NCBI GenBank assembly: GCA_030562215.1
Contig: JAUPFL010000002.1
Span: 620,001 to 684,000, forward strand
Source of the DNA: Peribacillus frigoritolerans
GTDB taxonomy: Bacteria > Bacillota > Bacilli > Bacillales > DSM-1321
Direction: 5' to 3'
DNA: 64,000 bases
The notes beneath the pieces are model-generated. The model was given only the letters and a program-made list of their open reading frames with translations, was not told the origin of the DNA and ran no database searches. Positions 1-64,000 of the stretch are shown here, one piece after another; position 1 is the stretch's first letter, and each line of letters opens with the position of its first letter. A program made the position numbers and the translations under genes.

Positions 1-1207
1 CGGTTCTTGAACGGCGGGCATACTGAAATAAAAAAAGAACTGACTGAAAAAATGCTAGAGGCATCGGAAGAGCTCGATTTCGAGAGGGCCAAGGAGTTCC
101 GTGACAAGATTGCCCACATCGATATTACGATGGAGAAGCAGAAAATGATGACGACCGATTTCATCGACAGGGATGTATTTGGCTTTGCCTATGATAAAGG
201 CTGGATGTGCGTTCAGGTATTTTTTGTCCGTCAGGGTAAATTGATAGAAAGGGATGTTTCACTTTTTCCGGTCTACGATGAACCCGAACAGGAACTTCTT
301 ACATTCCTCGGTCAGTTTTACGAGATTACGAACCACTTTAAACCAAAGGAAATCTTGCTGCCTGAATCAGTGGATGCCGAAATGGCCGAAGGGCTGCTTG
401 GTGTCAAAACGATTCATCCGAAACGGGGAGCGAAAAAGACATGCTTAAATTGGCGAATAAAAATGCCTCCATCGCCCTTCAGGAAAAATTCTCTTTGATT
501 GAAAGAGATGAAGAAAGAACGATCAATGCGGTGGAAAACCTCGGGAAACAACTGGGTATCTACACGCCGCATCGAATTGAAGCTTTCGATAACTCCAATA
601 TCCAGGGAAGTGACCCCGTTTCCGCTTTAGTCGTGTTCATTGATGGGAAGCCGGAAAAAGAGAGTACCGAAAATATAAAATCAAGACGGTCCAGGGACCT
701 GATGATTATGAATCGATGCGTGAAGTAGTCAGAAGAAGATATTCACGAGTATTGAAAGAAGGGCTGCCGCTTCCGGATTTGATCATCATTGATGGCGGAA
801 AGGGACATGTCGAAGCAGTGCGGGATATTCTCGAAAATGAATTGGGCCTTGATATTCCACTTTCAGGCCTCATTAAGGATGAAAAGCATAGGACCTCGCA
901 ATTGATGATCGGAAATCCGCTTGAACTCGTACCTCTTGATTCACGGAGCCAGGAATTTTACCTATTGCAAAGAATTCAGGATGAAGTGCACCGGTTCGCG
1001 ATTACGTTTCATCGTCAGCTTCGCGGGAAAAATGCGGTTCACTCCCAGCTTGATGATATTCCAGGAGTCGGGGAAAAGCGAAGGAAGCAATTATTAAGGC
1101 ATTTTGGATCATTGAAGAAAATCAAAGAGGCAACGGCGGAGGAAATCATGGAAGCTGGCATGCCAAAAGGGGTAGCCGAGGGAATCGTTAGAAAACTACA
1201 AGAATAA
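1..1207 (+). CDS. uvrC: UvrC, excinuclease ABC subunit C (5' end outside window, two frameshifts)
   Basis: UvrC makes both incisions around bulky DNA lesions in nucleotide excision repair, acting with UvrA and UvrB. The reading frame is open from base 1, so the N-terminal GIY-YIG domain lies upstream. Visible are the UVR helical motif ([18 protein letters not shown], bases 70-123), the RNase H-like nuclease core ([35 protein letters not shown]) and a C-terminal helix-hairpin-helix ([19 protein letters not shown]). The frame breaks at the A runs 433-437 and 655-659; one extra A at each restores continuous UvrC. The stop is at 1205-1207. Assignment is very secure; the breaks are probably sequence errors. 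Confidence 0.95.
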
Positions 1208-1269
1208 TCTTGCTACCGATGAATCTCTATGCTATGATTAAAAGGAATTTTTAACTAGACAACTTAAAA

Positions 1270-1443
1270 GTGCTGATAGAGGTGCGGAATTCAAGAGTAA
1301 AAACCTGGAGAAGTATGAGCTTCCATGAAAGGTTTTGAAAGGGGACGACGCCGAAGGAAGACAAGACTCATACCTTGTTCTCCTGGTCCGACATTTAATA
1401 AATGGCGGATTGTCAGGGTTTATACCCTGGAGAGCTATCTCAC
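1270..1443 (+). promoter_or_regulatory. Lysine riboswitch (L box) aptamer
   Basis: The leader of lysC carries the conserved L-box core: GATAGAGGTGC at 1275-1285, AAGAGTAA near 1293-1300, GAAAGGGGACGACGCCGAAG near 1336-1355, and a closing CTATC at 1435-1439 that pairs with GATAG 1275-1279 as P1. Lysine binding is expected to favour the terminator that follows, shutting off aspartokinase II synthesis. Order and spacing fit the family well. Confidence 0.92.
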
Positions 1444-1473
1444 TGTGTTTACAGTATTAGGGTATGTGACCAC

Positions 1474-1504
1474 AGCAATGAGATATTTCTCATTGCTTTT
1501 TTTA
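1474..1504 (+). terminator. Intrinsic terminator of the lysine riboswitch
   Basis: Perfect 10-bp stem AGCAATGAGA (1474-1483) / TCTCATTGCT (1488-1497) with a TATT loop, followed by a T run to 1503. It sits between the L-box aptamer and the lysC ribosome binding site, so it is the expression platform. Confidence 0.92.
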
Positions 1505-1534
1505 TTGCCTAAAAAGTAGAGAGGGTGCATGAGG

Positions 1535-2767
1535 ATGGCATTAATCGTTCAAAAATTCGGCGGAACATCCGTCGGTAGCGTAGAAAAAATCAAAAATGTT
1601 GCCAATCGGGTAATCGAGGAAGCGGAGAATGGAAATGAGGTTGTCGTCGTTGTTTCAGCTATGGGGAAAACAACGGACCAATTGGTTTCCATGGCCCGTG
1701 ATATTTCCGGATCCCCTAGCAAGAGGGAAATGGATATGCTATTGACCACTGGGGAACAGGTAACGATTTCCCTGTTAACGATGGCATTGATTGAAGAAGG
1801 ACATGAAGCCATTTCGTATACTGGCTGGCAGGCTGGCATGCAAACGGAATCCGTTCATGGGAATGCCCGGATTTTAAACATCGATGCCACGAGGATCCAA
1901 GCTCAGCTTCAGGAGAAGAAAATAGTGGTCGTAGCCGGTTTCCAGGGTAACGATGCAAATGGGGAAATCACTACCTTAGGGCGAGGCGGTTCCGATACGA
2001 CGGCGGTTGCCATCGCTGCAGCGCTGAATGCGGATAGATGCGATATTTATACGGATGTAACGGGTGTTTTCACAACGGACCCACGCTACATAAAAGGCGC
2101 GCGAAAACTCCAATCCATTTCTTACGATGAAATGCTGGAACTTGCCAACCTGGGGGCGGGCGTCCTTCATCCAAGGGCTGTCGAATATGCAAAAATTATC
2201 AAATTCCGCTTGAAGTCCGTTCAAGCATGAGAGAGAGAATCAGGAACGATCATAGAGGAGGAAGCAACTATGGAAGAAAACTTAATTGTACGCGGCATTG
2301 CTTTTGAAGACAGTATTACGAGGGTCACAATATACGGTTTGCCCCAATCACTTGGTGCATTATCCACTATCTTCACGACACTTGCGAAAAACCGGATCAA
2401 TGTGGACATCATCATTCAAAGCATGACTGCCGAGGATACGACCAATCTATCTTTTTCCACAAAAAGTGAAGATACGGAAGCGGCCTTGATTGTGCTGGAA
2501 AATAATAAAGAACACTTGGGATTCGACCGGGTTGAAACGGAGAGCGGGTTGGCCAAAGTGTCCATCGTCGGTTCTGGTATGGTATCCAATCCGGGAGTGG
2601 CTGCCGAGATGTTTGAAGTGATGGCCAATACAGGCATCCAAGTGAAAATGGTCAGCACATCGGAAATTAAAGTTTCGACTGTCATCAATGAAAAGGAAAT
2701 GGTGAAGGCGGTTGAATCCCTTCATGAAGCATTTAAACTTGGTCAGCATGCAAATGTGCTAGCTTAA
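1535..2767 (+). CDS. lysC: Aspartokinase II, alpha subunit (lysine-sensitive; frameshifted)
   Basis: Phosphorylates aspartate, the first step to lysine, diaminopimelate, threonine and methionine. The kinase domain shows [15 protein letters not shown], the [11 protein letters not shown] motif and VFTTDPR; the C-terminal half has two ACT domains. The frame breaks in the A run 2191-2195 and again in the GA-rich stretch 2229-2238; together they remove three bases, and repair gives about 411 aa as in B. subtilis LysC. The upstream L box indicates lysine control. I chose ATG 1535, which matches the family N-terminus and follows GAGG; ATG 1529 in frame is an alternative. A hairpin after 2786 ends the gene. 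Confidence 0.95.
2270..2767 (+). CDS. lysC: Aspartokinase II beta subunit from an internal in-frame start
   Basis: B. subtilis makes the beta subunit of aspartokinase II from an in-phase start inside lysC. Here ATG 2270 is preceded by AGAGGAGG at 2254-2261, a far stronger ribosome binding site than chance would give inside a coding region. The 165-aa product is exactly the C-terminal ACT-domain half (starting [14 protein letters not shown]). It is uninterrupted despite the damage just upstream. The family fact is established; its use here is inferred from site and spacing. Confidence 0.85.
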   Translation: MEENLIVRGIAFEDSITRVTIYGLPQSLGALSTIFTTLAKNRINVDIIIQSMTAEDTTNLSFSTKSEDTEAALIVLENNKEHLGFDRVETESGLAKVSIVGSGMVSNPGVAAEMFEVMANTGIQVKMVSTSEIKVSTVINEKEMVKAVESLHEAFKLGQHANVLA

Positions 2768-2785
2768 GTGTCATGAGTCCAATAA

Positions 2786-2822
2786 AAAACAGACTTCCGG
2801 TAAAAAGGGTAAGTCTGTTTTA
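2786..2822. terminator. Bidirectional terminator between lysC and yslB
   Basis: Stem AAACAGACTT (2787-2796) / AAGTCTGTTT (2811-2820). It has T residues on the + side and a T run on the - side, so it can end both convergent transcripts. Confidence 0.75.
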
Positions 2823-2868
2823 AGGGCTCATTAGATTGGATCTCTGGGATCCCATTGGATGGTGAATA

Positions 2869-3298
2869 TCACTTTTTTGCGCGGCGTTTGATTTCTTCCG
2901 TTGATTCGCTGAGGAATTTCTTTTGCAGTGTAAACTGCTCGGCAAGGAAACCGGCTTCAAGCTGGAAGTGACAATCAGGGTGTAAATCCAGGCGGCGGCT
3001 GATTATTTCACCCGTCAGGGATAATTCCATTTCGTGTTTCGTATACTTCAAGATTTCCAGATTCCCCACCCAGCGCTTTGGAAAAATTCAATCACTTCCT
3101 GATCGCCATTCAATGGGAATTTTCTTGCTAATTGTTTACCTGCCCAATAGAGGATTTGATTAGAGTCTTTTCCGAGAATATCGTTCAATAGAACTTCTCT
3201 GATTAATTCGTATCCGAAAGCTGGAACCAGGAATTCTTCAGTTTGAATTTCTTCAGTTTGAATCTCTTCTTCTATCGCAGCAGCAATATTTTTTTCAT
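2869..3298 (-). CDS. yslB: YslB family protein, DUF2507 (two frameshifts)
   Basis: Conserved Bacillus protein of unknown biochemical role, normally encoded next to the sdh operon as here. The C-terminal part is intact (FQLEAGFLAEQFTLQKKFL near the end). Reading back past a run of C (+ strand 3064-3067) gives YWAGKQLARKFP and GYELIREV, both typical of YslB. A second break is in the T run 3289-3295, right after the start codon. Repair gives about 143 aa, the family size. The start (complement of 3296-3298) has GAGG upstream. The N-terminus contains a short repeat, EEIQTEEIQTEE. It is convergent with lysC and divergent from sdhC. Confidence 0.85.
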
Positions 3299-3520
3299 AA
3301 TTTATCGCCTCTTTCTGTAAATCTATTATAAACGTATTTCTTTTGCAAATTATACTGTTTTTTATTTATTTAAATAACAATTGGAAAAAAATGAGAAATT
3401 ATACCGAGATATTAATAGGTAAATTAGAAATTTATTCAAAATATCACCTTGACAAACAAAAAATAGCCAATTTAATCCAAAAAATCTATTCTGAAAAAGA
3501 GATTTCTTGTATCCGTTTTC

Positions 3521-3549
3521 TTGACGCACATAGAAGTCAGGAGTAAAAT
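3521..3549 (+). promoter_or_regulatory. Sigma-A promoter of sdhCAB
   Basis: -35 TTGACG (3521-3526), a 17-base spacer and -10 TAAAAT (3544-3549), about 130 bases upstream of sdhC. Close to consensus with ideal spacing. Confidence 0.75.
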
Positions 3550-3574
3550 GGACATGTCACATAATTGTAAAGGA

Positions 3575-3604
3575 AGTATAGAGGATTTTTTTTGACTCTA
3601 TACT
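3575..3604 (+). other. Hairpin in the sdh 5' leader
   Basis: A 9-bp perfect stem AGTATAGAG (3575-3583) / CTCTATACT (3596-3604) lies just after the predicted transcription start. No strong T run follows, so a role in mRNA stability or regulation is as likely as attenuation. Confidence 0.5.
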
Positions 3605-3680
3605 GTATTTTCACGCGGAGATAAAAGGTAGCCACCAGATTATCTTTGCATGATTTTTCACAAATTAAGGGGGGCACTTA

Positions 3681-4289
3681 GTGGCAAAGAATCGTGAGTT
3701 TGGGAATCGCAGGCTTCATTCACTTCTAGGAGTAATTCCAATTGGTCTATTCCTAATTTTTCATTTATCGGTAAACTTTATGGCAACAAAAGGAGAAGAA
3801 ACATTTAATGGGGCAGTTCATTTAATTGAGTTTACACCCGTGAAGATTTTGGTGGAATGGGTCGTCATCTATCTACCGCTCATTTTCCATGCTGTGTACG
3901 GAATTTATATTGCCTTTACAGCAAAAAACAATTTAGGCAGATTTAGTTTCTTCCGTAACTGGATGTTCATGCTGCAACGCTTAACTGGAATCATAACATT
4001 GATTTTCCTTGTTTGGCATATATGGGCAACTAGAATTCAAGCAGCTATGGGTGCTGAAGTTAACTTTGACATGATGGCGGATATTTTCTCTAGTCCATTC
4101 ATGCTTGTGTTCTATATTGTTGGTGTTATCTCGGCAATCTTCCACTTTGCTAATGGATTATGGTCATTTGCTGTGAGCTGGGGTCTGACAGTTTCACCAA
4201 GATCGCAAAGAATCATGACTTACTTTACATTGATCGTTTTCGTTCTTCTTTCTTATATCGGGATCAGCGCAATTTTCGCTTTTGTATAA
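3681..4289 (+). CDS. sdhC: Succinate dehydrogenase cytochrome b558 subunit
   Basis: Membrane anchor of complex II; it binds two b-type hemes and passes electrons from SdhB to menaquinone. The 202-aa length equals the B. subtilis protein, with five membrane segments and the expected histidines (RRLHSLLGVIP, FHLSVNF, FHAVYGIYIAFTAKNN, WHIWATRI, IFHFANGLWSFAVSWG). The GTG start at 3681 follows AAGGGGGG. First gene of sdhCAB, behind a sigma-A promoter and leader hairpin. Frame intact. Confidence 0.97.
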   Translation: MAKNREFGNRRLHSLLGVIPIGLFLIFHLSVNFMATKGEETFNGAVHLIEFTPVKILVEWVVIYLPLIFHAVYGIYIAFTAKNNLGRFSFFRNWMFMLQRLTGIITLIFLVWHIWATRIQAAMGAEVNFDMMADIFSSPFMLVFYIVGVISAIFHFANGLWSFAVSWGLTVSPRSQRIMTYFTLIVFVLLSYIGISAIFAFV

Positions 4290-4359
4290 GAAGATAGAGT
4301 TCATTTATAAGTATTAGGAAAAACATAGCTTGGCTAATGGAAATAAGGGAGTGACAGAA

Positions 4360-6111
4360 TTGGGTAAAGGTAAAATAGTTATCGTTGGTGGAGGTCTAGC
4401 TGGATTAATGGCTACGATCAAAGCAGCAGAGCTGGGACAACAGGTTGATTTATTTTCTTTAGTGCCTGTTAAACGCTCTCACTCAGTTTGTGCCCAAGGC
4501 GGAATCAACGGGGCAGTAAATACAAAAGGTGAAGGGGATTCTCCATATATCCACTTCGACGATACAGTTTATGGCGGAGATTTCTTGGCTAACCAACCGC
4601 CGGTTAAAGCGATGTGCGAAGCAGCACCATCGATCATCCATATGTTTGACCGTATGGGTGTAATGTTCAACCGTACTCCGGAAGGTCTTCTTGATTTCCG
4701 TCGTTTCGGTGGCACTCAACATAGCCGTACAGCATTCGCTGGTGCAACAACTGGTCAGCAATTACTTTACGCATTGGACGAGCAGGTTCGCCGTTATGAA
4801 GTGGAAGGCCTTGTAACGAAATATGAAGGCTGGGAATTCCTTGGAGCTGTCATCGATGATGAGCAAACAGCACGCGGTATCGTAGCTCAAAACCTGACTT
4901 CAATGGAAATCAAATCATTCCCTGGCGACGCAGTCATCATGGCAAGCGGCGGCCCTGGAATCATTTTCGGTAAATCAACCAACTCAATGATCAATACAGG
5001 ATCAGCAGCTTCCATCGTGTATCAACAAGGTGTAAATTATGCAAATGGTGAGTTCATTCAAATTCACCCGACAGCAATCCCTGGCGATGACAAACTTCGT
5101 CTAATGAGTGAATCCGCTCGTGGTGAAGGTGGACGTATCTGGACATATAAAGACGGAAAACCTTGGTATTTCCTTGAAGAAAAATACCCTGCTTATGGTA
5201 ATCTAGTACCTCGTGATATCGCGACTCGTGAAATTTTCGACGTATGCATGAACATGAAGCTTGGCATTAATGGTGAAAACATGGTTTACCTGGATCTATC
5301 ACATAAAGATCCTAAATTACTTGATATTAAACTTGGCGGAATCATTGAAATCTACGAGAAATTCATGGGTGAAGATCCTCGTAAAGTTCCAATGAAAATT
5401 TTCCCTGCCGTTCACTATTCTATGGGCGGACTTTGGGTTGATTATGACCAAATGACTAACATCAAAGGTTTATTCGCTGCAGGTGAGTGTGATTACTCAC
5501 AACATGGCGGTAACCGTCTTGGTGCTAACTCACTTCTTTCTGCAATCTATGGTGGTTCAGTCGCTGGACCGAATGCCGTTAAATATATTGAAGGCCTTGA
5601 TAAAACTTCAGAATCCATTCCTTCTTCATTGTATGAAGGGTACGAAAAACAAGAACAAGAGAAATGGAATGAAGTCATGTCTCTTGATGGTAACGAAAAT
5701 GCGTACGTCCTTCACAAAGAACTTGGTGAGTGGATGACACAGCATGTTACTGTAGTTCGTTACAATGACAAGCTGAAAGAAACGGATAACAAGATTCTTG
5801 AGCTGATGGAACGTTACAAGAAAATTAACATCAATGACACGGCAAAATGGAGTAACCAAGGGGCTGCATTCACTAGACAGCTGCAAAACATGATGCAACT
5901 GGCTCGTGTAATCACTATTGGTGCGTTAAACCGTGATGAAAGCCGCGGAGCACATTACAAACCTGATTTCCCAGAACGTAATGATGAGGAATTCATGAAA
6001 ACTACTATGGCAACATTCAAAGGCTTGGATCAAGCACCTGAATTCCATTATGAAGATATTGATGTATCACTGATCGCACCGCGTAAACGTGACTACACTA
6101 CGAAACACTAA
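4360..6111 (+). CDS. sdhA: Succinate dehydrogenase flavoprotein subunit
   Basis: Oxidises succinate to fumarate with covalently bound FAD at the cytoplasmic face of the membrane. The N-terminal dinucleotide fold is IVIVGGGLAGLMATIKAAE. The FAD-linking histidine is in RSHSVCAQGGINGA, and the active-site region includes RGEGGRIW and HPTAIPG. I chose TTG 4360 because AAGGGAG (4345-4351) sits eight bases upstream and the protein then starts like SdhA (583 aa); a longer in-frame start at TTG 4330 has no better site. Second gene of sdhCAB; frame intact. Confidence 0.96.
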   Translation: MGKGKIVIVGGGLAGLMATIKAAELGQQVDLFSLVPVKRSHSVCAQGGINGAVNTKGEGDSPYIHFDDTVYGGDFLANQPPVKAMCEAAPSIIHMFDRMGVMFNRTPEGLLDFRRFGGTQHSRTAFAGATTGQQLLYALDEQVRRYEVEGLVTKYEGWEFLGAVIDDEQTARGIVAQNLTSMEIKSFPGDAVIMASGGPGIIFGKSTNSMINTGSAASIVYQQGVNYANGEFIQIHPTAIPGDDKLRLMSESARGEGGRIWTYKDGKPWYFLEEKYPAYGNLVPRDIATREIFDVCMNMKLGINGENMVYLDLSHKDPKLLDIKLGGIIEIYEKFMGEDPRKVPMKIFPAVHYSMGGLWVDYDQMTNIKGLFAAGECDYSQHGGNRLGANSLLSAIYGGSVAGPNAVKYIEGLDKTSESIPSSLYEGYEKQEQEKWNEVMSLDGNENAYVLHKELGEWMTQHVTVVRYNDKLKETDNKILELMERYKKININDTAKWSNQGAAFTRQLQNMMQLARVITIGALNRDESRGAHYKPDFPERNDEEFMKTTMATFKGLDQAPEFHYEDIDVSLIAPRKRDYTTKH

Positions 6112-6127
6112 AGAGGGGAGCAAAAAA

Positions 6128-6901
6128 ATGGTTGAAACTAAATCTGAGACTAAAACAGTCCGTTTTATAATCACTCGTCAAGATACACCGGATTCAGCTC
6201 CTTATGATGAGGAATTCGAATTAGCGTACCGTCCGAATATGAACGTAATTTCCGCTCTAATGGAAATTCGTCGTAATCCAGTAACTGTACAAGGCAAGCA
6301 CACTACAGCAATCGCATGGGACATGAACTGTCTTGAAGAGGTATGTGGTGCTTGTTCAATGGTTATCAATGGTAAACCAAGACAATCATGTACAGCTCTT
6401 ATCGATCAATTGGAGCAGCCGGTTCGTCTAGCTCCAATGCGTACATTCCCTGTTGTTCGTGACCTGCAAGTCGATCGTAGCCGTATGTTCGACTCATTGA
6501 AAAAGGTAAAAGCATGGATTCCAATCGATGGAACGTACAATCTTGGACCAGGACCGCGTATGCCAGAAAAGAAACGTCAATGGGCTTACGAGTTATCTAA
6601 ATGTATGACTTGCGGTGTTTGTTTGGAAGCTTGTCCGAACGTAAACAGCAATTCAGACTTCATGGGGCCACAACCATTATCACAAGTTCGTTTATTCAAC
6701 GCACATCCAACTGGTGCAATGAACAAAGCTGAACGTTTAAATACGATCATGGGTGATGGAGGACTTGCAAACTGCGGTAACTCACAAAACTGTGTGCAGT
6801 CTTGCCCAAAAGGCATTCCGTTAACGACTTCGATTGCAGCGTTGAACCGTGATACTACGATCCAACAATTCCGTAACTTCTTCGGAAGCGATGAAGTTTA
6901 A
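6128..6901 (+). CDS. sdhB: Succinate dehydrogenase iron-sulfur subunit
   Basis: Carries three iron-sulfur clusters that move electrons from SdhA flavin to SdhC. Cysteine motifs are visible: CLEEVCGACSMVINGK with a later Cys for [2Fe-2S], CMTCGVCLEACPN for [4Fe-4S] and CGNSQNCVQSCPKGIP for the other clusters. ATG 6128 follows GAGGGGAG, 16 bases after the sdhA stop; the product is 257 aa. Last gene of the operon, followed by a strong terminator. Confidence 0.97.
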   Translation: MVETKSETKTVRFIITRQDTPDSAPYDEEFELAYRPNMNVISALMEIRRNPVTVQGKHTTAIAWDMNCLEEVCGACSMVINGKPRQSCTALIDQLEQPVRLAPMRTFPVVRDLQVDRSRMFDSLKKVKAWIPIDGTYNLGPGPRMPEKKRQWAYELSKCMTCGVCLEACPNVNSNSDFMGPQPLSQVRLFNAHPTGAMNKAERLNTIMGDGGLANCGNSQNCVQSCPKGIPLTTSIAALNRDTTIQQFRNFFGSDEV

Positions 6902-6912
6902 TAAAGAACATG

Positions 6913-6949
6913 AAAGAACCTATATCTTATGATATGGGTTCTTTTTTTC
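6913..6949 (+). terminator. Terminator of sdhCAB
   Basis: 12-bp stem AGAACCTATATC / GATATGGGTTCT with one G-U pair, then seven T, directly after sdhB. Confidence 0.9.
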
Positions 6950-7171
6950 TCTTTTTTTGAACCTTGGGGTCCCATGGCAGTAAGAACGATTGATAACTAG
7001 GATCGAAGTGTATATGGTTTGCGGCAATGGCTCCAGCAAAGGCTGAAGGATTTGATTAATGAAGTGAGCAATAAGCAATTTAAACGGTTTTAAGTATAAA
7101 ATACTTTTCAATATCGTTGTTTTCTTATAAAATGAGTGAATAGTCATTCAATTCAGAAAGGGTGTGCCAAG

Positions 7172-7635
7172 ATGGGCAAAATATCATATATCGATAATAT
7201 AACGGAGTGGATCAATGATTTTTCTTTTAAACATGAGATTAAGGTCCGTTTTTCTGAAACCGATATGTTTGGGCACTTGAATAACACGATTCCTTTTACT
7301 TATTTTGAGGAAGCTCGGATTGAGTATTTCAACAGTATGGGGTTCATGAAGGAGTGGACCTCGGCTGAATGCGGTGAGATGCCGGTTGTTGCCAATTTAC
7401 AGTGTGATTACCTTAAGCAGGTGTTTTTCAATGATCAATTGACGATCCATGTGAAAGCTGACCATATCGGAAATTCTTCAGTGGACATACATTATATGGG
7501 GACCAAACAAGATGGTTCAATTTGTTTAACGGGCAGGGGGACGATTGTGCAAGTTTCAAGGCCACCGGGAAGCCGGTGCCTTGGACGGAAGACATGAAGC
7601 GATCGATGCTGCATACTGTGCTGGAACATTCCTGA
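7172..7635 (+). CDS. ysmA: Hotdog-fold acyl-CoA thioesterase, YsmA-like (one frameshift)
   Basis: Predicted 4HBT-type thioesterase that hydrolyses acyl-CoA esters; the true substrate is unknown. The motif VRFSETDMFGHLNNT holds the D-x-x-G-H-x-N signature, followed by EEARIEYF. Start ATG 7172 has AAAGGGTG seven bases upstream. The frame breaks at TCAAGG (7557-7561); one extra A extends it through a plausible C-terminus to the stop at 7633-7635, about 154 aa. Its position between sdhB and gerE matches ysmA of B. subtilis. Confidence 0.85.
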
Positions 7636-7665
7636 AAATATTTCCAATTAGACAAGTAAAGAGTC

Positions 7666-7693
7666 ACTCCATTGCCCCAGCCGACATACTATA
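7666..7693 (+). promoter_or_regulatory. Candidate sigma-K promoter of gerE
   Basis: -10 CATACTATA (7685-7693) matches the sigma-K form CATANNNTA, with AC at 7666-7667 seventeen bases upstream as -35. gerE is sigma-K dependent in B. subtilis. Motif match only. Confidence 0.55.
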
Positions 7694-7756
7694 TCTTGAC
7701 TAAATAGACACCCACTCCGGGTTTTATGCTGGTGAAGGCAAGGAGGGTAACATTAC

Positions 7757-7981
7757 TTGAAGGAGAACGAATTCACTCATAAGCCATTACTCACCAAAAG
7801 AGAAAAAGAAGTATTTGAGTTACTAGTACAAGACAAAACAACAAAAGAAATCGCAGGTGAATTGTTTATTAGCGAAAAAACAGTTCGAAACCATATTTCG
7901 AATGCGATGCAGAAGCTTGGAGTTAAAGGACGTTCGCAGGCAGTCATAGAACTCCTTCGTATGGGAGAACTTAAGCTTTAA
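7757..7981 (+). CDS. gerE: GerE, late mother-cell transcription regulator
   Basis: Small LuxR-type helix-turn-helix regulator that, with sigma-K RNA polymerase, activates and represses late spore-coat genes. The whole 74-aa protein is the HTH domain (LTKREKEVFELLVQDKTTKE, SEKTVRNHISNAMQKLGVKG), the same length as in B. subtilis. TTG start 7757 with AGGAGGG nine bases upstream. A sigma-K-like promoter precedes it. Frame intact. Confidence 0.97.
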   Translation: MKENEFTHKPLLTKREKEVFELLVQDKTTKEIAGELFISEKTVRNHISNAMQKLGVKGRSQAVIELLRMGELKL

Positions 7982-8032
7982 TGTGTTAACTCTTAATGCG
8001 TAAGCCTTATAAATAATTTTTCTCCGTTCATT

Positions 8033-8096
8033 GGCAGCATATAAGGAAGGGCAAAACGACTTGGTTGTTTTGACTTCTTTGGATGCTGCTTATTTT
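8033..8096 (+). terminator. Possible gerE terminator (long hairpin)
   Basis: Arms GCAGCAT (8034-8040) and ATGCTGC (8083-8089) enclose a second hairpin AAAACGAC/GTTGTTTT, followed by TTATTTT. The long outer loop makes terminator function uncertain. Confidence 0.45.
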
Positions 8097-8202
8097 AATG
8101 AAGGGGGTTTCATTATGATTCCAGTCAATCAATCTTGAAAATCATTTCACTTTCATCCAAAATGGTAGTATGATAAGTTTCATGAAGTGGGGAGCTGTGT
8201 TT

Positions 8203-8646
8203 ATGGATGAAGAGAAGCAAGCGGCATATGTAGCCGATATCGAGAAGGAATTGCGCTATGTGTCGTCATGGCTTAAGCAAAGGGGAAGAGAAATTCTCCA
8301 TGATTATAAAATTACCATTCCTCAATTCGTTGCTTTGCAATGGCTTTTTGAATCAGGCGACATGACGATTGGCGAATTGTCCACGAAGATGTTTCTCGCC
8401 TTCAGTACAACGACGGACTTGATTGACCGCATGGAGAAACATCAACTTGTCCAGCGTGTCAGGGATGAAAAGGACCGGCGTGTGGTTCGAATTCACCTTC
8501 TTGAAGAAGGTGAACGGATAATCGAAGAAGTGATTAATAAACGGAAGCAGTACTTGAGTGGTGTGTTAGTCAATTTTAGCGAATCTGACATCATGTCCCT
8601 CAAAGGGATTCTAGTAAAACTACATCAAGAAATGAAAGAAAAATGA
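8203..8646 (+). CDS. ysmB: MarR-family regulator YsmB
   Basis: Winged-helix MarR-type transcription factor, 147 aa; targets unknown. The DNA-binding part includes TIGELSTKMFLAFSTTTDLI and the wing DEKDRRVVRIHLLEEGE. ATG 8203 follows GGGGAG; in-frame starts at 8170 and 8185 lack a site. The stop lies within the ribosome binding site of racE ten bases on, so the two are co-transcribed, as in B. subtilis ysmB-racE. Confidence 0.92.
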   Translation: MDEEKQAAYVADIEKELRYVSSWLKQRGREILHDYKITIPQFVALQWLFESGDMTIGELSTKMFLAFSTTTDLIDRMEKHQLVQRVRDEKDRRVVRIHLLEEGERIIEEVINKRKQYLSGVLVNFSESDIMSLKGILVKLHQEMKEK

Positions 8647-8655
8647 GGCGAGTTT

Positions 8656-9456
8656 TTGAAACAACCGATAGGCATCATTGATTCAGGAGTAGGCGGTTTG
8701 ACAGTAGCTAAAGAAGTCATGCGTCAGCTTCCAAATGAAAATATAATTTACTTAGGTGATACAGCAAGATGTCCTTATGGGCCGAGGACAAAAAAGATGT
8801 CCAAACCTTCACATGGCAAATGACGAGGTTTTTGATGAAGAAGGATATAAAAATGCTGATCATCGCTTGCAATACAGCGACTGCAGCTGTGCTGGATGAA
8901 ATCAGGGCTATACTTCCGATTCCTGTGTTGGGTGTCATTCATCCAGGGGCAAGGGCGGCATTGAAAGTTTCTGATTCCTTGCATATTGGAGTTATTGGTA
9001 CGGAAGGTACGGTAAAAAGCAAAGCTTATGACGATGCACTTGCCTCCATCAATTCCGATGTGAAAGTAGATAGTTTAGCATGCCCGAAATTTGTCCCAAT
9101 CGTAGAAAGCGGGGAGTTCCAAGGGGGATCGTCAATAGGGTCGTGGCACAAACCTTGAACCCGTTGAAGAAAACGAAGATCGATACACTGATCCTTGGCT
9201 GTACCCATTATCCACTGCTGGGGCCTGTAATCTCTTCCTATATGGGGGATGAAGTACAAGTCATTTCCTCTGGGAGGAGACGGCCCGTGAGGCAAGTGTC
9301 ATTTTGGATTACTATAAATTAATCAATAAAAGCAAGCTCCGTCCAGTTCATCATTTTTATACAACCGGTTCAAGAGATATGTTTGGTTCCATCGCGTCGA
9401 GCTGGCTCGGTATTCATGTCAATGACATCGAAACAATTAAAATCGATCACTTATAA
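8656..9456 (+). CDS. racE: Glutamate racemase (three frameshifts)
   Basis: Supplies D-glutamate for peptidoglycan and is normally essential. N-terminus [15 protein letters not shown], first catalytic-cysteine motif [14 protein letters not shown] and second motif LGCTHYPLL are all present. Breaks are in the A run 8790-8795, the G run 9123-9127 and the G run 9272-9274; each needs one extra base. Repair gives 267 aa ending at TAA 9454-9456, the family size. TTG start 8656 with GAGGCGAG upstream. Three breaks in an essential gene point to sequence errors rather than a pseudogene. Confidence 0.92.
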
Positions 9457-9481
9457 GGCTTCCATTTGGAAGTCTTTTTTT
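9456..9481 (+). terminator. Terminator after racE
   Basis: Stem GGCTTCC (9457-9463) / GGAAGTC (9468-9474), then seven T. Confidence 0.75.
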
Positions 9482-9493
9482 ATGAGGGGAAAA

Positions 9494-9968
9494 ATGAAAA
9501 AGCATATTGTTATGCATATAGCTACAAGCCTGATGGATATATTGCTAGAGAGGATGGAAGCATTGATTGGCTTGAAGAGACAGAAGGGGAAGGGGACATT
9601 GGATACGGCGATTTCTATAATAGTATCGATACGGTGATCATTGGAAATAAGACATATCAATAGATTCATACCTTGGCAGAAGAATTTCCCTATCAAGATA
9701 AAGCCTGCAATGTCTTTTCAAGAAGCGGGAAAAGGAAAGAAGGATATATGGAGTTTGTGAACGAATCTGGCTTGTCGGTGGTGCAGAATTTGTGAGTGAT
9801 TTCATGAGGGGAATGCAGGTGTGTGAAATGGTCCTGTCCATCCCTTCCGATTATACTGGGGATGGAATTCGATTGTTCCAATCAGGAAGTCCCGATATCC
9901 CAATGAAGCTGACTAAGATGCAGCAGTACGGGCAAATTGATCAGCTCCATTATCAGAGAAAAAAATAA
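9494..9968 (+). pseudogene. Decayed dihydrofolate reductase / RibD C-terminal-like gene
   Basis: N-terminus MKKHIVMHIATSLDGYIA, then EDGSIDWLE, IDTVIIGNKTY and later IWLVGGAEFVSDF and DGIRLF are typical of the YyaP/YwjB-type DHFR-like family. Relatives are predicted NADPH-dependent reductases; this one may be inactive. GAGGGG precedes ATG 9494. The frame is broken at 9531-9532 (one G lost) and near 9765, and an in-frame TAG stands at 9661-9663, a substitution rather than a run error. About 158 codons. No equivalent lies here in B. subtilis. Possibly a true pseudogene. Confidence 0.7.
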
Positions 9969-9970
9969 TT

Positions 9971-9999
9971 GGTCTATTTTCCCCTAGGGCTCGTATAAA
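9971..9999 (+). promoter_or_regulatory. Candidate sigma-E promoter of gerM
   Basis: GGTCTATT (9971-9978), 13 bases, CGTATAAA (9992-9999) resembles the sigma-E -35 and -10 elements. gerM is sigma-E controlled in B. subtilis. Weak match. Confidence 0.4.
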
Positions 10000-10030
10000 T
10001 AGGAGTACAAACTGTCCTAGGAGTGATTTT

Positions 10031-11110
10031 ATGTCCAATAAATCAAAAGTAACAATGGCTGTGACCATTCTGGCATCTTCTTTTTGGCTTTCGGGCTGCG
10101 GATTATTTGGCGGTGAAGAGAAAAAGGAAATTGATCCGCCAAAGGATGTTTCATTAGTCGAGGATGAATCTTCATTAAAAGAAACAGAAACGAATGGTGA
10201 AGAAAAGCCAGCGACTGATGGAGAAGAAGGCGCTGTAGAATCGAAAACAGTGAAGACGGAGTTATATTTAATTGATAAAAGCGGGTATGTGGTTCCACAG
10301 ACATTGGAACTTCCTAAATCGGAAGCTGTCGCTAAACAGGCCCTTGATTACCTTGTCAATAACGGACCAGTCACGGATAAACTTCCAAATGGATTCAGGG
10401 CGGTCATTCCTGCCGATACCCAAATAAGCGTGAACATTAAAGACGGAGTGGCTGTGGCAGACTTTTCACCGGAGTTCAAAAACTATCAGAAAGAGGATGA
10501 ACTTAAAATCCTTCAGGCCATTACATGGACCCTGACACAATTCGACTCGGTCGAAAAAATTCAAATGAGAATCAATGGGGAAGATATTTCCGAAATGCCG
10601 GTCAATGGCACACCGATAGATGAAAATATCTCAAGGTCGTCAGGAATCAATATCGATACGAGTGACGTAGTCGACATTTCCAATACCAAAGCACTGACCG
10701 TTTATTATGTAGGCGGTGACGAGGAGTACACCTATTATGTTCCGGTGACGCGCAGGATCAGCGAAACGGTGTCTGATAATGTTACAGCCGTCATTCAGGA
10801 ATTAACGAAGAGTCCTTCGGGTTCTAACTTGCAAACAGGGTTCATGAGTGATGTAGCTTTACTTGACGAGCCTAAAGTGGCAGAAGGTAAGGTCAGCCTG
10901 AATTTTAACGAAAATATCCTTGGAAGCTTTAAAGAGAAAAAGGTATCACAAGAAGTCCTTGATGCCTTGGTCCTTTCCTTAACGGAACAGAAGGGAATTG
11001 AAAGCGTTGAAGTGCAAGTGCAGGGCAGCGCAGATGTTCTTAATGAAGAAGGCAAGAAATTATCCGAACCAGTGGTCCGCCCAGAGAAAGTCAACACAGG
11101 CAGTTTTTAA
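10031..11110 (+). CDS. gerM: GerM, sporulation/germination lipoprotein
   Basis: Mother-cell protein that in B. subtilis helps assemble the channel apparatus across the engulfed forespore membranes and is needed for normal germination. The 359-aa product has a lipoprotein signal ending in the lipobox WLSGCG (Cys near residue 23), an acidic linker, then two GerMN domains (about residues 75-190 and 215-340). ATG 10031 follows AGGAGTG. Frame intact. A clean terminator follows; the gene normally found next, rph, is missing here. Confidence 0.95.
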   Translation: MSNKSKVTMAVTILASSFWLSGCGLFGGEEKKEIDPPKDVSLVEDESSLKETETNGEEKPATDGEEGAVESKTVKTELYLIDKSGYVVPQTLELPKSEAVAKQALDYLVNNGPVTDKLPNGFRAVIPADTQISVNIKDGVAVADFSPEFKNYQKEDELKILQAITWTLTQFDSVEKIQMRINGEDISEMPVNGTPIDENISRSSGINIDTSDVVDISNTKALTVYYVGGDEEYTYYVPVTRRISETVSDNVTAVIQELTKSPSGSNLQTGFMSDVALLDEPKVAEGKVSLNFNENILGSFKEKKVSQEVLDALVLSLTEQKGIESVEVQVQGSADVLNEEGKKLSEPVVRPEKVNTGSF

Positions 11111-11130
11111 ATATTTATAGGAATAGCACA

Positions 11131-11164
11131 ATGAGGCAGCCTGCAGCTGCCTCTTATTTTTTAA
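11131..11164 (+). terminator. Terminator of gerM
   Basis: Perfect 8-bp stem GAGGCAGC (11133-11140) / GCTGCCTC (11146-11153), then TTATTTTTT. Confidence 0.88.
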
Positions 11165-11199
11165 TACCCATACTATAAATCGAAAATAAATTCAAACAA

Positions 11200-12352
11200 A
11201 TGAGAAAGTTAATTGCAGTTATAGTTATTGGATGTCAACTCTTTTTGACGACTGGATGCTGGGGAATGAAGGAAATTCAAGCACAAACATATGGATCTGC
11301 CCAGGGGATTGATTATAAAAAGGGTGAATTTATCTTATACTTTCAAGCGTTGGATTTTACGGATATAGCGAAACAAGAGGGAGCCGCTGCATTACAAGAA
11401 AAATCTTCTGTTCTCATTGGAAAAGGTAAAGGGAAAGTATAGAAGAAGCATATAGTGAATTAGAACAAAATGCAGCATTACCTCTTTATATCGGACATGT
11501 TAACTCCTTCATTTTAAGTAGGGATGTAATCAATAAGAAAATGAAGGAGTTCATTGAGTATGTAGGAAAAGAGCCTTTATTACGGTACAATTCATGGTTA
11601 TTTGTTACAAACGAGGATATTAAAAAGGTTTTTGACAGTGAAAGTTTCTATAATCTTCCTAACCTATTCTCGATTCTTCAAAGGCCAGAGACCGTTACAA
11701 ATGAAAACTATTTCATTCCCCATTAAAATTCAGTGAACTTGTTTCGAAATTTTATCAACCGGTGGGTTCCATATTAATTCCTTCAATAGAAATAAATGAG
11801 CATCATTACTCAGAGGCCGGGAAAGAAAAAAGATACCATCGTTAAATGGTGGGTATGTTTTATCAAAGCAACAGTACAAAGGGTTCGTAAGTAAACAAGA
11901 TTTAATAGGTTTAAAATGGGTTGAAAAAAGGCGACAATGATTTTTTTCCCTGAATAAACAAAAAATAAGTATTGAAATATTGAAACCTAAAACAAAAATC
12001 ATTGTATTGGAACAAGATAAGAGACCCTTATATGATTTAGAAGTTAGTGCAAATGGTATATTGAAACTAAATATAGATAACTTGGACATGAATAAAATTG
12101 AAAAAAATAGAAATGAAAATTAAGGAAGATATTTTGAAGACATTGGAGACATTGGAGAAAATCAATACAGACCTTTTTAACATAAGTGAAAAGGCATACA
12201 GATACCATGTTAATAAGTGGGATAATGAAATGATTAATTCCTTTGATAAAACCTCAATAAATGACATAAAGATATTCACATTGAACATAGTGAAAATTAC
12301 AAACGTCAGACTACAATTTCTGGGGTTATTGCAAAAGCGGGAGTTGTGTTAG
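11200..12352 (+). CDS. Orphan Ger(x)C-family germination lipoprotein (about six frameshifts)
   Basis: Ger(x)C proteins are the lipoprotein C subunits of nutrient germinant receptors. The N-terminus has a signal with lipobox LTTGCW followed by KEIQAQTYGSAQGIDY, typical of the family. Later fragments (GHVNSFILSRDVI, GKEPLLRYNSWLFVTNEDIK, GGYVLSKQQYKGFVSKQDLI) appear in order across frames, and the full span of about 384 codons is the usual length. Breaks lie near 11437, 11718, 11830, 11930 and 12105. No recognisable ribosome binding site precedes ATG 11200 and no GerA/GerB partner is nearby. It sits where rph should be. Either an error-rich intact gene or a decaying import. Confidence 0.75.
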
Positions 12353-12371
12353 ACTTAAATTAACTGGAAAA

Positions 12372-12509
12372 TTCAGCGGCGGTTGTTTATCATGAATGGC
12401 AGAGCTGAATTCGTCCGTTTGGCACTGGAGAAGAAGCGGCTTTTACAAATAACGAGTTACAGCAAATTCTTTCTTAGCCCAAAAAAGAGCTCTCACGCCG
12501 ATAAAATAA
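12372..12509 (+). pseudogene. rph: Remnant of RNase PH C-terminus
   Basis: In three frames this stretch encodes VIMNGRAEFV, then GTGEEAAFTNNELQQILSL and AQKRALTPIK before a stop at 12507-12509. That resembles the last 45 or so residues of RNase PH (…MNV-M-G-G-FVE-QGTGEEA-F…). B. subtilis order is gerM-rph-rdgB, so the position is exactly right. The other four fifths of rph are absent. The Ger(x)C gene occupies the gap. Confidence 0.7.
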
Positions 12510-12527
12510 AAAAGGGTGAAATCAAAA

Positions 12528-13138
12528 ATGAAGACAGTAATCATTGCAACGAAAAATAAAGGGAAAGCCAAGGAGTTTGAAAGCTTATTCTCTGCTAAAG
12601 GATATGAAGTCAAAACACTTCTCGATGTACCGGATGCTCCGGATGTTGAGGAAACAGGCACAACTTTTGAAGAAAATGCGATCCTGAAGGCAGAGGCCAT
12701 TGCCCATCAGCTAGGCCACTTTGTCATTGCAGATGATTCCGGGTTGATTGTAGATGCATTGGAGGGCCGTCCGGGCGTATATTCTGCGCGCTATGCTGGA
12801 GAGTCCAAGAGTGATGAAGCGAACACGGAAAAAGTCCTCCGGGAACTGGAAGGCGTGCCAAAAGAAGATAGGACGGCGAGATTTTATTGCGCCTTGGCAC
12901 TCGCGTCACCCAACCAGGAAACGATTACGGTATCGGGAACGATGGAAGGCTTGATTACGGAACAGCCTTCAGGAACGAATGGATTTGGATATGATCCCAT
13001 CTTTTATGTTGAGGAACAGGGCAAAACAAACGCCGAATTAACAAAAGAGGAAAAAACAAAATCAGCCACCGTGCCAACGCATTGAGGGCTCTAGATGAAA
13101 AACTTGATCTATTTCTAAAAAGGGAAGAAGGTATGTGA
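12528..13138 (+). CDS. rdgB: XTP/dITP pyrophosphatase, Ham1/RdgB (one frameshift)
   Basis: Hydrolyses ITP, dITP and XTP to monophosphates, keeping deaminated purines out of nucleic acids. Motifs: [11 protein letters not shown] at the substrate loop, [31 protein letters not shown] and GFGYDPIF. The frame breaks in the A run 13051-13056; one extra A yields the family ending [17 protein letters not shown] and a stop at 13136-13138. ATG 12528 has AAAGGGTG nine bases upstream. Only two bases separate it from ysnB. Confidence 0.93.
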
Positions 13139-13140
13139 CG

Positions 13141-13653
13141 ATGAAAGTGCTAATAATGAGTGACAGTCATGGCTTAACTCATGAAATCAGCATGATAACC
13201 GACCGTCATAAACAAGGAGTGGCAGCCATGATCCATTGCGGTGATTCAGAGTTGGAAAGAAATGACCCTTACATGTCGGAGTTCTTAGCCGTTCGCGGGA
13301 ATTGTGACTATGATTCGGCATATCCGAATGACATTGTGGAGAACATCGCAGGCAAGCGTTTCTTCCTTACACATGGACACCTCTATAACATAAATATGAC
13401 CTTGATGAACCTGGCTTATAAAAGTGAAGAGACAGGGGCGGATATTATTTGCTTTGGTCACTCTCACGCTGCAGGCTCCGAATTGATTGACGGCAAGCTC
13501 TTCATCAACCCGGGAAGCATACGTCAGCCGCGTGGACGAAATGAGAAAACCTATGCCATTTTGGATATCGGAAAGGACGAACTTGAAATCATCTATTATG
13601 ACCTTGAAGGAAAAATCGTTGAGGAGCTAAGAAATGCTTATCAAATGGAATGA
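13141..13653 (+). CDS. ysnB: YfcE/MJ0936-type metallophosphoesterase
   Basis: Calcineurin-like phosphodiesterase of about 170 aa; substrate in the cell unknown. All metal-site motifs are visible: MSDSHG, HCGDSE, RGNCD, THGH and FGHSHAA, then INPGSIRQPR. ATG 13141 is preceded by GAAGAAGG nine bases away (GTG 13135 is possible). Translationally close to rdgB. Frame intact. Confidence 0.93.
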   Translation: MKVLIMSDSHGLTHEISMITDRHKQGVAAMIHCGDSELERNDPYMSEFLAVRGNCDYDSAYPNDIVENIAGKRFFLTHGHLYNINMTLMNLAYKSEETGADIICFGHSHAAGSELIDGKLFINPGSIRQPRGRNEKTYAILDIGKDELEIIYYDLEGKIVEELRNAYQME

Positions 13654-13669
13654 CTTCATGTATAATGAA

Positions 13670-13695
13670 CAGGAAGCGTTTTTCCCCGCTTCCTG
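13670..13695 (+). terminator. Hairpin after ysnB, possible terminator
   Basis: 9-bp stem CAGGAAGCG / CGCTTCCTG without a T run; it could be a weak or factor-assisted terminator. Confidence 0.45.
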
Positions 13696-13733
13696 GGTCA
13701 TAAAAAAGAAAAAAAACTTTTTATGAAAAACCG

Positions 13734-13762
13734 TTGACTTTCTTTTGATATCCTACTATAAT
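13734..13762 (+). promoter_or_regulatory. Sigma-A promoter of tRNA-Arg
   Basis: TTGACT (13734-13739), 17 bases, consensus TATAAT (13757-13762), about 65 bases upstream of the tRNA. Confidence 0.85.
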
Positions 13763-13826
13763 AAGAAGTGTCCTAAGGGAACAGTTAAGGTAATACATAA
13801 GTTTTACCGCAACTTATATCATAAAC

Positions 13827-13900
<74 letters not shown>

Positions 13901-13907
13901 CTAACTT

Positions 13908-13947
13908 AAAAAAGCCAAAACCTTCTAAGGTTTTGGCTTTTTTTTTC
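13908..13947 (+). terminator. Terminator of tRNA-Arg
   Basis: 14-bp perfect stem AAAGCCAAAACCTT / AAGGTTTTGGCTTT with a 2-base core loop and a long T run. Confidence 0.93.
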
Positions 13948-14120
13948 TTTTTGAACTGTTTAAGTTAACGAAAGTAATTTGGAATGGAATGAAGAAAGGT
14001 GCCTTTTGATTTGCATCGTTTAAACGTTAATATTCGTATAACGATAAGAAGTTTATTTCATATTTGTCGCAGGTGGATGATCTTTTATGTCGAACTTGTT
14101 ATAAATAAGGAGATGTTTAA

Positions 14121-14321
14121 ATGAATAAAGATAGACTATTCAAGTTCATTCAAACTTCCACTCGGGGCAATTTCTTCTCAGTCGAAATATCCGAAGATGG
14201 AACTGAAGTGGTCCGATTGGCCAAGGAATTAGAAAAAGAAGGAAGAATCAAGTTGAGGGAATGCAAACGAAAAGAACAAATTGTTTATCTGGAAGGAATA
14301 CTTAAGTTTGTTCCTAGCTAA
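14121..14321 (+). CDS. Conserved small protein of unknown function, 66 aa
   Basis: Short, charged protein that I do not recognise. It has a strong ribosome binding site (AAGGAGATG, five bases before ATG 14121) and a clear terminator downstream. Composition (KELEKEGRIKLRECKRKE, one Cys) suggests a small soluble alpha/beta or winged-helix-like fold, but no motif proves it. First gene of the accessory block after the tRNA; monocistronic. Confidence 0.65.
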   Translation: MNKDRLFKFIQTSTRGNFFSVEISEDGTEVVRLAKELEKEGRIKLRECKRKEQIVYLEGILKFVPS

Positions 14322-14375
14322 TACTTAATGAGCTCTAACGAAGGATTTATGTTAGGAATCTCATTTGCTCCACAG

Positions 14376-14408
14376 AAAAAAGGCATCCATAATCGGATGC
14401 CTTTTTTA
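14376..14408. terminator. Bidirectional terminator
   Basis: 13-bp stem AAAAAAGGCATCC / GGATGCCTTTTTT with a 6-base loop between the 66-aa gene (+) and the convergent unknown gene (-). Confidence 0.9.
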
Positions 14409-14421
14409 TATCAAATTCTAT

Positions 14422-14733
14422 TTAATGTTTGGAGATTTTTTTAATGGTTTCACGGTTTTTGATTATAGCCGTCTTTAATTCTTCGACGGGTGAACTTTTA
14501 TCATCTTCTTCACTAAGCTGCATCGTATTTTGTATAAGTAATTCAATCGTATCGCGTAATTCTGGCAGTGATACCTTGAATTGTTCAGGTAAATGTTGTA
14601 ATGCCTGGTGTAAATCGGTGTTGTGGATTGGTGGAACAATCGCATCGTTTTCATCTTTCAATAATATATCCTCCTCTATGGCTTCTTCACGCTTATATAG
14701 CATATTATTGGGGGAATTACGCTTATTATTCAT
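14422..14733 (-). CDS. Hypothetical acidic protein, about 103 aa
   Basis: Open frame of 114 codons from TTG at the complement of 14766, or 103 from ATG at the complement of 14733. Rich in Glu, Lys and Leu with probable helices (PELRDTIELLIQNTMQLSEED, PVEELKTAIIKNRETIKKI). No known family recognised and no convincing ribosome binding site. A TTGATT-18-TATAGT promoter-like pair lies around the longer start, favouring the shorter form. Shares a terminator with the 66-aa gene. Real gene status is moderately supported by length, coding-like composition and the terminator. Confidence 0.5.
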   Translation of the reverse strand: MNNKRNSPNNMLYKREEAIEEDILLKDENDAIVPPIHNTDLHQALQHLPEQFKVSLPELRDTIELLIQNTMQLSEEDDKSSPVEELKTAIIKNRETIKKISKH

Positions 14734-14867
14734 TATACTATATCGCCATAGTCCCTTGGGAATCAATTAATGGATGTCGAATTCGCCTGACAGCTGTATG
14801 ATATGAAGCCCCTTCTGACTATCAAGATCAAATGCTTTGCCGGAATTATAAATAAATCAGAAAAATA

Positions 14868-14898
14868 TTGACATAATACAAACAAATTAATATTATGT
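14868..14898 (+). promoter_or_regulatory. Sigma-A promoter overlapped by an inverted repeat
   Basis: TTGACA (14868-14873), 17 bases, TATTAT (14891-14896). An inverted repeat ACATAATA (14871-14878) / TATTATGT (14891-14898) covers both elements, so a dimeric repressor could block it. It drives the DUF2087 / GIY-YIG pair. Confidence 0.7.
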
Positions 14899-14936
14899 TT
14901 ATTATATCGTAAACTTTATAGGGAAGTGTTTGTTTT

Positions 14937-15692
14937 ATGAAGGACGCTGAAATGTTTTGGGGCGCATCTCAGGATGAGCTTAAACAAGGGTACATCGAAG
15001 GTGAGAATCAATATGTTTGTTTGTTGTGTGGTAATGCAATTGAAAAGGGGATCGTATACCCGAAAGATGGGGTTCTTTATGAAGCAAAGAGGTATATGCG
15101 AATTCATATTGAACATGCACACAGCTCCGTTTTTGAATACTTGATTGATCTCGATAAAAAACTTACAGGTCTCACGGACCATCAAAATCGCCTTCTTCGC
15201 CTTTTTTACCAAGGGAAGAATGATGCTGAGGTTCAGGAGGAAATGGGGATTGGCAGTCCGTCCACCATTCGGAACCATCGTTTTGTTTTGAAAGAGAAAG
15301 AGCGTCAAGCTAAGTTGTTTTTAGCTCTGATGGAACTTCTGAAAGGTAAAGATGAACATGCTCCGGCATTTATCCCGCTTCATCAAAAAGCAAGGATGGT
15401 CGATGATCGTTATAACGTTACCGAGGATGAAAAGGTGAATGTGCTGAAAAAATACTTCCCTAAAGGCAGTCAGGATGAATTAAAGTCTTTCCCGCCAAAG
15501 GAAAAACAAAGGCTGATCATTCTCCAAGAAATTATGAACCGTTTTGAAAATGAGCGGAGATACGAAGAAAAAGAAATCAATCAAATATTGGGTGCCGTTT
15601 ATCATGATCATGTCCTATTGAGAAGGTATTTAATAGAATATGGATTCTTGGATAGAAAGCCTGATGGGAGCCAATATTGGCTGAAGAAATGA
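14937..15692 (+). CDS. DUF2087-domain putative transcription regulator
   Basis: 251 aa in three parts. Residues about 24-60 hold CLLC and a HIEHAH pair, a possible Zn site. Residues about 75-120 look like a LuxR-type HTH (LTDHQNRLLRLFYQGKNDAE, STIRNHRFVLKEKERQAK). The C-terminal 85 residues (VNVLKKYFP through GSQYWLKK) are the DUF2087 domain, known from predicted regulators. GGGAAGTG precedes ATG 14937. The GIY-YIG gene starts 18 bases downstream, so the two form an operon. Function is unproven; the operator-like palindrome in the promoter hints at autoregulation. Confidence 0.8.
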   Translation: MKDAEMFWGASQDELKQGYIEGENQYVCLLCGNAIEKGIVYPKDGVLYEAKRYMRIHIEHAHSSVFEYLIDLDKKLTGLTDHQNRLLRLFYQGKNDAEVQEEMGIGSPSTIRNHRFVLKEKERQAKLFLALMELLKGKDEHAPAFIPLHQKARMVDDRYNVTEDEKVNVLKKYFPKGSQDELKSFPPKEKQRLIILQEIMNRFENERRYEEKEINQILGAVYHDHVLLRRYLIEYGFLDRKPDGSQYWLKK

Positions 15693-15710
15693 TGACTGGA
15701 GGCAAGAAAG

Positions 15711-16067
15711 ATGGATCGTAAAAAAGAACTGAAGCAATTATATAAAGAAACGAAAGTTGAAGCAGGTGTATACCAAATCAGAAATACGGTAAATGATAAA
15801 GTCTTTATCGGAAGCACCAGGAATTTAAAGACGTTGAAGGGGAAACAATTTGAATTGGAAAATGGAACAAACACCAATAAAGTGCTGCAAGGTGAGTGGA
15901 ACCAATATGGGAAAGATGCTTTTTCTTTTGAGGTACTGGAGGTATTGAAGCCAAAAGAAACAGGATTTTTTGATGCTAAACGGGAATTGAAAAAACTTGA
16001 AGAAATGTGGCTGGAAAAAATACAGCCATACGAAGAACGGGGATACAATAGAATGAAATCGAACTGA
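15711..16067 (+). CDS. GIY-YIG nuclease-domain protein, 118 aa
   Basis: A single small GIY-YIG-like domain: GVYQIRNTVNDKVFIGSTRN holds the GVY…FIG pair, followed by the asparagine-rich stretch and EWNQYGKDAFSFEVLEVL, then an acidic helix ending EEMWLEKIQPYEERGYNR. The conserved catalytic Arg after FIG (STRN) and a Glu in the C-terminal half are present. Homologues are predicted endonucleases, but cellular roles are unknown. Second gene behind DUF2087; ATG 15711 has a GGAGGCAAG site. Confidence 0.82.
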   Translation: MDRKKELKQLYKETKVEAGVYQIRNTVNDKVFIGSTRNLKTLKGKQFELENGTNTNKVLQGEWNQYGKDAFSFEVLEVLKPKETGFFDAKRELKKLEEMWLEKIQPYEERGYNRMKSN

Positions 16068-16202
16068 CTTGTACGTAGCCTTTAGAGATTCTCCGCGATT
16101 CCCAGCTGCCGATTTACCTTTGATGCATTTCTTTATGAAAAATAAGGTATTATGGAAGCGGATGGTAATATATTTTAGTGTTTAGGATTAGGAGGTGCTG
16201 GG

Positions 16203-16480
16203 ATGGAAAATGGCGATGGATATCTACGGGCGAAAAAAGGGTTGAAAACCTTAAGGCATTCTACATTCATCTAATGGTGTATGTATTGGTGAATGTCATG
16301 TTGATTGCGATTAACCTATTGACGGATCCTGGTTATTGGTGGTTCCTTTATCCCCTTGGAGGGTGGGGGATTGGTGTTCTGATACATGGAATTACCATTC
16401 TTGCGCAAGGAAACTTCGGGTCTGAGTGGGAAGAAAGAAAAATAAAAGAATATATGGAAAAGGATAAAAAGAACGGCTGA
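16203..16480 (+). CDS. 2TM-domain small membrane protein (one frameshift)
   Basis: Starting at ATG 16203, five bases after AGGAGGTG, the frame reads MENGDGYLRAKK and then breaks in the A run 16233-16238; one more A joins it to RVENLKAFYIHLMVYVLVN, the hallmark of the 2TM family. Two membrane helices (IHLMVYVLVNVMLIAINLL and a second near WWFLYPLGGWGIGVLIHGI) follow, with a charged tail. About 92 aa. Such domains occur alone or fused to sensor kinases; function unknown. Confidence 0.75.
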
Positions 16481-16501
16481 ATTTTGGCGTGTTCAAAACA
16501 G

Positions 16502-16526
16502 GGAGTCATTTGTGGCTCTTTTTTTG
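16502..16526 (+). terminator. Terminator after the 2TM gene
   Basis: Stem GAGTCA (16503-16508) / TGGCTC (16513-16518), then seven T. Confidence 0.7.
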
Positions 16527-16662
16527 TGGAAAAATAATCGGTGGATCTCACTTGTTGTAAGTTTTTAAATGGTTTAAGCTAGTAATGGGGGACCTGTCTA
16601 TGAAAAAGGGGGAAACCCGTGGAGGACCTTCACTAAATAATAATTAATCTTAGGAGTTGCGA

Positions 16663-16835
16663 ATGAAAAAATAGGATGGACCATAACGGGAATAGGGGCA
16701 ATCATGGCGCTGGGGGCCTTGCTTTATCCTTTGAATGTTATTGATAAAACTCTATGTATATATTTATTGCTCGGCGGTGCAGGGCTAATGTTTGTCGGGT
16801 CAATGTTCAGGGCCTTTTCGCTCCTGAAAAGATGA
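16663..16835 (+). CDS. Very small membrane protein, about 57 aa (frameshift after start)
   Basis: AGGAG seven bases before ATG 16663 starts MKK; one extra A in the run 16666-16671 opens a frame to TGA 16833-16835. The product would be two hydrophobic helices (WTITGIGAIMALGALLYP and YLLLGGAGLMFVGSMFRAF) and a basic end LLKR. Without repair a stop follows at once. No family recognised. Close to the next membrane-protein gene, perhaps co-transcribed. Confidence 0.5.
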
Positions 16836-16877
16836 CTGATTTTACGTTTGATAAAAACGCTCGATTAAGGTGATGAC

Positions 16878-17231
16878 ATGGAGAAAAACCAATTGAAATA
16901 TGCCCAGCAGCATCTGGCTAATGAACGCACCTTCTTGGCGTGGATAAGGACGGTGATTGCGATAGTGGGGGTTGGTTTTCTTGCGACAAGCCTCCATTTT
17001 ACGATTGGTGTGCATCGGGATGCCTGGATTGACTTGATCAGCATCGTGCTTGGGATGTTTGCGTGTGCATTGGGACTTGTGATTACCGTTCTGGCGACAA
17101 TCGGTTATCTTCAGAAGAAACGGCAAATCAATGAAGGGACGTTTGAGCCTTCAAGTGCGCACGTAATTCTAATCGCTGTTTTTATGGTCATATTGTTATC
17201 GATGATCATTTTATATTTTGTTTTCATTTAA
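16878..17231 (+). CDS. DUF202 (YidH-like) membrane protein
   Basis: 117 aa with the diagnostic start QQHLANERTFLAWIRT and three predicted membrane helices (VIAIVGVGFLATSLHF, LISIVLGMFACALGLVITVL, HVILIAVFMVILLSMIILYF). DUF202 proteins are inner-membrane proteins of unknown role. ATG 16878 follows AAGGTGATG. Frame intact; terminator at 17231. Confidence 0.88.
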   Translation: MEKNQLKYAQQHLANERTFLAWIRTVIAIVGVGFLATSLHFTIGVHRDAWIDLISIVLGMFACALGLVITVLATIGYLQKKRQINEGTFEPSSAHVILIAVFMVILLSMIILYFVFI

Positions 17232-17263
17232 AACTGTCCTAACCTAAATAGGGCAGTTTTTTT
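17231..17263 (+). terminator. Terminator of the DUF202 gene
   Basis: 10-bp stem AAACTGTCCT / AGGGCAGTTT with one G-U pair, followed by Ts. Confidence 0.85.
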
Positions 17264-17894
17264 AGTTTCTGTTATTATATACTTATTCTTACATCATTAC
17301 GGAAAGATTTCTTCCATTAACTTAATGCCAACAAAAAACGAAAGCTTAAAAAAATGTATTTCAGGTTATGAAAGAATCATCCAGACTGTATATAAATTCG
17401 AAGAAAACGAGTTTGCCTGTAATTTTATGGCGGTTACAATTTGGACGTTGATTTCCGGTCCAGGCACTCGCTTCCCGCAGGAGTCTCGCTCCTTCCTCTA
17501 CAATCAACTTCGTTACTTAAGGAGTTGAAGGTATTGCTACTTTGGGTCCGTTGGTTCGGGAGCATCATTTAATGAAAGATACGTTTTCCGAACCCCTTTT
17601 GTCGACTAAATGGAATAATTAAAACCTTTTTATTATATTAAATACAGTGTTGAGCACGTTAGCCATGGTGAAAGGGTATATAAGCGGCAAGGGAAAAATC
17701 GATCAAGTTTTGTCTTTTGACTTCCTTGAAAAAATATCATAAACCATCATGAGATTGTGAATAAACTTCACATGGGTAATGCTAACTTTATAACCCTTGG
17801 AGTACTTTATTCAATTTCAATCACGTTTTAAATATTTGTTTATTTTTCCATTTTGTGAGATATGATAAAGAGGAACTAAAAGGAGGTCATCGAG
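17264..17894. other. Intergenic region of about 630 bases
   Basis: AT-rich, with no convincing gene. The 67-codon frame at 17325-17528 runs through a dispersed repeat (17448-17509) and has no ribosome binding site. Upstream of the GNAT gene the last 20 bases hold AAAAGGAGGTCA. Otherwise I see nothing. Confidence 0.6.
17448..17509. repeat. Short dispersed-repeat-like element with inverted ends
   Basis: Locally GC-rich island with TTTCCGGTCCAGGCACTCGC and CCGCAGGAGTCTCGCTCC, wording seen in dispersed intergenic repeats of Bacillaceae. Ends are GTTGATT (17448-17454) and AATCAAC (17503-17509), inverted. Recognition is from memory; copy number cannot be checked here. Confidence 0.55.
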
Positions 17895-18169
17895 ATGGTG
17901 GATATCAAAAAAGGCGAAAGTTCTTTTTTGTCGAAGAATCTGGTGAGAAACTAGCGGAAATTACATTCTTTAAATCAGGTGATGATGAGATCACGGTCGA
18001 TCATACCGTCGTTTCTGACAAGCTTCGCGGGCAAAAGGTAGGGAATTCCCTTGTTGAAAAGGTAATAGGATTCGCAAGGGAGGAAAACCTGAAAATTGTT
18101 CCGGTATGTTCGTTCGTTCAAAAACAATTTGAAGAAAATGCAGAATACGAGGATGTATTGGCAAAATGA
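17895..18169 (+). CDS. YjdJ-type GNAT N-acetyltransferase (one frameshift)
   Basis: Small acetyltransferase-like protein. From ATG 17895 (GGAGGTCATCGAG upstream) it reads MVDIKKGESS, breaks in the T run 17934-17939, then continues FFVEESGEKLAEITF, VDHTVVSDKLRGQKVGNSLV and KIVPVCSFVQKQFEEN. That is the compact YjdJ/Gcn5-like domain with the R-G-Q-x-V-G acetyl-CoA loop. About 91 aa after adding one T. Substrate unknown. Confidence 0.82.
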
Positions 18170-18173
18170 ACCA

Positions 18174-18235
18174 GAGGGCTGACTTAGGGGATGATTAATA
18201 TCGCCTGTGTTCAGCCCTTTGCCATTTTTTTAGAT
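18174..18235 (+). terminator. Possible terminator of the GNAT gene
   Basis: AGGGCTGA and TCAGCCCT arms around a 30-base loop, with a T run about ten bases later. Weak. Confidence 0.4.
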
Positions 18236-18314
18236 AATCTTCATACCTCCAATAAAATAATAGTAAAGCCTTTCCGCCTACGTATGCTCGCATTAATATA
18301 GGGGAGGTGCCAGG

Positions 18315-18724
18315 ATGGCCATCAAATTACAAACCCTATTGAATCGTGTAAAGGAAAATATGGGAAGCGGTATGAATCCAGTCGTGAACGAGACGATACT
18401 CGAAGTGTTGAAATTAGCTTATGAAGTGGGGATATTTGTTCAAATAACGGCTGGTTATCGAAGTTTCCGAGAACAAAATGAATTGTATGAACGGGGCAGA
18501 ACGAATAAATCAAAGCCAATCGTGACTTATGCCAGAGGAGGCCAATCCTTGCATAAAGGGATGAAGGACGAATCTTGTATCAAGAGTGGCGTCAGCGAAC
18601 AGTGAAAATGAAGCTGAAAGGGAAAATGGATGATCCGCTATTTGAGAAATCCGATACTGGTGACTGGCATCATGTGGATAGTTTGCGAATATTTCAGTGG
18701 AGAAGTTTGTTATCACATGAATGA
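18315..18724 (+). pseudogene. Broken M15-type peptidoglycan endopeptidase (CwlK-like)
   Basis: ATG 18315 follows GGGGAGGTG and opens MAIKLQTLLNRVKENM, then VQITAGYRSFREQNELYERG and ARGGQSLH, the start of the M15 zinc-peptidase core. The expected NYGxAxD metal segment is missing after SLH, and the frame shifts. Another frame carries GDWHHVDSLRIFQWRS to the stop at 18722-18724. Because a catalytic block is absent, this looks like deletion plus frameshift, a genuine pseudogene, rather than a one-base error. Confidence 0.6.
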
Positions 18725-18859
18725 TTTTAATGGGATATCTGATGTTTTTAAAAATTAAAAATTGAAAAAACTTTTTTGCAGAATGTGGCCATGATAGGTA
18801 TGTAAGCGGATACAACAAATCTTTCAATTTAGAATTATCAAAAAATTTAAAAAAACCTG

Positions 18860-18888
18860 TTGACTACTACCTGAAATACACGTAAGAT
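18860..18888 (+). promoter_or_regulatory. Sigma-A promoter of the ilv-leu operon
   Basis: TTGACT (18860-18865), 17 bases, TAAGAT (18883-18888), about 430 bases upstream of ilvB and just before the T-box leader. CodY or CcpA sites may lie near, but I could not identify them with confidence. Confidence 0.7.
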
Positions 18889-18954
18889 AATCACAAATAC
18901 AAGACATCAAACATAAGCGTTTCGAAAAATATGAATAATGCGAAAAGCATTGAA

Positions 18955-19241
18955 GAGGATAAGTAGTCTTTTAAAAAGGCAGTCACAGAGAGCCGGGTAG
19001 CTGAGAGCCGGTATTGTCCCGAAAGATGAACTCACCTTGGAGTTTCAGCTTGAACGTCAGACTAGTAGAGCTGAACGGGTGCGTACCAGTACCCGTTACC
19101 AAAACAGAGAATAGTGTAGTCTATTCAAAGTGCGCATGGAGTTTCATGCGAAAAAGGGTGGTACCGTGGAGTGGCTCATCAAGCCTTTTCACCCCTTTAA
19201 CTTGCCGAGTGCAAGTACATTTGGGGTGAAAAGGCTTTTTT
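18955..19241 (+). promoter_or_regulatory. T-box leader (leucine) of ilv-leu
   Basis: Contains AGAGAGCCGG in stem I, the T-box core AGGGTGGTACCG at 19155-19166, and a terminator. CTC at 19031-19033 within GATGAACTCACC is the likely specifier codon, giving tRNA-Leu(GAG). Uncharged tRNA-Leu would bind and favour the antiterminator. B. subtilis ilv-leu is controlled the same way. Confidence 0.9.
19181..19241 (+). terminator. T-box terminator before ilvB
   Basis: Long stem AAGCCTTTTCACCCC / GGGGTGAAAAGGCTT with a T run; competes with the antiterminator that contains the T-box core. Confidence 0.9.
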
Positions 19242-19315
19242 GTATGCATAAAAAGCTGAAAATTCTGAATGTTAAGAAAACATTCAGTGAAAAAGCGAAG
19301 GAGGTTTTTTACGAA

Positions 19316-21029
19316 ATGACACAAAAGTCAGTTGTTGCTGATCGGAAAAGTGGAAAGACACATTATAGTGGTGCCGAATTTCTGCTGGATGCATTGAAAA
19401 AGGAAAATGTTGAAGTCATCTTTGGTTATCCGGGAGGTTCTGTATTGCCGATTTATGACAAGCTTTACAGTTCAGAACTTTTTCATATTTTGACAAGGCA
19501 CGAACAGGGTGCCATTCATGCAGCGGAAGGATACGCCAGGATTACCGGCAAGCCGGGGGTGGTCATAGTCACATCCGGTCCAGGGGCAACGAACATCGTC
19601 ACCGGTTTGGCCGATGCGATGATCGACTCTTTACCGCTAGTGGTAATTTCGGGTCAGGTAGCTACCAGTGTAATTGGCTCGGATGCTTTCCAGGAAGCTG
19701 ATGTACTGGGGATTACTACACCGATCACAAAACATAACTATCAGGTAAGGAAGCCGGAAGACCTTCCGCGCATTATAAAAGAAGCTTTTATATCGCTTCC
19801 AGCGGCCGGCCCGGTCCAGTATTAATCGATATACCTAAGGATATGGCCATTATAAAAGGTGTAGCGACGGATGAGGAGCCAGAAATGAATCTCCCGGGCT
19901 ATCAGCCGACGACCAAGCCGAATTACTTACAGATCAGAAAGCTAGTTGAGGCCGTAAGCGGGGCGAAAAGACCGGTCATTCTTGCAGGGGCAGGTGTCCT
20001 GCATGCAAAGGCCTCCCATCTATTAAAGGAATATGTCGAGCAGCAAGGCATTCCCGTCGTCCACACTTTATTGGGTCTTGGGGCTTTCCGGCGGAACATC
20101 CTCTCTTTATCGGAATGGGTGGTATGCATGGCTGCTATGCAGCAAACATGGCGTTAGCGAAATGTGATCTATTAATCAATATCGGTGCAAGGTTCGATGA
20201 TCGTTTGACTGGGAATCTAGCGAAATTCGCACAGCACGCAACGGTTGCCCATATCGATATTGATCCAGCGGAAATCGGTAAAAATGTGCCGACAAAAATT
20301 CCAGTCGTCGGAAGTGCCAAGGAAGCACTCTCGGAGTTGATTGCGCAAAATGGCAAGAAACCGGAAATTGATGAATGGACAACACAGCTGACTGCATGGA
20401 ATGAAAAGTTCCCATTGCGTTATACCCATGAAGAAGGCGTTCTGAAACCTCAGCGTGTCATCCAGATGCTTCATGAAAAAACGAATGGGGAGGCCATTGT
20501 TACGACGGATGTTGGACAGCATCAAATGTGGGCAGCTCAATACTATCCATTTAACAAACCGGATTCATGGGTCACTTCCGGCGGATTGGGGACGATGGGC
20601 TTTGGCTTACCATCGGCTCTCGGAGCGCAACTGGCGAATCCGAAAGCGACGGTGCTTTCCATATCGGGGGATGGCGGATTCCAGATGTGCCTGCAAGAAC
20701 TTTCAGTCATTGCCGAAATGAATCTGCCAATCAAAATCATCATCGTCAACAACGGGGCGCTAGGGATGGTAAGGCAGTGGCAGGAACTCTTTCATGAAAA
20801 CCGTTTCTCACACAGTATTTTTCAATCGCATCCGGATTTCGTGAAATTGGCCGATGCTTATGGAATTCCGGGATACAAGGTGACGACGGAGGAAGAAGCA
20901 AGCAACTGCCTGGATGTAGCGTTAAAGACCGATGGTCCGGTGCTGATTGATTTCCGCGTAAAACAAAATGAAAATGTCTTTCCGATGGTAGCACAAGGAA
21001 AAGGGCTAGATGAAATGGAAGGAGTTTAA
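19316..21029 (+). CDS. ilvB: Acetolactate synthase large subunit (two frameshifts)
   Basis: ThDP-dependent condensation of pyruvate with pyruvate or 2-ketobutyrate, the first common step to valine, leucine and isoleucine. Motifs: [15 protein letters not shown], the ThDP glutamate in THHEQ-like [24 protein letters not shown] and the ThDP motif SGDGGFQM with downstream [12 protein letters not shown]. Breaks: T run 19786-19789 and T run 20085-20087, each one T short. Repair gives 571 aa. ATG 19316 follows GAAGGAGG. First gene of ilvBHC-leuABCD; ilvH starts four bases downstream. Confidence 0.95.
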
Positions 21030-21032
21030 TCA

Positions 21033-24165
<3,133 letters not shown>

Positions 24166-24180
24166 GAAGGGGAGATTTCG

Positions 24181-25292
24181 ATGAAAAGGAATATTGCGGT
24201 GCTTCAAGGAGATGGCATCGGGAAAGAAGTAACAAGAGGCGCTGTAGAAATCCTCGAAGCCGTTGCCCAAAGATATGGACACGATTTTGAATTTCAATAT
24301 GGTGAGATTGGCGGAGGTGCCATCGATAGCACAGGTTCACCCCTGCCGGATGAAACAGTGGAGATTTGTAAAAACAGCGATGCGGTATTATTAGGGGCCG
24401 TTGGAGGACCTAAGTGGGATGACCAGCCTGCGCACCTAAGACCGGAACGAGGTTTGTTGAAAATCCGAAAAGATTTGAATCTTTATGCTAACATCCGTCC
24501 AATCAGCTATTATTCCAGCTTGTCGGAATCTTCTCCTCTTAAAAAGGAATTCATTGAAGATGTGGATTTCGTGATTGTCAGGGAACTAACTGGCGGCCTT
24601 TATTTCGGAAAGCCAAGTGAGCGCGTTGAAAAAGAAGGGAAAGAGGCGGTCGTCGATACACTTTTCTATCAGAAAAGCGAAATGAAGCGCATCATCGAAC
24701 TTGCTTTTTCATTAGCATCGGATCGCAAGAAAAAGTAACATCCGTGGATAAAGCGAATGTTCTTGAATCCAGCAGGATGTGGCGTGAGACGGCTGAAGAA
24801 ATTGCCAAGGACTATCCGGATGTAATCCTTGAACATATGCTTGTCGATAATGCAGCCATGCAATTGATCAAAAACCCGAAACAATTTGATATTATCGTGA
24901 CGGAGAATATGTTCGGTGATATTTTAAGCGATGAAGCTTCGGTATTGACTGGCTCGCTTGGAATGCTTCCTTCCGCCTCCATATCAACAAATGGGCCTAA
25001 TCTATATGAACCGATTCATGGCTCTGCCCCGGATATTGCGGGCAAAAACCTGGCAAATCCGATTGGGACGATTTTATCAGCGGCTTCCTTGCTGCGTCTA
25101 TCCTTTGGTTTGGAAGATGAGGCGAAAGCAGTTGAGCAGGCGGTGGAAACGGTCCTTGAATATGGCTTGAGAACAGGCGATATCGCAAATGGCCAACCAA
25201 CCATTACGTCTACCTCAGAGATGATTGCAGAAATAAAAGCAAATCTTTTAGACCAGGAAGCCATTTCCAACATCATGGGAGCTTACGCATAA
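24181..25292 (+). CDS. leuB: 3-isopropylmalate dehydrogenase (one frameshift)
   Basis: NAD-dependent oxidative decarboxylation in leucine synthesis. Motifs: [55 protein letters not shown] and the NAD-site [19 protein letters not shown]. Break at the A run 24730-24734. Repair gives 370 aa, as expected. AAGGGGAG before ATG 24181. A strong terminator follows before leuC. Confidence 0.95.
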
Positions 25293-25300
25293 ACTTCTTT

Positions 25301-25328
25301 CACGGCCTAACATTAGGCCGTGTTTTTT
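25301..25328 (+). terminator. Intrinsic terminator between leuB and leuC
   Basis: Perfect 9-bp stem CACGGCCTA (25301-25309) / TAGGCCGTG (25314-25322), ACAT loop, six T. Lies inside the presumed leu operon, so leuCD may be transcribed at lower level. Confidence 0.88.
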
Positions 25329-25361
25329 AAAAAATACAAGATTGATCGAGGTGGGATAGTG

Positions 25362-26769
25362 ATGGGAAAGTCGATAATAGAGAAAATATGGGATCGCCAT
25401 ATTGTAAATGAAGAAGTGAATAAACCGGATTTAATTTATATAGACCTTCAATATATTCATGAAGTGACCTCTCCGCAAGCATTTGAAGGATTGAGATTAA
25501 AAGGACGCAAAGTCAGGAGACCCGATCGTACTTTCGCGACAATGGATCATAATGTGCCAACGGTTAATCGCTATTTCATCGAGGATGATATTGCAAGGAA
25601 ACAACTAGAAGCGCTTGAGCAAAACTGTAAGGAGTTCGGTATCCGCCTTGCTGATTTAGACAGCCCGGATCAAGGTATCGTTCACGTTATCGGGCCGGAA
25701 TTAGGCTTACACAGCCAGGGATGACGATTGTCTGCGGAGACAGTCATACGTCTACACATGGTGCGTTTGGCTCGATAGCATTTGGAATCGGTACGAGTGA
25801 GGTCGAGCATGTTTTGGCCACACAAACCCTATGGCAAACAAAACCCAAAACATTAAAGCTTGAGGTTAATGGCAAGCTTGGTCATGGCGTGATGGCGAAA
25901 GATGTCATATTATATGTGATTTCTAAATTCGGCGTCGATTTCGGAACTGGACATATCATTGAGTATTGCGGGAAGTTTTCCGGGATATGTCAATGGAAGA
26001 AAGAATGACGGTTTGCAATATGTCGATCGAAGGCGGGGCAAGAGCCGGTCTGGTAGCTCCTGATGAAACAACGTTCTCTTACTTGAAAGGTCGTAAATAT
26101 TTGCCGAAAGGAGAAGAGTTCGAGCGATGTGTTCAGGACTGGAAGTCACTTTCCAGCGATGAGGATGCTGTATATGACCAAGAAATCATTCTCGATGGCA
26201 GCCTGATTTCACCAATGGTCAGCTGGGGGACGAATCCTGGAATGGCTAGTGGCGTGGACGGAAAAGTACCTACCTTCGCAGAGGAAATCATGGATCCTAA
26301 GGAACTGAATCGAGCCATTGAGTATATGGGTCTTGAGGAAGGCATGCCGATCACGGAAATTCCCGTACAACATGTATTCATAGGATCGTGTACCAATTCA
26401 CGCATTGAGGACTTACGGCAAGCCGCAGAAATGATCGAAGGCCAAACTGTTCAAAAAGGGGTTCGGGCGATGGTCGTACCCGGTTCACAAAGCGTAAAAA
26501 GGCAAGCGGAAGATGAAGGGTTGGATGAGATTTTCAAATCTGCGGGCTTTGAATGGCGCGAATCGGGCTGCAGCATGTGCCTGAGCATGAACCCTGACGT
26601 GGTTCCGGCCGGCGAGCATTGTGCCTCCACAAGCAATCGGAACTTTGAAGGCAGGCAAGGAGCTGGAGCAAGAACACACCTGGTTAGTCCGGCTATGGCT
26701 GCCGCGGCCGCCATTCATGGGAAATTTGTCGATATCAGGAATTTGAAAAGAACTGAACAAGTCCAATAA
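25362..26769 (+). CDS. leuC: 3-isopropylmalate dehydratase large subunit (two frameshifts)
   Basis: [4Fe-4S] isomerase subunit converting 2- to 3-isopropylmalate with LeuD. Cluster ligands are in [19 protein letters not shown] and [11 protein letters not shown]; also [10 protein letters not shown]-like [13 protein letters not shown] and [13 protein letters not shown]. Breaks: near 25709 (one A lost in TTAACACAG) and the G run 25970-25972. Repair gives 469 aa. ATG 25362 has GAGGTGGG upstream. Confidence 0.95.
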
Positions 26770-26797
26770 GAATACGAATTAACCGGAGGTGCAGAGT

Positions 26798-27396
26798 ATG
26801 GAACCCATTACTATATATAAAGGAAGAGCGGCGGCACTTGACCGTAAAAACGTGGATACGGACCAAATCATTCCAAAGCAATTTTTAAAAAGGATTGAGC
26901 GAAGCGGATTTGGCGAATTTTTATTCTATAACTGGCGTTTTGATGAAAATGGAAAGGAACGTCCTGATTTTGAATTGAATCAGCCCCATAATCAAAACAC
27001 GTCCATATTAATAGCAGGTGAAAATTTTGGCTGCGGTTCATCCCGTGAGCATGCCCCTTGGTCATTGAAAGACTACGGATTCGATATCATCATCGCTCCG
27101 TCTTATGCTGATATCTTTAAAAGTAATTGCATGAAAAATGGCATGGTCCCCATTGCTTTGACCCAGACTGAAGTAAACTATTTAATGGAGAGAGTGTCGG
27201 CACCTGATTATGAGTTGACGATCGACCTTCCCAATCAGACATTGAAAGATGGTCAAGGGTTTGAAACGAGCTTTGAAATTCATCCATATTGGAAGGAAAT
27301 GCTCATTAAAGGCTGGGATGAAATTTCGATAACGCTTCAATATGATAAAGAGATTTCAGCCTATGAATCTCAAAAAAACCTGTATCGAGTATTTAA
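26798..27396 (+). CDS. leuD: 3-isopropylmalate dehydratase small subunit (frameshift near the end)
   Basis: Swivel-domain partner of LeuC. Motifs: LDRKNVDTDQIIPKQFLKRI, ENFGCGSSREHAPW and PSYADIFKSNCMKNG. ATG 26798 with CGGAGGTG upstream. As given, the frame runs to 27433, but one more A in the run 27372-27378 ends it at TAA 27394-27396, giving 199 aa, the B. subtilis length. The longer tail would also run into the terminator at 27411, so I use the shorter end. Confidence 0.93.
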
Positions 27397-27410
27397 TAGA
27401 AAAAGTCATT

Positions 27411-27452
27411 TCCCGTTCTCCTTTCTTATTTGAAAGGATGCGGGATTTTTTA
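27411..27452 (+). terminator. Terminator of the ilv-leu operon
   Basis: CCCG…TCCTTTC (27412-27425) pairs with GAAAGGA…CGGG (27432-27444) around TTATTT, then ATTTTTT. It overlaps the apparent read-through tail of leuD. Confidence 0.82.
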
Positions 27453-27558
27453 TCGGAAAAAGAAGGAAAGACGTGCATCCGCCATATAAATTTTTGTGTT
27501 TCCAGCTATTACATGCTAAACTGTTTCTCAAAAAGCGAACGGTGAGGCGGAAAATAGG

Positions 27559-28593
27559 ATGGATGATGAAAACAACCAAAAGAAGGCCGGAGAAACAAAG
27601 ATTATCGCCTTTCCAAATCTCGGTGAAAGGCTGATTGTAAAAGGACTGGATGAGCTTGGTAACAGGAACTTTAAAGCGGCTGCACAGCTCTTCAGCCAAG
27701 CCAGGGAGTATGAGCCCGAAAATGATGAAGTTTGCATGGGGCTAGTGGTCTCGCTAGTTGAACTTGAGTATTACCAGGAGTCAAAAGAGTTGTGTATAGA
27801 GATGCTGAATAAAGGCATCGGCGACTATTTTCAACTGATCAATATTTATTTGATGGTACTGCTGCAATTAGGCGAGCATCAGGAAATGGTCACGACGATC
27901 GAACTGCTATTTGAAGAAAGCCAAATTCCCTTTGATAAAGAGGAACATTTCGAAAAGATGCTTCAGTTCAGCAAAAGGGCCCTTGAGGATAAAAAAGAGG
28001 AGAAGGAAAGGCAAAATCAACAGCTTTCAGAGGAAATGCAGGAGGATGAACTTTTTGAAGGGAAAACGGACAGTGAGATGCTCATGGTCATTTCAAAACT
28101 CACGAATATCAATATTCGACCATTTATCCCTCAAATCGAAGAATTTCTACAAAAAGATGAGGGACATCCTTTCTTTAAAACGATGCTCCTTAACATCCTT
28201 ATCGACCAGGAATATAATCAGGAATTGACGGTGAGGAAATTCAATCAATCGAAGTCGGTCACCCCAAAGGAATTGAAAAGTTTGAAGGAGACGGACTTCT
28301 ATAAGAAGGTAACCGGACTGACCGAAGAGGAAATCAGTCAGGATAATCCGAGCTTATTTGAAATGGTCCATAGTTTGATTGAACGTCATTCTTTTTTATT
28401 GTTTCCTTTTGAACCAGGATCTGAAAGCTTGCCTGCATGGGCAGCTGCCTACCATGCCTTGGCGGAAGAATACATGACCGGGGAAGTTTTCGTGAGGGAC
28501 TTAGCGGGCCTTTACCGTGCTGATGAGGAAAGCGTTGCGGATATTCTATCCTATATAAAAGAAATTGAAGAAATTTCTTATCCTATTATTTAA
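27559..28593 (+). CDS. ysoA: TPR-repeat protein YsoA
   Basis: 344-aa soluble protein with tetratricopeptide-like helices (DELGNRNFKAAAQLFSQARE, then a second pair near residue 70) and an acidic coiled middle (KEEKERQNQQLSEEMQEDE). Role unknown; it is conserved between leuD and tig in Bacillus, as here. GTGAGGCGG lies upstream of ATG 27559. Frame intact. Confidence 0.9.
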   Translation: MDDENNQKKAGETKIIAFPNLGERLIVKGLDELGNRNFKAAAQLFSQAREYEPENDEVCMGLVVSLVELEYYQESKELCIEMLNKGIGDYFQLINIYLMVLLQLGEHQEMVTTIELLFEESQIPFDKEEHFEKMLQFSKRALEDKKEEKERQNQQLSEEMQEDELFEGKTDSEMLMVISKLTNINIRPFIPQIEEFLQKDEGHPFFKTMLLNILIDQEYNQELTVRKFNQSKSVTPKELKSLKETDFYKKVTGLTEEEISQDNPSLFEMVHSLIERHSFLLFPFEPGSESLPAWAAAYHALAEEYMTGEVFVRDLAGLYRADEESVADILSYIKEIEEISYPII

Positions 28594-28603
28594 GCTATTG
28601 CTG

Positions 28604-28631
28604 TTGTAACAGATTAATCCTGTGGTATAAT
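28604..28631 (+). promoter_or_regulatory. Sigma-A promoter of tig
   Basis: TTGTAA (28604-28609), 16 bases, TATAAT (28626-28631) with TG upstream (extended -10). Confidence 0.65.
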
Positions 28632-28776
28632 GTAGTGGTTGTAATGTATAATCGTCTAATTTTGACGATTTCCCCAATATTTTGGGGGTATATTTGAAGG
28701 ATGACTTGTTAACACTTGCAAAGCATAATCATCCAATGCTTATTATTGAAGTATATAGATTTTTGGAGGGAAACAC

Positions 28777-30069
28777 ATGTCTGTAAAATGGGAAAAACAA
28801 GAAGGTAATCAAGGCGTACTAACAATTGAAGTTGACGCTGCAAAAGTAAACGAAGGTTTAGACGCAGCTTTCAAAAAAGTAGTGAAACAAGTAAATGTAC
28901 CTGGCTTCCGTAAAGGTAAAATGCCACGTCAAATGTTCGAAAAGAAATTCGGCGTAGAATCACTTTACCAAGATGCGCTTGATATCATTCTTCCAGATGC
29001 TTATGCAAATGCTGTCGAAGAAGCTGGAATTCAGCCTGTAGATCGTCCAGAAATCGACATCGAGAAAATGGAAAAAGGCGAAAACCTGATCTTCACTGCG
29101 ACTGTAACAGTTAAGCCTGAAGTTAAATTGGGAGATTACAAAGGTGTTGAAGTTGAAAAATTCAATACTGAAGTAACTGACGAAGATGTTGAAAACGAAT
29201 TGAAAACTTTGCAGGAGCGTCAAGCTGAGCTTGTCGTTAAAGAAGAAGGACAAGTTGCTGAAGGCGATACGGTCGTTCTTGACTTTGAAGGATTCGTTGA
29301 TGGTGAAGCATTCGAAGGCGGAGCTTCAGAAAACCATTCATTGGAAATCGGTTCAAACTCTTTCATTCCAGGATTCGAAGAGCAACTTGTAGGTCTTGAA
29401 ACTGGCGCTGAAAAAGATATCGAAGTTACATTCCCTGAAGAATACCACGCTGCTGAACTTGCGGGTAAACCAGCAGTATTCAAAGTGAAAATTCACGAAA
29501 TCAAAACAAAACAACTTCCTGAGTTGGATGATGAGTTCGCGAAAGATGTCGACGACGAAGTGGAAACTTTGGCTGAACTTAAAGAAAAAACAAAACATAA
29601 ATTAGAGCATGACAAAAAACATGAAGAAGAAAACTTCATTCAAAACACTGTAATTGGTAAAGCTGTTGAAGGTGCAGAAATAGACGTTCCTGAAGCAATG
29701 ATTTCAAACGAAGTTGACCGCATGATGAATGAGTTCTCTCAACGCATTCAATCTCAAGGCCTTAATTTGGAACTCTACTACCAATTCTCAGGTCAAGACG
29801 AAGAAGCTTTAAAAGCGCAAATGAAAGAAGAAGCTGAAGGGCAAGTTCGTACGAGCCTAACTCTTGAAGCAATCGCAGAAGTTGAAAAACTTGAAGCGAC
29901 TGACGAAGATGTAGAAGCTGAACTTGCACAAATGGCTACTATGTACAATATGGAAGTTGACGCGATCAAACAAGCTCTTGGAAACTTAGAAGGAATCAAA
30001 GGCGATCTTAAAATTAAGAAAGCGATTGACTTCTTGGTAGAAAACAGCAAAACAGTTGACGCAAAATAA
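28777..30069 (+). CDS. tig: Trigger factor, ribosome-associated chaperone/PPIase
   Basis: Binds nascent chains at the ribosome exit and catalyses prolyl isomerisation. N-terminal ribosome-binding loop [21 protein letters not shown] domain [17 protein letters not shown] with PGFEEQLVG, and a long C-terminal helical domain. 430 aa, as in B. subtilis. Strongly biased toward frequent codons, fitting high expression. GGAGGG before ATG 28777. Frame intact. Confidence 0.97.
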
Positions 30070-30104
30070 TTTTTATAAATAAGTAGATTAAAATATTTCC
30101 TTTA

Positions 30105-30138
30105 AAAAACAAGGCGCGAGTAATCGTGCCTTGTTTTA
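30105..30138 (+). terminator. Terminator of tig
   Basis: AAAACAAGGC and GCCTTGTTTT arms around a CGAGTAATCG extension. Confidence 0.85.
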
Positions 30139-30497
30139 TACATATTGAGAATTCGTGTAATTTTTAAATATCGGTTATTTCCTGATTGATTTTTTTGGGA
30201 TTTCGGTGTAGATTAGTTCTAATACCGCATATACATATTTATACAGCAAATCCTGCTTTTAAAAATCCAAAGTTTTGGGCATGCTGGTAAAGGGCAAATA
30301 CATATTGATTGATTATTGTACTTATTTAACAACTCGGACCGTGAGCATTTTTGTTACTAAACTTCCAAGAACATGATAAAATGCAAAACATACTAGGGAT
30401 TTTGGAATGTTTAAGCAGATGTGTGCCTAGTTTTTTCTTTACGATTAGGTACCGCTATGTAATAGAGTTGGAAGAGTATTTAAAGGGGTGAACGTAC
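30139..30497 (+). other. clpX upstream region
   Basis: About 360 bases without a gene. A weak promoter, TTGTTA (30351-30356), 20 bases, extended -10 TGATAAAAT (-10 at 30377-30382), is the best candidate. No other structure seen. Confidence 0.45.
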
Positions 30498-31765
30498 ATG
30501 TTTAAATTTAATGATGAAAAAGGACAGTTAAAATGTTCTTTTTGCGGTAAAACACAAGAACAAGTCCGTAAACTGGTTGCTGGTCCAGGTGTCTATATTT
30601 GTGACGAGTGTATAGAACTTTGTACGGAGATCGTCGAAGAAGAGCTTGGAACTGATGAAGAAGTAGAATTCAGAGATGTTCCTAAACCTATGGAAATCCG
30701 TGAAATTCTTGACGAATATGTGATTGGACAAGAACAGGCGAAGAAATCTTTGGCTGTCGCTGTTTATAACCATTATAAACGTATCAATTCCAATAGCAAA
30801 GTCGACGATGTTGAACTTTCTAAAAGTAACATCGCCCTAATCGGACCGACGGGAAGCGGGAAAACCCTTCTTGCGCAAACATTGGCACGATTACTGAATG
30901 TTCCTTTTGCCATTGCTGATGCCACTTCATTGACGGAAGCTGGATATGTTGGGAAGATGTTGAAAACATCCTTCTAAAATTAATCCAAGCAGCTGATTAC
31001 GATGTGGAAAAAGCGGAAAAAGGCATCATTTACATTGATGAAATCGATAAAGTTGCCCGTAAATCGGAAAATCCTTCTATTACACGTGACGTGTCTGGTG
31101 AAGGTGTGCAACAAGCTTTATTGAAAATCCTTGAAGGAACGGTTGCGAGCGTTCCGCCTCAAGGTGGACGTAAACATCCACATCAGGAATTCATCCAAAT
31201 CGATACGACCAATATTTTGTTCATCTGCGGCGGTGCCTTTGATGGCATCGAACCGATCATCAAACGCCGTCTTGGTCAAAAAGTCATTGGCTTTGGCTCT
31301 GACGTGAAAAAGGATGATGTTGCAGAAAAAGAATTGCTTTCCAAAGTCCTTCCTGAAGACTTGCTTCGTTTCGGATTAATTCCGGAATTCATCGGACGTC
31401 TTCCGGTAATTGCGACTCTTGAGCAATTGGATGAAGCTGCTTTGATTGAAATCCTTACACAACCGAAAAATGCCCTTGTTAAACAATATCAAAAACTACT
31501 TGAGCTTGACGATGTTGAATTGGAATTCGAACAGGAAGCGCTAAGTGAAATTGCTAAAAAGGCAATTGAACGCAAAACTGGTGCACGTGGTCTGCGATCC
31601 ATCATCGAAGGCATCATTCTTGAAGTGATGTTCGATCTGCCTTCACGTGATGATGTTGCAAAATGTGTAATCACAGGCAGCACGATTTCGAAAAATGAAT
31701 CTCCAAAGCTCGTCCTTAAAGACGGTACAACCGTCAAAGGACAGGAAAAGAAAACATCTGCTTGA
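30498..31765 (+). CDS. clpX: ClpX, ATPase subunit of Clp protease (one frameshift)
   Basis: AAA+ unfoldase that feeds ClpP. N-terminal zinc domain [14 protein letters not shown]…CDECIELC, Walker [16 protein letters not shown], Walker [10 protein letters not shown], the RKH-like and pore region [10 protein letters not shown], and the ClpP-contact loop VIGFGSD-type motif. Break at GGG 30951-30953: one extra G joins GYVG to [11 protein letters not shown]. Repaired length 422 aa. GGGGTG before ATG 30498. Confidence 0.96.
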
Positions 31766-31780
31766 TTTATAAGGAAAGAG

Positions 31781-31812
31781 AAAGACTGCCAGTTCATCTG
31801 GCAGTCTTTTTC
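31781..31812 (+). terminator. Terminator of clpX
   Basis: 12-bp perfect stem AAAGACTGCCAG / CTGGCAGTCTTT with loop TTCAT and T run. Confidence 0.93.
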
Positions 31813-31877
31813 TTTGTCTTTTTCTCAAATTGTTGTTATTCAGGATAAAAACGCCAATTTTTCAACACGAATTTCTT

Positions 31878-31908
31878 GGATAATTTCGCCCTTCCAAAGG
31901 AGATACTA
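31878..31908 (+). promoter_or_regulatory. Candidate sigma-F promoter of lonB
   Basis: GGATA (31878-31882), 16 bases, GGAGATACTA (31899-31908) fits the sigma-F -10 form GGNNANANTW. lonB is forespore-specific in B. subtilis. Weak -35. Confidence 0.4.
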
Positions 31909-31947
31909 ACAGAAATGACAAACTAGGAGAGTGCAGGAGGGAATACG

Positions 31948-33639
31948 ATGAATTGGACAGGATTGGCGTTGTTTATCCAGCTGTTTTTTGGGATTATTAT
32001 TGGATTGTATTTTTTGAACTTATTGAAAGGCCAGCGGACACAAAAAGTTTCCATTGACCGTGATTCACGTAAGGAGATGGACCAGTTACGGAAGATGAGA
32101 TCGATTTCGTTAACAGAGCCATTGGCAGAAAAAGTTAGACCAAGCACATTTAATGAAATCATCGGTCAAGAAGATGGGATTAAATCTTTAAAAGCTGCTT
32201 TATGTGGGCCGAATCCCCAGCATGTGATAATTTACGGTCCTCCTGGGGTAGGGAAAACCGCGGCTGCCAGACTTGTTTTGGAAGAGGCGAAGAAAAATGG
32301 CAAGTCCTTTTAAGAATTCAGCCGTTTTCGTCGAATTGGACGCCACCACAGCCAGGTTCGATGAACGAGGGATTGCCGATCCGCTCATTGGTTCTGTGCA
32401 CGATCCAATTTACCAAGGTGCCGGGGCAATGGGACAGGCCGGCATTCCGCAGCCAAAGCAGGGTGCAGTCAGCAATGCTCATGGAGGCGTGCTGTTCATA
32501 GATGAAATAGGGAGCTTCATCCCATACAGATGAATAAACTGTTAAAGGTATTGGAGGATCGTAAGGTCTTTCTGGAAAGTGCTTATTATCAAGAGGAAAA
32601 TCAAAATATTCCCACTCACATCCATGATATTTTTAAAAATGGACTGCCGGCAGACTTTAGGTTGATTGGAGCCACTACAAGAACGCCAAATGAAATAGCG
32701 CCTGCGATACGTTCAAGATGCATAGAAGTGTTTTTCCGTGAACTTGACCGGGAAGAAATAATCACCGTGGCTAAGAATGCCTCAGATAAAGTGGGGATCA
32801 CCATCAGTGAAAAAGGCTTGCAATCGATTTCGGATTATGCCCGAAATGGCAGGGAAGCGGTCAACATGATTCAGACCCTTGCAGGAATATCAATTAATGA
32901 AAACAGGACTTTTATCAGGGAAGAAGATATAGATTGGATGGCCCATAGCAGCCAGCTGACCCAAAGAATGGACAGGAAAATAGAATCGAATTCAAAAATA
33001 GGCCTTGTTAACGGCCTTGCAGTCTATGGACCAAACAGCGGGGCATTGCTGGAAATCGAGGTTACGGTCATGGCCGCCTCTGATGAAAAAGGTTCGATAA
33101 ACATTACCGGTATCGTTGAGGAGGAAAGTATTGGCGGCGGGAGTGGCAAATCGGTTCGCCGTAAGAGCATGGCGAAAGGCTCGATTGAAAATGTCATTAC
33201 GGTTTTACGATCGATGGGAGTGCCTGCCGATCAATTCGATATCCATGTGAACTTTCCGGGCGGAAGTCCAGTGGATGGCCCTTCTGCAGGAATTGCAATG
33301 GCTACAGGCATATACTCGGCCATATATAAAATCCCTGTTGACCATACCGTGGCGATGACTGGGGAAATAAGCATTCATGGCGGGGTTAAACCGATCGGCG
33401 GTGTCATTCCGAAAATCAAAGCGGCAAAACTTGCCGGGGCTAAGAAAGTAATCATCCCAGCCGAAAACATGCAGCCGCTTCTATCTGAAATCAAGGACAT
33501 AGAAATCATTCCGGTTTCGAATGTGAAAGAAGTGCTGGACCAGGCACTGAAGAAAGAATTGATGTCGGAACAAATCCTTACAACCTTGGACCTATCAAAA
33601 AAGAAAGTGTATAAAGGAAATGCCCCGGCTAAAAACTGA
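31948..33639 (+). CDS. lonB: LonB, forespore ATP-dependent protease (two frameshifts)
   Basis: Membrane-tethered Lon paralogue. N-terminal helix [18 protein letters not shown], Walker [19 protein letters not shown], Walker [13 protein letters not shown], sensor RLIGATTR, and the serine protease domain with [17 protein letters not shown] (catalytic Ser) and [11 protein letters not shown] followed by [12 protein letters not shown] (catalytic Lys region). Breaks: near 32299-32300 (two bases missing, or one added) and the G run 32510-32512. Repaired length about 564 aa. GGAGGG before ATG 31948. A terminator hairpin overlaps its stop. Confidence 0.94.
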
Positions 33640-33655
33640 ACCGGGGCATTTTAAG
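33618..33655 (+). terminator. Terminator overlapping the lonB stop
   Basis: 8-bp GC-rich stem TGCCCCGG (33621-33628) / CCGGGGCA (33641-33648) followed by TTTT; the loop contains the stop codon. Confidence 0.8.
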
Positions 33656-33770
33656 GACCATACTGGCGTTCCCGACAATCCTGACGTAAAAATAAACACG
33701 CATTCCGACGTGCTTTTTTATCTAATATTGGAGATAATAATAGCAGTCGAAACGTGTTAAGGTAAACGAA

Positions 33771-33799
33771 TAGACACTTCTATATAAATAGGATAGAAT
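33771..33799 (+). promoter_or_regulatory. Sigma-A promoter of lonA
   Basis: TAGACA (33771-33776), 17 bases, TAGAAT (33794-33799). Confidence 0.6.
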
Positions 33800-33868
33800 T
33801 GTTAAAAGGTTGAGAACATGGGTAAATAGTTTACAACGACGATACTAATTAGATGGAGGTGTCAGGAA

Positions 33869-36189
33869 ATGACTGATAAAGAAATCATCGTCCCCCTCCT
33901 GCCGCTTAGAGGACTGCTTGTATATCCAACGATGGTACTTCATTTAGATGTAGGCCGAGATAAATCGGTACAAGCCCTTGAGAAAGCAATGGTGGAAGAC
34001 CATCTTATATTTTTGACGACACAACAAGATGTTTCGTTGGACGAACCAGGTGAAGAAGATTTATTTACAATGGGAACTTTAACAAAGGTAAAACAGATGT
34101 TGAAGCTTCCGAATGGTACAATCCGGGTGTTGGTGGAAGGGTTGAACCGCGCAGAAGTCATTGAATTTTACGATTATGAGACACATTATGGTGCCAAGAT
34201 TAAAATATATGAAGACAGTGATGAAAAGGATGCTGAACATCAAGCATTAATGCGCACTCTACTGGATTATTTTGAACAATACATAAAAATGTCCAAGAAA
34301 ATAACCGGTGAAACGTTTTCGTCCACTTCGGATATTGAAGAGCCTGGGCGATTAGCGGATATAATCGCTTCCCATTTGCCTTTGAAATTGAAGGAGAAGC
34401 AAGAAGTGCTTGAGACCATTGATATGAAAAAGCGTCTAAGCCGTGTAATCGAGATCATCAATAACGAGAAAGAAGTTCTTTTTCTCGAGAAAAAGATCGG
34501 CCAGCGTGTTAAGCGATCGATGGAACGGACTCAAAAGGAATATTATTTACGAGAACAAATGAAAGCGATCCAAAAGGAATTGGGCGATAAAGAAGGAAAA
34601 ACAGGGGAAATTGAGGTCCTAAACGAAAAGATAGAAGAAGCGGATATGCCTGAGCATATCAAAGAAACGGCATTAAAGGAATTGGACCGTTATGAAAAAG
34701 TTCCTTCGAGCTCAGCCGAGAGTTCTGTCATCCGCAATTATATCGAATGGTTGATCTCTCTTCCTTGGACCAAAGCGACCAAAGATGACTTGAATATTCA
34801 TAAAGCCGAAAAAATCCTGAACCGAGACCACCATGGTTTGGAAAAGGTGAAGGAGCGGGTGCTTGAGTATTTGGCCGTACAGCAATTGACCAAATCATTG
34901 AAGGGACCGATCCTTTGCTTGGTGGGACCGCCAGGGGTCGGGAAAACCAGCTTGGCTAAATCGATCGCTTCATCCCTGAATAGGAATTTCGTCCGTATTT
35001 CTTTAGGTGGAGTGCGCGATGAATCAGAAATCCGCGGACATCGCCGCACATATGTAGGGGCGATGCCGGGACGGATCATTCAAGGCATGAAAAAAGCTGG
35101 AACGATCAATCCGGTCTTTTTACTGGACGAAGTGGATAAAATGTCCAATGACTTTAGGGAGATCCATCTGCAGCGATGCTGGAGGTGCTCGATCCAGAGC
35201 AAAATCATAATTTCAGTGATCATTATATTGAAGAAACCTACAATCTTTCTAAAGTCATGTTCGTCGCAACGGCGAATAATTTGGGGTCGATTCCCGGCCC
35301 GCTTCGAGATCGTATGGAAATCATTTCGATTGCAGGTTATACTGAGATAGAGAAACTTCATATAGCCAAGGATCACTTGCTGCCTAGACAGCTTGAAAAC
35401 CATGGCTTATTGAAGACACAACTGCAAATCCGTGAGGAAGCTCTTACAAAAATCATCCGTTACTATACTCGGGAAGCGGGTGTTCGGAGTCTGGATCGAC
35501 AGCTTGCAGGCATCTGTCGGAAGACTGCAAAAATCATCGTGTCCGGAGATAAAAAGCGGGTCGTCATTTCTGAAAAGAATGTCGAGGAGTTTTTAGGGAA
35601 AACCATGTTCCATTATGGACAGGCGGAAGTCGAGAACCAAGTCGGTGTAGCTAATGGTTTAGCATACACGTCGGTAGGTGGCGATACACTGCAAATCGAG
35701 GTTTCCTTATCACCAGGTAAAGGCAAGCTGATCCTGACAGGAAAGCTTGGCGATGTAATGAAAGAGTCAGCCCAGGCCGCTTTCAGTTTTGTCCGTTCAA
35801 AAACCGAGAAGCTTCAGATTGATGCGAACTTCCATGAAAAATATGATATTCATATTCATGTCCCCGAAGGCGCGGTCCCAAAAGATGGCCCTTCTGCAGG
35901 GATCACGATTGCAACAGCGTTAATATCGGCCCTTACAAATAGGCCGATCAGAAAAGAGGTAGGCATGACAGGCGAAATTACATTACGCGGACGGGTTCTT
36001 CCGATCGGCGGGCTTAAAGAAAAATCTTTAGCGGCCCATCGCGCAGGACTTACGAAAATCATCATCCCGCAAAATAACGAAAAGGATATTGATGATATCC
36101 CGGAAAGTGTCCGTAAAGCATTAACATTTGTTCCAGTTTCACACGTCGATGAAGTCCTTGAGCATGCATTGGTAGGTGTGAACGAATGA
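33869..36189 (+). CDS. lonA: LonA, ATP-dependent protease La (one frameshift)
   Basis: General AAA+ protease for damaged and regulatory proteins. N-terminal substrate domain [20 protein letters not shown], Walker [16 protein letters not shown], Walker [12 protein letters not shown], catalytic Ser in [15 protein letters not shown] and catalytic Lys in [14 protein letters not shown]. Break in GGG 35157-35159 (one G lost in DFRGDPSSAMLEVLD). Repaired length 773 aa. GGAGGTG before ATG 33869; overlaps engB by four bases. Confidence 0.97.
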
Positions 36190-36766
36190 AAGTGACGAGT
36201 TCAGATATTGTCATCAGTGCCGTGAAGCCTGAACAATATCCCAATACTCCAATACCGGAATTTGCCTTGGCAGGCCGTTCCAACGTTGGGAAATCCAGTT
36301 TCATCAACAAAATGATCAATCGAAAAAACTTGGCGCGAACATCCTCTAAACCGGGTAAGACGCAGACCTTGAATTTTTATATCATAAATGAAGCACTCCA
36401 TTTTGTGGATGTACCGGGTTATGGTTATGCAAAAGTTTCCAAGACGGAGCGTGATGCTTGGGGAAGATGATCGAAACGTACTTCACTTCCCGTGACCAGC
36501 TCCGCGCTGCGCTTCTGATCGTCGATTTGCGTCATCCACCGACAAAGGATGATATCGCAATGTATGAATTCCTGAAGCATTATGACTTGCCCCGGATTGT
36601 CATTGCCACCAAAGCGGATAAAATTCCAAAAGGCAAATGGCAGAAACACTTGAAAATCACGCGCCAAACGTTAAATATGGAAAAAGAAGATGAATTGCTT
36701 CTATTCTCTGGTGAAACAGGCGAAGGTAAGGAACAAGCATGGGGCGTCCTTAAGAAATATATGTAA
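36186..36766 (+). CDS. ysxC: Ribosome-assembly GTPase EngB/YsxC (one frameshift)
   Basis: Essential GTPase for late 50S assembly. G1 [15 protein letters not shown]3 [10 protein letters not shown]4 ATKADK, G5-like [10 protein letters not shown]. Break at the G run 36460-36463: one more G joins DAWG to [13 protein letters not shown]. Repaired length 194 aa. ATG 36186 overlaps the lonA stop (ATGA), so translation is coupled. Terminator follows. Confidence 0.96.
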
Positions 36767-36769
36767 AAG

Positions 36770-36805
36770 AAAAGGGTATTCCGCATCTGGAATACCCTTT
36801 TTATT
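36770..36805. terminator. Terminator of engB and the convergent membrane gene
   Basis: 12-bp stem AAAGGGTATTCC / GGAATACCCTTT with T runs on both strands. Confidence 0.9.
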
Positions 36806-36821
36806 ATGGAATCGGTAATTT

Positions 36822-37304
36822 TCACTTTTTTCGAACCAGAAAATAAATGCCGATCGCCATCAAGGCAAATGGCCAAAACCTTTCGATGTTCGCGGTGCTT
36901 GTTTCAACAATCCCGAAAGACGTTGTGATTTTATCATAGAATAAGAATGTGATCGAGACGATGAATATTACCATCCCGTGAAACATTCCAGAATTTGTTT
37001 TACGTGCCCGGAGAATAAATCCCAGTGAGATGATTAAAATAAAGATACCTATATTATCCGGCCAAATCTCCAGGTTCTCGGCGATGTGGAAGTGAGAACC
37101 GAATCCCAGTAAGATGACGCCTGGCAGGATGGACTCATGGTCATTACCGCTATATGCCTGAATCAGGAAGGCGGCACCAACTATACATAATAAAGTGGGC
37201 CAGCTGAAAAAGCCTGGAAAGATTTCGATTTGGGAATGTTCAAGAAAAAAATAGAGCCCGAAACCGATTAAAACGATTCCTGGGAAAATACGATGCGTTT
37301 TCAT
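36822..37304 (-). CDS. LiaI/LiaF-like four-helix membrane protein, 160 aa
   Basis: Two copies of the PG-(I/V)-(V/I)-L-(I/L)-GFG motif (FPGIVLIGFGLYFF and LPGVILLGFGSHFH) mark LiaI-LiaF-like membrane regions. Four or five helices in total, ending FALMAIGIYFLVRKK. No soluble LiaF domain. Role unknown, possibly envelope stress. AGGAGGATAAA directly precedes its ATG (complement of 37302-37304). It faces engB and is divergent from hemA. Confidence 0.75.
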   Translation of the reverse strand: MKTHRIFPGIVLIGFGLYFFLEHSQIEIFPGFFSWPTLLCIVGAAFLIQAYSGNDHESILPGVILLGFGSHFHIAENLEIWPDNIGIFILIISLGFILRARKTNSGMFHGMVIFIVSITFLFYDKITTSFGIVETSTANIERFWPFALMAIGIYFLVRKK

Positions 37305-37485
37305 TTTATCCTCCTATGCAGTTCGATTACTTGAAGTTTTTTGCCATTTTTGATATGGTACTTTTGTACACAATGTCGAAATATGTATGTAACTTACAAA
37401 TCCCGCTTAGACACCTTTTGTAGCATTCAGGCGTTTTGGCTGTCTTTTCATGGTAGCATACGTTTTCATAAACTGTTCATATTAT

Positions 37486-37517
37486 TTGCGTGAATCCATT
37501 TTAGTACATGGTATAAT
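37486..37517 (+). promoter_or_regulatory. Promoter of hemA (extended -10)
   Basis: TGGTATAAT with consensus -10 at 37512-37517; a weak TTGCGT lies 20 bases upstream. No PerR box recognised. Confidence 0.55.
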
Positions 37518-37555
37518 AAATTTACATGAAAAATTTTGGGGTGCAAAACAAAAGG

Positions 37556-38899
37556 ATGCATATTCTAGCGGTTGGTATAAATTACAAAACTGCCCCTGTA
37601 GAAATTCGGGAAAAACTATCGTTTAACGAAGCCGAACTTGCCGAGGCAATGAAAGCTCTTAAAAATAAAAAAGCATCTTGGAAAATATTATTATTTCAAC
37701 ATGTAACAGAACGGAAATATATGCGGTCGGTGACCAGCTCCATACAAGCAGGTATTATATTAAGGAATTCCTTTCGGAATGGTTTAATATCGATAAAGAA
37801 GAATTTTCTAAATATCTGTTCATTTATGAAGGCGATGGGGCTGCCGAGCATTTATTTTCTGTTACTTGCGGCTTGAATTCCATGATACTGGGAGAAACTC
37901 AGATTTTGGGACAAGTACGTTCAAGCTATTTGTTAGGGCAGAAGGAAGATACGATCGGCACCGTTTTTAACCATCTCTTCAAGCAAGCCCTTACATTAGC
38001 TAAAAAGCTCATTCGGAAACCGAAATCAATACCAATGCCGTTTCCGTCAGCTATGCGGCAGTCGAGCTTGCAAAAAAATCTTTGGTGGCCTGAACGGCAA
38101 GAATGTCTTAATTCTTGGGGCCGGTAAGATGGGTGAGCTGGCCATTCAAAATCTGCATAGCAATGGCGCCGACAGCATTACAGTCATTAATCGTACCTTC
38201 CAGAAAGCGGTCGACCTGGCCGAGAGATTCAATGGTACGGCGAAACAGCTTCAAGAGCTGCAATGCGCTTTAGTGGATGCTGATATCCTGATTACTTCAA
38301 CTGGATCAAAAGATCTTCTTGTAACAAAAGAAATGATGTCATTCGTCAATAAGCTTCGTAAAGGCCGTCCTATTTTCATGGTCGATATCGCAGTGCCGCG
38401 TGACCTCGATCCAACATTGGGTGAGCTGGAAAATGTCTTCTTGTATGACATTGACGATCTTGAAGGGATCGTGCAAGCCAATATCGAAGAACGTAAAAAA
38501 GCTGCCGAGAAAATAGAATTGATGATCGAATCAGAAATTGTGGACTTCAACCAATGGATTAATTTGCTTGGTGTGGTTCCCGTCATTTCTTCTTTACGGG
38601 AAAAATCCCTATCAATACAGAAGGAAACGATGGAAAGCATCGAAAGAAAGCTTCCGCATTTAAGCGAACGTGACAAAAAAGTCCTGAACAAGCATACGAA
38701 AAGCATCATCAACCAACTGTTGAAAGATCCGATTCTTTATGCAAAAGAGCTGGCAGATGAGCCGAATGCAAAAGAGCAATTGAATAATTTCGTGAAAATC
38801 TTCCATTTAGAGGAATTGATTGAAGACCAGCTGGTTGCGGATGAAAAAGAACGGAACAGCTCCAAATCATCCCTATTGAATCCAGTTCCTGTCCAGTAA
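37556..38899 (+). CDS. hemA: Glutamyl-tRNA reductase (three frameshifts)
   Basis: Reduces glutamyl-tRNA to glutamate-1-semialdehyde, the first step of heme synthesis by the C5 route. Motifs: [18 protein letters not shown], catalytic-Cys [14 protein letters not shown] (visible in a shifted frame), [28 protein letters not shown] and [11 protein letters not shown]. Breaks: A run 37667-37672, G 38007 and A run 38072-38078, one base short each. Repaired length 448 aa. ATG 37556 matches the family start. First gene of hemAXCDBL. Confidence 0.95.
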
Positions 38900-38909
38900 T
38901 GAGGTAGAT

Positions 38910-39740
38910 ATGGAATTACTAATGACAAGATTGCATGAAGCCACTGTTTTGTTGTATGCCATCAGTATGCTTTTATATTTTATTGATTTCCTTAATAATA
39001 ACCAGAAGGCGAACAGGGTCGCCTTCTGGTTGCTTTCTATTGTTTGGGTACTGCAAACAATTTTTTTGTTTCTGTATGTGTTGAAAACGGGAAGGTTCCC
39101 GGTATTGACGATTTTTGAAGGCTTATATTTTTATGCATGGGTCCTCATATCGCTATCTTTAATCATTAACCGCTTGCTAAGAGTCGATTTTACGGTCTTT
39201 TTTACGAATGTATTAGGTTTCATGGTTATGGCCATCCATACCTTTGCACCTGTTCAGATAGAATCTCAAGTGCTTGCACAGCGCCTGGTTTCAGAGCTAT
39301 TGCTCATACATATCACTTTTGCCATCCTATCATATGGGGCATTCACGCTTTCTTTCGTTTTTTCACTTTTATACTTAATTCAATATGATTTATTGAAACG
39401 GAAGAAGTGGGGAAAACGCCTGCTTCGACTCGGCGATTTAACAAAGCTCGAGCATATGTCTTATGTCCTCGCAGTTATAGGTGTTCCATTATTAGTGGTT
39501 TCCCTTATCCTGGGGATTCAATGGGCTTATATAAAAGTCCCGGGGGTATCCTGGCTGGACATGAAGATCATCGGCTCATTTATTTTGCTTATTGCTTACA
39601 GTGTGTTTTTATACTTGAAAATTCGGAAACAAATGTATGGAAGGACGCTAGCCTTTCTGAATATTGGATCTTTCATGATTGTGTTAATTAACTTTTTCCT
39701 TTTCGGAAGCCTTTCAACATTCCACTTTTGGAATACATAG
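38910..39740 (+). CDS. hemX: HemX, membrane protein affecting HemA level
   Basis: 276-aa CcsA/CcmC-like protein with eight predicted membrane helices, the same length as B. subtilis HemX, which lowers HemA amount. Seen: LYAISMLLYFIDFL at the start and LLIHITFAILSYGAFTLSF in the middle. GAGGTAG before ATG 38910. Frame intact; hemC starts ten bases after it. Confidence 0.95.
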   Translation: MELLMTRLHEATVLLYAISMLLYFIDFLNNNQKANRVAFWLLSIVWVLQTIFLFLYVLKTGRFPVLTIFEGLYFYAWVLISLSLIINRLLRVDFTVFFTNVLGFMVMAIHTFAPVQIESQVLAQRLVSELLLIHITFAILSYGAFTLSFVFSLLYLIQYDLLKRKKWGKRLLRLGDLTKLEHMSYVLAVIGVPLLVVSLILGIQWAYIKVPGVSWLDMKIIGSFILLIAYSVFLYLKIRKQMYGRTLAFLNIGSFMIVLINFFLFGSLSTFHFWNT

Positions 39741-39749
39741 GAGGAAACT

Positions 39750-40682
39750 ATGAGAAAAATAATTGTCGGTTCTAGACGTAGTAAATTAGCGATCACCCAA
39801 ACGAACTGGGTTATCGCTCAACTTAAAGAACTTGGGGTCCCATACGAGTTCGAGGTGAAGGAAATTGTCACTAAGGGTGACCAAATCCTTGATGTAACAC
39901 TTTCCAAGGTAGGCGGAAAGGGCTTATTCGTTAAAGAAATCGAACAAGCGATGTTGGATAAAGAAATTGATATGGCAGTACATAGTATGAAGGATATGCC
40001 GGCAGTGCTGCCTCCAGGCTTGACGATAGGCTGCATACCACCGAGGGAGGACCATCGGGATGCCTTGATTTCAAAGAACCATGAAACCCTTTCCGAACTG
40101 AAGCCCGGTTCCATCATAGGTACAAGCAGCCTGCGACGTGGCGCGCAAATTTTGGCTAGAAGGCCGGACCTTGAAATTAAATGGATTCGCGGTAATATCG
40201 ATACCCGTCTGAATAAGCTGAAAACGGAAGATTATGATGCTATCATTTTAGCAGCAGCCGGACTATCAAGAATGGGATGGGAGCAGGACATCGTAACGGA
40301 ATTTTTAGATGAAGACATTTGCATTCCGGCAGTTGGACAAGGAGCACTTTCCATTGAATGCCGCGAAGACGACAAAGAACTGCTGGCGGAACTTGCGAAA
40401 TTGACCTGTGAAAAAACCAAAAGAACGGTTGAAGCGGAACGTGCCTTTTTGGATAAAATGGAAGGCGGATGCCAGGTGCCGATTGCCGGATTTGCGGTGG
40501 CAAAAGATAATGGATCCGTTTCCTTGACGGCTTTGGTCGCTGCTCCGGATGGAAAGGTGATATATAAAGAAATGGTTGAGGGTGCTGATCCCGAGGCGGT
40601 TGGGCATGCTGCTGCCAAACAAATTAGCGAAATGGGCGGTAAAGAATTGATCGATCGCGTAAAAGAAGAGCTTGATCAGTAA
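39750..40682 (+). CDS. hemC: Hydroxymethylbilane synthase
   Basis: Joins four porphobilinogen units. 310 aa with [31 protein letters not shown] and the dipyrromethane-cofactor cysteine in [15 protein letters not shown] before ATG 39750. Stop overlaps the hemD start by one base. Frame intact. Confidence 0.97.
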
Positions 40683-41476
40683 TGAATCCAGTTCAACCTC
40701 TTAAGGATTATCAGGTATTAATCACCAGAGGGAAAGGACAGGCAGATGGTTTAAAAGAATCGATCGAAAAAATGGCGGAACGCCGCTTCTTGTGCCATTG
40801 CTTGAGTTCACTCTTCCTGATCATATGGAAGATGTCCTACAGCGGTTTGAAGAGTTGCTTACATATGACTGGATCATTCTGACCAGTCAAAATGGGGTGG
40901 ATTTCTTCTTTAAGCTTCTGGAAACCAGCCTTCGAAGCTTCCGAAAATAGCCGTAATCGGCTCCAAAACAGAAGCGGCCCTGAAACGACATGGATTTAAG
41001 GCGGATTTCGTTCCAGCTCAATTTGTTGCCGAAGGGTTCGTGGCGGAGTTCAGTACCCTGCTTGATCCGGGGGCCCGCGTGTTGCTGGCAAAAGGAAATC
41101 TCGCAAGGGCGGTTATTGCGGAAGCGATCAAGAAAGCCGGTGCATCCTGTGATGAAGTGATTATTTATCATACAGTGCTTCCTCGAAGCAGTGAAAAAAA
41201 CTGGTGCAGCTTATAAGGAACCATGAAATCGACATCATGACCTTTACGAGTTCATCGACGGTCAATCATTTTTTACAGATCATGAAACGCCATGAACTGG
41301 ATACATACATAGACCGGATCATCATTGCCTGCATCGGGCCGATTGCCGCTAAAACGGCTGAAAAACATGGACTATCCGTAGATGTCTGTCCAGATGTTTA
41401 TACGACGGATGCCATGGTTGCGGAGTTAATACGCTTCATCTTGAAAAGAAGTAAAAAGGGAGGAACTTTCAAATGA
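40682..41476 (+). CDS. hemD: Uroporphyrinogen-III synthase (three frameshifts)
   Basis: Closes and rearranges hydroxymethylbilane to uroporphyrinogen III. This family is poorly conserved, but order and fragments fit: [25 protein letters not shown] (shifted frame), [48 protein letters not shown] and [14 protein letters not shown]. Breaks: A run 40767-40772, G 40934 and A run 41194-41200. Repaired length 265 aa. Ends in ATGA overlapping hemB. Confidence 0.93.
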
Positions 41477-42465
41477 AAAACATTCCATTCAATCGCCACC
41501 GTCGCTTGCGTGCAAGTGCTGGCATGAGGGCTTTAGTCCGTGAAACACAATTGCATAAAGAGGATTTGATTTATCCGATCTTCGTCATCGACGGGGAAAA
41601 TGTGAAAAATGAAATCAACTCCATGCCAGGTATCTATCAGCTATCCATGGATAATCTGGGGGCCGAAATGGATGAAGTCGTGAGTCTGGGCATTAAATCA
41701 GTCATTTTATTCGGTGTCCCTTTTGATCATGATAAAGACGAACAGGGAACAGGGGCATTCCAACACAACGGGCTTGTGCAAGAGGCAACCCGCTTTATTA
41801 AAAAACAATATCCTGAAGTTATTGTCATAGCGGATACTTGCCTGTGTGAGTATACAAGCCATGGCCATTGCGGGGTCGTTGAAGGGGAAAAAATCCTCAA
41901 TGACGCTTCTCTTGATCTTCTTGCCAAAACGGCAATCAGCCAGGCAGAGGCCGGCGCAGATATCATTGCACCTTCCAATATGATGGACGGTTTCGTTGCG
42001 GCCATCCGTGCAGGTCTGGATGAAGCGGGTTATGAAGATATTCCGATCATGTCCTATGCGGTGAAATATGCTTCGGCTTTTTACGGTCCATTCCGTGATG
42101 CTGCGAATGGTGCGCCGCAATTTGGCGACAGGAAAACTTACCAGATGGATCCCGCCAATCGCCTTGAAGCGTTTCGTGAAGCTGAATCCGATGTTGCTGA
42201 AGGTGCGGACTTCCTAATCGTGAAACCAGCCCTTTCCTACATGGACATCATCAGGGACGTTAAGAATAACTTTAATCTTCCTATTGTTTCCTATAATGTC
42301 AGCGGTGAATATTCAATGGTCAAGGCTGCTGCCCAAAATGGCTGGATTGATGAAAAAGCGATAGTGATGGAAATGCTGACAGGCTTGAAACGCGCAGGTT
42401 CCGACTTGATCATTACGTATTTTTCAAAAGAGGTAGCACGCTGGATAAACGAAGATAATCAATGA
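41473..42465 (+). CDS. hemB: Delta-aminolevulinic acid dehydratase
   Basis: Condenses two 5-aminolevulinate to porphobilinogen. 330 aa. Metal-site region [19 protein letters not shown], first Lys region [14 protein letters not shown] and Schiff-base lysine in [13 protein letters not shown] 41473 overlaps the hemD stop with AAAGGGAGG upstream. Frame intact. Confidence 0.97.
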
Positions 42466-42502
42466 TATAAAATATAACCTGTAATTGAAAGGGGATTGAA
42501 TC

Positions 42503-43790
42503 ATGCGGTCATATGAAAAATCGAAAAAGCGTTTGCCGAAGCAAAAAATTTGATGCCAGGCGGCGTGAACAGCCCGGTACGTGCCTTCAAATCTGTGGAC
42601 ATGGATCCCATTTTCATGGAGCGTGGAAAAGGCTCAAAAATGTATGATATCGATGGAAATGAATATATCGACTATGTTCTTTCATGGGGACCGCTCATCC
42701 TGGGTCACACGAATGACCGTGTCGTGGAATCATTGAAAAAAGTAGCGGAGTCAGGTACAAGCTTTGGAACCTCTACGCTGATTGAGAATGAACTGGCCAA
42801 GCTGGTCATTGAACGGGTGCCTTCGATTGAAATGATCCGGATGGTATCTTCAGGAACCGAAGCGACGATGAGTGCGCTAAGGCTGGCACGAGGCATTACA
42901 GGCCGTGATAAAATCCTGAAATTCGAAGGTTCCTATCATGGCCATGGCGATTCATTGCTGATCAAAGCGGGTTCCGGCGTTGCAACATTAGGTTTACCGG
43001 ATAGCCCTGGAGTACCGGAAGGCATTGCAAAAAATACGATTACCGTAGCATATAATGATCTTGCTGCAACCAAATATGCGTTTGAACAATTTGGCGAAGA
43101 CATCGCCTGTATCATCGTAGAACCTGTTGCAGGGAACATGGGCGTGGTTCCGCCACAACCTGGCTTCCTCGAAGGCTTACGTGAAGTGACGACGCAATAC
43201 GGGGCTCTATTGATCTTTGACGAAGTTATGACAGGGTTCCGTGTCGGCTATAATTGTGCACAAGGCTATTTTGGAATCGTACCTGACCTGACTTGCCTTG
43301 GGAAAGTAATTGGCGGCGGTTTGCCAGTAGGAGCATTCGGAGGCAAGCGCGAATTCATGGAACAAATTGCCCCGAGCGGGACAATCTATCAGGCAGGAAC
43401 ATTGTCAGGTAACCCTCTTGCCATGACGGCCGGCCTTGAAACGCTGAGCCAATTGACTCCAGAATCTTATGATGAGTTCACCCGAAAAGGGGATATGCTC
43501 GAAAAAGGAATTGGAGCAGCAGCGGAAAAGTACGGAGTTCCCCATACATTCAACCGTGCCGGTTCCATGATTGGACTTTTCTTTACTAATGAAGATGTAG
43601 TAAACTATGATACAGCAAAAACATCCGATTTAGAGTTCTTTGCTTCCTACTATAGGGAAATGGCGAATCAAGGCATCTACTTGCCGCCGTCACAGTTTGA
43701 AGGGTTATTCCTTTCCACTGCACATAGTGATGAAGATATCGAAAAACCATTGCAGCTGCAGAACAGGCTTTTGCCAAATTAAAGAAATGA
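42503..43790 (+). CDS. hemL: Glutamate-1-semialdehyde 2,1-aminomutase (two frameshifts)
   Basis: PLP enzyme that makes 5-aminolevulinate. Motifs: [41 protein letters not shown] and the PLP-lysine in [16 protein letters not shown]. Breaks: A run 42524-42528 just after the start and A run 43742-43746 near the end; one A each gives [16 protein letters not shown] and the ending [14 protein letters not shown]. Repaired length 429 aa. AAAGGGGATTG before ATG 42503. Last hem gene. Confidence 0.96.
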
Positions 43791-43836
43791 TTCAAGGCTT
43801 CATGAGCTACCGCGAAATTCGATATTGATAAATTTG

Positions 43837-43888
43837 AACTGGCTACCATTTTTCCAAAAACTTTTGGAGAAAGGTAGCCAGTTTTTTT
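43837..43888 (+). terminator. Terminator of the hem operon
   Basis: 11-bp stem AACTGGCTACC / GGTAGCCAGTT around a 25-base loop, followed by seven T. Confidence 0.88.
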
Positions 43889-43904
43889 GAATTCAATCAG
43901 TACG

Positions 43905-44045
43905 TGGAAGAACCGAATTGATTGGTAGAAGAATGAATTAATTAGGGGTAGATCGATATAATTGGTAGAAAGCAGAATTAATAGGCTGAAGTGGATTTAA
44001 TAGGACGGCAGGCCGATTAAATGGCTTCATGTCGAAGCCGGTTGA
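43905..44045 (+). repeat. Degenerate tandem repeat, period about 20 bases
   Basis: About six imperfect units resembling AATTAATAGGNNGAAGNNG, each 18-22 bases, for example AATTGATTGGTAGAAGAATG, then ATAATTGGTAGAAAGCAG, then AATTAATAGGCTGAAGTGG. It fills most of the hemL-spoVID gap and encodes nothing. Confidence 0.65.
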
Positions 44046-44132
44046 TGCAATCCAGCTTAATTTTAGAAAAATTGAATCTCCTTCTTTTAAAAGGTTCAGG
44101 GAATGTCTAAGGAGTGTTGCAAACTAAATTAA

Positions 44133-44162
44133 GGAATAAACAGCTTCCTTCCTTCATAGATT
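44133..44162 (+). promoter_or_regulatory. Sigma-E promoter of spoVID
   Basis: GGAATAAA (44133-44140), 14 bases, CATAGATT (44155-44162). Same spacing as the spoIVFA promoter in this window; spoVID is sigma-E dependent in B. subtilis. Confidence 0.6.
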
Positions 44163-44209
44163 GATATTGGTATAGGTACCGTTTCATGAAGCTGAAAGGA
44201 GGAGTTGTC

Positions 44210-45621
44210 TTGTCGCAAGAAAATGAATCGTATTTACGATTTTCTTTAGAGGAATCCGTTTGGTTCCAGAAGGGACAGGAAGTGGCTGAGCTATATTCGA
44301 TTTCCCTTGATCCAAATGTGTCGATTCAAGAAAGTGATCAATATGTTTTTATACGAGGCTCGTTGGATTTAAGCGGTGAATACAAAGACTCGCAAAATGG
44401 TGAAGAAGAGGAGTTTTCGCAGACCTTTTTGCCAAAAGCGGTTCAAAAGGTCGAGAGGCATCTCAATGGACTTAATGAGTTCACACACCGTTTTCCGGTT
44501 GATATAACGATTCCGAATAATCGGATTGCCTCTTTGGATGAGGTCGATGTCTCGATTCAAAGCTTTGATTATGCCATGCCAGAGCATAACTGCTTGAAAT
44601 TGCAGGCGGACCTTTTGATAACCGGAATCTATAATGATTCATATGTGGAAGAACGGTTCGATACTGAACAGGAAGTTGGGGAAACGGAGGATCAGGAAGA
44701 AACGGATGGGGAAAATGAGTCATATATTCCTTATGCAGCTGCAGTGCCGCCAATCCCGGATTTTCAGCCTGTTTTCCGTGATGAGGAGGAAGAAGAGTTA
44801 TACGCGCCTTTTTCTGCAGAGGCAAAACGGGTTTCTGAAGCAAACGAAGAAGAAGAAGAAGAACCGATTTATTTAAGCGATCAGCATAATGCTCCCGTTT
44901 TGAAATTCCCGTTTCACCATATCCTGAAGAGGAGGAATGGGAAACGGAAGTGCATAGACAGGAAGAAGCTGAAGCTGTAGAGGAAGAAGTAATTGGTGAT
45001 CCGCCTGACTCCACGGAAAAGGTCCCTTTCATGGGAGAGGCGAAATTGGAGGAAGAACCAAGCAGGCAGGATTCCACGGAGAAGACGGAGATTCCTAGAG
45101 TGACATTTATAGAAGAAGAAGTAGTAGAAGAGCCAGGTCAAGCAACCAAACATCAAAGTAGCCCAGTTTCAAATTTAGAAACCGAGGATGTCATCCGGCA
45201 GGAAGAAGATGCCGTTACAGCGGGTCCTATCCTTAATGAGAATGTGAAGGTGGAGCAGGAAGAGGAATCCAATTCGTCCATAAGCGATCTATTCAAAAAG
45301 AGGGAAAGACCTGCACCTCCAGCTAAGGAGGCTAAGAATTTCAAAGGCAGGAAACAAGCAGCGGAACGTGATGAAAAAGAACGGCCGATCATGATGAAAA
45401 GCAGCTTTCCATCATGGATTTATTCGGACGGAAACAAGAAGAAGAACTGGTAAGGATGAAGGTTTGCATTGTTCAGCAAGGGGGAAACGCTTGATGACTT
45501 GGCTCAACGATATGATGTTACGGTTCAATCGATACTTTTCAGCAATGAATTGGAGTCGAATCAGAACGTCCATGAAGGGCAAGTCATTTATATACCGAAG
45601 GCGGTTGCGTATAAGAATTGA
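44210..45621 (+). CDS. spoVID: SpoVID, spore coat morphogenetic protein (three frameshifts)
   Basis: Needed for the coat to encase the forespore. N-terminal domain LRFSLEESVWFQKGQEVAEL and DITIPNNRI, a long acidic Glu-rich middle and a C-terminal LysM (MKVCIVQ, ETLDDLAQRYDVTVQS, GQVIYIPKA). Breaks: T run 44906-44907, T run 45406-45408 and near 45477-45484 (an added base or two lost). Repaired length about 470 aa. TTG 44210 has AAAGGAGGAG upstream. Followed by ysxE, as in B. subtilis. Confidence 0.93.
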
Positions 45622-45631
45622 TCTGGACAGA

Positions 45632-45663
45632 GAGCAGGGCGTATGCTCTGCTCCTGTTTTTTA
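45632..45663 (+). terminator. Possible terminator after spoVID
   Basis: GAGCAG (45632-45637) / CTGCTC (45648-45653), then CTGTTTTTT. May reduce read-through to ysxE. Confidence 0.5.
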
Positions 45664-45716
45664 AATGCTAGAGGAATCGGATTGTTTAGTTTTTTTAGAG
45701 AAAGTGAGTGAGTCTC

Positions 45717-46787
45717 GTGAGGGAAAACGAGAATCAGCAGCCTGCCAATCGGGATCGGGACACGGAGACCGTATTGAAGGAATATGCCATGTATGTACAA
45801 TATATTGAGGACTTCGGGCGTGTAAAAAAAGTATACAGTGATCGCGGTACATTTGCCTTGAAATCCATGGTACCGCAGAACGGCATTGATTTTATCAAAA
45901 ATGTTCAAAAACTGTACCAACGCGGCTATAATCGAATCGTCCCCATTTATCAAACGATGGATCAGCGTTACGCCGTTCTTCATAATGGACGTTTGTATTA
46001 TCTGATGCCCTGGCTCAATGATGAAAGGGACGGGGAGCGCGATGAAAAGCATAAGCAAATGTTCAGGGAGCTTGCTCGGATGCATACACTTTCCGTTAAG
46101 GAAATACAAGTGGATATTGAGGAACGGGAAGCCCATTATGAGCGGACGCTTGATGCCTGGAATAACGAAAAGGACTTTATGGATGAGTATATTGTCAGCT
46201 GTGAAAAGAAGTGGTATATGTCTCCATTCGAACTGACGGTTTGTTCTTTCTACACTGATATTTCACAGGCGCTGAAGTACTCGATCAAGAAGTTTGAAAC
46301 CTGGTATGAAAAAACGAAGGATAGTGAAAAGGTTCGAACCGTGGTAACGCACGGAAAGGTTTCTTTGAAGCATTTCGTTTATGATGAGCGGGGATATGGC
46401 TACTTCATCAATTTTGAGAATTCGAATACGGCTCCGCCGCATTTCGATTTACTGCCATTTCTCGTTAAATCGGCCAGGACCTATCCTGTCCAATGCGATG
46501 ACTGTGTTGACTGGCTATATAACTATTTTCGTTATTTTCCGTTGAAAGAAGAAGAATTGCTGCTCATGCAAAGTTATCTGGCATTCCCTGGATCAGCTTT
46601 GGAATTAGTGAAGGGTTATTCCGATGGCAGGGGCCATCGTTCAGAGCTTGATAATGTTACTCAACTGCAGCGGCAATTTTGGACTTTGAAAAATATTGAA
46701 TATATGGTGATGAGAATCGAAGAAATCGAACAGAAGAAGAAGGCTGCTGCCGAGGCTGCCAAAGAAGAACAATCACCCCCAAGCTAA
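45717..46787 (+). CDS. ysxE: YsxE, CotS-like spore coat kinase-fold protein
   Basis: About 356 aa, related to CotS and other coat proteins with an aminoglycoside-phosphotransferase fold. Visible: GTFALKSM in the lobe where kinases have the ATP lysine, VVTHGKVSLKHFVYDERGYGYFINFENS as the degenerate catalytic loop (HGKVSLKH in place of HGDLHPGN). Loss of the canonical Asp suggests no kinase activity. GTG 45717 is preferred; GTG 45708 is possible. Downstream of spoVID; terminator follows. Frame intact. Confidence 0.9.
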   Translation: MRENENQQPANRDRDTETVLKEYAMYVQYIEDFGRVKKVYSDRGTFALKSMVPQNGIDFIKNVQKLYQRGYNRIVPIYQTMDQRYAVLHNGRLYYLMPWLNDERDGERDEKHKQMFRELARMHTLSVKEIQVDIEEREAHYERTLDAWNNEKDFMDEYIVSCEKKWYMSPFELTVCSFYTDISQALKYSIKKFETWYEKTKDSEKVRTVVTHGKVSLKHFVYDERGYGYFINFENSNTAPPHFDLLPFLVKSARTYPVQCDDCVDWLYNYFRYFPLKEEELLLMQSYLAFPGSALELVKGYSDGRGHRSELDNVTQLQRQFWTLKNIEYMVMRIEEIEQKKKAAAEAAKEEQSPPS

Positions 46788-46789
46788 AT

Positions 46790-46830
46790 ATACATGATTG
46801 GATGATCTCCAGTCATGTATATATTTTTTG
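46790..46830 (+). terminator. Terminator of ysxE
   Basis: TACATGA and TGGA pair with TCCA and TCATGTA in a stem with a one-base bulge, then TATATTTTTT. Confidence 0.85.
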
Positions 46831-46844
46831 CTGTAAGGGAATAA

Positions 46845-47035
46845 TTAAATCCAGTCGAAATACAAAGACATGGCCAGGAAAATAAAGGCGATCAGCAGGA
46901 GCATATCGAAGAATGTCGGGAAAATCAGCGTACGTAATCCTTGAATACGATAAAGGGGACGATGAACTGCTGGCAGACACCGCGGATTTTTTTCACCCAA
47001 GGCGGTAAAGTATAGGGAGTATATCTTCGCTTCAT
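46845..47035 (-). CDS. Small membrane protein, about 63 aa (one frameshift)
   Basis: On the - strand, AAGGAAGG precedes ATG (complement of 47033-47035). The frame reads MKRRYTPYTLPPWVKKIRGV then CQQFIVP; a C run (+ strand G 46955-46958) is one base short, after which RIQGLRTLIFPTFFDMLL and IAFIFLAMSLYFDWI follow to the stop at 46845-46847. One basic head and one or two membrane helices. I recall similar short proteins in other Bacillus but no named family. Convergent with ysxE. Confidence 0.65.
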
Positions 47036-47279
47036 ATTATTACCTTCCTTTTTAGGACTTCTTATATTCTATGGGTGGGCAGTGAAAAAGGTGAAACAGC
47101 CGTCACATTCACTGTTCCTGGTGGATAAAATAAAGAAAATGAACTTGAATGCATCAAATGGGATGATTCCTGAGAAAGTAAGCGAAAAGATGATTGACTG
47201 GAGCCCCATGTTTTTTGTACTATATACTATATGCATTCAATGTTTTTACATATGAATATAAATCAATGCAAAGACCGGA
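47036..47279. other. Intergenic region upstream of the valS T-box
   Basis: About 240 bases with no gene that I can support. It must hold the valS promoter; TACTATATACTATA near 47218 is AT-rich but not a clear -35/-10 pair. Confidence 0.4.
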
Positions 47280-47510
47280 AATAGTAAGATGAAATGCACT
47301 TTTCAGAGAGGAAACCAAATTGGTGCGAGGTTTCCAGGCAGCAGCATCTGAAGTCGTCCGAGAGCAGTCTTCGTGAACCACTTAGTAGCGAAGGCCGGTG
47401 AAGAGCCGTTATCCGATTTGAGAGCCGAAAGAGATTTTTTTCTTTTTCGGAAAAAAGGTGGCACCGCGAACAACTTCCTTCGTCCTTTTGTGATGATGGA
47501 AGTTTTTTTT
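47280..47510 (+). promoter_or_regulatory. T-box leader of valS
   Basis: T-box core AGGTGGCACCGCG at 47456-47468 and a terminator AACTTCC (47472-47478) / GGAAGTT (47498-47504) with a T run. GTC in CTGAAGTCGTCC, about 47350, is the likely valine specifier. Uncharged tRNA-Val would permit read-through to valS. Confidence 0.9.
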
Positions 47511-47533
47511 ATGCCCAAAAAGGAGGAAATGAT

Positions 47534-50181
47534 ATGGAAGAGAACCAAATTTCTATGCCGACTAAATATGATCCGCAGACGATAGAGAAAGGCCGCTACA
47601 AATGGTGGCTTGATGGAAAGTTTTTCGAAACGACGGGTGACGATAAAAAAGAACCATATACGATTGTCATCCCGCCGCCTAACGTTACAGGTAAGCTGCA
47701 TCTTGGCCACGCTTGGGATACGACACTTCAAGATATATTGACACGCATGAAAAGGATGCAAGGCTATGATGTTTTATGGTTGCCAGGCATGGACCATGCC
47801 GGTATCGCCACTCAAGCGAAAGTAGAACAGAAACTTCGTGCGGAAGGCGTAAGCCGTTATGACCTTGGTCGTGAAAAATTCGTGGAAGAAACATGGAAAT
47901 GGAAAGAGGAATATGCAAGCCATATCCGTGAACAATGGTCAAAGCTTGGTCTTGGACTTGATTATACACGTGAACGCTTCACTCTAGATGAAGGGCTTTC
48001 AAAAGCAGTGCGTGAAGTGTTCGTTTCGCTTTATAACAAAGGCTTGATTTATCGCGGCGAATACATCATCAACTGGGATCCATCAACGAAAACGGCGTTA
48101 TCCGATATCGAGGTCATTTACAAAGATGTGCAGGGCGCATTTTACCATATGAAATATCCGTTGGTTGACGGATCGGGTGAAATTGAAATTGCCACCACCC
48201 GTCCAGAAACGATGCTTGGCGATACTGCTGTTGCCGTACACCCTGAAGATGACCGTTATAAACACTTGATCGGCAAAAGGTCCGCTTGCCAATTACAGGC
48301 AGGGAAATCCCGATTGTCGGTGATGATTATGTCGATATGGAATTCGGTTCAGGCGCGGTCAAAATTACTCCGGCTCATGACCCGAATGACTTCGAAATCG
48401 GGAACCGTCATGATTTGGAGCGCATCCTTGTCATGCATGAAGATGGCTCGATGAATGAAAAGGCCGGTAAATATGAAGGCATGGACCGTTTTGAATGCCG
48501 TAAACAAATCGTCAAGGACCTTCAGGAAGAAGGAGTACTCTTCAAAATCGAAGATCACCTTCATTCAGTAGGCCATTCAGAAAGAAGCGGTGCTGTTGTT
48601 GAACCATATCTTTCGACTCAATGGTTCGTTAAGATGCAGCCGCTGGCTGATGCATCCGTTGAGCTTCAAAAAGGAACCGATGAGGAAAAGTTCATTTCGT
48701 ACCGGACCGTTTCGAAAAACGTACCTGCATTGGATGGAAAATATCCGCGACTGGTGCATTTCCCGTCAGCTTTGGTGGGGTCACCGCATTCCAGCCTGGT
48801 ACCATAAAGAAACAGGTGAAGTGTATGTAGGTCATGAAGAGCCTGCGGACGCTGAAAACTGGGAACAAGATACAGATGTCCTTGATACATGGTTCAGCTC
48901 GGCATTATGGCCGTTCTCGACTATGGGCTGGCCTGACAAGGACAGTGTCGATTTCCAACGTTACTATCCAACCGGGGCACTTGTGACAGGCTATGATATC
49001 ATTTTCTTCTGGGTATCGCGGATGATTTTCCAAGCTCTTGAGTTCACAGGTGAACGACCATTTGAAGATGTGCTGATCCACGGCCTGGTTCGAGACGAAC
49101 AGGGGCGCAAGATGAGTAAATCGCTTGGCAATGGCGTCGATCCGATGGATGTCATCGATCAATACGGTGCCGATTCCCTGCGTTACTTCTTATCTACGGG
49201 CAGTTCGCCAGGCCAGGACCTTCGTTATAGTACGGAAAAAGTCGAAGCAGTTTGGAATTTCTCCAATAAGATTTGGAACGCATCCCGTTTTGCTTTGATG
49301 AACATGAATGGCATGACTTATGACGAAATCGATTTAAGCGGTGAGAAGTCTGTAGCCGATAAATGGATCTTGACGCGTCTGAATGAAACGATTTCCAACG
49401 TAACCAGACTTGCGGACCGTTATGAGTTTGGTGAAGTGGGCCGTGTGCTTTACAACTTCATTTGGGATGACTTCTGTGACTGGTATATTGAAATGGCGAA
49501 GCTTCCGCTATATGGAGAAGACGAAGCGGCTAAGAAAACGACGCGCTCGATCTTGGCTTATGTACTGGATAACACAATGAGATTGTTACACCCGTTCATG
49601 CCATTCATTACCGAAGAAATCTGGCAGAACCTACCGCATCAAGGTGAGTCCATCACTGTTGCCGCCTGGCCGGAAGTGAATGAAGAGTTGACGGATACAG
49701 CTGCAGCCGAGGAAATGAAGCTGCTTGTTGAAATCATCCGCTCCGTCCGTAATATCCGTGCTGAGGTGAATACACCGCTAAGCAAAAAAATCAATTTGAT
49801 TTTAAAAGCGAAAGATGAGGCAATCTTAGCGACATTACAGAAAAACAGCAGCTATATCGAGCGTTTCTGTAATCCGGAACAATTGACGATCGGAATCGAA
49901 GTCGAAGAACCTGCTCAAGCCATGACAGCTGTCGTAACTGGCGTAGAACTAATCCTTCCGCTTACAGGACTGATCAATATTGACGAAGAAGTGAAACGTC
50001 TTGAAAAAGAACTCGACAAACTTAATAAAGAAGTTGAGCGTGTACAGAAAAAATTAGGCAACGAGGGCTTCGTTAAAAGGCGCCGGCAAGCGTCATCGAA
50101 GAAGAACGTGCCAAGGAAAAAGACTATAGCGAAAAACGCGACTCTGTAATCCACAGGATCAATGAACTGAAACAACTGTAA
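47534..50181 (+). CDS. valS: Valyl-tRNA synthetase (four frameshifts)
   Basis: Essential class I enzyme. HIGH signature in [19 protein letters not shown], editing-domain motifs [16 protein letters not shown] and [22 protein letters not shown] in [14 protein letters not shown], anticodon domain and a C-terminal coiled arm. Breaks: A run 48275-48278, G 48690, A run 48715-48719 and A run 50075-50078, one base short each; repair gives 883 aa to TAA 50179-50181. AAAGGAGG before ATG 47534. T-box controlled. Four breaks in an essential gene imply sequence errors. Confidence 0.96.
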
Positions 50182-50186
50182 AATAA

Positions 50187-50223
50187 AAGGATGAACCAGC
50201 TTGAAGCCGGTTCATCCTTTTTC
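50187..50223. terminator. Bidirectional terminator of valS and the ATP-grasp pair
   Basis: Stem AAAGGATGAACC / GGTTCATCCTTT with T runs on both strands. Confidence 0.9.
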
Positions 50224-50233
50224 TGTTTAAACG

Positions 50234-51097
50234 CTATTTAAGAAAAATATTCCGTTTGGAGGATATTCTTTCTTTTATGAATGTAAGGTACTCCCATACG
50301 ATATTCATATCACTTAGTGCACTTAATGTACGGCTCCCGACGACATCCTCTATTTCGTTCAGCATGAGGCTGCCATCTTCGGCAAATATGAAATCGATGC
50401 CGACCAGTCCGAAATCAAACGGCATCATTACTCTTTCAACAAGGGCTAATTCAGATGCAGTCAGCTCATATAGAGAAGCCGATCCGCCCAGCGTATAATT
50501 TGCCTTGAAACTGGAAGCGGATTCCCTGAGTACAGCAGCCTTCACTTTATTACCAACCACAAAAACGCGGATATCCCTACCGAATAAGCCAGGCTTTTGG
50601 ACTATCCAATTTCCATCATTCAGTTCGGCTAGATCATCGGCATGCTCGATTAGATATACTTGTTTCCCGCTGCGGCCGCGTGTTTCTTTAGCAATGAATG
50701 GGAGCTCCATGTCATCGGCACTCGGCCTTCCGTTACAATATACGGTATCGGCCATTGGTATCCCCAGCGAGGACAAATATTGATGCGTCTTTGCTTTGTC
50801 ATTCGCGATTTCCGATACGAAGGAGGAGTTAAAGCAAGCAATCCCCAGTTGCTCAAGTTGCTTTGTAAAAAAAGGATCGATGGTCCGGACGATAGCAAAG
50901 TCTGGCAATGAAATTGGCTGAGTCTCATGTTCCACATACAACTTGCTGAAACGATGACCGATCCTAAGGTCTTCCCGAAAGTGAAAGTGTAAATCAAGAT
51001 CAAGCTTACTGGCTTCGTTAAGCATACAATCTATGTATCCTTTATTTTTCAAGGCATCCTCACGGTTATAAATCAACCAGCCTGCTTGTCTTTTCAT
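50234..51097 (-). CDS. RimK-like ATP-grasp protein B
   Basis: About 287 aa. N-terminal pre-ATP-grasp domain (GWLIYNREDALKNKGYIDCM), then LPFIAKETRGRSGKQVYLIE, GRDIRVFVVGNKVKAAVLRE and MLNEIEDVVGSRTL, the order found in RimK-type ligases. The metal-site EVN triad of the neighbour is here NEIED, a difference worth noting. Substrate unknown. The start (complement of 51095-51097) has AAAAGGAAG upstream and overlaps gene A by about 30 bases, so the two are translationally coupled. Frame intact. Absent from this locus in B. subtilis. Confidence 0.78.
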   Translation of the reverse strand: MKRQAGWLIYNREDALKNKGYIDCMLNEASKLDLDLHFHFREDLRIGHRFSKLYVEHETQPISLPDFAIVRTIDPFFTKQLEQLGIACFNSSFVSEIANDKAKTHQYLSSLGIPMADTVYCNGRPSADDMELPFIAKETRGRSGKQVYLIEHADDLAELNDGNWIVQKPGLFGRDIRVFVVGNKVKAAVLRESASSFKANYTLGGSASLYELTASELALVERVMMPFDFGLVGIDFIFAEDGSLMLNEIEDVVGSRTLSALSDMNIVWEYLTFIKERISSKRNIFLK

Positions 51098-52005
51098 CAG
51101 ATGCACTTCCTTTTCCTAATTGTTTCAAGATATAATCGAACATGCTATCAGCGATGTTGATGCCTGTACATTCATAAATGTTCAGTAAATGCGAATTGGA
51201 ATTCACTTCGCACAAAAGCGGACCTTCTTCACCGAACAACAAATCGACGCCAGCGAAGTCGGCACCCAGAATTTGCGCACATCGAATGGCAAGTTGTGCT
51301 TCTTCACTGGTGGGTATATATCGTGCAGCCTGCCCCCGGCAGTCATATTAGCTCGGAAGTCCTGCTCGGAATGACGTTGCATCGCTGCTATGACTTGATT
51401 GCCCACGACATTCACGCGAATATCCCGACCTTTACTGTGCTCGATGAATTCCTGGAGTATAAATGGTTTGTGGCCAAGATTACGAACCGTCTTTAGTAAC
51501 TCATCCTTTGTATGGATTAAATATACTTGTTCCCCAAAAGAACCGTATGCTTCCTTTACGATAAGAGGATATCCAAGTTCATTGCCGATTTGGATAAAAG
51601 CATCCATATTGACCCTTTCAATCCCTTCGTACGTAAAAGGGGGAAATAAGGTCTTCGGCATCGGTATGCCGTGCCCTGTTAATGCTTGATGTGTTTTGCT
51701 TTGCTGTCGCAAATATCGATTGCTGTACTGCTGTTATATACGGGGATGCCGAGCAATTCCAAATGGCGTGCTAAATGAATGTCTTTATCCATGAACAGAA
51801 CAAAATCTGGCAGCTTATCAAAGGTTCCTTTAAGCAGTGGCACTCCTTTTTCGATTATGGGAATGAGATCTGAATTGCGGATAAGGGTTGCCATGATATC
51901 TTTCCTTTCAGCCGCCTCTTTAATGAACAAAGCTAAACTGGAAAACTTATCATGCTGTAAATAGCCGTTGACGACAATCCAACAGTGAAAATCTGAAGGT
52001 TTCAT
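51066..52005 (-). CDS. RimK-like ATP-grasp protein A (two frameshifts)
   Basis: First gene of the - strand pair. N-terminal FHCWIVVNGYLQHDKFSSLA; ATP-grasp parts YPLIVKEAYGSFGEQVYLI, FILQEFIEHSKGRDIRVNVV, FRANMTAGGRLH; and the metal-binding end PLLCEVNSNSHLLNIYECTG. Breaks: T run 51694-51697 and near 51306; one base each gives about 313 aa. AAAGGTAG precedes the start. RimK-type enzymes add amino acids, often glutamate, to carboxylates through acyl phosphates; the target here is unknown. Confidence 0.78.
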
Positions 52006-52103
52006 GGTAAAACACTACCTTTCATCTAGGTTAATCGTTCATATATTGATAAAATAATCTTAACGCATAAGAGCGGTATAAAGAAAGAGGAGGCTCCAAG
52101 ATA

Positions 52104-53392
52104 ATGGTTACAACCATAAAAGAAATCAATCATTTTTTTGAACGGCGCCAAGTTCAATTGGGCATGAATTTTGGCCTGTCACGGATGGAAACATTGTTAA
52201 CTGAATTAGGTGACCCGCACAAGGCGCTAAAGTATATTCACATTGCAGGGTCCAACGGGAAAGGATCGACACTGCAATATATTAAAGAAATCCTGCTTGC
52301 CCAAGGGATTCGGTTCGCTTCCTTCACTTCTCCTTATTTAATACGGATGAATGAACAGCTGAAGATAAATGAGGATGAAATCAGTGATCAGGATTTTATC
52401 GCTGTCTTCCAGAAGCTTTGGCCGATCATCCATGAGATGGACAGTAAGGGGAATGGTCCCACTCAGTTCGAAATTTTGACTGCAATGGCATTCTCTTATT
52501 TTAGCAAAAAGGAAGTCGATTTGGTTTTGATGGAAGCGGGTTTGGGAGGCAGGCTTGATACAACGAATGTAATCCAGCCGTTTCTTTCGATCATTACCTC
52601 GATTTCTTTGGAACATACGAACATCCTGGGTAACACACTTGGGGAAATTGCTTTTGAGAAGGCGGGCATCATTAAAAGCGGGGCGCCGGTCATCAGCGGA
52701 GTCACAGCTGGGGAACCAGCAAAAGTAATTGAAGAAAAAGCGTCATCTTTAGGCGTACCTTATTACCAACTAGGTAAAGACTTTCATGTTGGCAATTTGA
52801 AGCAAAGTGAACGGGGACAAAGTTTCTCATTTTCGCTTAGCGACATTACCATCGAAAATGTGGAAATGCGGATGCTAGGCCGTCATCAAATGGAGAATGC
52901 GGCACTGGCCATTGCAGCTGTCACAGTAGGAATGGAAAATATCGATGAAAAAGCATCCTTAAAGGAATAGGGGAAGCGAAATGGGATGGACGCTTTGAAA
53001 AAATATCGGATGAGCCATTGGTGATCATTGATGGTGCACATAATCCTGCCGGCATCGACGTACTGAAGGAAACGCTAAAAGTGCATTACCCCGACTATAA
53101 GTACCGATTCGTATTCAGCTCATTTAAAGATAAAAACTATTCCGAGATGCTTCATGGACTGGAAACGGAGGCAATGGAAATCATCATTACCGAATTCGGC
53201 CATGAACGGGCGGCGGATGCGAGAACGCTTTATGAAAAATGCAGTCAACCAAATAAAAGCATAAACAAGGATTGGCAGGCGGCAATAACGGAAGGTAGAA
53301 GGAAAACAGGGGATAAAGAGATTCTTGTCATTACGGGGTCCCTTCATTTCCTTTCACTTGTAAGGGAGTTCCTAATCAGAGAAGATGCCTAA
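52104..53392 (+). CDS. folC: Folylpolyglutamate synthase / dihydrofolate synthase (one frameshift)
   Basis: Adds glutamates to folates. P-loop AGSNGKGSTLQYIKEIL, SPYLIRMNEQ, EAGLGGRLDTTNV, LEHTNILG, then the C-terminal domain with IIDGAHNPAGIDVLK and VFSSFKDKNY. Break in the A run 52948-52952; one A joins NIDEK to SILKGIGEAKWDGRFE. Repaired length 429 aa. AGAGGAGG ten bases before ATG 52104. Divergent from the ATP-grasp pair. Confidence 0.95.
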
Positions 53393-53740
53393 TGGGATCC
53401 GGTGGACCAATTGTAATTCCTTCTACTACGCAGAGAGAACTAGTGGATGATCAACTTAATGAGTGGCCTGAAAGGACCTTTTTCAAGGTCCTCTTGGTAT
53501 CAGAGTCTCTTGAAAAGAAAAAACTTCAATAGAGTGATTGATAACAAATCACCAAGTATATTTGTTAAAATATGTTTATATATTGAATTCAATATGATTG
53601 ATGAATAGTAGGATCTACTTAATAAAATGACGGGAGGAATGAATGATCATGAAGAACCCAATTGTTAATTACATGGCGGAAGGGACTTTTATATCAGGGT
53701 TTCAAAGAAAGGCAATCGAAGCCTCATGCACTTTGGATAA
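53393..53740 (+). other. folC-comC intergenic region
   Basis: A hairpin AGGACC (53473-53478) / GGTCCT (53487-53492) lacks a T run. CGGGAGGAATGA (53631-53642) is a strong ribosome binding site for a 33-codon frame ending at the comC start. Nothing else seen. Confidence 0.5.
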
Positions 53741-53744
53741 ATGA
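53643..53744 (+). CDS. Possible 33-aa leader peptide overlapping the comC start
   Basis: ATG 53643 follows CGGGAGGA and the frame (MIMKNPIVNYMAEGTF…) ends TGA 53742-53744, overlapping ATG 53741 of comC. Such an arrangement would couple comC translation, whose own start lacks a good site. No family recognised; could also be a frame-damaged 5' end of comC. Confidence 0.35.
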   Translation: MIMKNPIVNYMAEGTFISGFQRKAIEASCTLDK

Positions 53745-54492
53745 TGGCTATCCATATCTATCTCTTCGTATTGGGCTTAATTTTAGGCTCATTCTTTAAT
53801 GTTGTCGGTTTAAGTGTTCCAGCTGGTCATTCATTTGCAAATCGGCGCTCCTCCTGCCCTCTTGCGGGCGTACATTGACATTCTTCGAGTTGATACCGGT
53901 TATTTCTTATATGTTGCAAGTCGGTAAATGCCGGGGCTGTAAAGCAAGGATTTCCCCCTTTATCCAGCAGTGGAAATGCTGACCGGTGTTTTGTTTGCCT
54001 CTGCTCCAATATTCCTTGGCTGGTCGAGCGAACTCATGGTTGGCTGGACATTGATTTCATTATTTATGATCATTTTCGTCACTGATGTCGCCTATATGCT
54101 CATACCCGATAAAATACTGCTTTTCTTTATGGTGATTTTTATCGTTTTAAGAGTCTCATTTCCACTGACGCCCTGGTGGGATACAATTGTCGGGGCAGCT
54201 GTTGGCTTTAGCCTGCTGTTATCAATCGCTGTCGTGAGTAAGGGGGGCATGGGTGGCGGTGATATCAAGCTGTTTGCAGTGATTGGCTTCGTATTGGGAA
54301 TGAAGATGGTGCTGCTATCGTTGCTTTTTGCGTGCTTTTATGGGGCGTTGCTTGGCATCATCGGGTTGCAGACCGGGATCCTAAAAAAAGAAAACCCTTA
54401 TTCCTTTCGGACCGTATATCGTTTTTGGGACATTGACTGCTTATTTTTGGGGCGATTCCCTTTTATATTGGTATGTAACATTTTTAAGATGA
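53741..54492 (+). CDS. comC: Prepilin peptidase ComC (three frameshifts)
   Basis: Membrane aspartyl protease and methylase that matures competence pseudopilins. Start MMAIHIYLFVLGLILGSFFN, cysteine pairs CPSCG and CRGC (first visible after frame repair), catalytic Asp in VTDVAYMLIPD and GMGGGDIKLF. Breaks: near 53860 (T lost), T run 53959-53961 (T lost) and near 54398 (a T gained). Repair ends at TGA 54490-54492, about 250 aa. Start ATG 53741 or 53744. Confidence 0.9.
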
Positions 54493-54771
54493 GCTTAAAG
54501 GGCCATCCTGATCCAAGAGGAATTTGTCAAAAATCACCTGAACAATAGCGCAGTAGGGAACTATCCCCATTTGGCTTCAAGAGTATATGAAATGATGGAG
54601 GGATATATGTAATTGGTGAGAGGTGAAATTGAATGGTTCATGAAGCGAAAGTACCAGTACCTGGAATTCCTTTTTTGTTACCCATATATGAATAGGGAAA
54701 TTTGACGAAACCTATTAATGACAAGACGACAAAAGTCTTGTTTTTTTTTACCTCTATGTTAGGATGAAAAA
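54493..54771 (+). other. comC-spoIIB gap
   Basis: Contains a strong terminator, ACAAGAC (54721-54727) / GTCTTGT (54735-54741) with nine T. A 20-codon frame from ATG 54633 with GAGGTGAAA upstream (starting MVHEAKVPVPGIP) is too short to call. Confidence 0.6.
54719..54750 (+). terminator. Terminator before spoIIB
   Basis: 7-bp perfect stem with loop GACAAAA and nine T; ends transcripts coming from comC. Confidence 0.85.
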
Positions 54772-54795
54772 ATGATCTGGAGGGGAGGAAAAAAA

Positions 54796-55769
54796 TTGGG
54801 CAAGCCGGGACAAAGCAAGGGTGTAACGATTAAAATAAATGGGGAAGAAAAAGTATTTGCCGATAAAAAGATTGAAAGTCAAGAGGCGGCGAGCGAGGAG
54901 CAGGAACAGGAACACACAGATGAGAGTTTCGAATGGATACTCCCTGAGGATTCAAATGAAAACAAGATCGTATTGGTTCCCTCACCGCCAAAGAAGAAAA
55001 TGCCGAAGCTCATCGGTTTTGGTACCGGTTCACTGAAAAGCTCGGATAAAAGACCAATCAAGACATTCATGATCGCTGTCATTTGTGCTGTTTTTTTTGG
55101 GTCGATTCTTGGCTTGATCGCCGTTAAAACGATTACAAAGGAAAAAGCCGAAGTATCTTCGGTCGAGACCCCGATTCCAACCGAAGCCACTGTTGAAGAT
55201 AAAAAAGCGGCAGTGACTGAACCGGGAAATCAGCTGAAGACATTCCTTGTACAGGGAGGAGTATTCAGCAGCGAGGATGCGGCAAGGCAAATACAAAAGA
55301 AAATCATTGAAAAGCAGGTTCCTGCTGAAATTTTCAAAATGGAAGACAGCTATTATCTATTCTTGGGATCGGCAGAGAGTCTAGCTGCAAGTAAAGAGCT
55401 GGCCTTGTTCTTAAAGTCATATGATGTAGATGTATATTGGAAGGAAATCAATTTTGAAGCGGCAGGGACAAGCCAAGAAGATGAGAAAACCCTCGATAAG
55501 ATGAAGACCGTATATGCTTCGTTGGCAGAAACATCCGCAACAAAGCTTCGTGGAAAGGCAGGGACGGTAAACGAAGAAGCCCTGAAAAAAACATGGATGA
55601 ACTGAAGGCGGGGAAATTATCGCCGGGGTTTTCAAAGTTGAACGATGACCTGACTGCTGCGGCAAAGTCGATTGATGAATATGAGACTTCCAAAAATGAA
55701 GAAAAGCTATTCCAGGCTCAAGAAAGTCTTCTGAATTTTTTATTGAATTACCAAAACATATCGAGTTAA
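54796..55769 (+). CDS. spoIIB: SpoIIB, SPOR-domain sporulation protein (one frameshift)
   Basis: Helps localise septal peptidoglycan thinning and engulfment. Acidic cytoplasmic N-terminus, one membrane helix (TFMIAVICAVFFGSILGLIA) and an extracytoplasmic SPOR domain (KTFLVQGGVFSSEDAARQIQ, YYLFLGSAESLAAS). Break in the A run 55585-55591; one A continues to TAA 55767-55769, 324 aa. TTG 54796 has GGAGGGGAGG upstream; ATG 54772 in frame is less likely. Located after comC as in B. subtilis. Confidence 0.88.
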
Positions 55770-55958
55770 GTAAAGAAAAAAGGGGGCTGCCTAATGGGAG
55801 AAGCTCCCCAATATGAAACCATCTGTGACACCTTTTTTATTTTCCGGGAAATACTTACAGGCATTTGTCGATTCCTAGTAAACAATAATTGTGGATTGCA
55901 CCATTATTTGATAGGATAGATATGTATCTCCTATGTAAAGAAAGGTGACTTTTATATT

Positions 55959-56528
55959 ATGCAGCCATTGATTTTAGCTTCTTCATCACCACGTCGTAAA
56001 GAACTTCTGCAATTTCTTCAAATCCCCTTTGAAAGCATGAATTCCAATGTTGATGAAAGTATTGATGAAAACATGTGTCCTGATGCAGCGGTGAAAGAAC
56101 TGGCATCCCGTAAAGCGGAAGCCATCGCAGCAAAGTTTCAGGAAAGCTGGGTAATCGGCTCGGATACCGTTGTTGTCCTTGATGGTGAGATTTTGGGTAA
56201 GCCAGCAAGCCGGGCGGATGGAAAAAGAATGCTGGAAATGTTATCAGGACGGACACATGAAGTATACACAGGTGTCGCCATCCTATTCGGCAAGCATCGA
56301 AGAGTATTCGCAGAAAAAACGGAAGTGACATTTTGGGAGCTGCCAGAAGCTGAAATCGAACGTTATCTGGATAGCGGGGAACCTTTTGACAAAGCTGGCG
56401 GCTATGGGATCCAAGGATACGGATCTCTTCTTGTCGAACAAATCAAAGGGGACTATTTCTCAGTCGTCGGGCTTCCGGTCTCAAGACTGGCCCGGGAACT
56501 TAAAGCGATGCAGGAAGAGTTAGGATAA
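55959..56528 (+). CDS. maf: Maf, nucleotide pyrophosphatase
   Basis: 189-aa Maf/Ham1-fold nucleoside-triphosphate pyrophosphatase, acting on dTTP/UTP and modified nucleotides and linked to septation arrest. Motifs: ILASSSPRRKELLQFL, SRKAEA, VIGSDTVVVLDGEILGKP, SGRTHEVYTGV and DKAGGYGIQGYG. AAAGGTGAC before ATG 55959. Frame intact. Confidence 0.96.
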   Translation: MQPLILASSSPRRKELLQFLQIPFESMNSNVDESIDENMCPDAAVKELASRKAEAIAAKFQESWVIGSDTVVVLDGEILGKPASRADGKRMLEMLSGRTHEVYTGVAILFGKHRRVFAEKTEVTFWELPEAEIERYLDSGEPFDKAGGYGIQGYGSLLVEQIKGDYFSVVGLPVSRLARELKAMQEELG

Positions 56529-56575
56529 CCTGATTTCCACTGGCATCTTCCCTTTTTTAAGGAAGGGTTGATCTA

Positions 56576-57263
56576 TTGAGCGAAAAAAATGTTAATACGG
56601 GATTACCCGAAAGAAGAGAGGCCGCGCGAAAGGTTTCTGCAGGACGGGCCGAGAAGCCTCTCCAATCAGGAATTGCTTGCTTTGCTTTTGAGGACGGGTT
56701 CAAGGGAAGAATCTGTCCTGCAACTATCCGGCAGGCTCATCAATTCCTTCAAGGGCCTGCGCCTGCTAAAAGAAGCTTCTGTGGAAGAACTGATCGTGAT
56801 TAAAGGGATTGGTGAAGCAAAAGCGATACAAATCCTGGCCTCTGTCGAACTTGGCAGGAGAATTAACAATCTGAATGATCAAGACCGTTATGTGATTCGT
56901 TCCCCTGAAGATGGAGCTAATTATTGCATGGAGGAAATGCGGTTTCTATCACAGGAACATTTCGTCTGTCTCTATTTAAATACGAAAAATCAAGTGCTTC
57001 AAAAAACTACGGTATTCATCGGCAGCCTCAATGCCTCGATCGTGCATCCACGCGAGGTCTTTAAAGAGGCTTTCAAAAGGTCAGCTGCCTCTATCATTTG
57101 TCTTCATAACCACCCCTCCGGAGACCCCTCTCCCAGCAGAGAAGATATTGAAGTGACGAAAAGGTTAGTCGAATGTGGTAAAATAATCGGGATTGAAATA
57201 TTGGACCATATCATCATCGGGGAGCATAAATATGTTAGCTTGAAGGAAAAAGGTTATTTATGA
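56576..57263 (+). CDS. radC: RadC/YsxA JAMM-domain protein (frameshift after start)
   Basis: Conserved DNA-repair-associated protein of uncertain function. Frame from ATG 56589 gives LIRDYPKEERPRERFLQDGP, a helix-hairpin-helix (LIVIKGIGEAKAIQIL) and the metalloprotease-like motif LHNHPSGDPSPSREDIEVT. TTG 56576 has GGAAGGG eight bases upstream and reads MSEK, but the A run 56582-56588 is off by one; removing an A joins it to radC (228 aa). The start region can fold CTTCCCTT onto AAGGAAGGG and hide the site. Confidence 0.92.
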
Positions 57264-57411
57264 CACTATCAAAATTTTTGACGATACGATATAATATTGT
57301 TTATGATTTTTAAAAGAGGAAACTTTTTCAAAACTCTTATTGTCAAAAAACGACAAATTATTATTTGAACTTATAAAAAGGCATTTTTGTTTACGAAAGG
57401 GAGATACCATA

Positions 57412-58431
57412 ATGTTTGGAATTGGAGCTAGAGATATAGGGATTGATTTAGGAACGGCGAATACGCTTGTCTATGTGAAGGGAAAAGGCATCGCAGTACG
57501 TGAACCATCGGTTGTAGCTGTGCAAACAGATACAAAGCAAATCGTTGCAGTCGGAAACGATGCGAAAAACATGATCGGCCGTACACCTGGTAACGTGGTT
57601 GCCCTACGCCCGATGAAGGATGGAGTAATTGCCGATTATGAAACGACGGCTACCATGATGAAGTACTATATGAAGGAAGCTCAAAAGAAGGGCGTATTCG
57701 GCAACAAGCCATATGTCATGATTTGTGTGCCTTCTGGAATTACGGCAGTTGAGCAACGTGCAGTCATCGATGCAGCTAGACAAGCTGGGGCCCGTGACGC
57801 ATATCCTATCGAAGAACCGTTTGCAGCAGCGATCGGTGCGGACCTTCCTGTTTGGGAGCCTACAGGAAGCATGGTCGTTGATATCGGCGGAGGAACGACG
57901 GAAGTGGCCATCATTTCACTTGGCGGAATCGTTACAAGCCAATCGATCCGTATTGCCGGTGACGAAATGGATGATGCCATTATCGTTTACATCCGTAAGA
58001 ACTATAATTTGATGATCGGTGAGCGTACTGCTGAAGCGATCAAAATGGAAATTGGTTCTGCTGGAGACACGGAAGGCGTAGAAAACATGGAAATTCGCGG
58101 CCGTGACCTATTGACTGGATTACCGAAAACGATTGAAATTACAGCTGAGGAAATATCCAAAGCATTAAGCGACACCGTTTCTGCAATTGTGGATTCCGTG
58201 AAAAACACTTTAGAGAAAACACCACCTGAATTAGCCGCTGACATCATGGACAGAGGCATTGTACTGACAGGCGGGGGTGCTTTGCTGCGCAATTTGGATA
58301 AAGTCATCAGTGAAGAAACGCAAATGCCGGTGATCATCGCTGAAAATCCGCTGGATTGTGTTGCGATCGGAACGGGAAAAGCGCTGGACCACATTCATTT
58401 ATTCAAGACTAAATCAAGAGATTCGCGATAA
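57412..58431 (+). CDS. mreB: MreB, actin-like cell-shape protein
   Basis: Forms membrane-bound filaments that guide wall synthesis. Phosphate-1 [18 protein letters not shown], phosphate-2 [18 protein letters not shown], adenosine motif [15 protein letters not shown]. 339 aa, near-identical to B. subtilis MreB. ATG 57412 follows CGAAAGGGAG; an in-frame upstream ATG (57340) is rejected. Frame intact. Terminator follows. Confidence 0.98.
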
Positions 58432-58451
58432 GCATTACTTCTCAAATAGGG

Positions 58452-58488
58452 CCGGCTCAACAAAAGGTGCAATTTTGAGCCGGTTTTT
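58452..58488 (+). terminator. Terminator between mreB and mreC
   Basis: 9-bp perfect stem CCGGCTCAA / TTGAGCCGG and five T, so mreB may be expressed above mreCD. Confidence 0.88.
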
Positions 58489-58549
58489 CTTATGTTTTGC
58501 TGTTTAATTAAATCCATAGAGTAAATTTTTAGATAGAGGTGTAAACACC

Positions 58550-59421
58550 ATGCCACAGTTTTTTAATAAAAAGCTCCTTCTCTTGCTCGTTAGTATTATC
58601 GTTCTCGTGGCATTGATCGGTTTTTCATTAAGGGAGAGAGAAGAGTTGACCTGGCCGGAGCAATTCCTGAAAGATACGACAGGCTGGGTCGGAAATGTGT
58701 TTAATAAGCCAGTATCGGGTATAACAGGTTTTGTAGGGGGCTTAAAAGACCTTCAACATACATACGATGAAAACAAAAAATTGAAAGCCCGCTTGGATGA
58801 ATATGTATTATTGAAAACCCAAGTCCAAGATTTAAAGGAAGAAAATGAAGAACTTCGCGATAACCTCAAAAAAGAAGATGACCTGCGGAAGTATTCGCCC
58901 ACTCAGGCGACGGTCATTGGGCGTAATCCCGACCGCTGGCATGAAATGCTGACGATCAATAAAGGGAAGCGTAATGGGGTAGAAAAAACATGGCTGTCAT
59001 AACGTCCAATGGGTTAGTCGGTAAGGTGAAATCAGCGACGGATTTCACGGCCTCGGTTCAACTTTTAAGTTCGATCGACAAAGCCAACCGTGTCTCGGCC
59101 ATCGTTCAAGGTGATGATAAAGCATATGGCTTGATTGAAGGGTTTGATGATAAGAAGAACCTTTTGCTGATGAAACGGATTCCATATGATAAAAAGATCA
59201 AGAAAAATTCATTGGTCATCACATCCGGTTATGGAGGAATCTTTCCGAAAGGTCTGCTGATCGGGAAAGTTGTCGATGTCAAAGTGGATCAATATGGATT
59301 GAACCAGACTGCATATATTGAACCTTCGACGGATTTTTATGATATTAATAATGTCATGGTCGTTCAGCGTGAAGTGGACGGTGTACCGAAAGAAAGTGAA
59401 GGGGAGGATGAAGCTGAGTGA
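58550..59421 (+). CDS. mreC: MreC (one frameshift)
   Basis: Bitopic partner of MreB. One N-terminal membrane helix (LLLLLVSIIVLVALIGFSL), a coiled coil (LKARLDEYVLLKTQVQDLKE) and the extracellular beta domain (GLVGKVKSATDFTASVQLLS, GYGGIFPKGLLIGKV). Break in the A run 58983-58988; repaired length 290 aa. GAGGTG before ATG 58550; stop overlaps mreD. Confidence 0.95.
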
Positions 59422-59936
59422 GATATTTCATCCTTTCTTTTATAGCCTTGGTTTTTTTTGTTTTTGAAAGCATCTTCGCCCAGATGTTCGCTGGAGATGC
59501 ATTCGGGACCGACAAAATCCTCGTGCCCCATTTCATGATGATATTCGTTTTTTTCCTGACCATGTACGGGTCCAGGAAAATGGGTATGCTTTATGGGGCG
59601 ATTCTTGGGTTGACTTATGATGTCGTATATACGGAAATCCTTGGAATTTACATGTTCCTGCTGCCTTTTCTTGCCTATCTGATATCGAAAAGCATGAAGA
59701 TCCTGCAAAATAATATTTTGGTTGCCTGCCTTACTGCGCTTTTATTCACGGCAGTTTTAGAGGTTGTCATCTTTCAGATGAATATCATCCTGTCATTTGC
59801 AGATATGGGATTTGGTGAATTTTCGGAACGGAGATTGATCCCGACATTATTATTGAATCTCGCATTCATTATAATCAGCTGCTATCCTTTAAAGAGAATG
59901 ATTGAAATGCTTGATTTGCAAGGAGAAACGGAATAA
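59418..59936 (+). CDS. mreD: MreD
   Basis: 172-aa integral membrane protein with five or six helices, partner of MreC in wall elongation. GTG 59418 lies within the mreC stop region with GGGGAGGATG upstream, so coupled. Frame intact. Confidence 0.95.
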   Translation: MRYFILSFIALVFFVFESIFAQMFAGDAFGTDKILVPHFMMIFVFFLTMYGSRKMGMLYGAILGLTYDVVYTEILGIYMFLLPFLAYLISKSMKILQNNILVACLTALLFTAVLEVVIFQMNIILSFADMGFGEFSERRLIPTLLLNLAFIIISCYPLKRMIEMLDLQGETE

Positions 59937-60052
59937 CGTCCCTGTGTCTTAAGAAGCAGGCGGGAAATGTATTTTCCCTTTTCCGTGTACGTAGAAAAAG
60001 GAAATTTGTTTTCCTGTGTCGAATTATATTTCATTGAGGTGAAACAAACGTC

Positions 60053-60736
60053 ATGAATAAAAGAATTCAGCAAAATGTCATGATTAAGGGAACAAAAGAC
60101 GGGTTTATGCTTCATCTCGATGATTCTTGCTCATTTTCCGAATTATTGAAAGAGTTAGAAGTGAAGCTTTCGGCAAACTATCAGTTTCAAGAAAATGACC
60201 CGTCCATTTCCGTAAAAGTACATACAGGGAACCGCTATCTTGATGAACAACAAGAAGAAAAGATTAAAGAGGTCATCCATAAAAAGAAGAAGCTTTTCGT
60301 AGATGAGATGATTTCGAATGTCCTGACGAAGGATGAAGCGAAACGATGGAAAGATGAAAACCAAGTGACGACCGTGACCAAGGTGATAAGGTCGGGACAG
60401 GTTTTTGAAGTTCCAGGTGACTTGCTGTTAATTGGGGATGTCAATCCCGACGGAACGGTTCGTGCGGGTGGCAACATATATATCATGGGACAGCTAAAGG
60501 GAATAGCCCATGCCGGATATAAAGGGAATAATGAGGCCATCATAGCTGCCTCTGTCATGAAACCTGCCCAGCTGCGCATTGCCGGACAAGTGAATTTATC
60601 TCCTGACCAATATACAAAATGGGGACATGACTTGGAATGTGCCTTCATGGATGAAGAAGAAAATATCATTATAGAAAAACTGCAAGTTTTAAAGAAATAT
60701 AGACCTAATTTAAATAGATTAGAAGGGGGTCTCTAA
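60053..60736 (+). CDS. minC: MinC, septum-site inhibitor
   Basis: Blocks FtsZ assembly away from midcell. 227 aa: N-terminal domain VMIKGTKDGFMLHLDD, C-terminal beta-helix with RSGQVFEVPGDLLLIGDVNPDG and RAGGNIYIMGQLKGIAHAG. GAGGTGAAA before ATG 60053. minD starts two bases after its stop. Frame intact. Confidence 0.96.
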   Translation: MNKRIQQNVMIKGTKDGFMLHLDDSCSFSELLKELEVKLSANYQFQENDPSISVKVHTGNRYLDEQQEEKIKEVIHKKKKLFVDEMISNVLTKDEAKRWKDENQVTTVTKVIRSGQVFEVPGDLLLIGDVNPDGTVRAGGNIYIMGQLKGIAHAGYKGNNEAIIAASVMKPAQLRIAGQVNLSPDQYTKWGHDLECAFMDEEENIIIEKLQVLKKYRPNLNRLEGGL

Positions 60737-60738
60737 TC

Positions 60739-61542
60739 GTGGGAGAGGCAATAGTTATAACATCCGGTAAGGGTGGTGTCGGGAAAACGACCACCTCCGC
60801 CAATTTAGGAACATCTTTAGCTCTTCTAGGCAAAAAGGTTTGCTTGATTGATACGGATATTGGTCTTCGGAATTTGGATGTGATCATGGGATTGGAGAAT
60901 CGCATCATCTATGATTTGGTCGATGTTGTCGAAGGGCGCTGTAAAATACACCAGGCGCTCATTAAAGATAAACATTTCGAGGATTTACTTTATCTGCTTC
61001 CAGCTCCGCAAAATAGTGATAAAACAGTAGTGAATGAAGAGCAGATGAGGAAACTCATAAGCGATTTGAAGCCTGACTATGATTATGTCATCATTGATTG
61101 CCCTGCAGGCATTGAACAGGGCTTCAGGAATGCCATAGCTGGGGCAGACAAGGCGATCATCGTTACGACTGCAGAGAGACCGGCTGTAAGGGATGCTGAC
61201 CGTATTATTGGCCTGCTTGAAAAAGAAGAGCATATTGAACCGCCTCAATTGATCATCAACCGGATACGCGGCCATTTGCTTCATGAGGATGAAGAAATGG
61301 ATATCGATGGAGTTACCGATTTTCTTAAGATTGATTTGATCGGAGTCATTCCTGATGATGACCAGGTCATTGTGGCAGCGAATAAAAAGGAACCCATTGC
61401 CTATAATCCGGACAATAGAGTCTCGCTTGCCTATCGGAACATTGCCAGAAGGATCCTTGGTGAATCTGTGCCCTTGACTCCAATTGGCAGCGAACCAAAG
61501 GGCTTCATGTCCAAATTGAAAAAATTCTTTAGCGTGCGGTAA
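60739..61542 (+). CDS. minD: MinD, septum-site ATPase
   Basis: Membrane-bound ATPase that recruits MinC. Deviant Walker A TSGKGGVGKTTTSANLG, switch DTDIGLRNLDVIMGLENR, DCPAGIEQGF, and the C-terminal amphipathic helix GFMSKLKKFFSVR. 267 aa. GTG 60739 with AGAAGGGGG upstream. Frame intact. Confidence 0.98.
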   Translation: MGEAIVITSGKGGVGKTTTSANLGTSLALLGKKVCLIDTDIGLRNLDVIMGLENRIIYDLVDVVEGRCKIHQALIKDKHFEDLLYLLPAPQNSDKTVVNEEQMRKLISDLKPDYDYVIIDCPAGIEQGFRNAIAGADKAIIVTTAERPAVRDADRIIGLLEKEEHIEPPQLIINRIRGHLLHEDEEMDIDGVTDFLKIDLIGVIPDDDQVIVAANKKEPIAYNPDNRVSLAYRNIARRILGESVPLTPIGSEPKGFMSKLKKFFSVR

Positions 61543-61561
61543 ATCTATATACCATATCAAG

Positions 61562-61593
61562 AAGCGGGAGCATTCGATGCCTCGCTTTTTTTA
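61562..61593 (+). terminator. Terminator of minCD
   Basis: AGCG-GCAT stem pairs with ATGC-CGCT (with mismatch), then seven T. Confidence 0.7.
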
Positions 61594-61607
61594 TGCTGTG
61601 CGATGTA

Positions 61608-61646
61608 AATAAAAAAGGCAAGCCGTATGCCGGCTTGCCTGTTCTA
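61608..61646 (-). terminator. Terminator of yabR (- strand)
   Basis: Stem GGCAAGCCG / CGGCTTGCC at 61619-61641; on the - strand it is followed by TTTTTT. Confidence 0.85.
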
Positions 61647-61666
61647 TAATGCTAAAATGCAGCGGG

Positions 61667-62110
61667 TTATCCGCGTCTTCCGCCTCTGCCGCCGCGTTTT
61701 GATTCAGTGCTGCGTTTAAGAGTCGATAAATTTTCTTCACTAGTCTTTAAAAAGCGAACCATTTTATCTTCGAAATTTTCCTTTGGTTGGAAATTACCTT
61801 TTGAACGAAAATCTTTAGAACGGCTATCCCCTTGGCGTGGTGGGCGTTTGGTATAAGAAGAGGTTTGCCCTTCGGGTCTATCTATAGCCTTTTTGATGGA
61901 CAAGGCAGTTTTTCCGTCTTTCTCACTAATCACTTTTACTTCAATTTGGTCGCCTACTTTAAGATGGTCATTTACGTCTTTTACATAGCTATCTGCTACC
62001 TCACTGATATGCACAAGACCTGTTGAGCCTCCTGGTAATTCTACGAATGCTCCAAAATTAGTGATACCTGTTACTTTACCTTGTACTTTGCTGCCTATTT
62101 CGATTGACAT
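61667..62110 (-). CDS. yabR: S1-domain RNA-binding protein, YabR/CvfD-type
   Basis: 147 aa: one S1 domain (GSKVQGKVTGITNFGAFVEL, GLVHISEVADSYVKDV, IEVKVISEKDGKTALSIKKA), then a basic Arg/Lys/Ser tail ending in SKRGGRGGRRG. Relatives bind RNA or ribosomes and affect translation or virulence-factor expression. In B. subtilis yabR is beside divIC; here it stands alone between minD and spoIVFA, opposite strand. GAGGGG upstream of its ATG (complement of 62108-62110). Frame intact. Confidence 0.9.
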   Translation of the reverse strand: MSIEIGSKVQGKVTGITNFGAFVELPGGSTGLVHISEVADSYVKDVNDHLKVGDQIEVKVISEKDGKTALSIKKAIDRPEGQTSSYTKRPPRQGDSRSKDFRSKGNFQPKENFEDKMVRFLKTSEENLSTLKRSTESKRGGRGGRRG

Positions 62111-62295
62111 AAAAAAATGTTCCCCTCAATAATGTTAAAACCACTTTATTATAACAAATTCAGGGGAACAATATCAATCTCAATTATTCGAATTTCTGAA
62201 TCGATACCCGGATTTCCTTGGAAATTCATAAGTTTCCGGATGATTTTCATTGGGAAAAATTTTTTCAGGATGTGCAGAAAGAAAATCTTTTCTCC

Positions 62296-62325
62296 GTCAT
62301 AGTCTGGACAAGTTGCTCATACGTT
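62296..62325 (+). promoter_or_regulatory. Sigma-E promoter of spoIVFA-spoIVFB
   Basis: GTCATAGT (62296-62303), 14 bases, CATACGTT (62318-62325): good match to sigma-E. The operon is mother-cell expressed in B. subtilis. Confidence 0.75.
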
Positions 62326-62364
62326 GTAATATAGCGCTTTGACATGAGCAGGGGGGAATCTGGA

Positions 62365-63111
62365 ATGGATGATCGCAGGAAAGATATCCGAAATCGTATC
62401 GCCAAGAGACGCAAGTTTAATGATAAGCCGGCAGGAAGCGGCAGTTGGACGGAGATCAACAATGAGGAACCATATGGAATTGATTCTTATAACGGGTATT
62501 CCGAGAAAGATCATCCGCTCTTCAAGAAAGAATATTTTTTCTTTAAAATCCTTGCCAGTGTATGCCTGTTCCTGATTGTCGCGGTGATGTTCAAACACCC
62601 TTCTATGCGGCTGGAACCTGCCAGAAGTTTTGTCACGGAGAACATGAACAAGGAATTTCAGTTCGCTTCAATCTCCAACTGGTATGAAAGTGCATTTGGT
62701 AAACCAATCGCTTTTTTACCGAATGATGCCGATACGGAAACTGTTGATTCGAATGAAGAATATGCAATGCCTGCCTCTGCAAAGATTACCCAAACCTTCG
62801 AGACGAACGGTGAGGGAATCATATTGGAAACGAGCAAAGGCTCAAAGGTCGAGGCGATCAATGAAGGGGTAGTCATTTTTGCCGGTGAAAAGGAGGGGAT
62901 CGGAAAGACTGTCGTCATTCAGCATGCCAATAAAAGTGAATCTTGGTATGGGCAGCTGGAAGGAATTGATGTGAAATTGTATGAGTTCGTTAAAAAGGGC
63001 AATGAAGTCGGACAGGTTACACTAAGTGAAGATGGATCCAAGGGCAGATTTTATTTAGCGATAAAAGAAAATGATGCTTTCGTCGATCCTAAAAAAGGTG
63101 ATTTCATTTGA
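62365..63111 (+). CDS. spoIVFA: SpoIVFA, regulator of the SpoIVFB protease
   Basis: Scaffold that holds SpoIVFB and BofA in the outer forespore membrane and keeps the protease silent until signalled. Basic N-terminus, one membrane helix (FFKILASVCLFLIVAVMF) and a C-terminal LytM/M23-like fold (ITQTFETNGEGIILETSKGS, VVIQHANKSESWYGQL) lacking the zinc histidines of active M23 enzymes. ATG 62365 has AGGGGGGA upstream. 248 aa. Frame intact; stop overlaps spoIVFB. Confidence 0.94.
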   Translation: MDDRRKDIRNRIAKRRKFNDKPAGSGSWTEINNEEPYGIDSYNGYSEKDHPLFKKEYFFFKILASVCLFLIVAVMFKHPSMRLEPARSFVTENMNKEFQFASISNWYESAFGKPIAFLPNDADTETVDSNEEYAMPASAKITQTFETNGEGIILETSKGSKVEAINEGVVIFAGEKEGIGKTVVIQHANKSESWYGQLEGIDVKLYEFVKKGNEVGQVTLSEDGSKGRFYLAIKENDAFVDPKKGDFI

Positions 63112-63974
63112 GTGAATATGGGAAATTACTGTTTAAAATCAGGGTGCACCCGACATTGTGGTTTGTCATTGGCATCGCCATCCTCACTGCCCATTTCGTT
63201 GAAATGATGATGCTGCTGCTCATCGTCTTCATTCATGAAATGGGGCATGCTGTCTGTGCCCAGCACTTCAAATGGCGGATAAAGTCAATCCAGCTGCTTC
63301 CTTTTGGCGGGGCTGTCGAGACTGAGGAGTACGGAAATAAGAGTTTGAAGGAGGATTTGGCGGTGGTGCTTGCCGGTCCGCTTCAACATGTTTGGCTCAT
63401 TGGTGCAGCTTTTTTGCTCTATTTCTTTACTATTATCCCCTATGAGCTGTATCAGCCCTTTTTGTATATGAATCTTATGCTGCTGGTTTTTAATCTGCTG
63501 CCAATTTGGCCCTTGGACGGGGGACGGCTGTTATTCATCGGTGTATCCCTATACTGCACCTTTTTGGAAGCGCAGAAGCATACACTTCACTTTTCTGCAG
63601 TATTCGCTGTCCTGGCTTTTTTGACCTGGATCATTCTGGATCCGCTCAATTTGAACATCTGGCTCATCACCTTTTTCATATGTCTCTCACTCGTCATGGA
63701 ATGGCGGCAGAGGTATTATGCGTTCATCCGCTTTCTTTTACAGCGCCATTACGGGCATACGAATGATTTGGCGAAACTTAAGCCGATATCGGTGGATTCA
63801 CAAGAACCGATTTATAAAGTGCTAGAACTGTTTCAACGCGGTTGTAAACACCCCGTCATCATCATGAAAAACGGGAAAGAGAGCGGCTCGTTGGATGAAA
63901 CGGAAATTCTTCACGCCTATTTTTCAGAGAAAATGACAAACGGGAAAATCGGCGACCTATTATATTCTTATTAA
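63108..63974 (+). CDS. spoIVFB: SpoIVFB, intramembrane metalloprotease for pro-sigma-K
   Basis: Site-2 protease that cleaves pro-sigma-K. H43-E44-x-x-H47 in FIHEMGHAVCAQH and D137 in LPIWPLDGGRL, exactly the B. subtilis positions; six membrane helices; C-terminal CBS-like domain (SQEPIYKVLELFQRGCKH). 288 aa, same length as B. subtilis. TTG 63108 overlaps the spoIVFA stop. Frame intact. Confidence 0.98.
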   Translation: MSEYGKLLFKIRVHPTLWFVIGIAILTAHFVEMMMLLLIVFIHEMGHAVCAQHFKWRIKSIQLLPFGGAVETEEYGNKSLKEDLAVVLAGPLQHVWLIGAAFLLYFFTIIPYELYQPFLYMNLMLLVFNLLPIWPLDGGRLLFIGVSLYCTFLEAQKHTLHFSAVFAVLAFLTWIILDPLNLNIWLITFFICLSLVMEWRQRYYAFIRFLLQRHYGHTNDLAKLKPISVDSQEPIYKVLELFQRGCKHPVIIMKNGKESGSLDETEILHAYFSEKMTNGKIGDLLYSY

Positions 63975-64000
63975 ATATGTTATCCTTTCTTCAAATTGAG

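Follow-up and report, generated by a model that had tools for sequence, protein, structure and literature searches.

The 64,000-nucleotide stretch of a Peribacillus genome analysed here (the window; bases 620001-684000 of contig 2) carries genes whose reading frames are interrupted, many of them indispensable to a bacterium. The question is whether these interruptions exist in the strain or in its written sequence. A preliminary description of the window attributed them to homopolymer under-calls and advised caution with any pseudogene. Our comparisons with related genomes indicate that the broken frames are almost certainly consensus errors of this kind and that the strain itself carries these genes unbroken. 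Individual sites were judged against relatives, and none is singly proven.

Genome and comparison set

The genome comprises 5,375,132 bases (5.375 Mb) in 3 contigs. The assembly has a completeness of 87.46% and a contamination of 2.98, against a completeness of 99-100% (rounded) in 35 of 35 congeners. Among the 80 best of the 569 matches listed for LeuA, the top named ones were Peribacillus frigoritolerans RU293 and Bacillus sp. SD075, both at 99%. The first 20 kb of the smallest contig (C3), compared with plasmid records, gave a best match over a quarter of that length at 88%. The genus Peribacillus is associated with soil and plants, and most of the window's named genes serve housekeeping or sporulation.

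We compared the window with syntenic 70 kb stretches of five congeners (G006, G015, G028, G024 and G001), and P. frigoritolerans RU293 (G007, identified by 13 kb of RU293 sequence that recurs in it unchanged) was used as a sixth, independent congener. DNA identity in long aligned pieces was about 94-97% across most of the window. Between 11000 and 18000, the identity to the five congeners dropped to 84-93%. A tRNA-Arg gene lies in this region, at 13827, and its surroundings are possibly a hot spot of exchange.

Frameshifting indels in the window

Genes were aligned one by one, taking as reference the 66 orthologues with an uninterrupted frame in three or more of the five congeners. Sixty of these were compared; of the remaining six, four lie past the end of the window and two are germination genes that it lacks. 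The window carried 60 private frameshifting indels, distributed over 33 of the 60 compared genes. They included 49 losses and 6 gains of one base, 3 losses of two bases, and single losses of 4 and 179 bases. Single-base losses thus represented 49 of the 60 frameshifting indels and 49 of the 55 single-base events (89%). These values agree with the preliminary figures of more than 50 single-base frameshifts in about 30 genes, nine in ten of them losses.

The names of 30 of the 33 broken genes were obtained by an NCBIfam search with the G006 orthologues (for hemA, with the N-terminal 171 aa of its G015 counterpart). The gerC-like gene was named through Pfam, and for the ORF at 18315 a Pfam search restricted to its first 44 residues gave no match. 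The genes, with their coordinates, strands and private frameshifting indels, are as follows.

1529..2767, +, aspartate kinase, 2 indels
2831..3299, -, 156-aa protein, no NCBIfam match, 2 indels
3646..4289, +, succinate dehydrogenase cytochrome b558 subunit, 1 indel
7164..7635, +, acyl-CoA thioesterase-like, under the family cut-off, 1 indel
8656..9456, +, glutamate racemase (racE), 3 indels
11200..12309, +, gerC-like spore germination gene, probable real pseudogene, 7 indels
12528..13138, +, XTP/dITP diphosphatase, 1 indel
15711..16074, +, 120-aa protein, weak sub-cut-off match to a group I intron endonuclease, 1 extra base near the 3' end, also in G007
17892..18169, +, 92-aa protein, no NCBIfam match, 1 indel
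18315..18633, +, remnant of a 170-aa ORF, about 190 bases short
19272..21029, +, acetolactate synthase large subunit (ilvB), 2 indels
22631..24165, +, 2-isopropylmalate synthase (leuA), 1 indel
24181..25292, +, 3-isopropylmalate dehydrogenase (leuB), 1 indel
25359..26769, +, 3-isopropylmalate dehydratase large subunit (leuC), 2 indels
26789..27396, +, 3-isopropylmalate dehydratase small subunit (leuD), 1 indel
30498..31765, +, clpX, 1 indel
31948..33614, +, lonB, 3 indels
33869..36189, +, lon (endopeptidase La), 1 indel
36186..36766, +, engB/ysxC GTPase, 1 indel
37535..38899, +, glutamyl-tRNA reductase (hemA), named through G015, 3 indels
40682..41476, +, uroporphyrinogen-III synthase (hemD), below every listed equivalog cut-off, 3 indels
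42503..43790, +, glutamate-1-semialdehyde aminomutase (hemL), 2 indels
44186..45621, +, stage VI sporulation protein D (spoVID), 3 indels
46803..47000, -, 65-aa ORF, no NCBIfam match, 1 indel
47534..50181, +, valine--tRNA ligase (valS), 4 indels
51060..52005, -, RimK-family ligase, 2 indels
52104..53392, +, folC, 1 indel
53741..54492, +, 250-aa protein, no NCBIfam match, 3 indels
54763..55760, +, 330-aa protein, no NCBIfam match, 1 indel
56576..57263, +, radC, 1 indel
58550..59421, +, mreC, 1 indel
62061..62302, +, 80-aa ORF, which may not be a gene, 1 indel
62365..63115, +, 249-aa protein, no NCBIfam match, 1 indel near the 3' end

With each congener taken in turn as the focal genome, the frameshifting indels numbered 4 in G006, 3 in G015, 7 in G028, 2 in G024 and 2 in G001, affecting 1 of 54, 2 of 55, 2 of 63, 2 of 63 and 2 of 63 genes, respectively; this control is slightly asymmetric, as a focal congener was set against three or four others and the window against three to five. 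A simpler pairwise count against the G006 genes gave 65 frameshifting indels in 33 of 59 genes for this genome, and 13 in 7 of 63 covered genes for G007, which was above the other controls. G007 agreed with the other congeners, against the window, at 56 of the 58 covered frameshifting events; the two events outside its coverage belong to the gerC-like gene. The extra base at 16065 is common to G007 and the window. The 179-base loss placed at 18633 was scored as common to both by misplacement, and the whole ORF is present in G007.

A stricter count, in which an indel had to be identical relative to every aligned congener, found only 31 single-base losses and 8 gains (2-5 and 0-6 in the congeners), the excess of gains being small. 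This procedure undercounted, since a substitution close to a gap can move the position at which the gap is aligned, and the gene-level alignment was used instead. Larger length differences at about 18.56, 31.8 and 53.4 kb were kept out of the error analysis; the first is that of the ORF at 18315 described below, and at about 31.8 and 53.4 kb the congeners themselves vary in length.

The eight runs offered as examples in the preliminary description were all one base short relative to every aligned congener (2 of 2 at 433, 4 of 4 at 9123 and 5 of 5 at the others). Their deficit was confirmed, with small corrections to the assignment of the missing base to a given run. At 53959-53961, this base belongs to the adjoining C run according to four of five congeners. 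For the runs at 48275, 9123 and 19786 the membership is ambiguous because the congeners have another base beside the run (in 4 of 5, 3 of 4 and 2 of 5, respectively). Judged by the G006 ORFs, the family length of 883 aa proposed for valS was correct, while leuD has 202 aa instead of 199 and ilvB 586 instead of 571, the latter depending on the choice of start.

Dependence on run length

In their intact form, 38 of the 49 single-base losses lay in runs of at least 3 identical bases, where 20.5% of the coding bases are located (binomial p 2e-17). Seven of the 49 fell outside any run, as aligned. We then tabulated runs with identical 4-base flanks and the same length in G006 and G015, over five regions representing 224 kb of this genome. 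The shortened fraction was 13/56578 (0.02%), 9/16639 and 9/4193 for lengths 1, 2 and 3, rose to 13/1380, 16/508 and 19/139 for lengths 4, 5 and 6, and reached 19/53 (36%), 13/16 and 3/3 for lengths 7, 8 and 9. Lengthened runs numbered 15 in total in the same table. Runs of all four bases were affected. In the region of the window, the same method counted 30 shortened and 4 lengthened runs here, against 2 and 1 in G028, 4 and 1 in G024, and 5 and 5 in G001. Runs of at least 8 bases occurred 6.25 times per 100 kb in this genome, versus about 21 times in G006 and in G015.

Such a pattern is best attributed to an assembly built from error-prone long reads, without correction by accurate reads or with too little of it. 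The base caller or the consensus step would under-count identical neighbouring bases and write the run one base short. The probability of this shortening would climb steeply with run length, and each loss within a gene would break the frame on paper only. We infer the long-read-only assembly, as well as the read type: older-pore nanopore would fit best, considering the steep loss at runs of 7-9, with noisy PacBio reads as a less likely alternative. The gerC-like gene fits simple under-calling poorly.

Leftover homopolymer indels that break genes are described for long-read-only bacterial assemblies in three reports (PMC8812927, PMC9262707, PMC12007338). The errors in the first two appeared to be of the same kind as those seen here, that is, mostly homopolymer indels and frameshifted gene calls, and no difference was seen (PMC8812927, PMC9262707). 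According to the Kastor paper, a draft had 23.3% pseudogenes before correction, 89.2% of those were frameshifted only, and deletions followed runs of one and the same base (PMC12007338). Reads were available for confirmation in that study (PMC12007338), whereas our case is based on comparison with relatives only.

Spread across the genome

The preliminary description gave the pattern an extent of 1 to 59421. The indels are indeed there, but they are not confined to it; they continue beyond 59421 to the end of the window and are present elsewhere in the genome. Four further 40-kb regions, three on contig 1 and one on contig 2, were compared with G006 and G015 (27-31 of 42-49 reference ORFs each). 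Frameshifting indels there reached a density of 0.68-1.21 per kb in this genome, while G006 and G015 differed from each other by 0.02-0.28 per kb. The window, with 1.11-1.13 frameshifts per kb, was not special in this respect, and the density was similar in five regions on two of the three contigs.

Disagreement among the 23S rRNA copies

The rRNA gene copies inside one cell are expected to be nearly alike. We found 12 full 23S rRNA matches in this genome (contig C1; 12 of 135 candidates scored), and at least 8 in G006, with pieces at three further places (12 of 99 candidates scored). The 8 full copies of G006 showed no gap or mismatch to its first copy over the aligned length (two of them from base 2 on). 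In contrast, each of the 12 full copies here lacked 2-8 bases, in 12 different combinations drawn from 19 sites. One site was short in 12 of 12 copies, a G6 run in 10, and a G5 run and a C6 run in 6 each, while ten of the 19 sites were short in a single copy only. The copies additionally carried 0-5 substitutions and 0-2 extra bases each. The site short in every copy could be either a genuine difference or a miscall of a systematic kind. Since the copies should nearly match and rRNA has no frame to rescue, their disagreement makes error the simplest cause.

The germination locus and a truncated ORF

One locus is a probable exception to the general pattern. In G006, three adjacent germination genes encode a spore permease (PF03845), GerA (PF03323) and GerAC (PF25198, PF05504). 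The spore permease and GerA genes, about 2.65 kb, are gone from the window (locus 11162-12309), and a search of the rest of this genome found no close copy of the lost GerA (best match 41% identical). The remaining gerC-like gene (11200-12309) carries seven indels, two of 2 bases and one of 4 bases, and shows a raised ratio of nonsynonymous to synonymous differences (48 to 61). The gene is full length in 12 congeners, G006 included, at 90-100% identity. In the fetched stretch of G007, the same two partner genes are missing and about the last half of the gerC-like gene is kept. In G006 coordinates, the segment lost from the window spans about 9759 to 12413, and the one lost from G007 about 9793 to 12969. 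None of the five covered gerC-like indels of the window was found in G007.

These features suggest that the gerC-like gene, unlike the other broken frames, has probably truly decayed. The likeliest course is a loss of the receptor in part of the group, with the remainder decaying, and miscalls may nonetheless account for part of the seven indels. The general caution about pseudogenes was thus well placed, except at this gene, whose decay appears real.

The ORF at 18315-18633 is a remnant that lacks about 190 bases present in G006, G015, G028, G024 and G007; G001 is without the ORF. The remnant also has a raised nonsynonymous ratio and 3 nonsense changes.

One might extend the case of the gerC-like gene to a minority of the other shifts, taking the lineage to be early in gene loss, with this locus as the visible part and the true extent masked by errors. 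We consider this quite improbable.

Selection on the broken genes

Genome decay in general, in which the strain no longer uses the genes and frameshifts accumulate, is extremely improbable as an explanation of the broken frames. It is probably true at one locus, that of the gerC-like gene (11200-12309), whose partner genes are absent. Elsewhere, it would mean that valS, racE and engB are dead, and these genes are essential in related bacilli. The losses also hit the 23S rRNA copies.

Selection was measured by codon comparison with G006. The nonsynonymous to synonymous counts were 278:829 for all 33 broken genes and 119:453 for the 27 unbroken ones. When the gerC-like gene and the remnant at 18315 were left out, the other 31 broken genes gave 208:757, a ratio of 0.27 compared with 0.26 in the unbroken genes. 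The 33 broken genes contained 4 nonsense changes, 3 of them in the truncated ORF, and the gene sets of four congeners contained 7, 5, 2 and 3. Hence, in the 31 broken genes taken together, with 1 nonsense change, neither relaxed selection nor an excess of nonsense changes was found. By this measure, purifying selection is equally strong in broken and unbroken genes, contrary to what decay would predict. True pseudogenes have broken frames alike, which fits the gerC-like gene; the other broken genes, pooled, differ from them in lacking relaxed selection and a nonsense excess.

Homopolymer under-calling, by comparison, explains the intact selection, the run-length dependence, the dominance of single-base losses, the spread over five regions, the 23S disagreement and the low completeness, in agreement with the preliminary attribution.

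Improbable alternatives: true shortening or rescue of shifted frames

A mutator lineage, for example one without mismatch repair, could truly shorten its homopolymers, and slippage would give a similar dependence on run length. However, private substitutions numbered 544 in 53.5 kb here and 466-1061 in 49-57 kb in the congeners. This value, within the congener range, speaks against a mutator, all the more as frameshifting indels stood at 60 versus 2-7. Gains were few (6 of 55 single-base events), the 23S copies differ among themselves, and such a mutation load would be intolerable for essential genes. We regard this origin as extremely unlikely.

The least probable reading, with a next to negligible chance, is that the frames are truly shifted and rescued by transcriptional slippage, which is known at A or T runs in some reduced genomes, or by programmed frameshifting; here runs of all four bases are affected, untranslated rRNA has the same kind of losses, and conservation of the shift was not seen in the orthologues, which are open in at least three congeners, with G007 agreeing at 56 of 58 events.

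Consequences for use of the assembly

Because almost all of the breaks are in all likelihood sequencing errors, they reflect the quality of the assembly and not the biology of the organism. We are dealing with an artefact of a known kind plus one probable real pseudogene, which is of low biological interest but a useful quality flag. The warning matters since the assembly represents a species in a one-genome-per-species set. Extrapolated from the five regions, 0.7-1.2 frameshifts per kb of compared coding sequence would amount to some thousands of false breaks, and pseudogene counts, gene-loss claims and protein families derived from the assembly would mislead. Comparison of rRNA copies within one genome offers a cheap, read-free test that helps to separate such errors from decay.

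The window also contains regulatory elements upstream of three of the listed genes. A lysine riboswitch (1269-1445) precedes the aspartate kinase gene. T-box leaders, both above the Rfam gathering score, are located upstream of ilvB (18941-19199, 114.7 bits) and valS (47262-47490, 134.9 bits).
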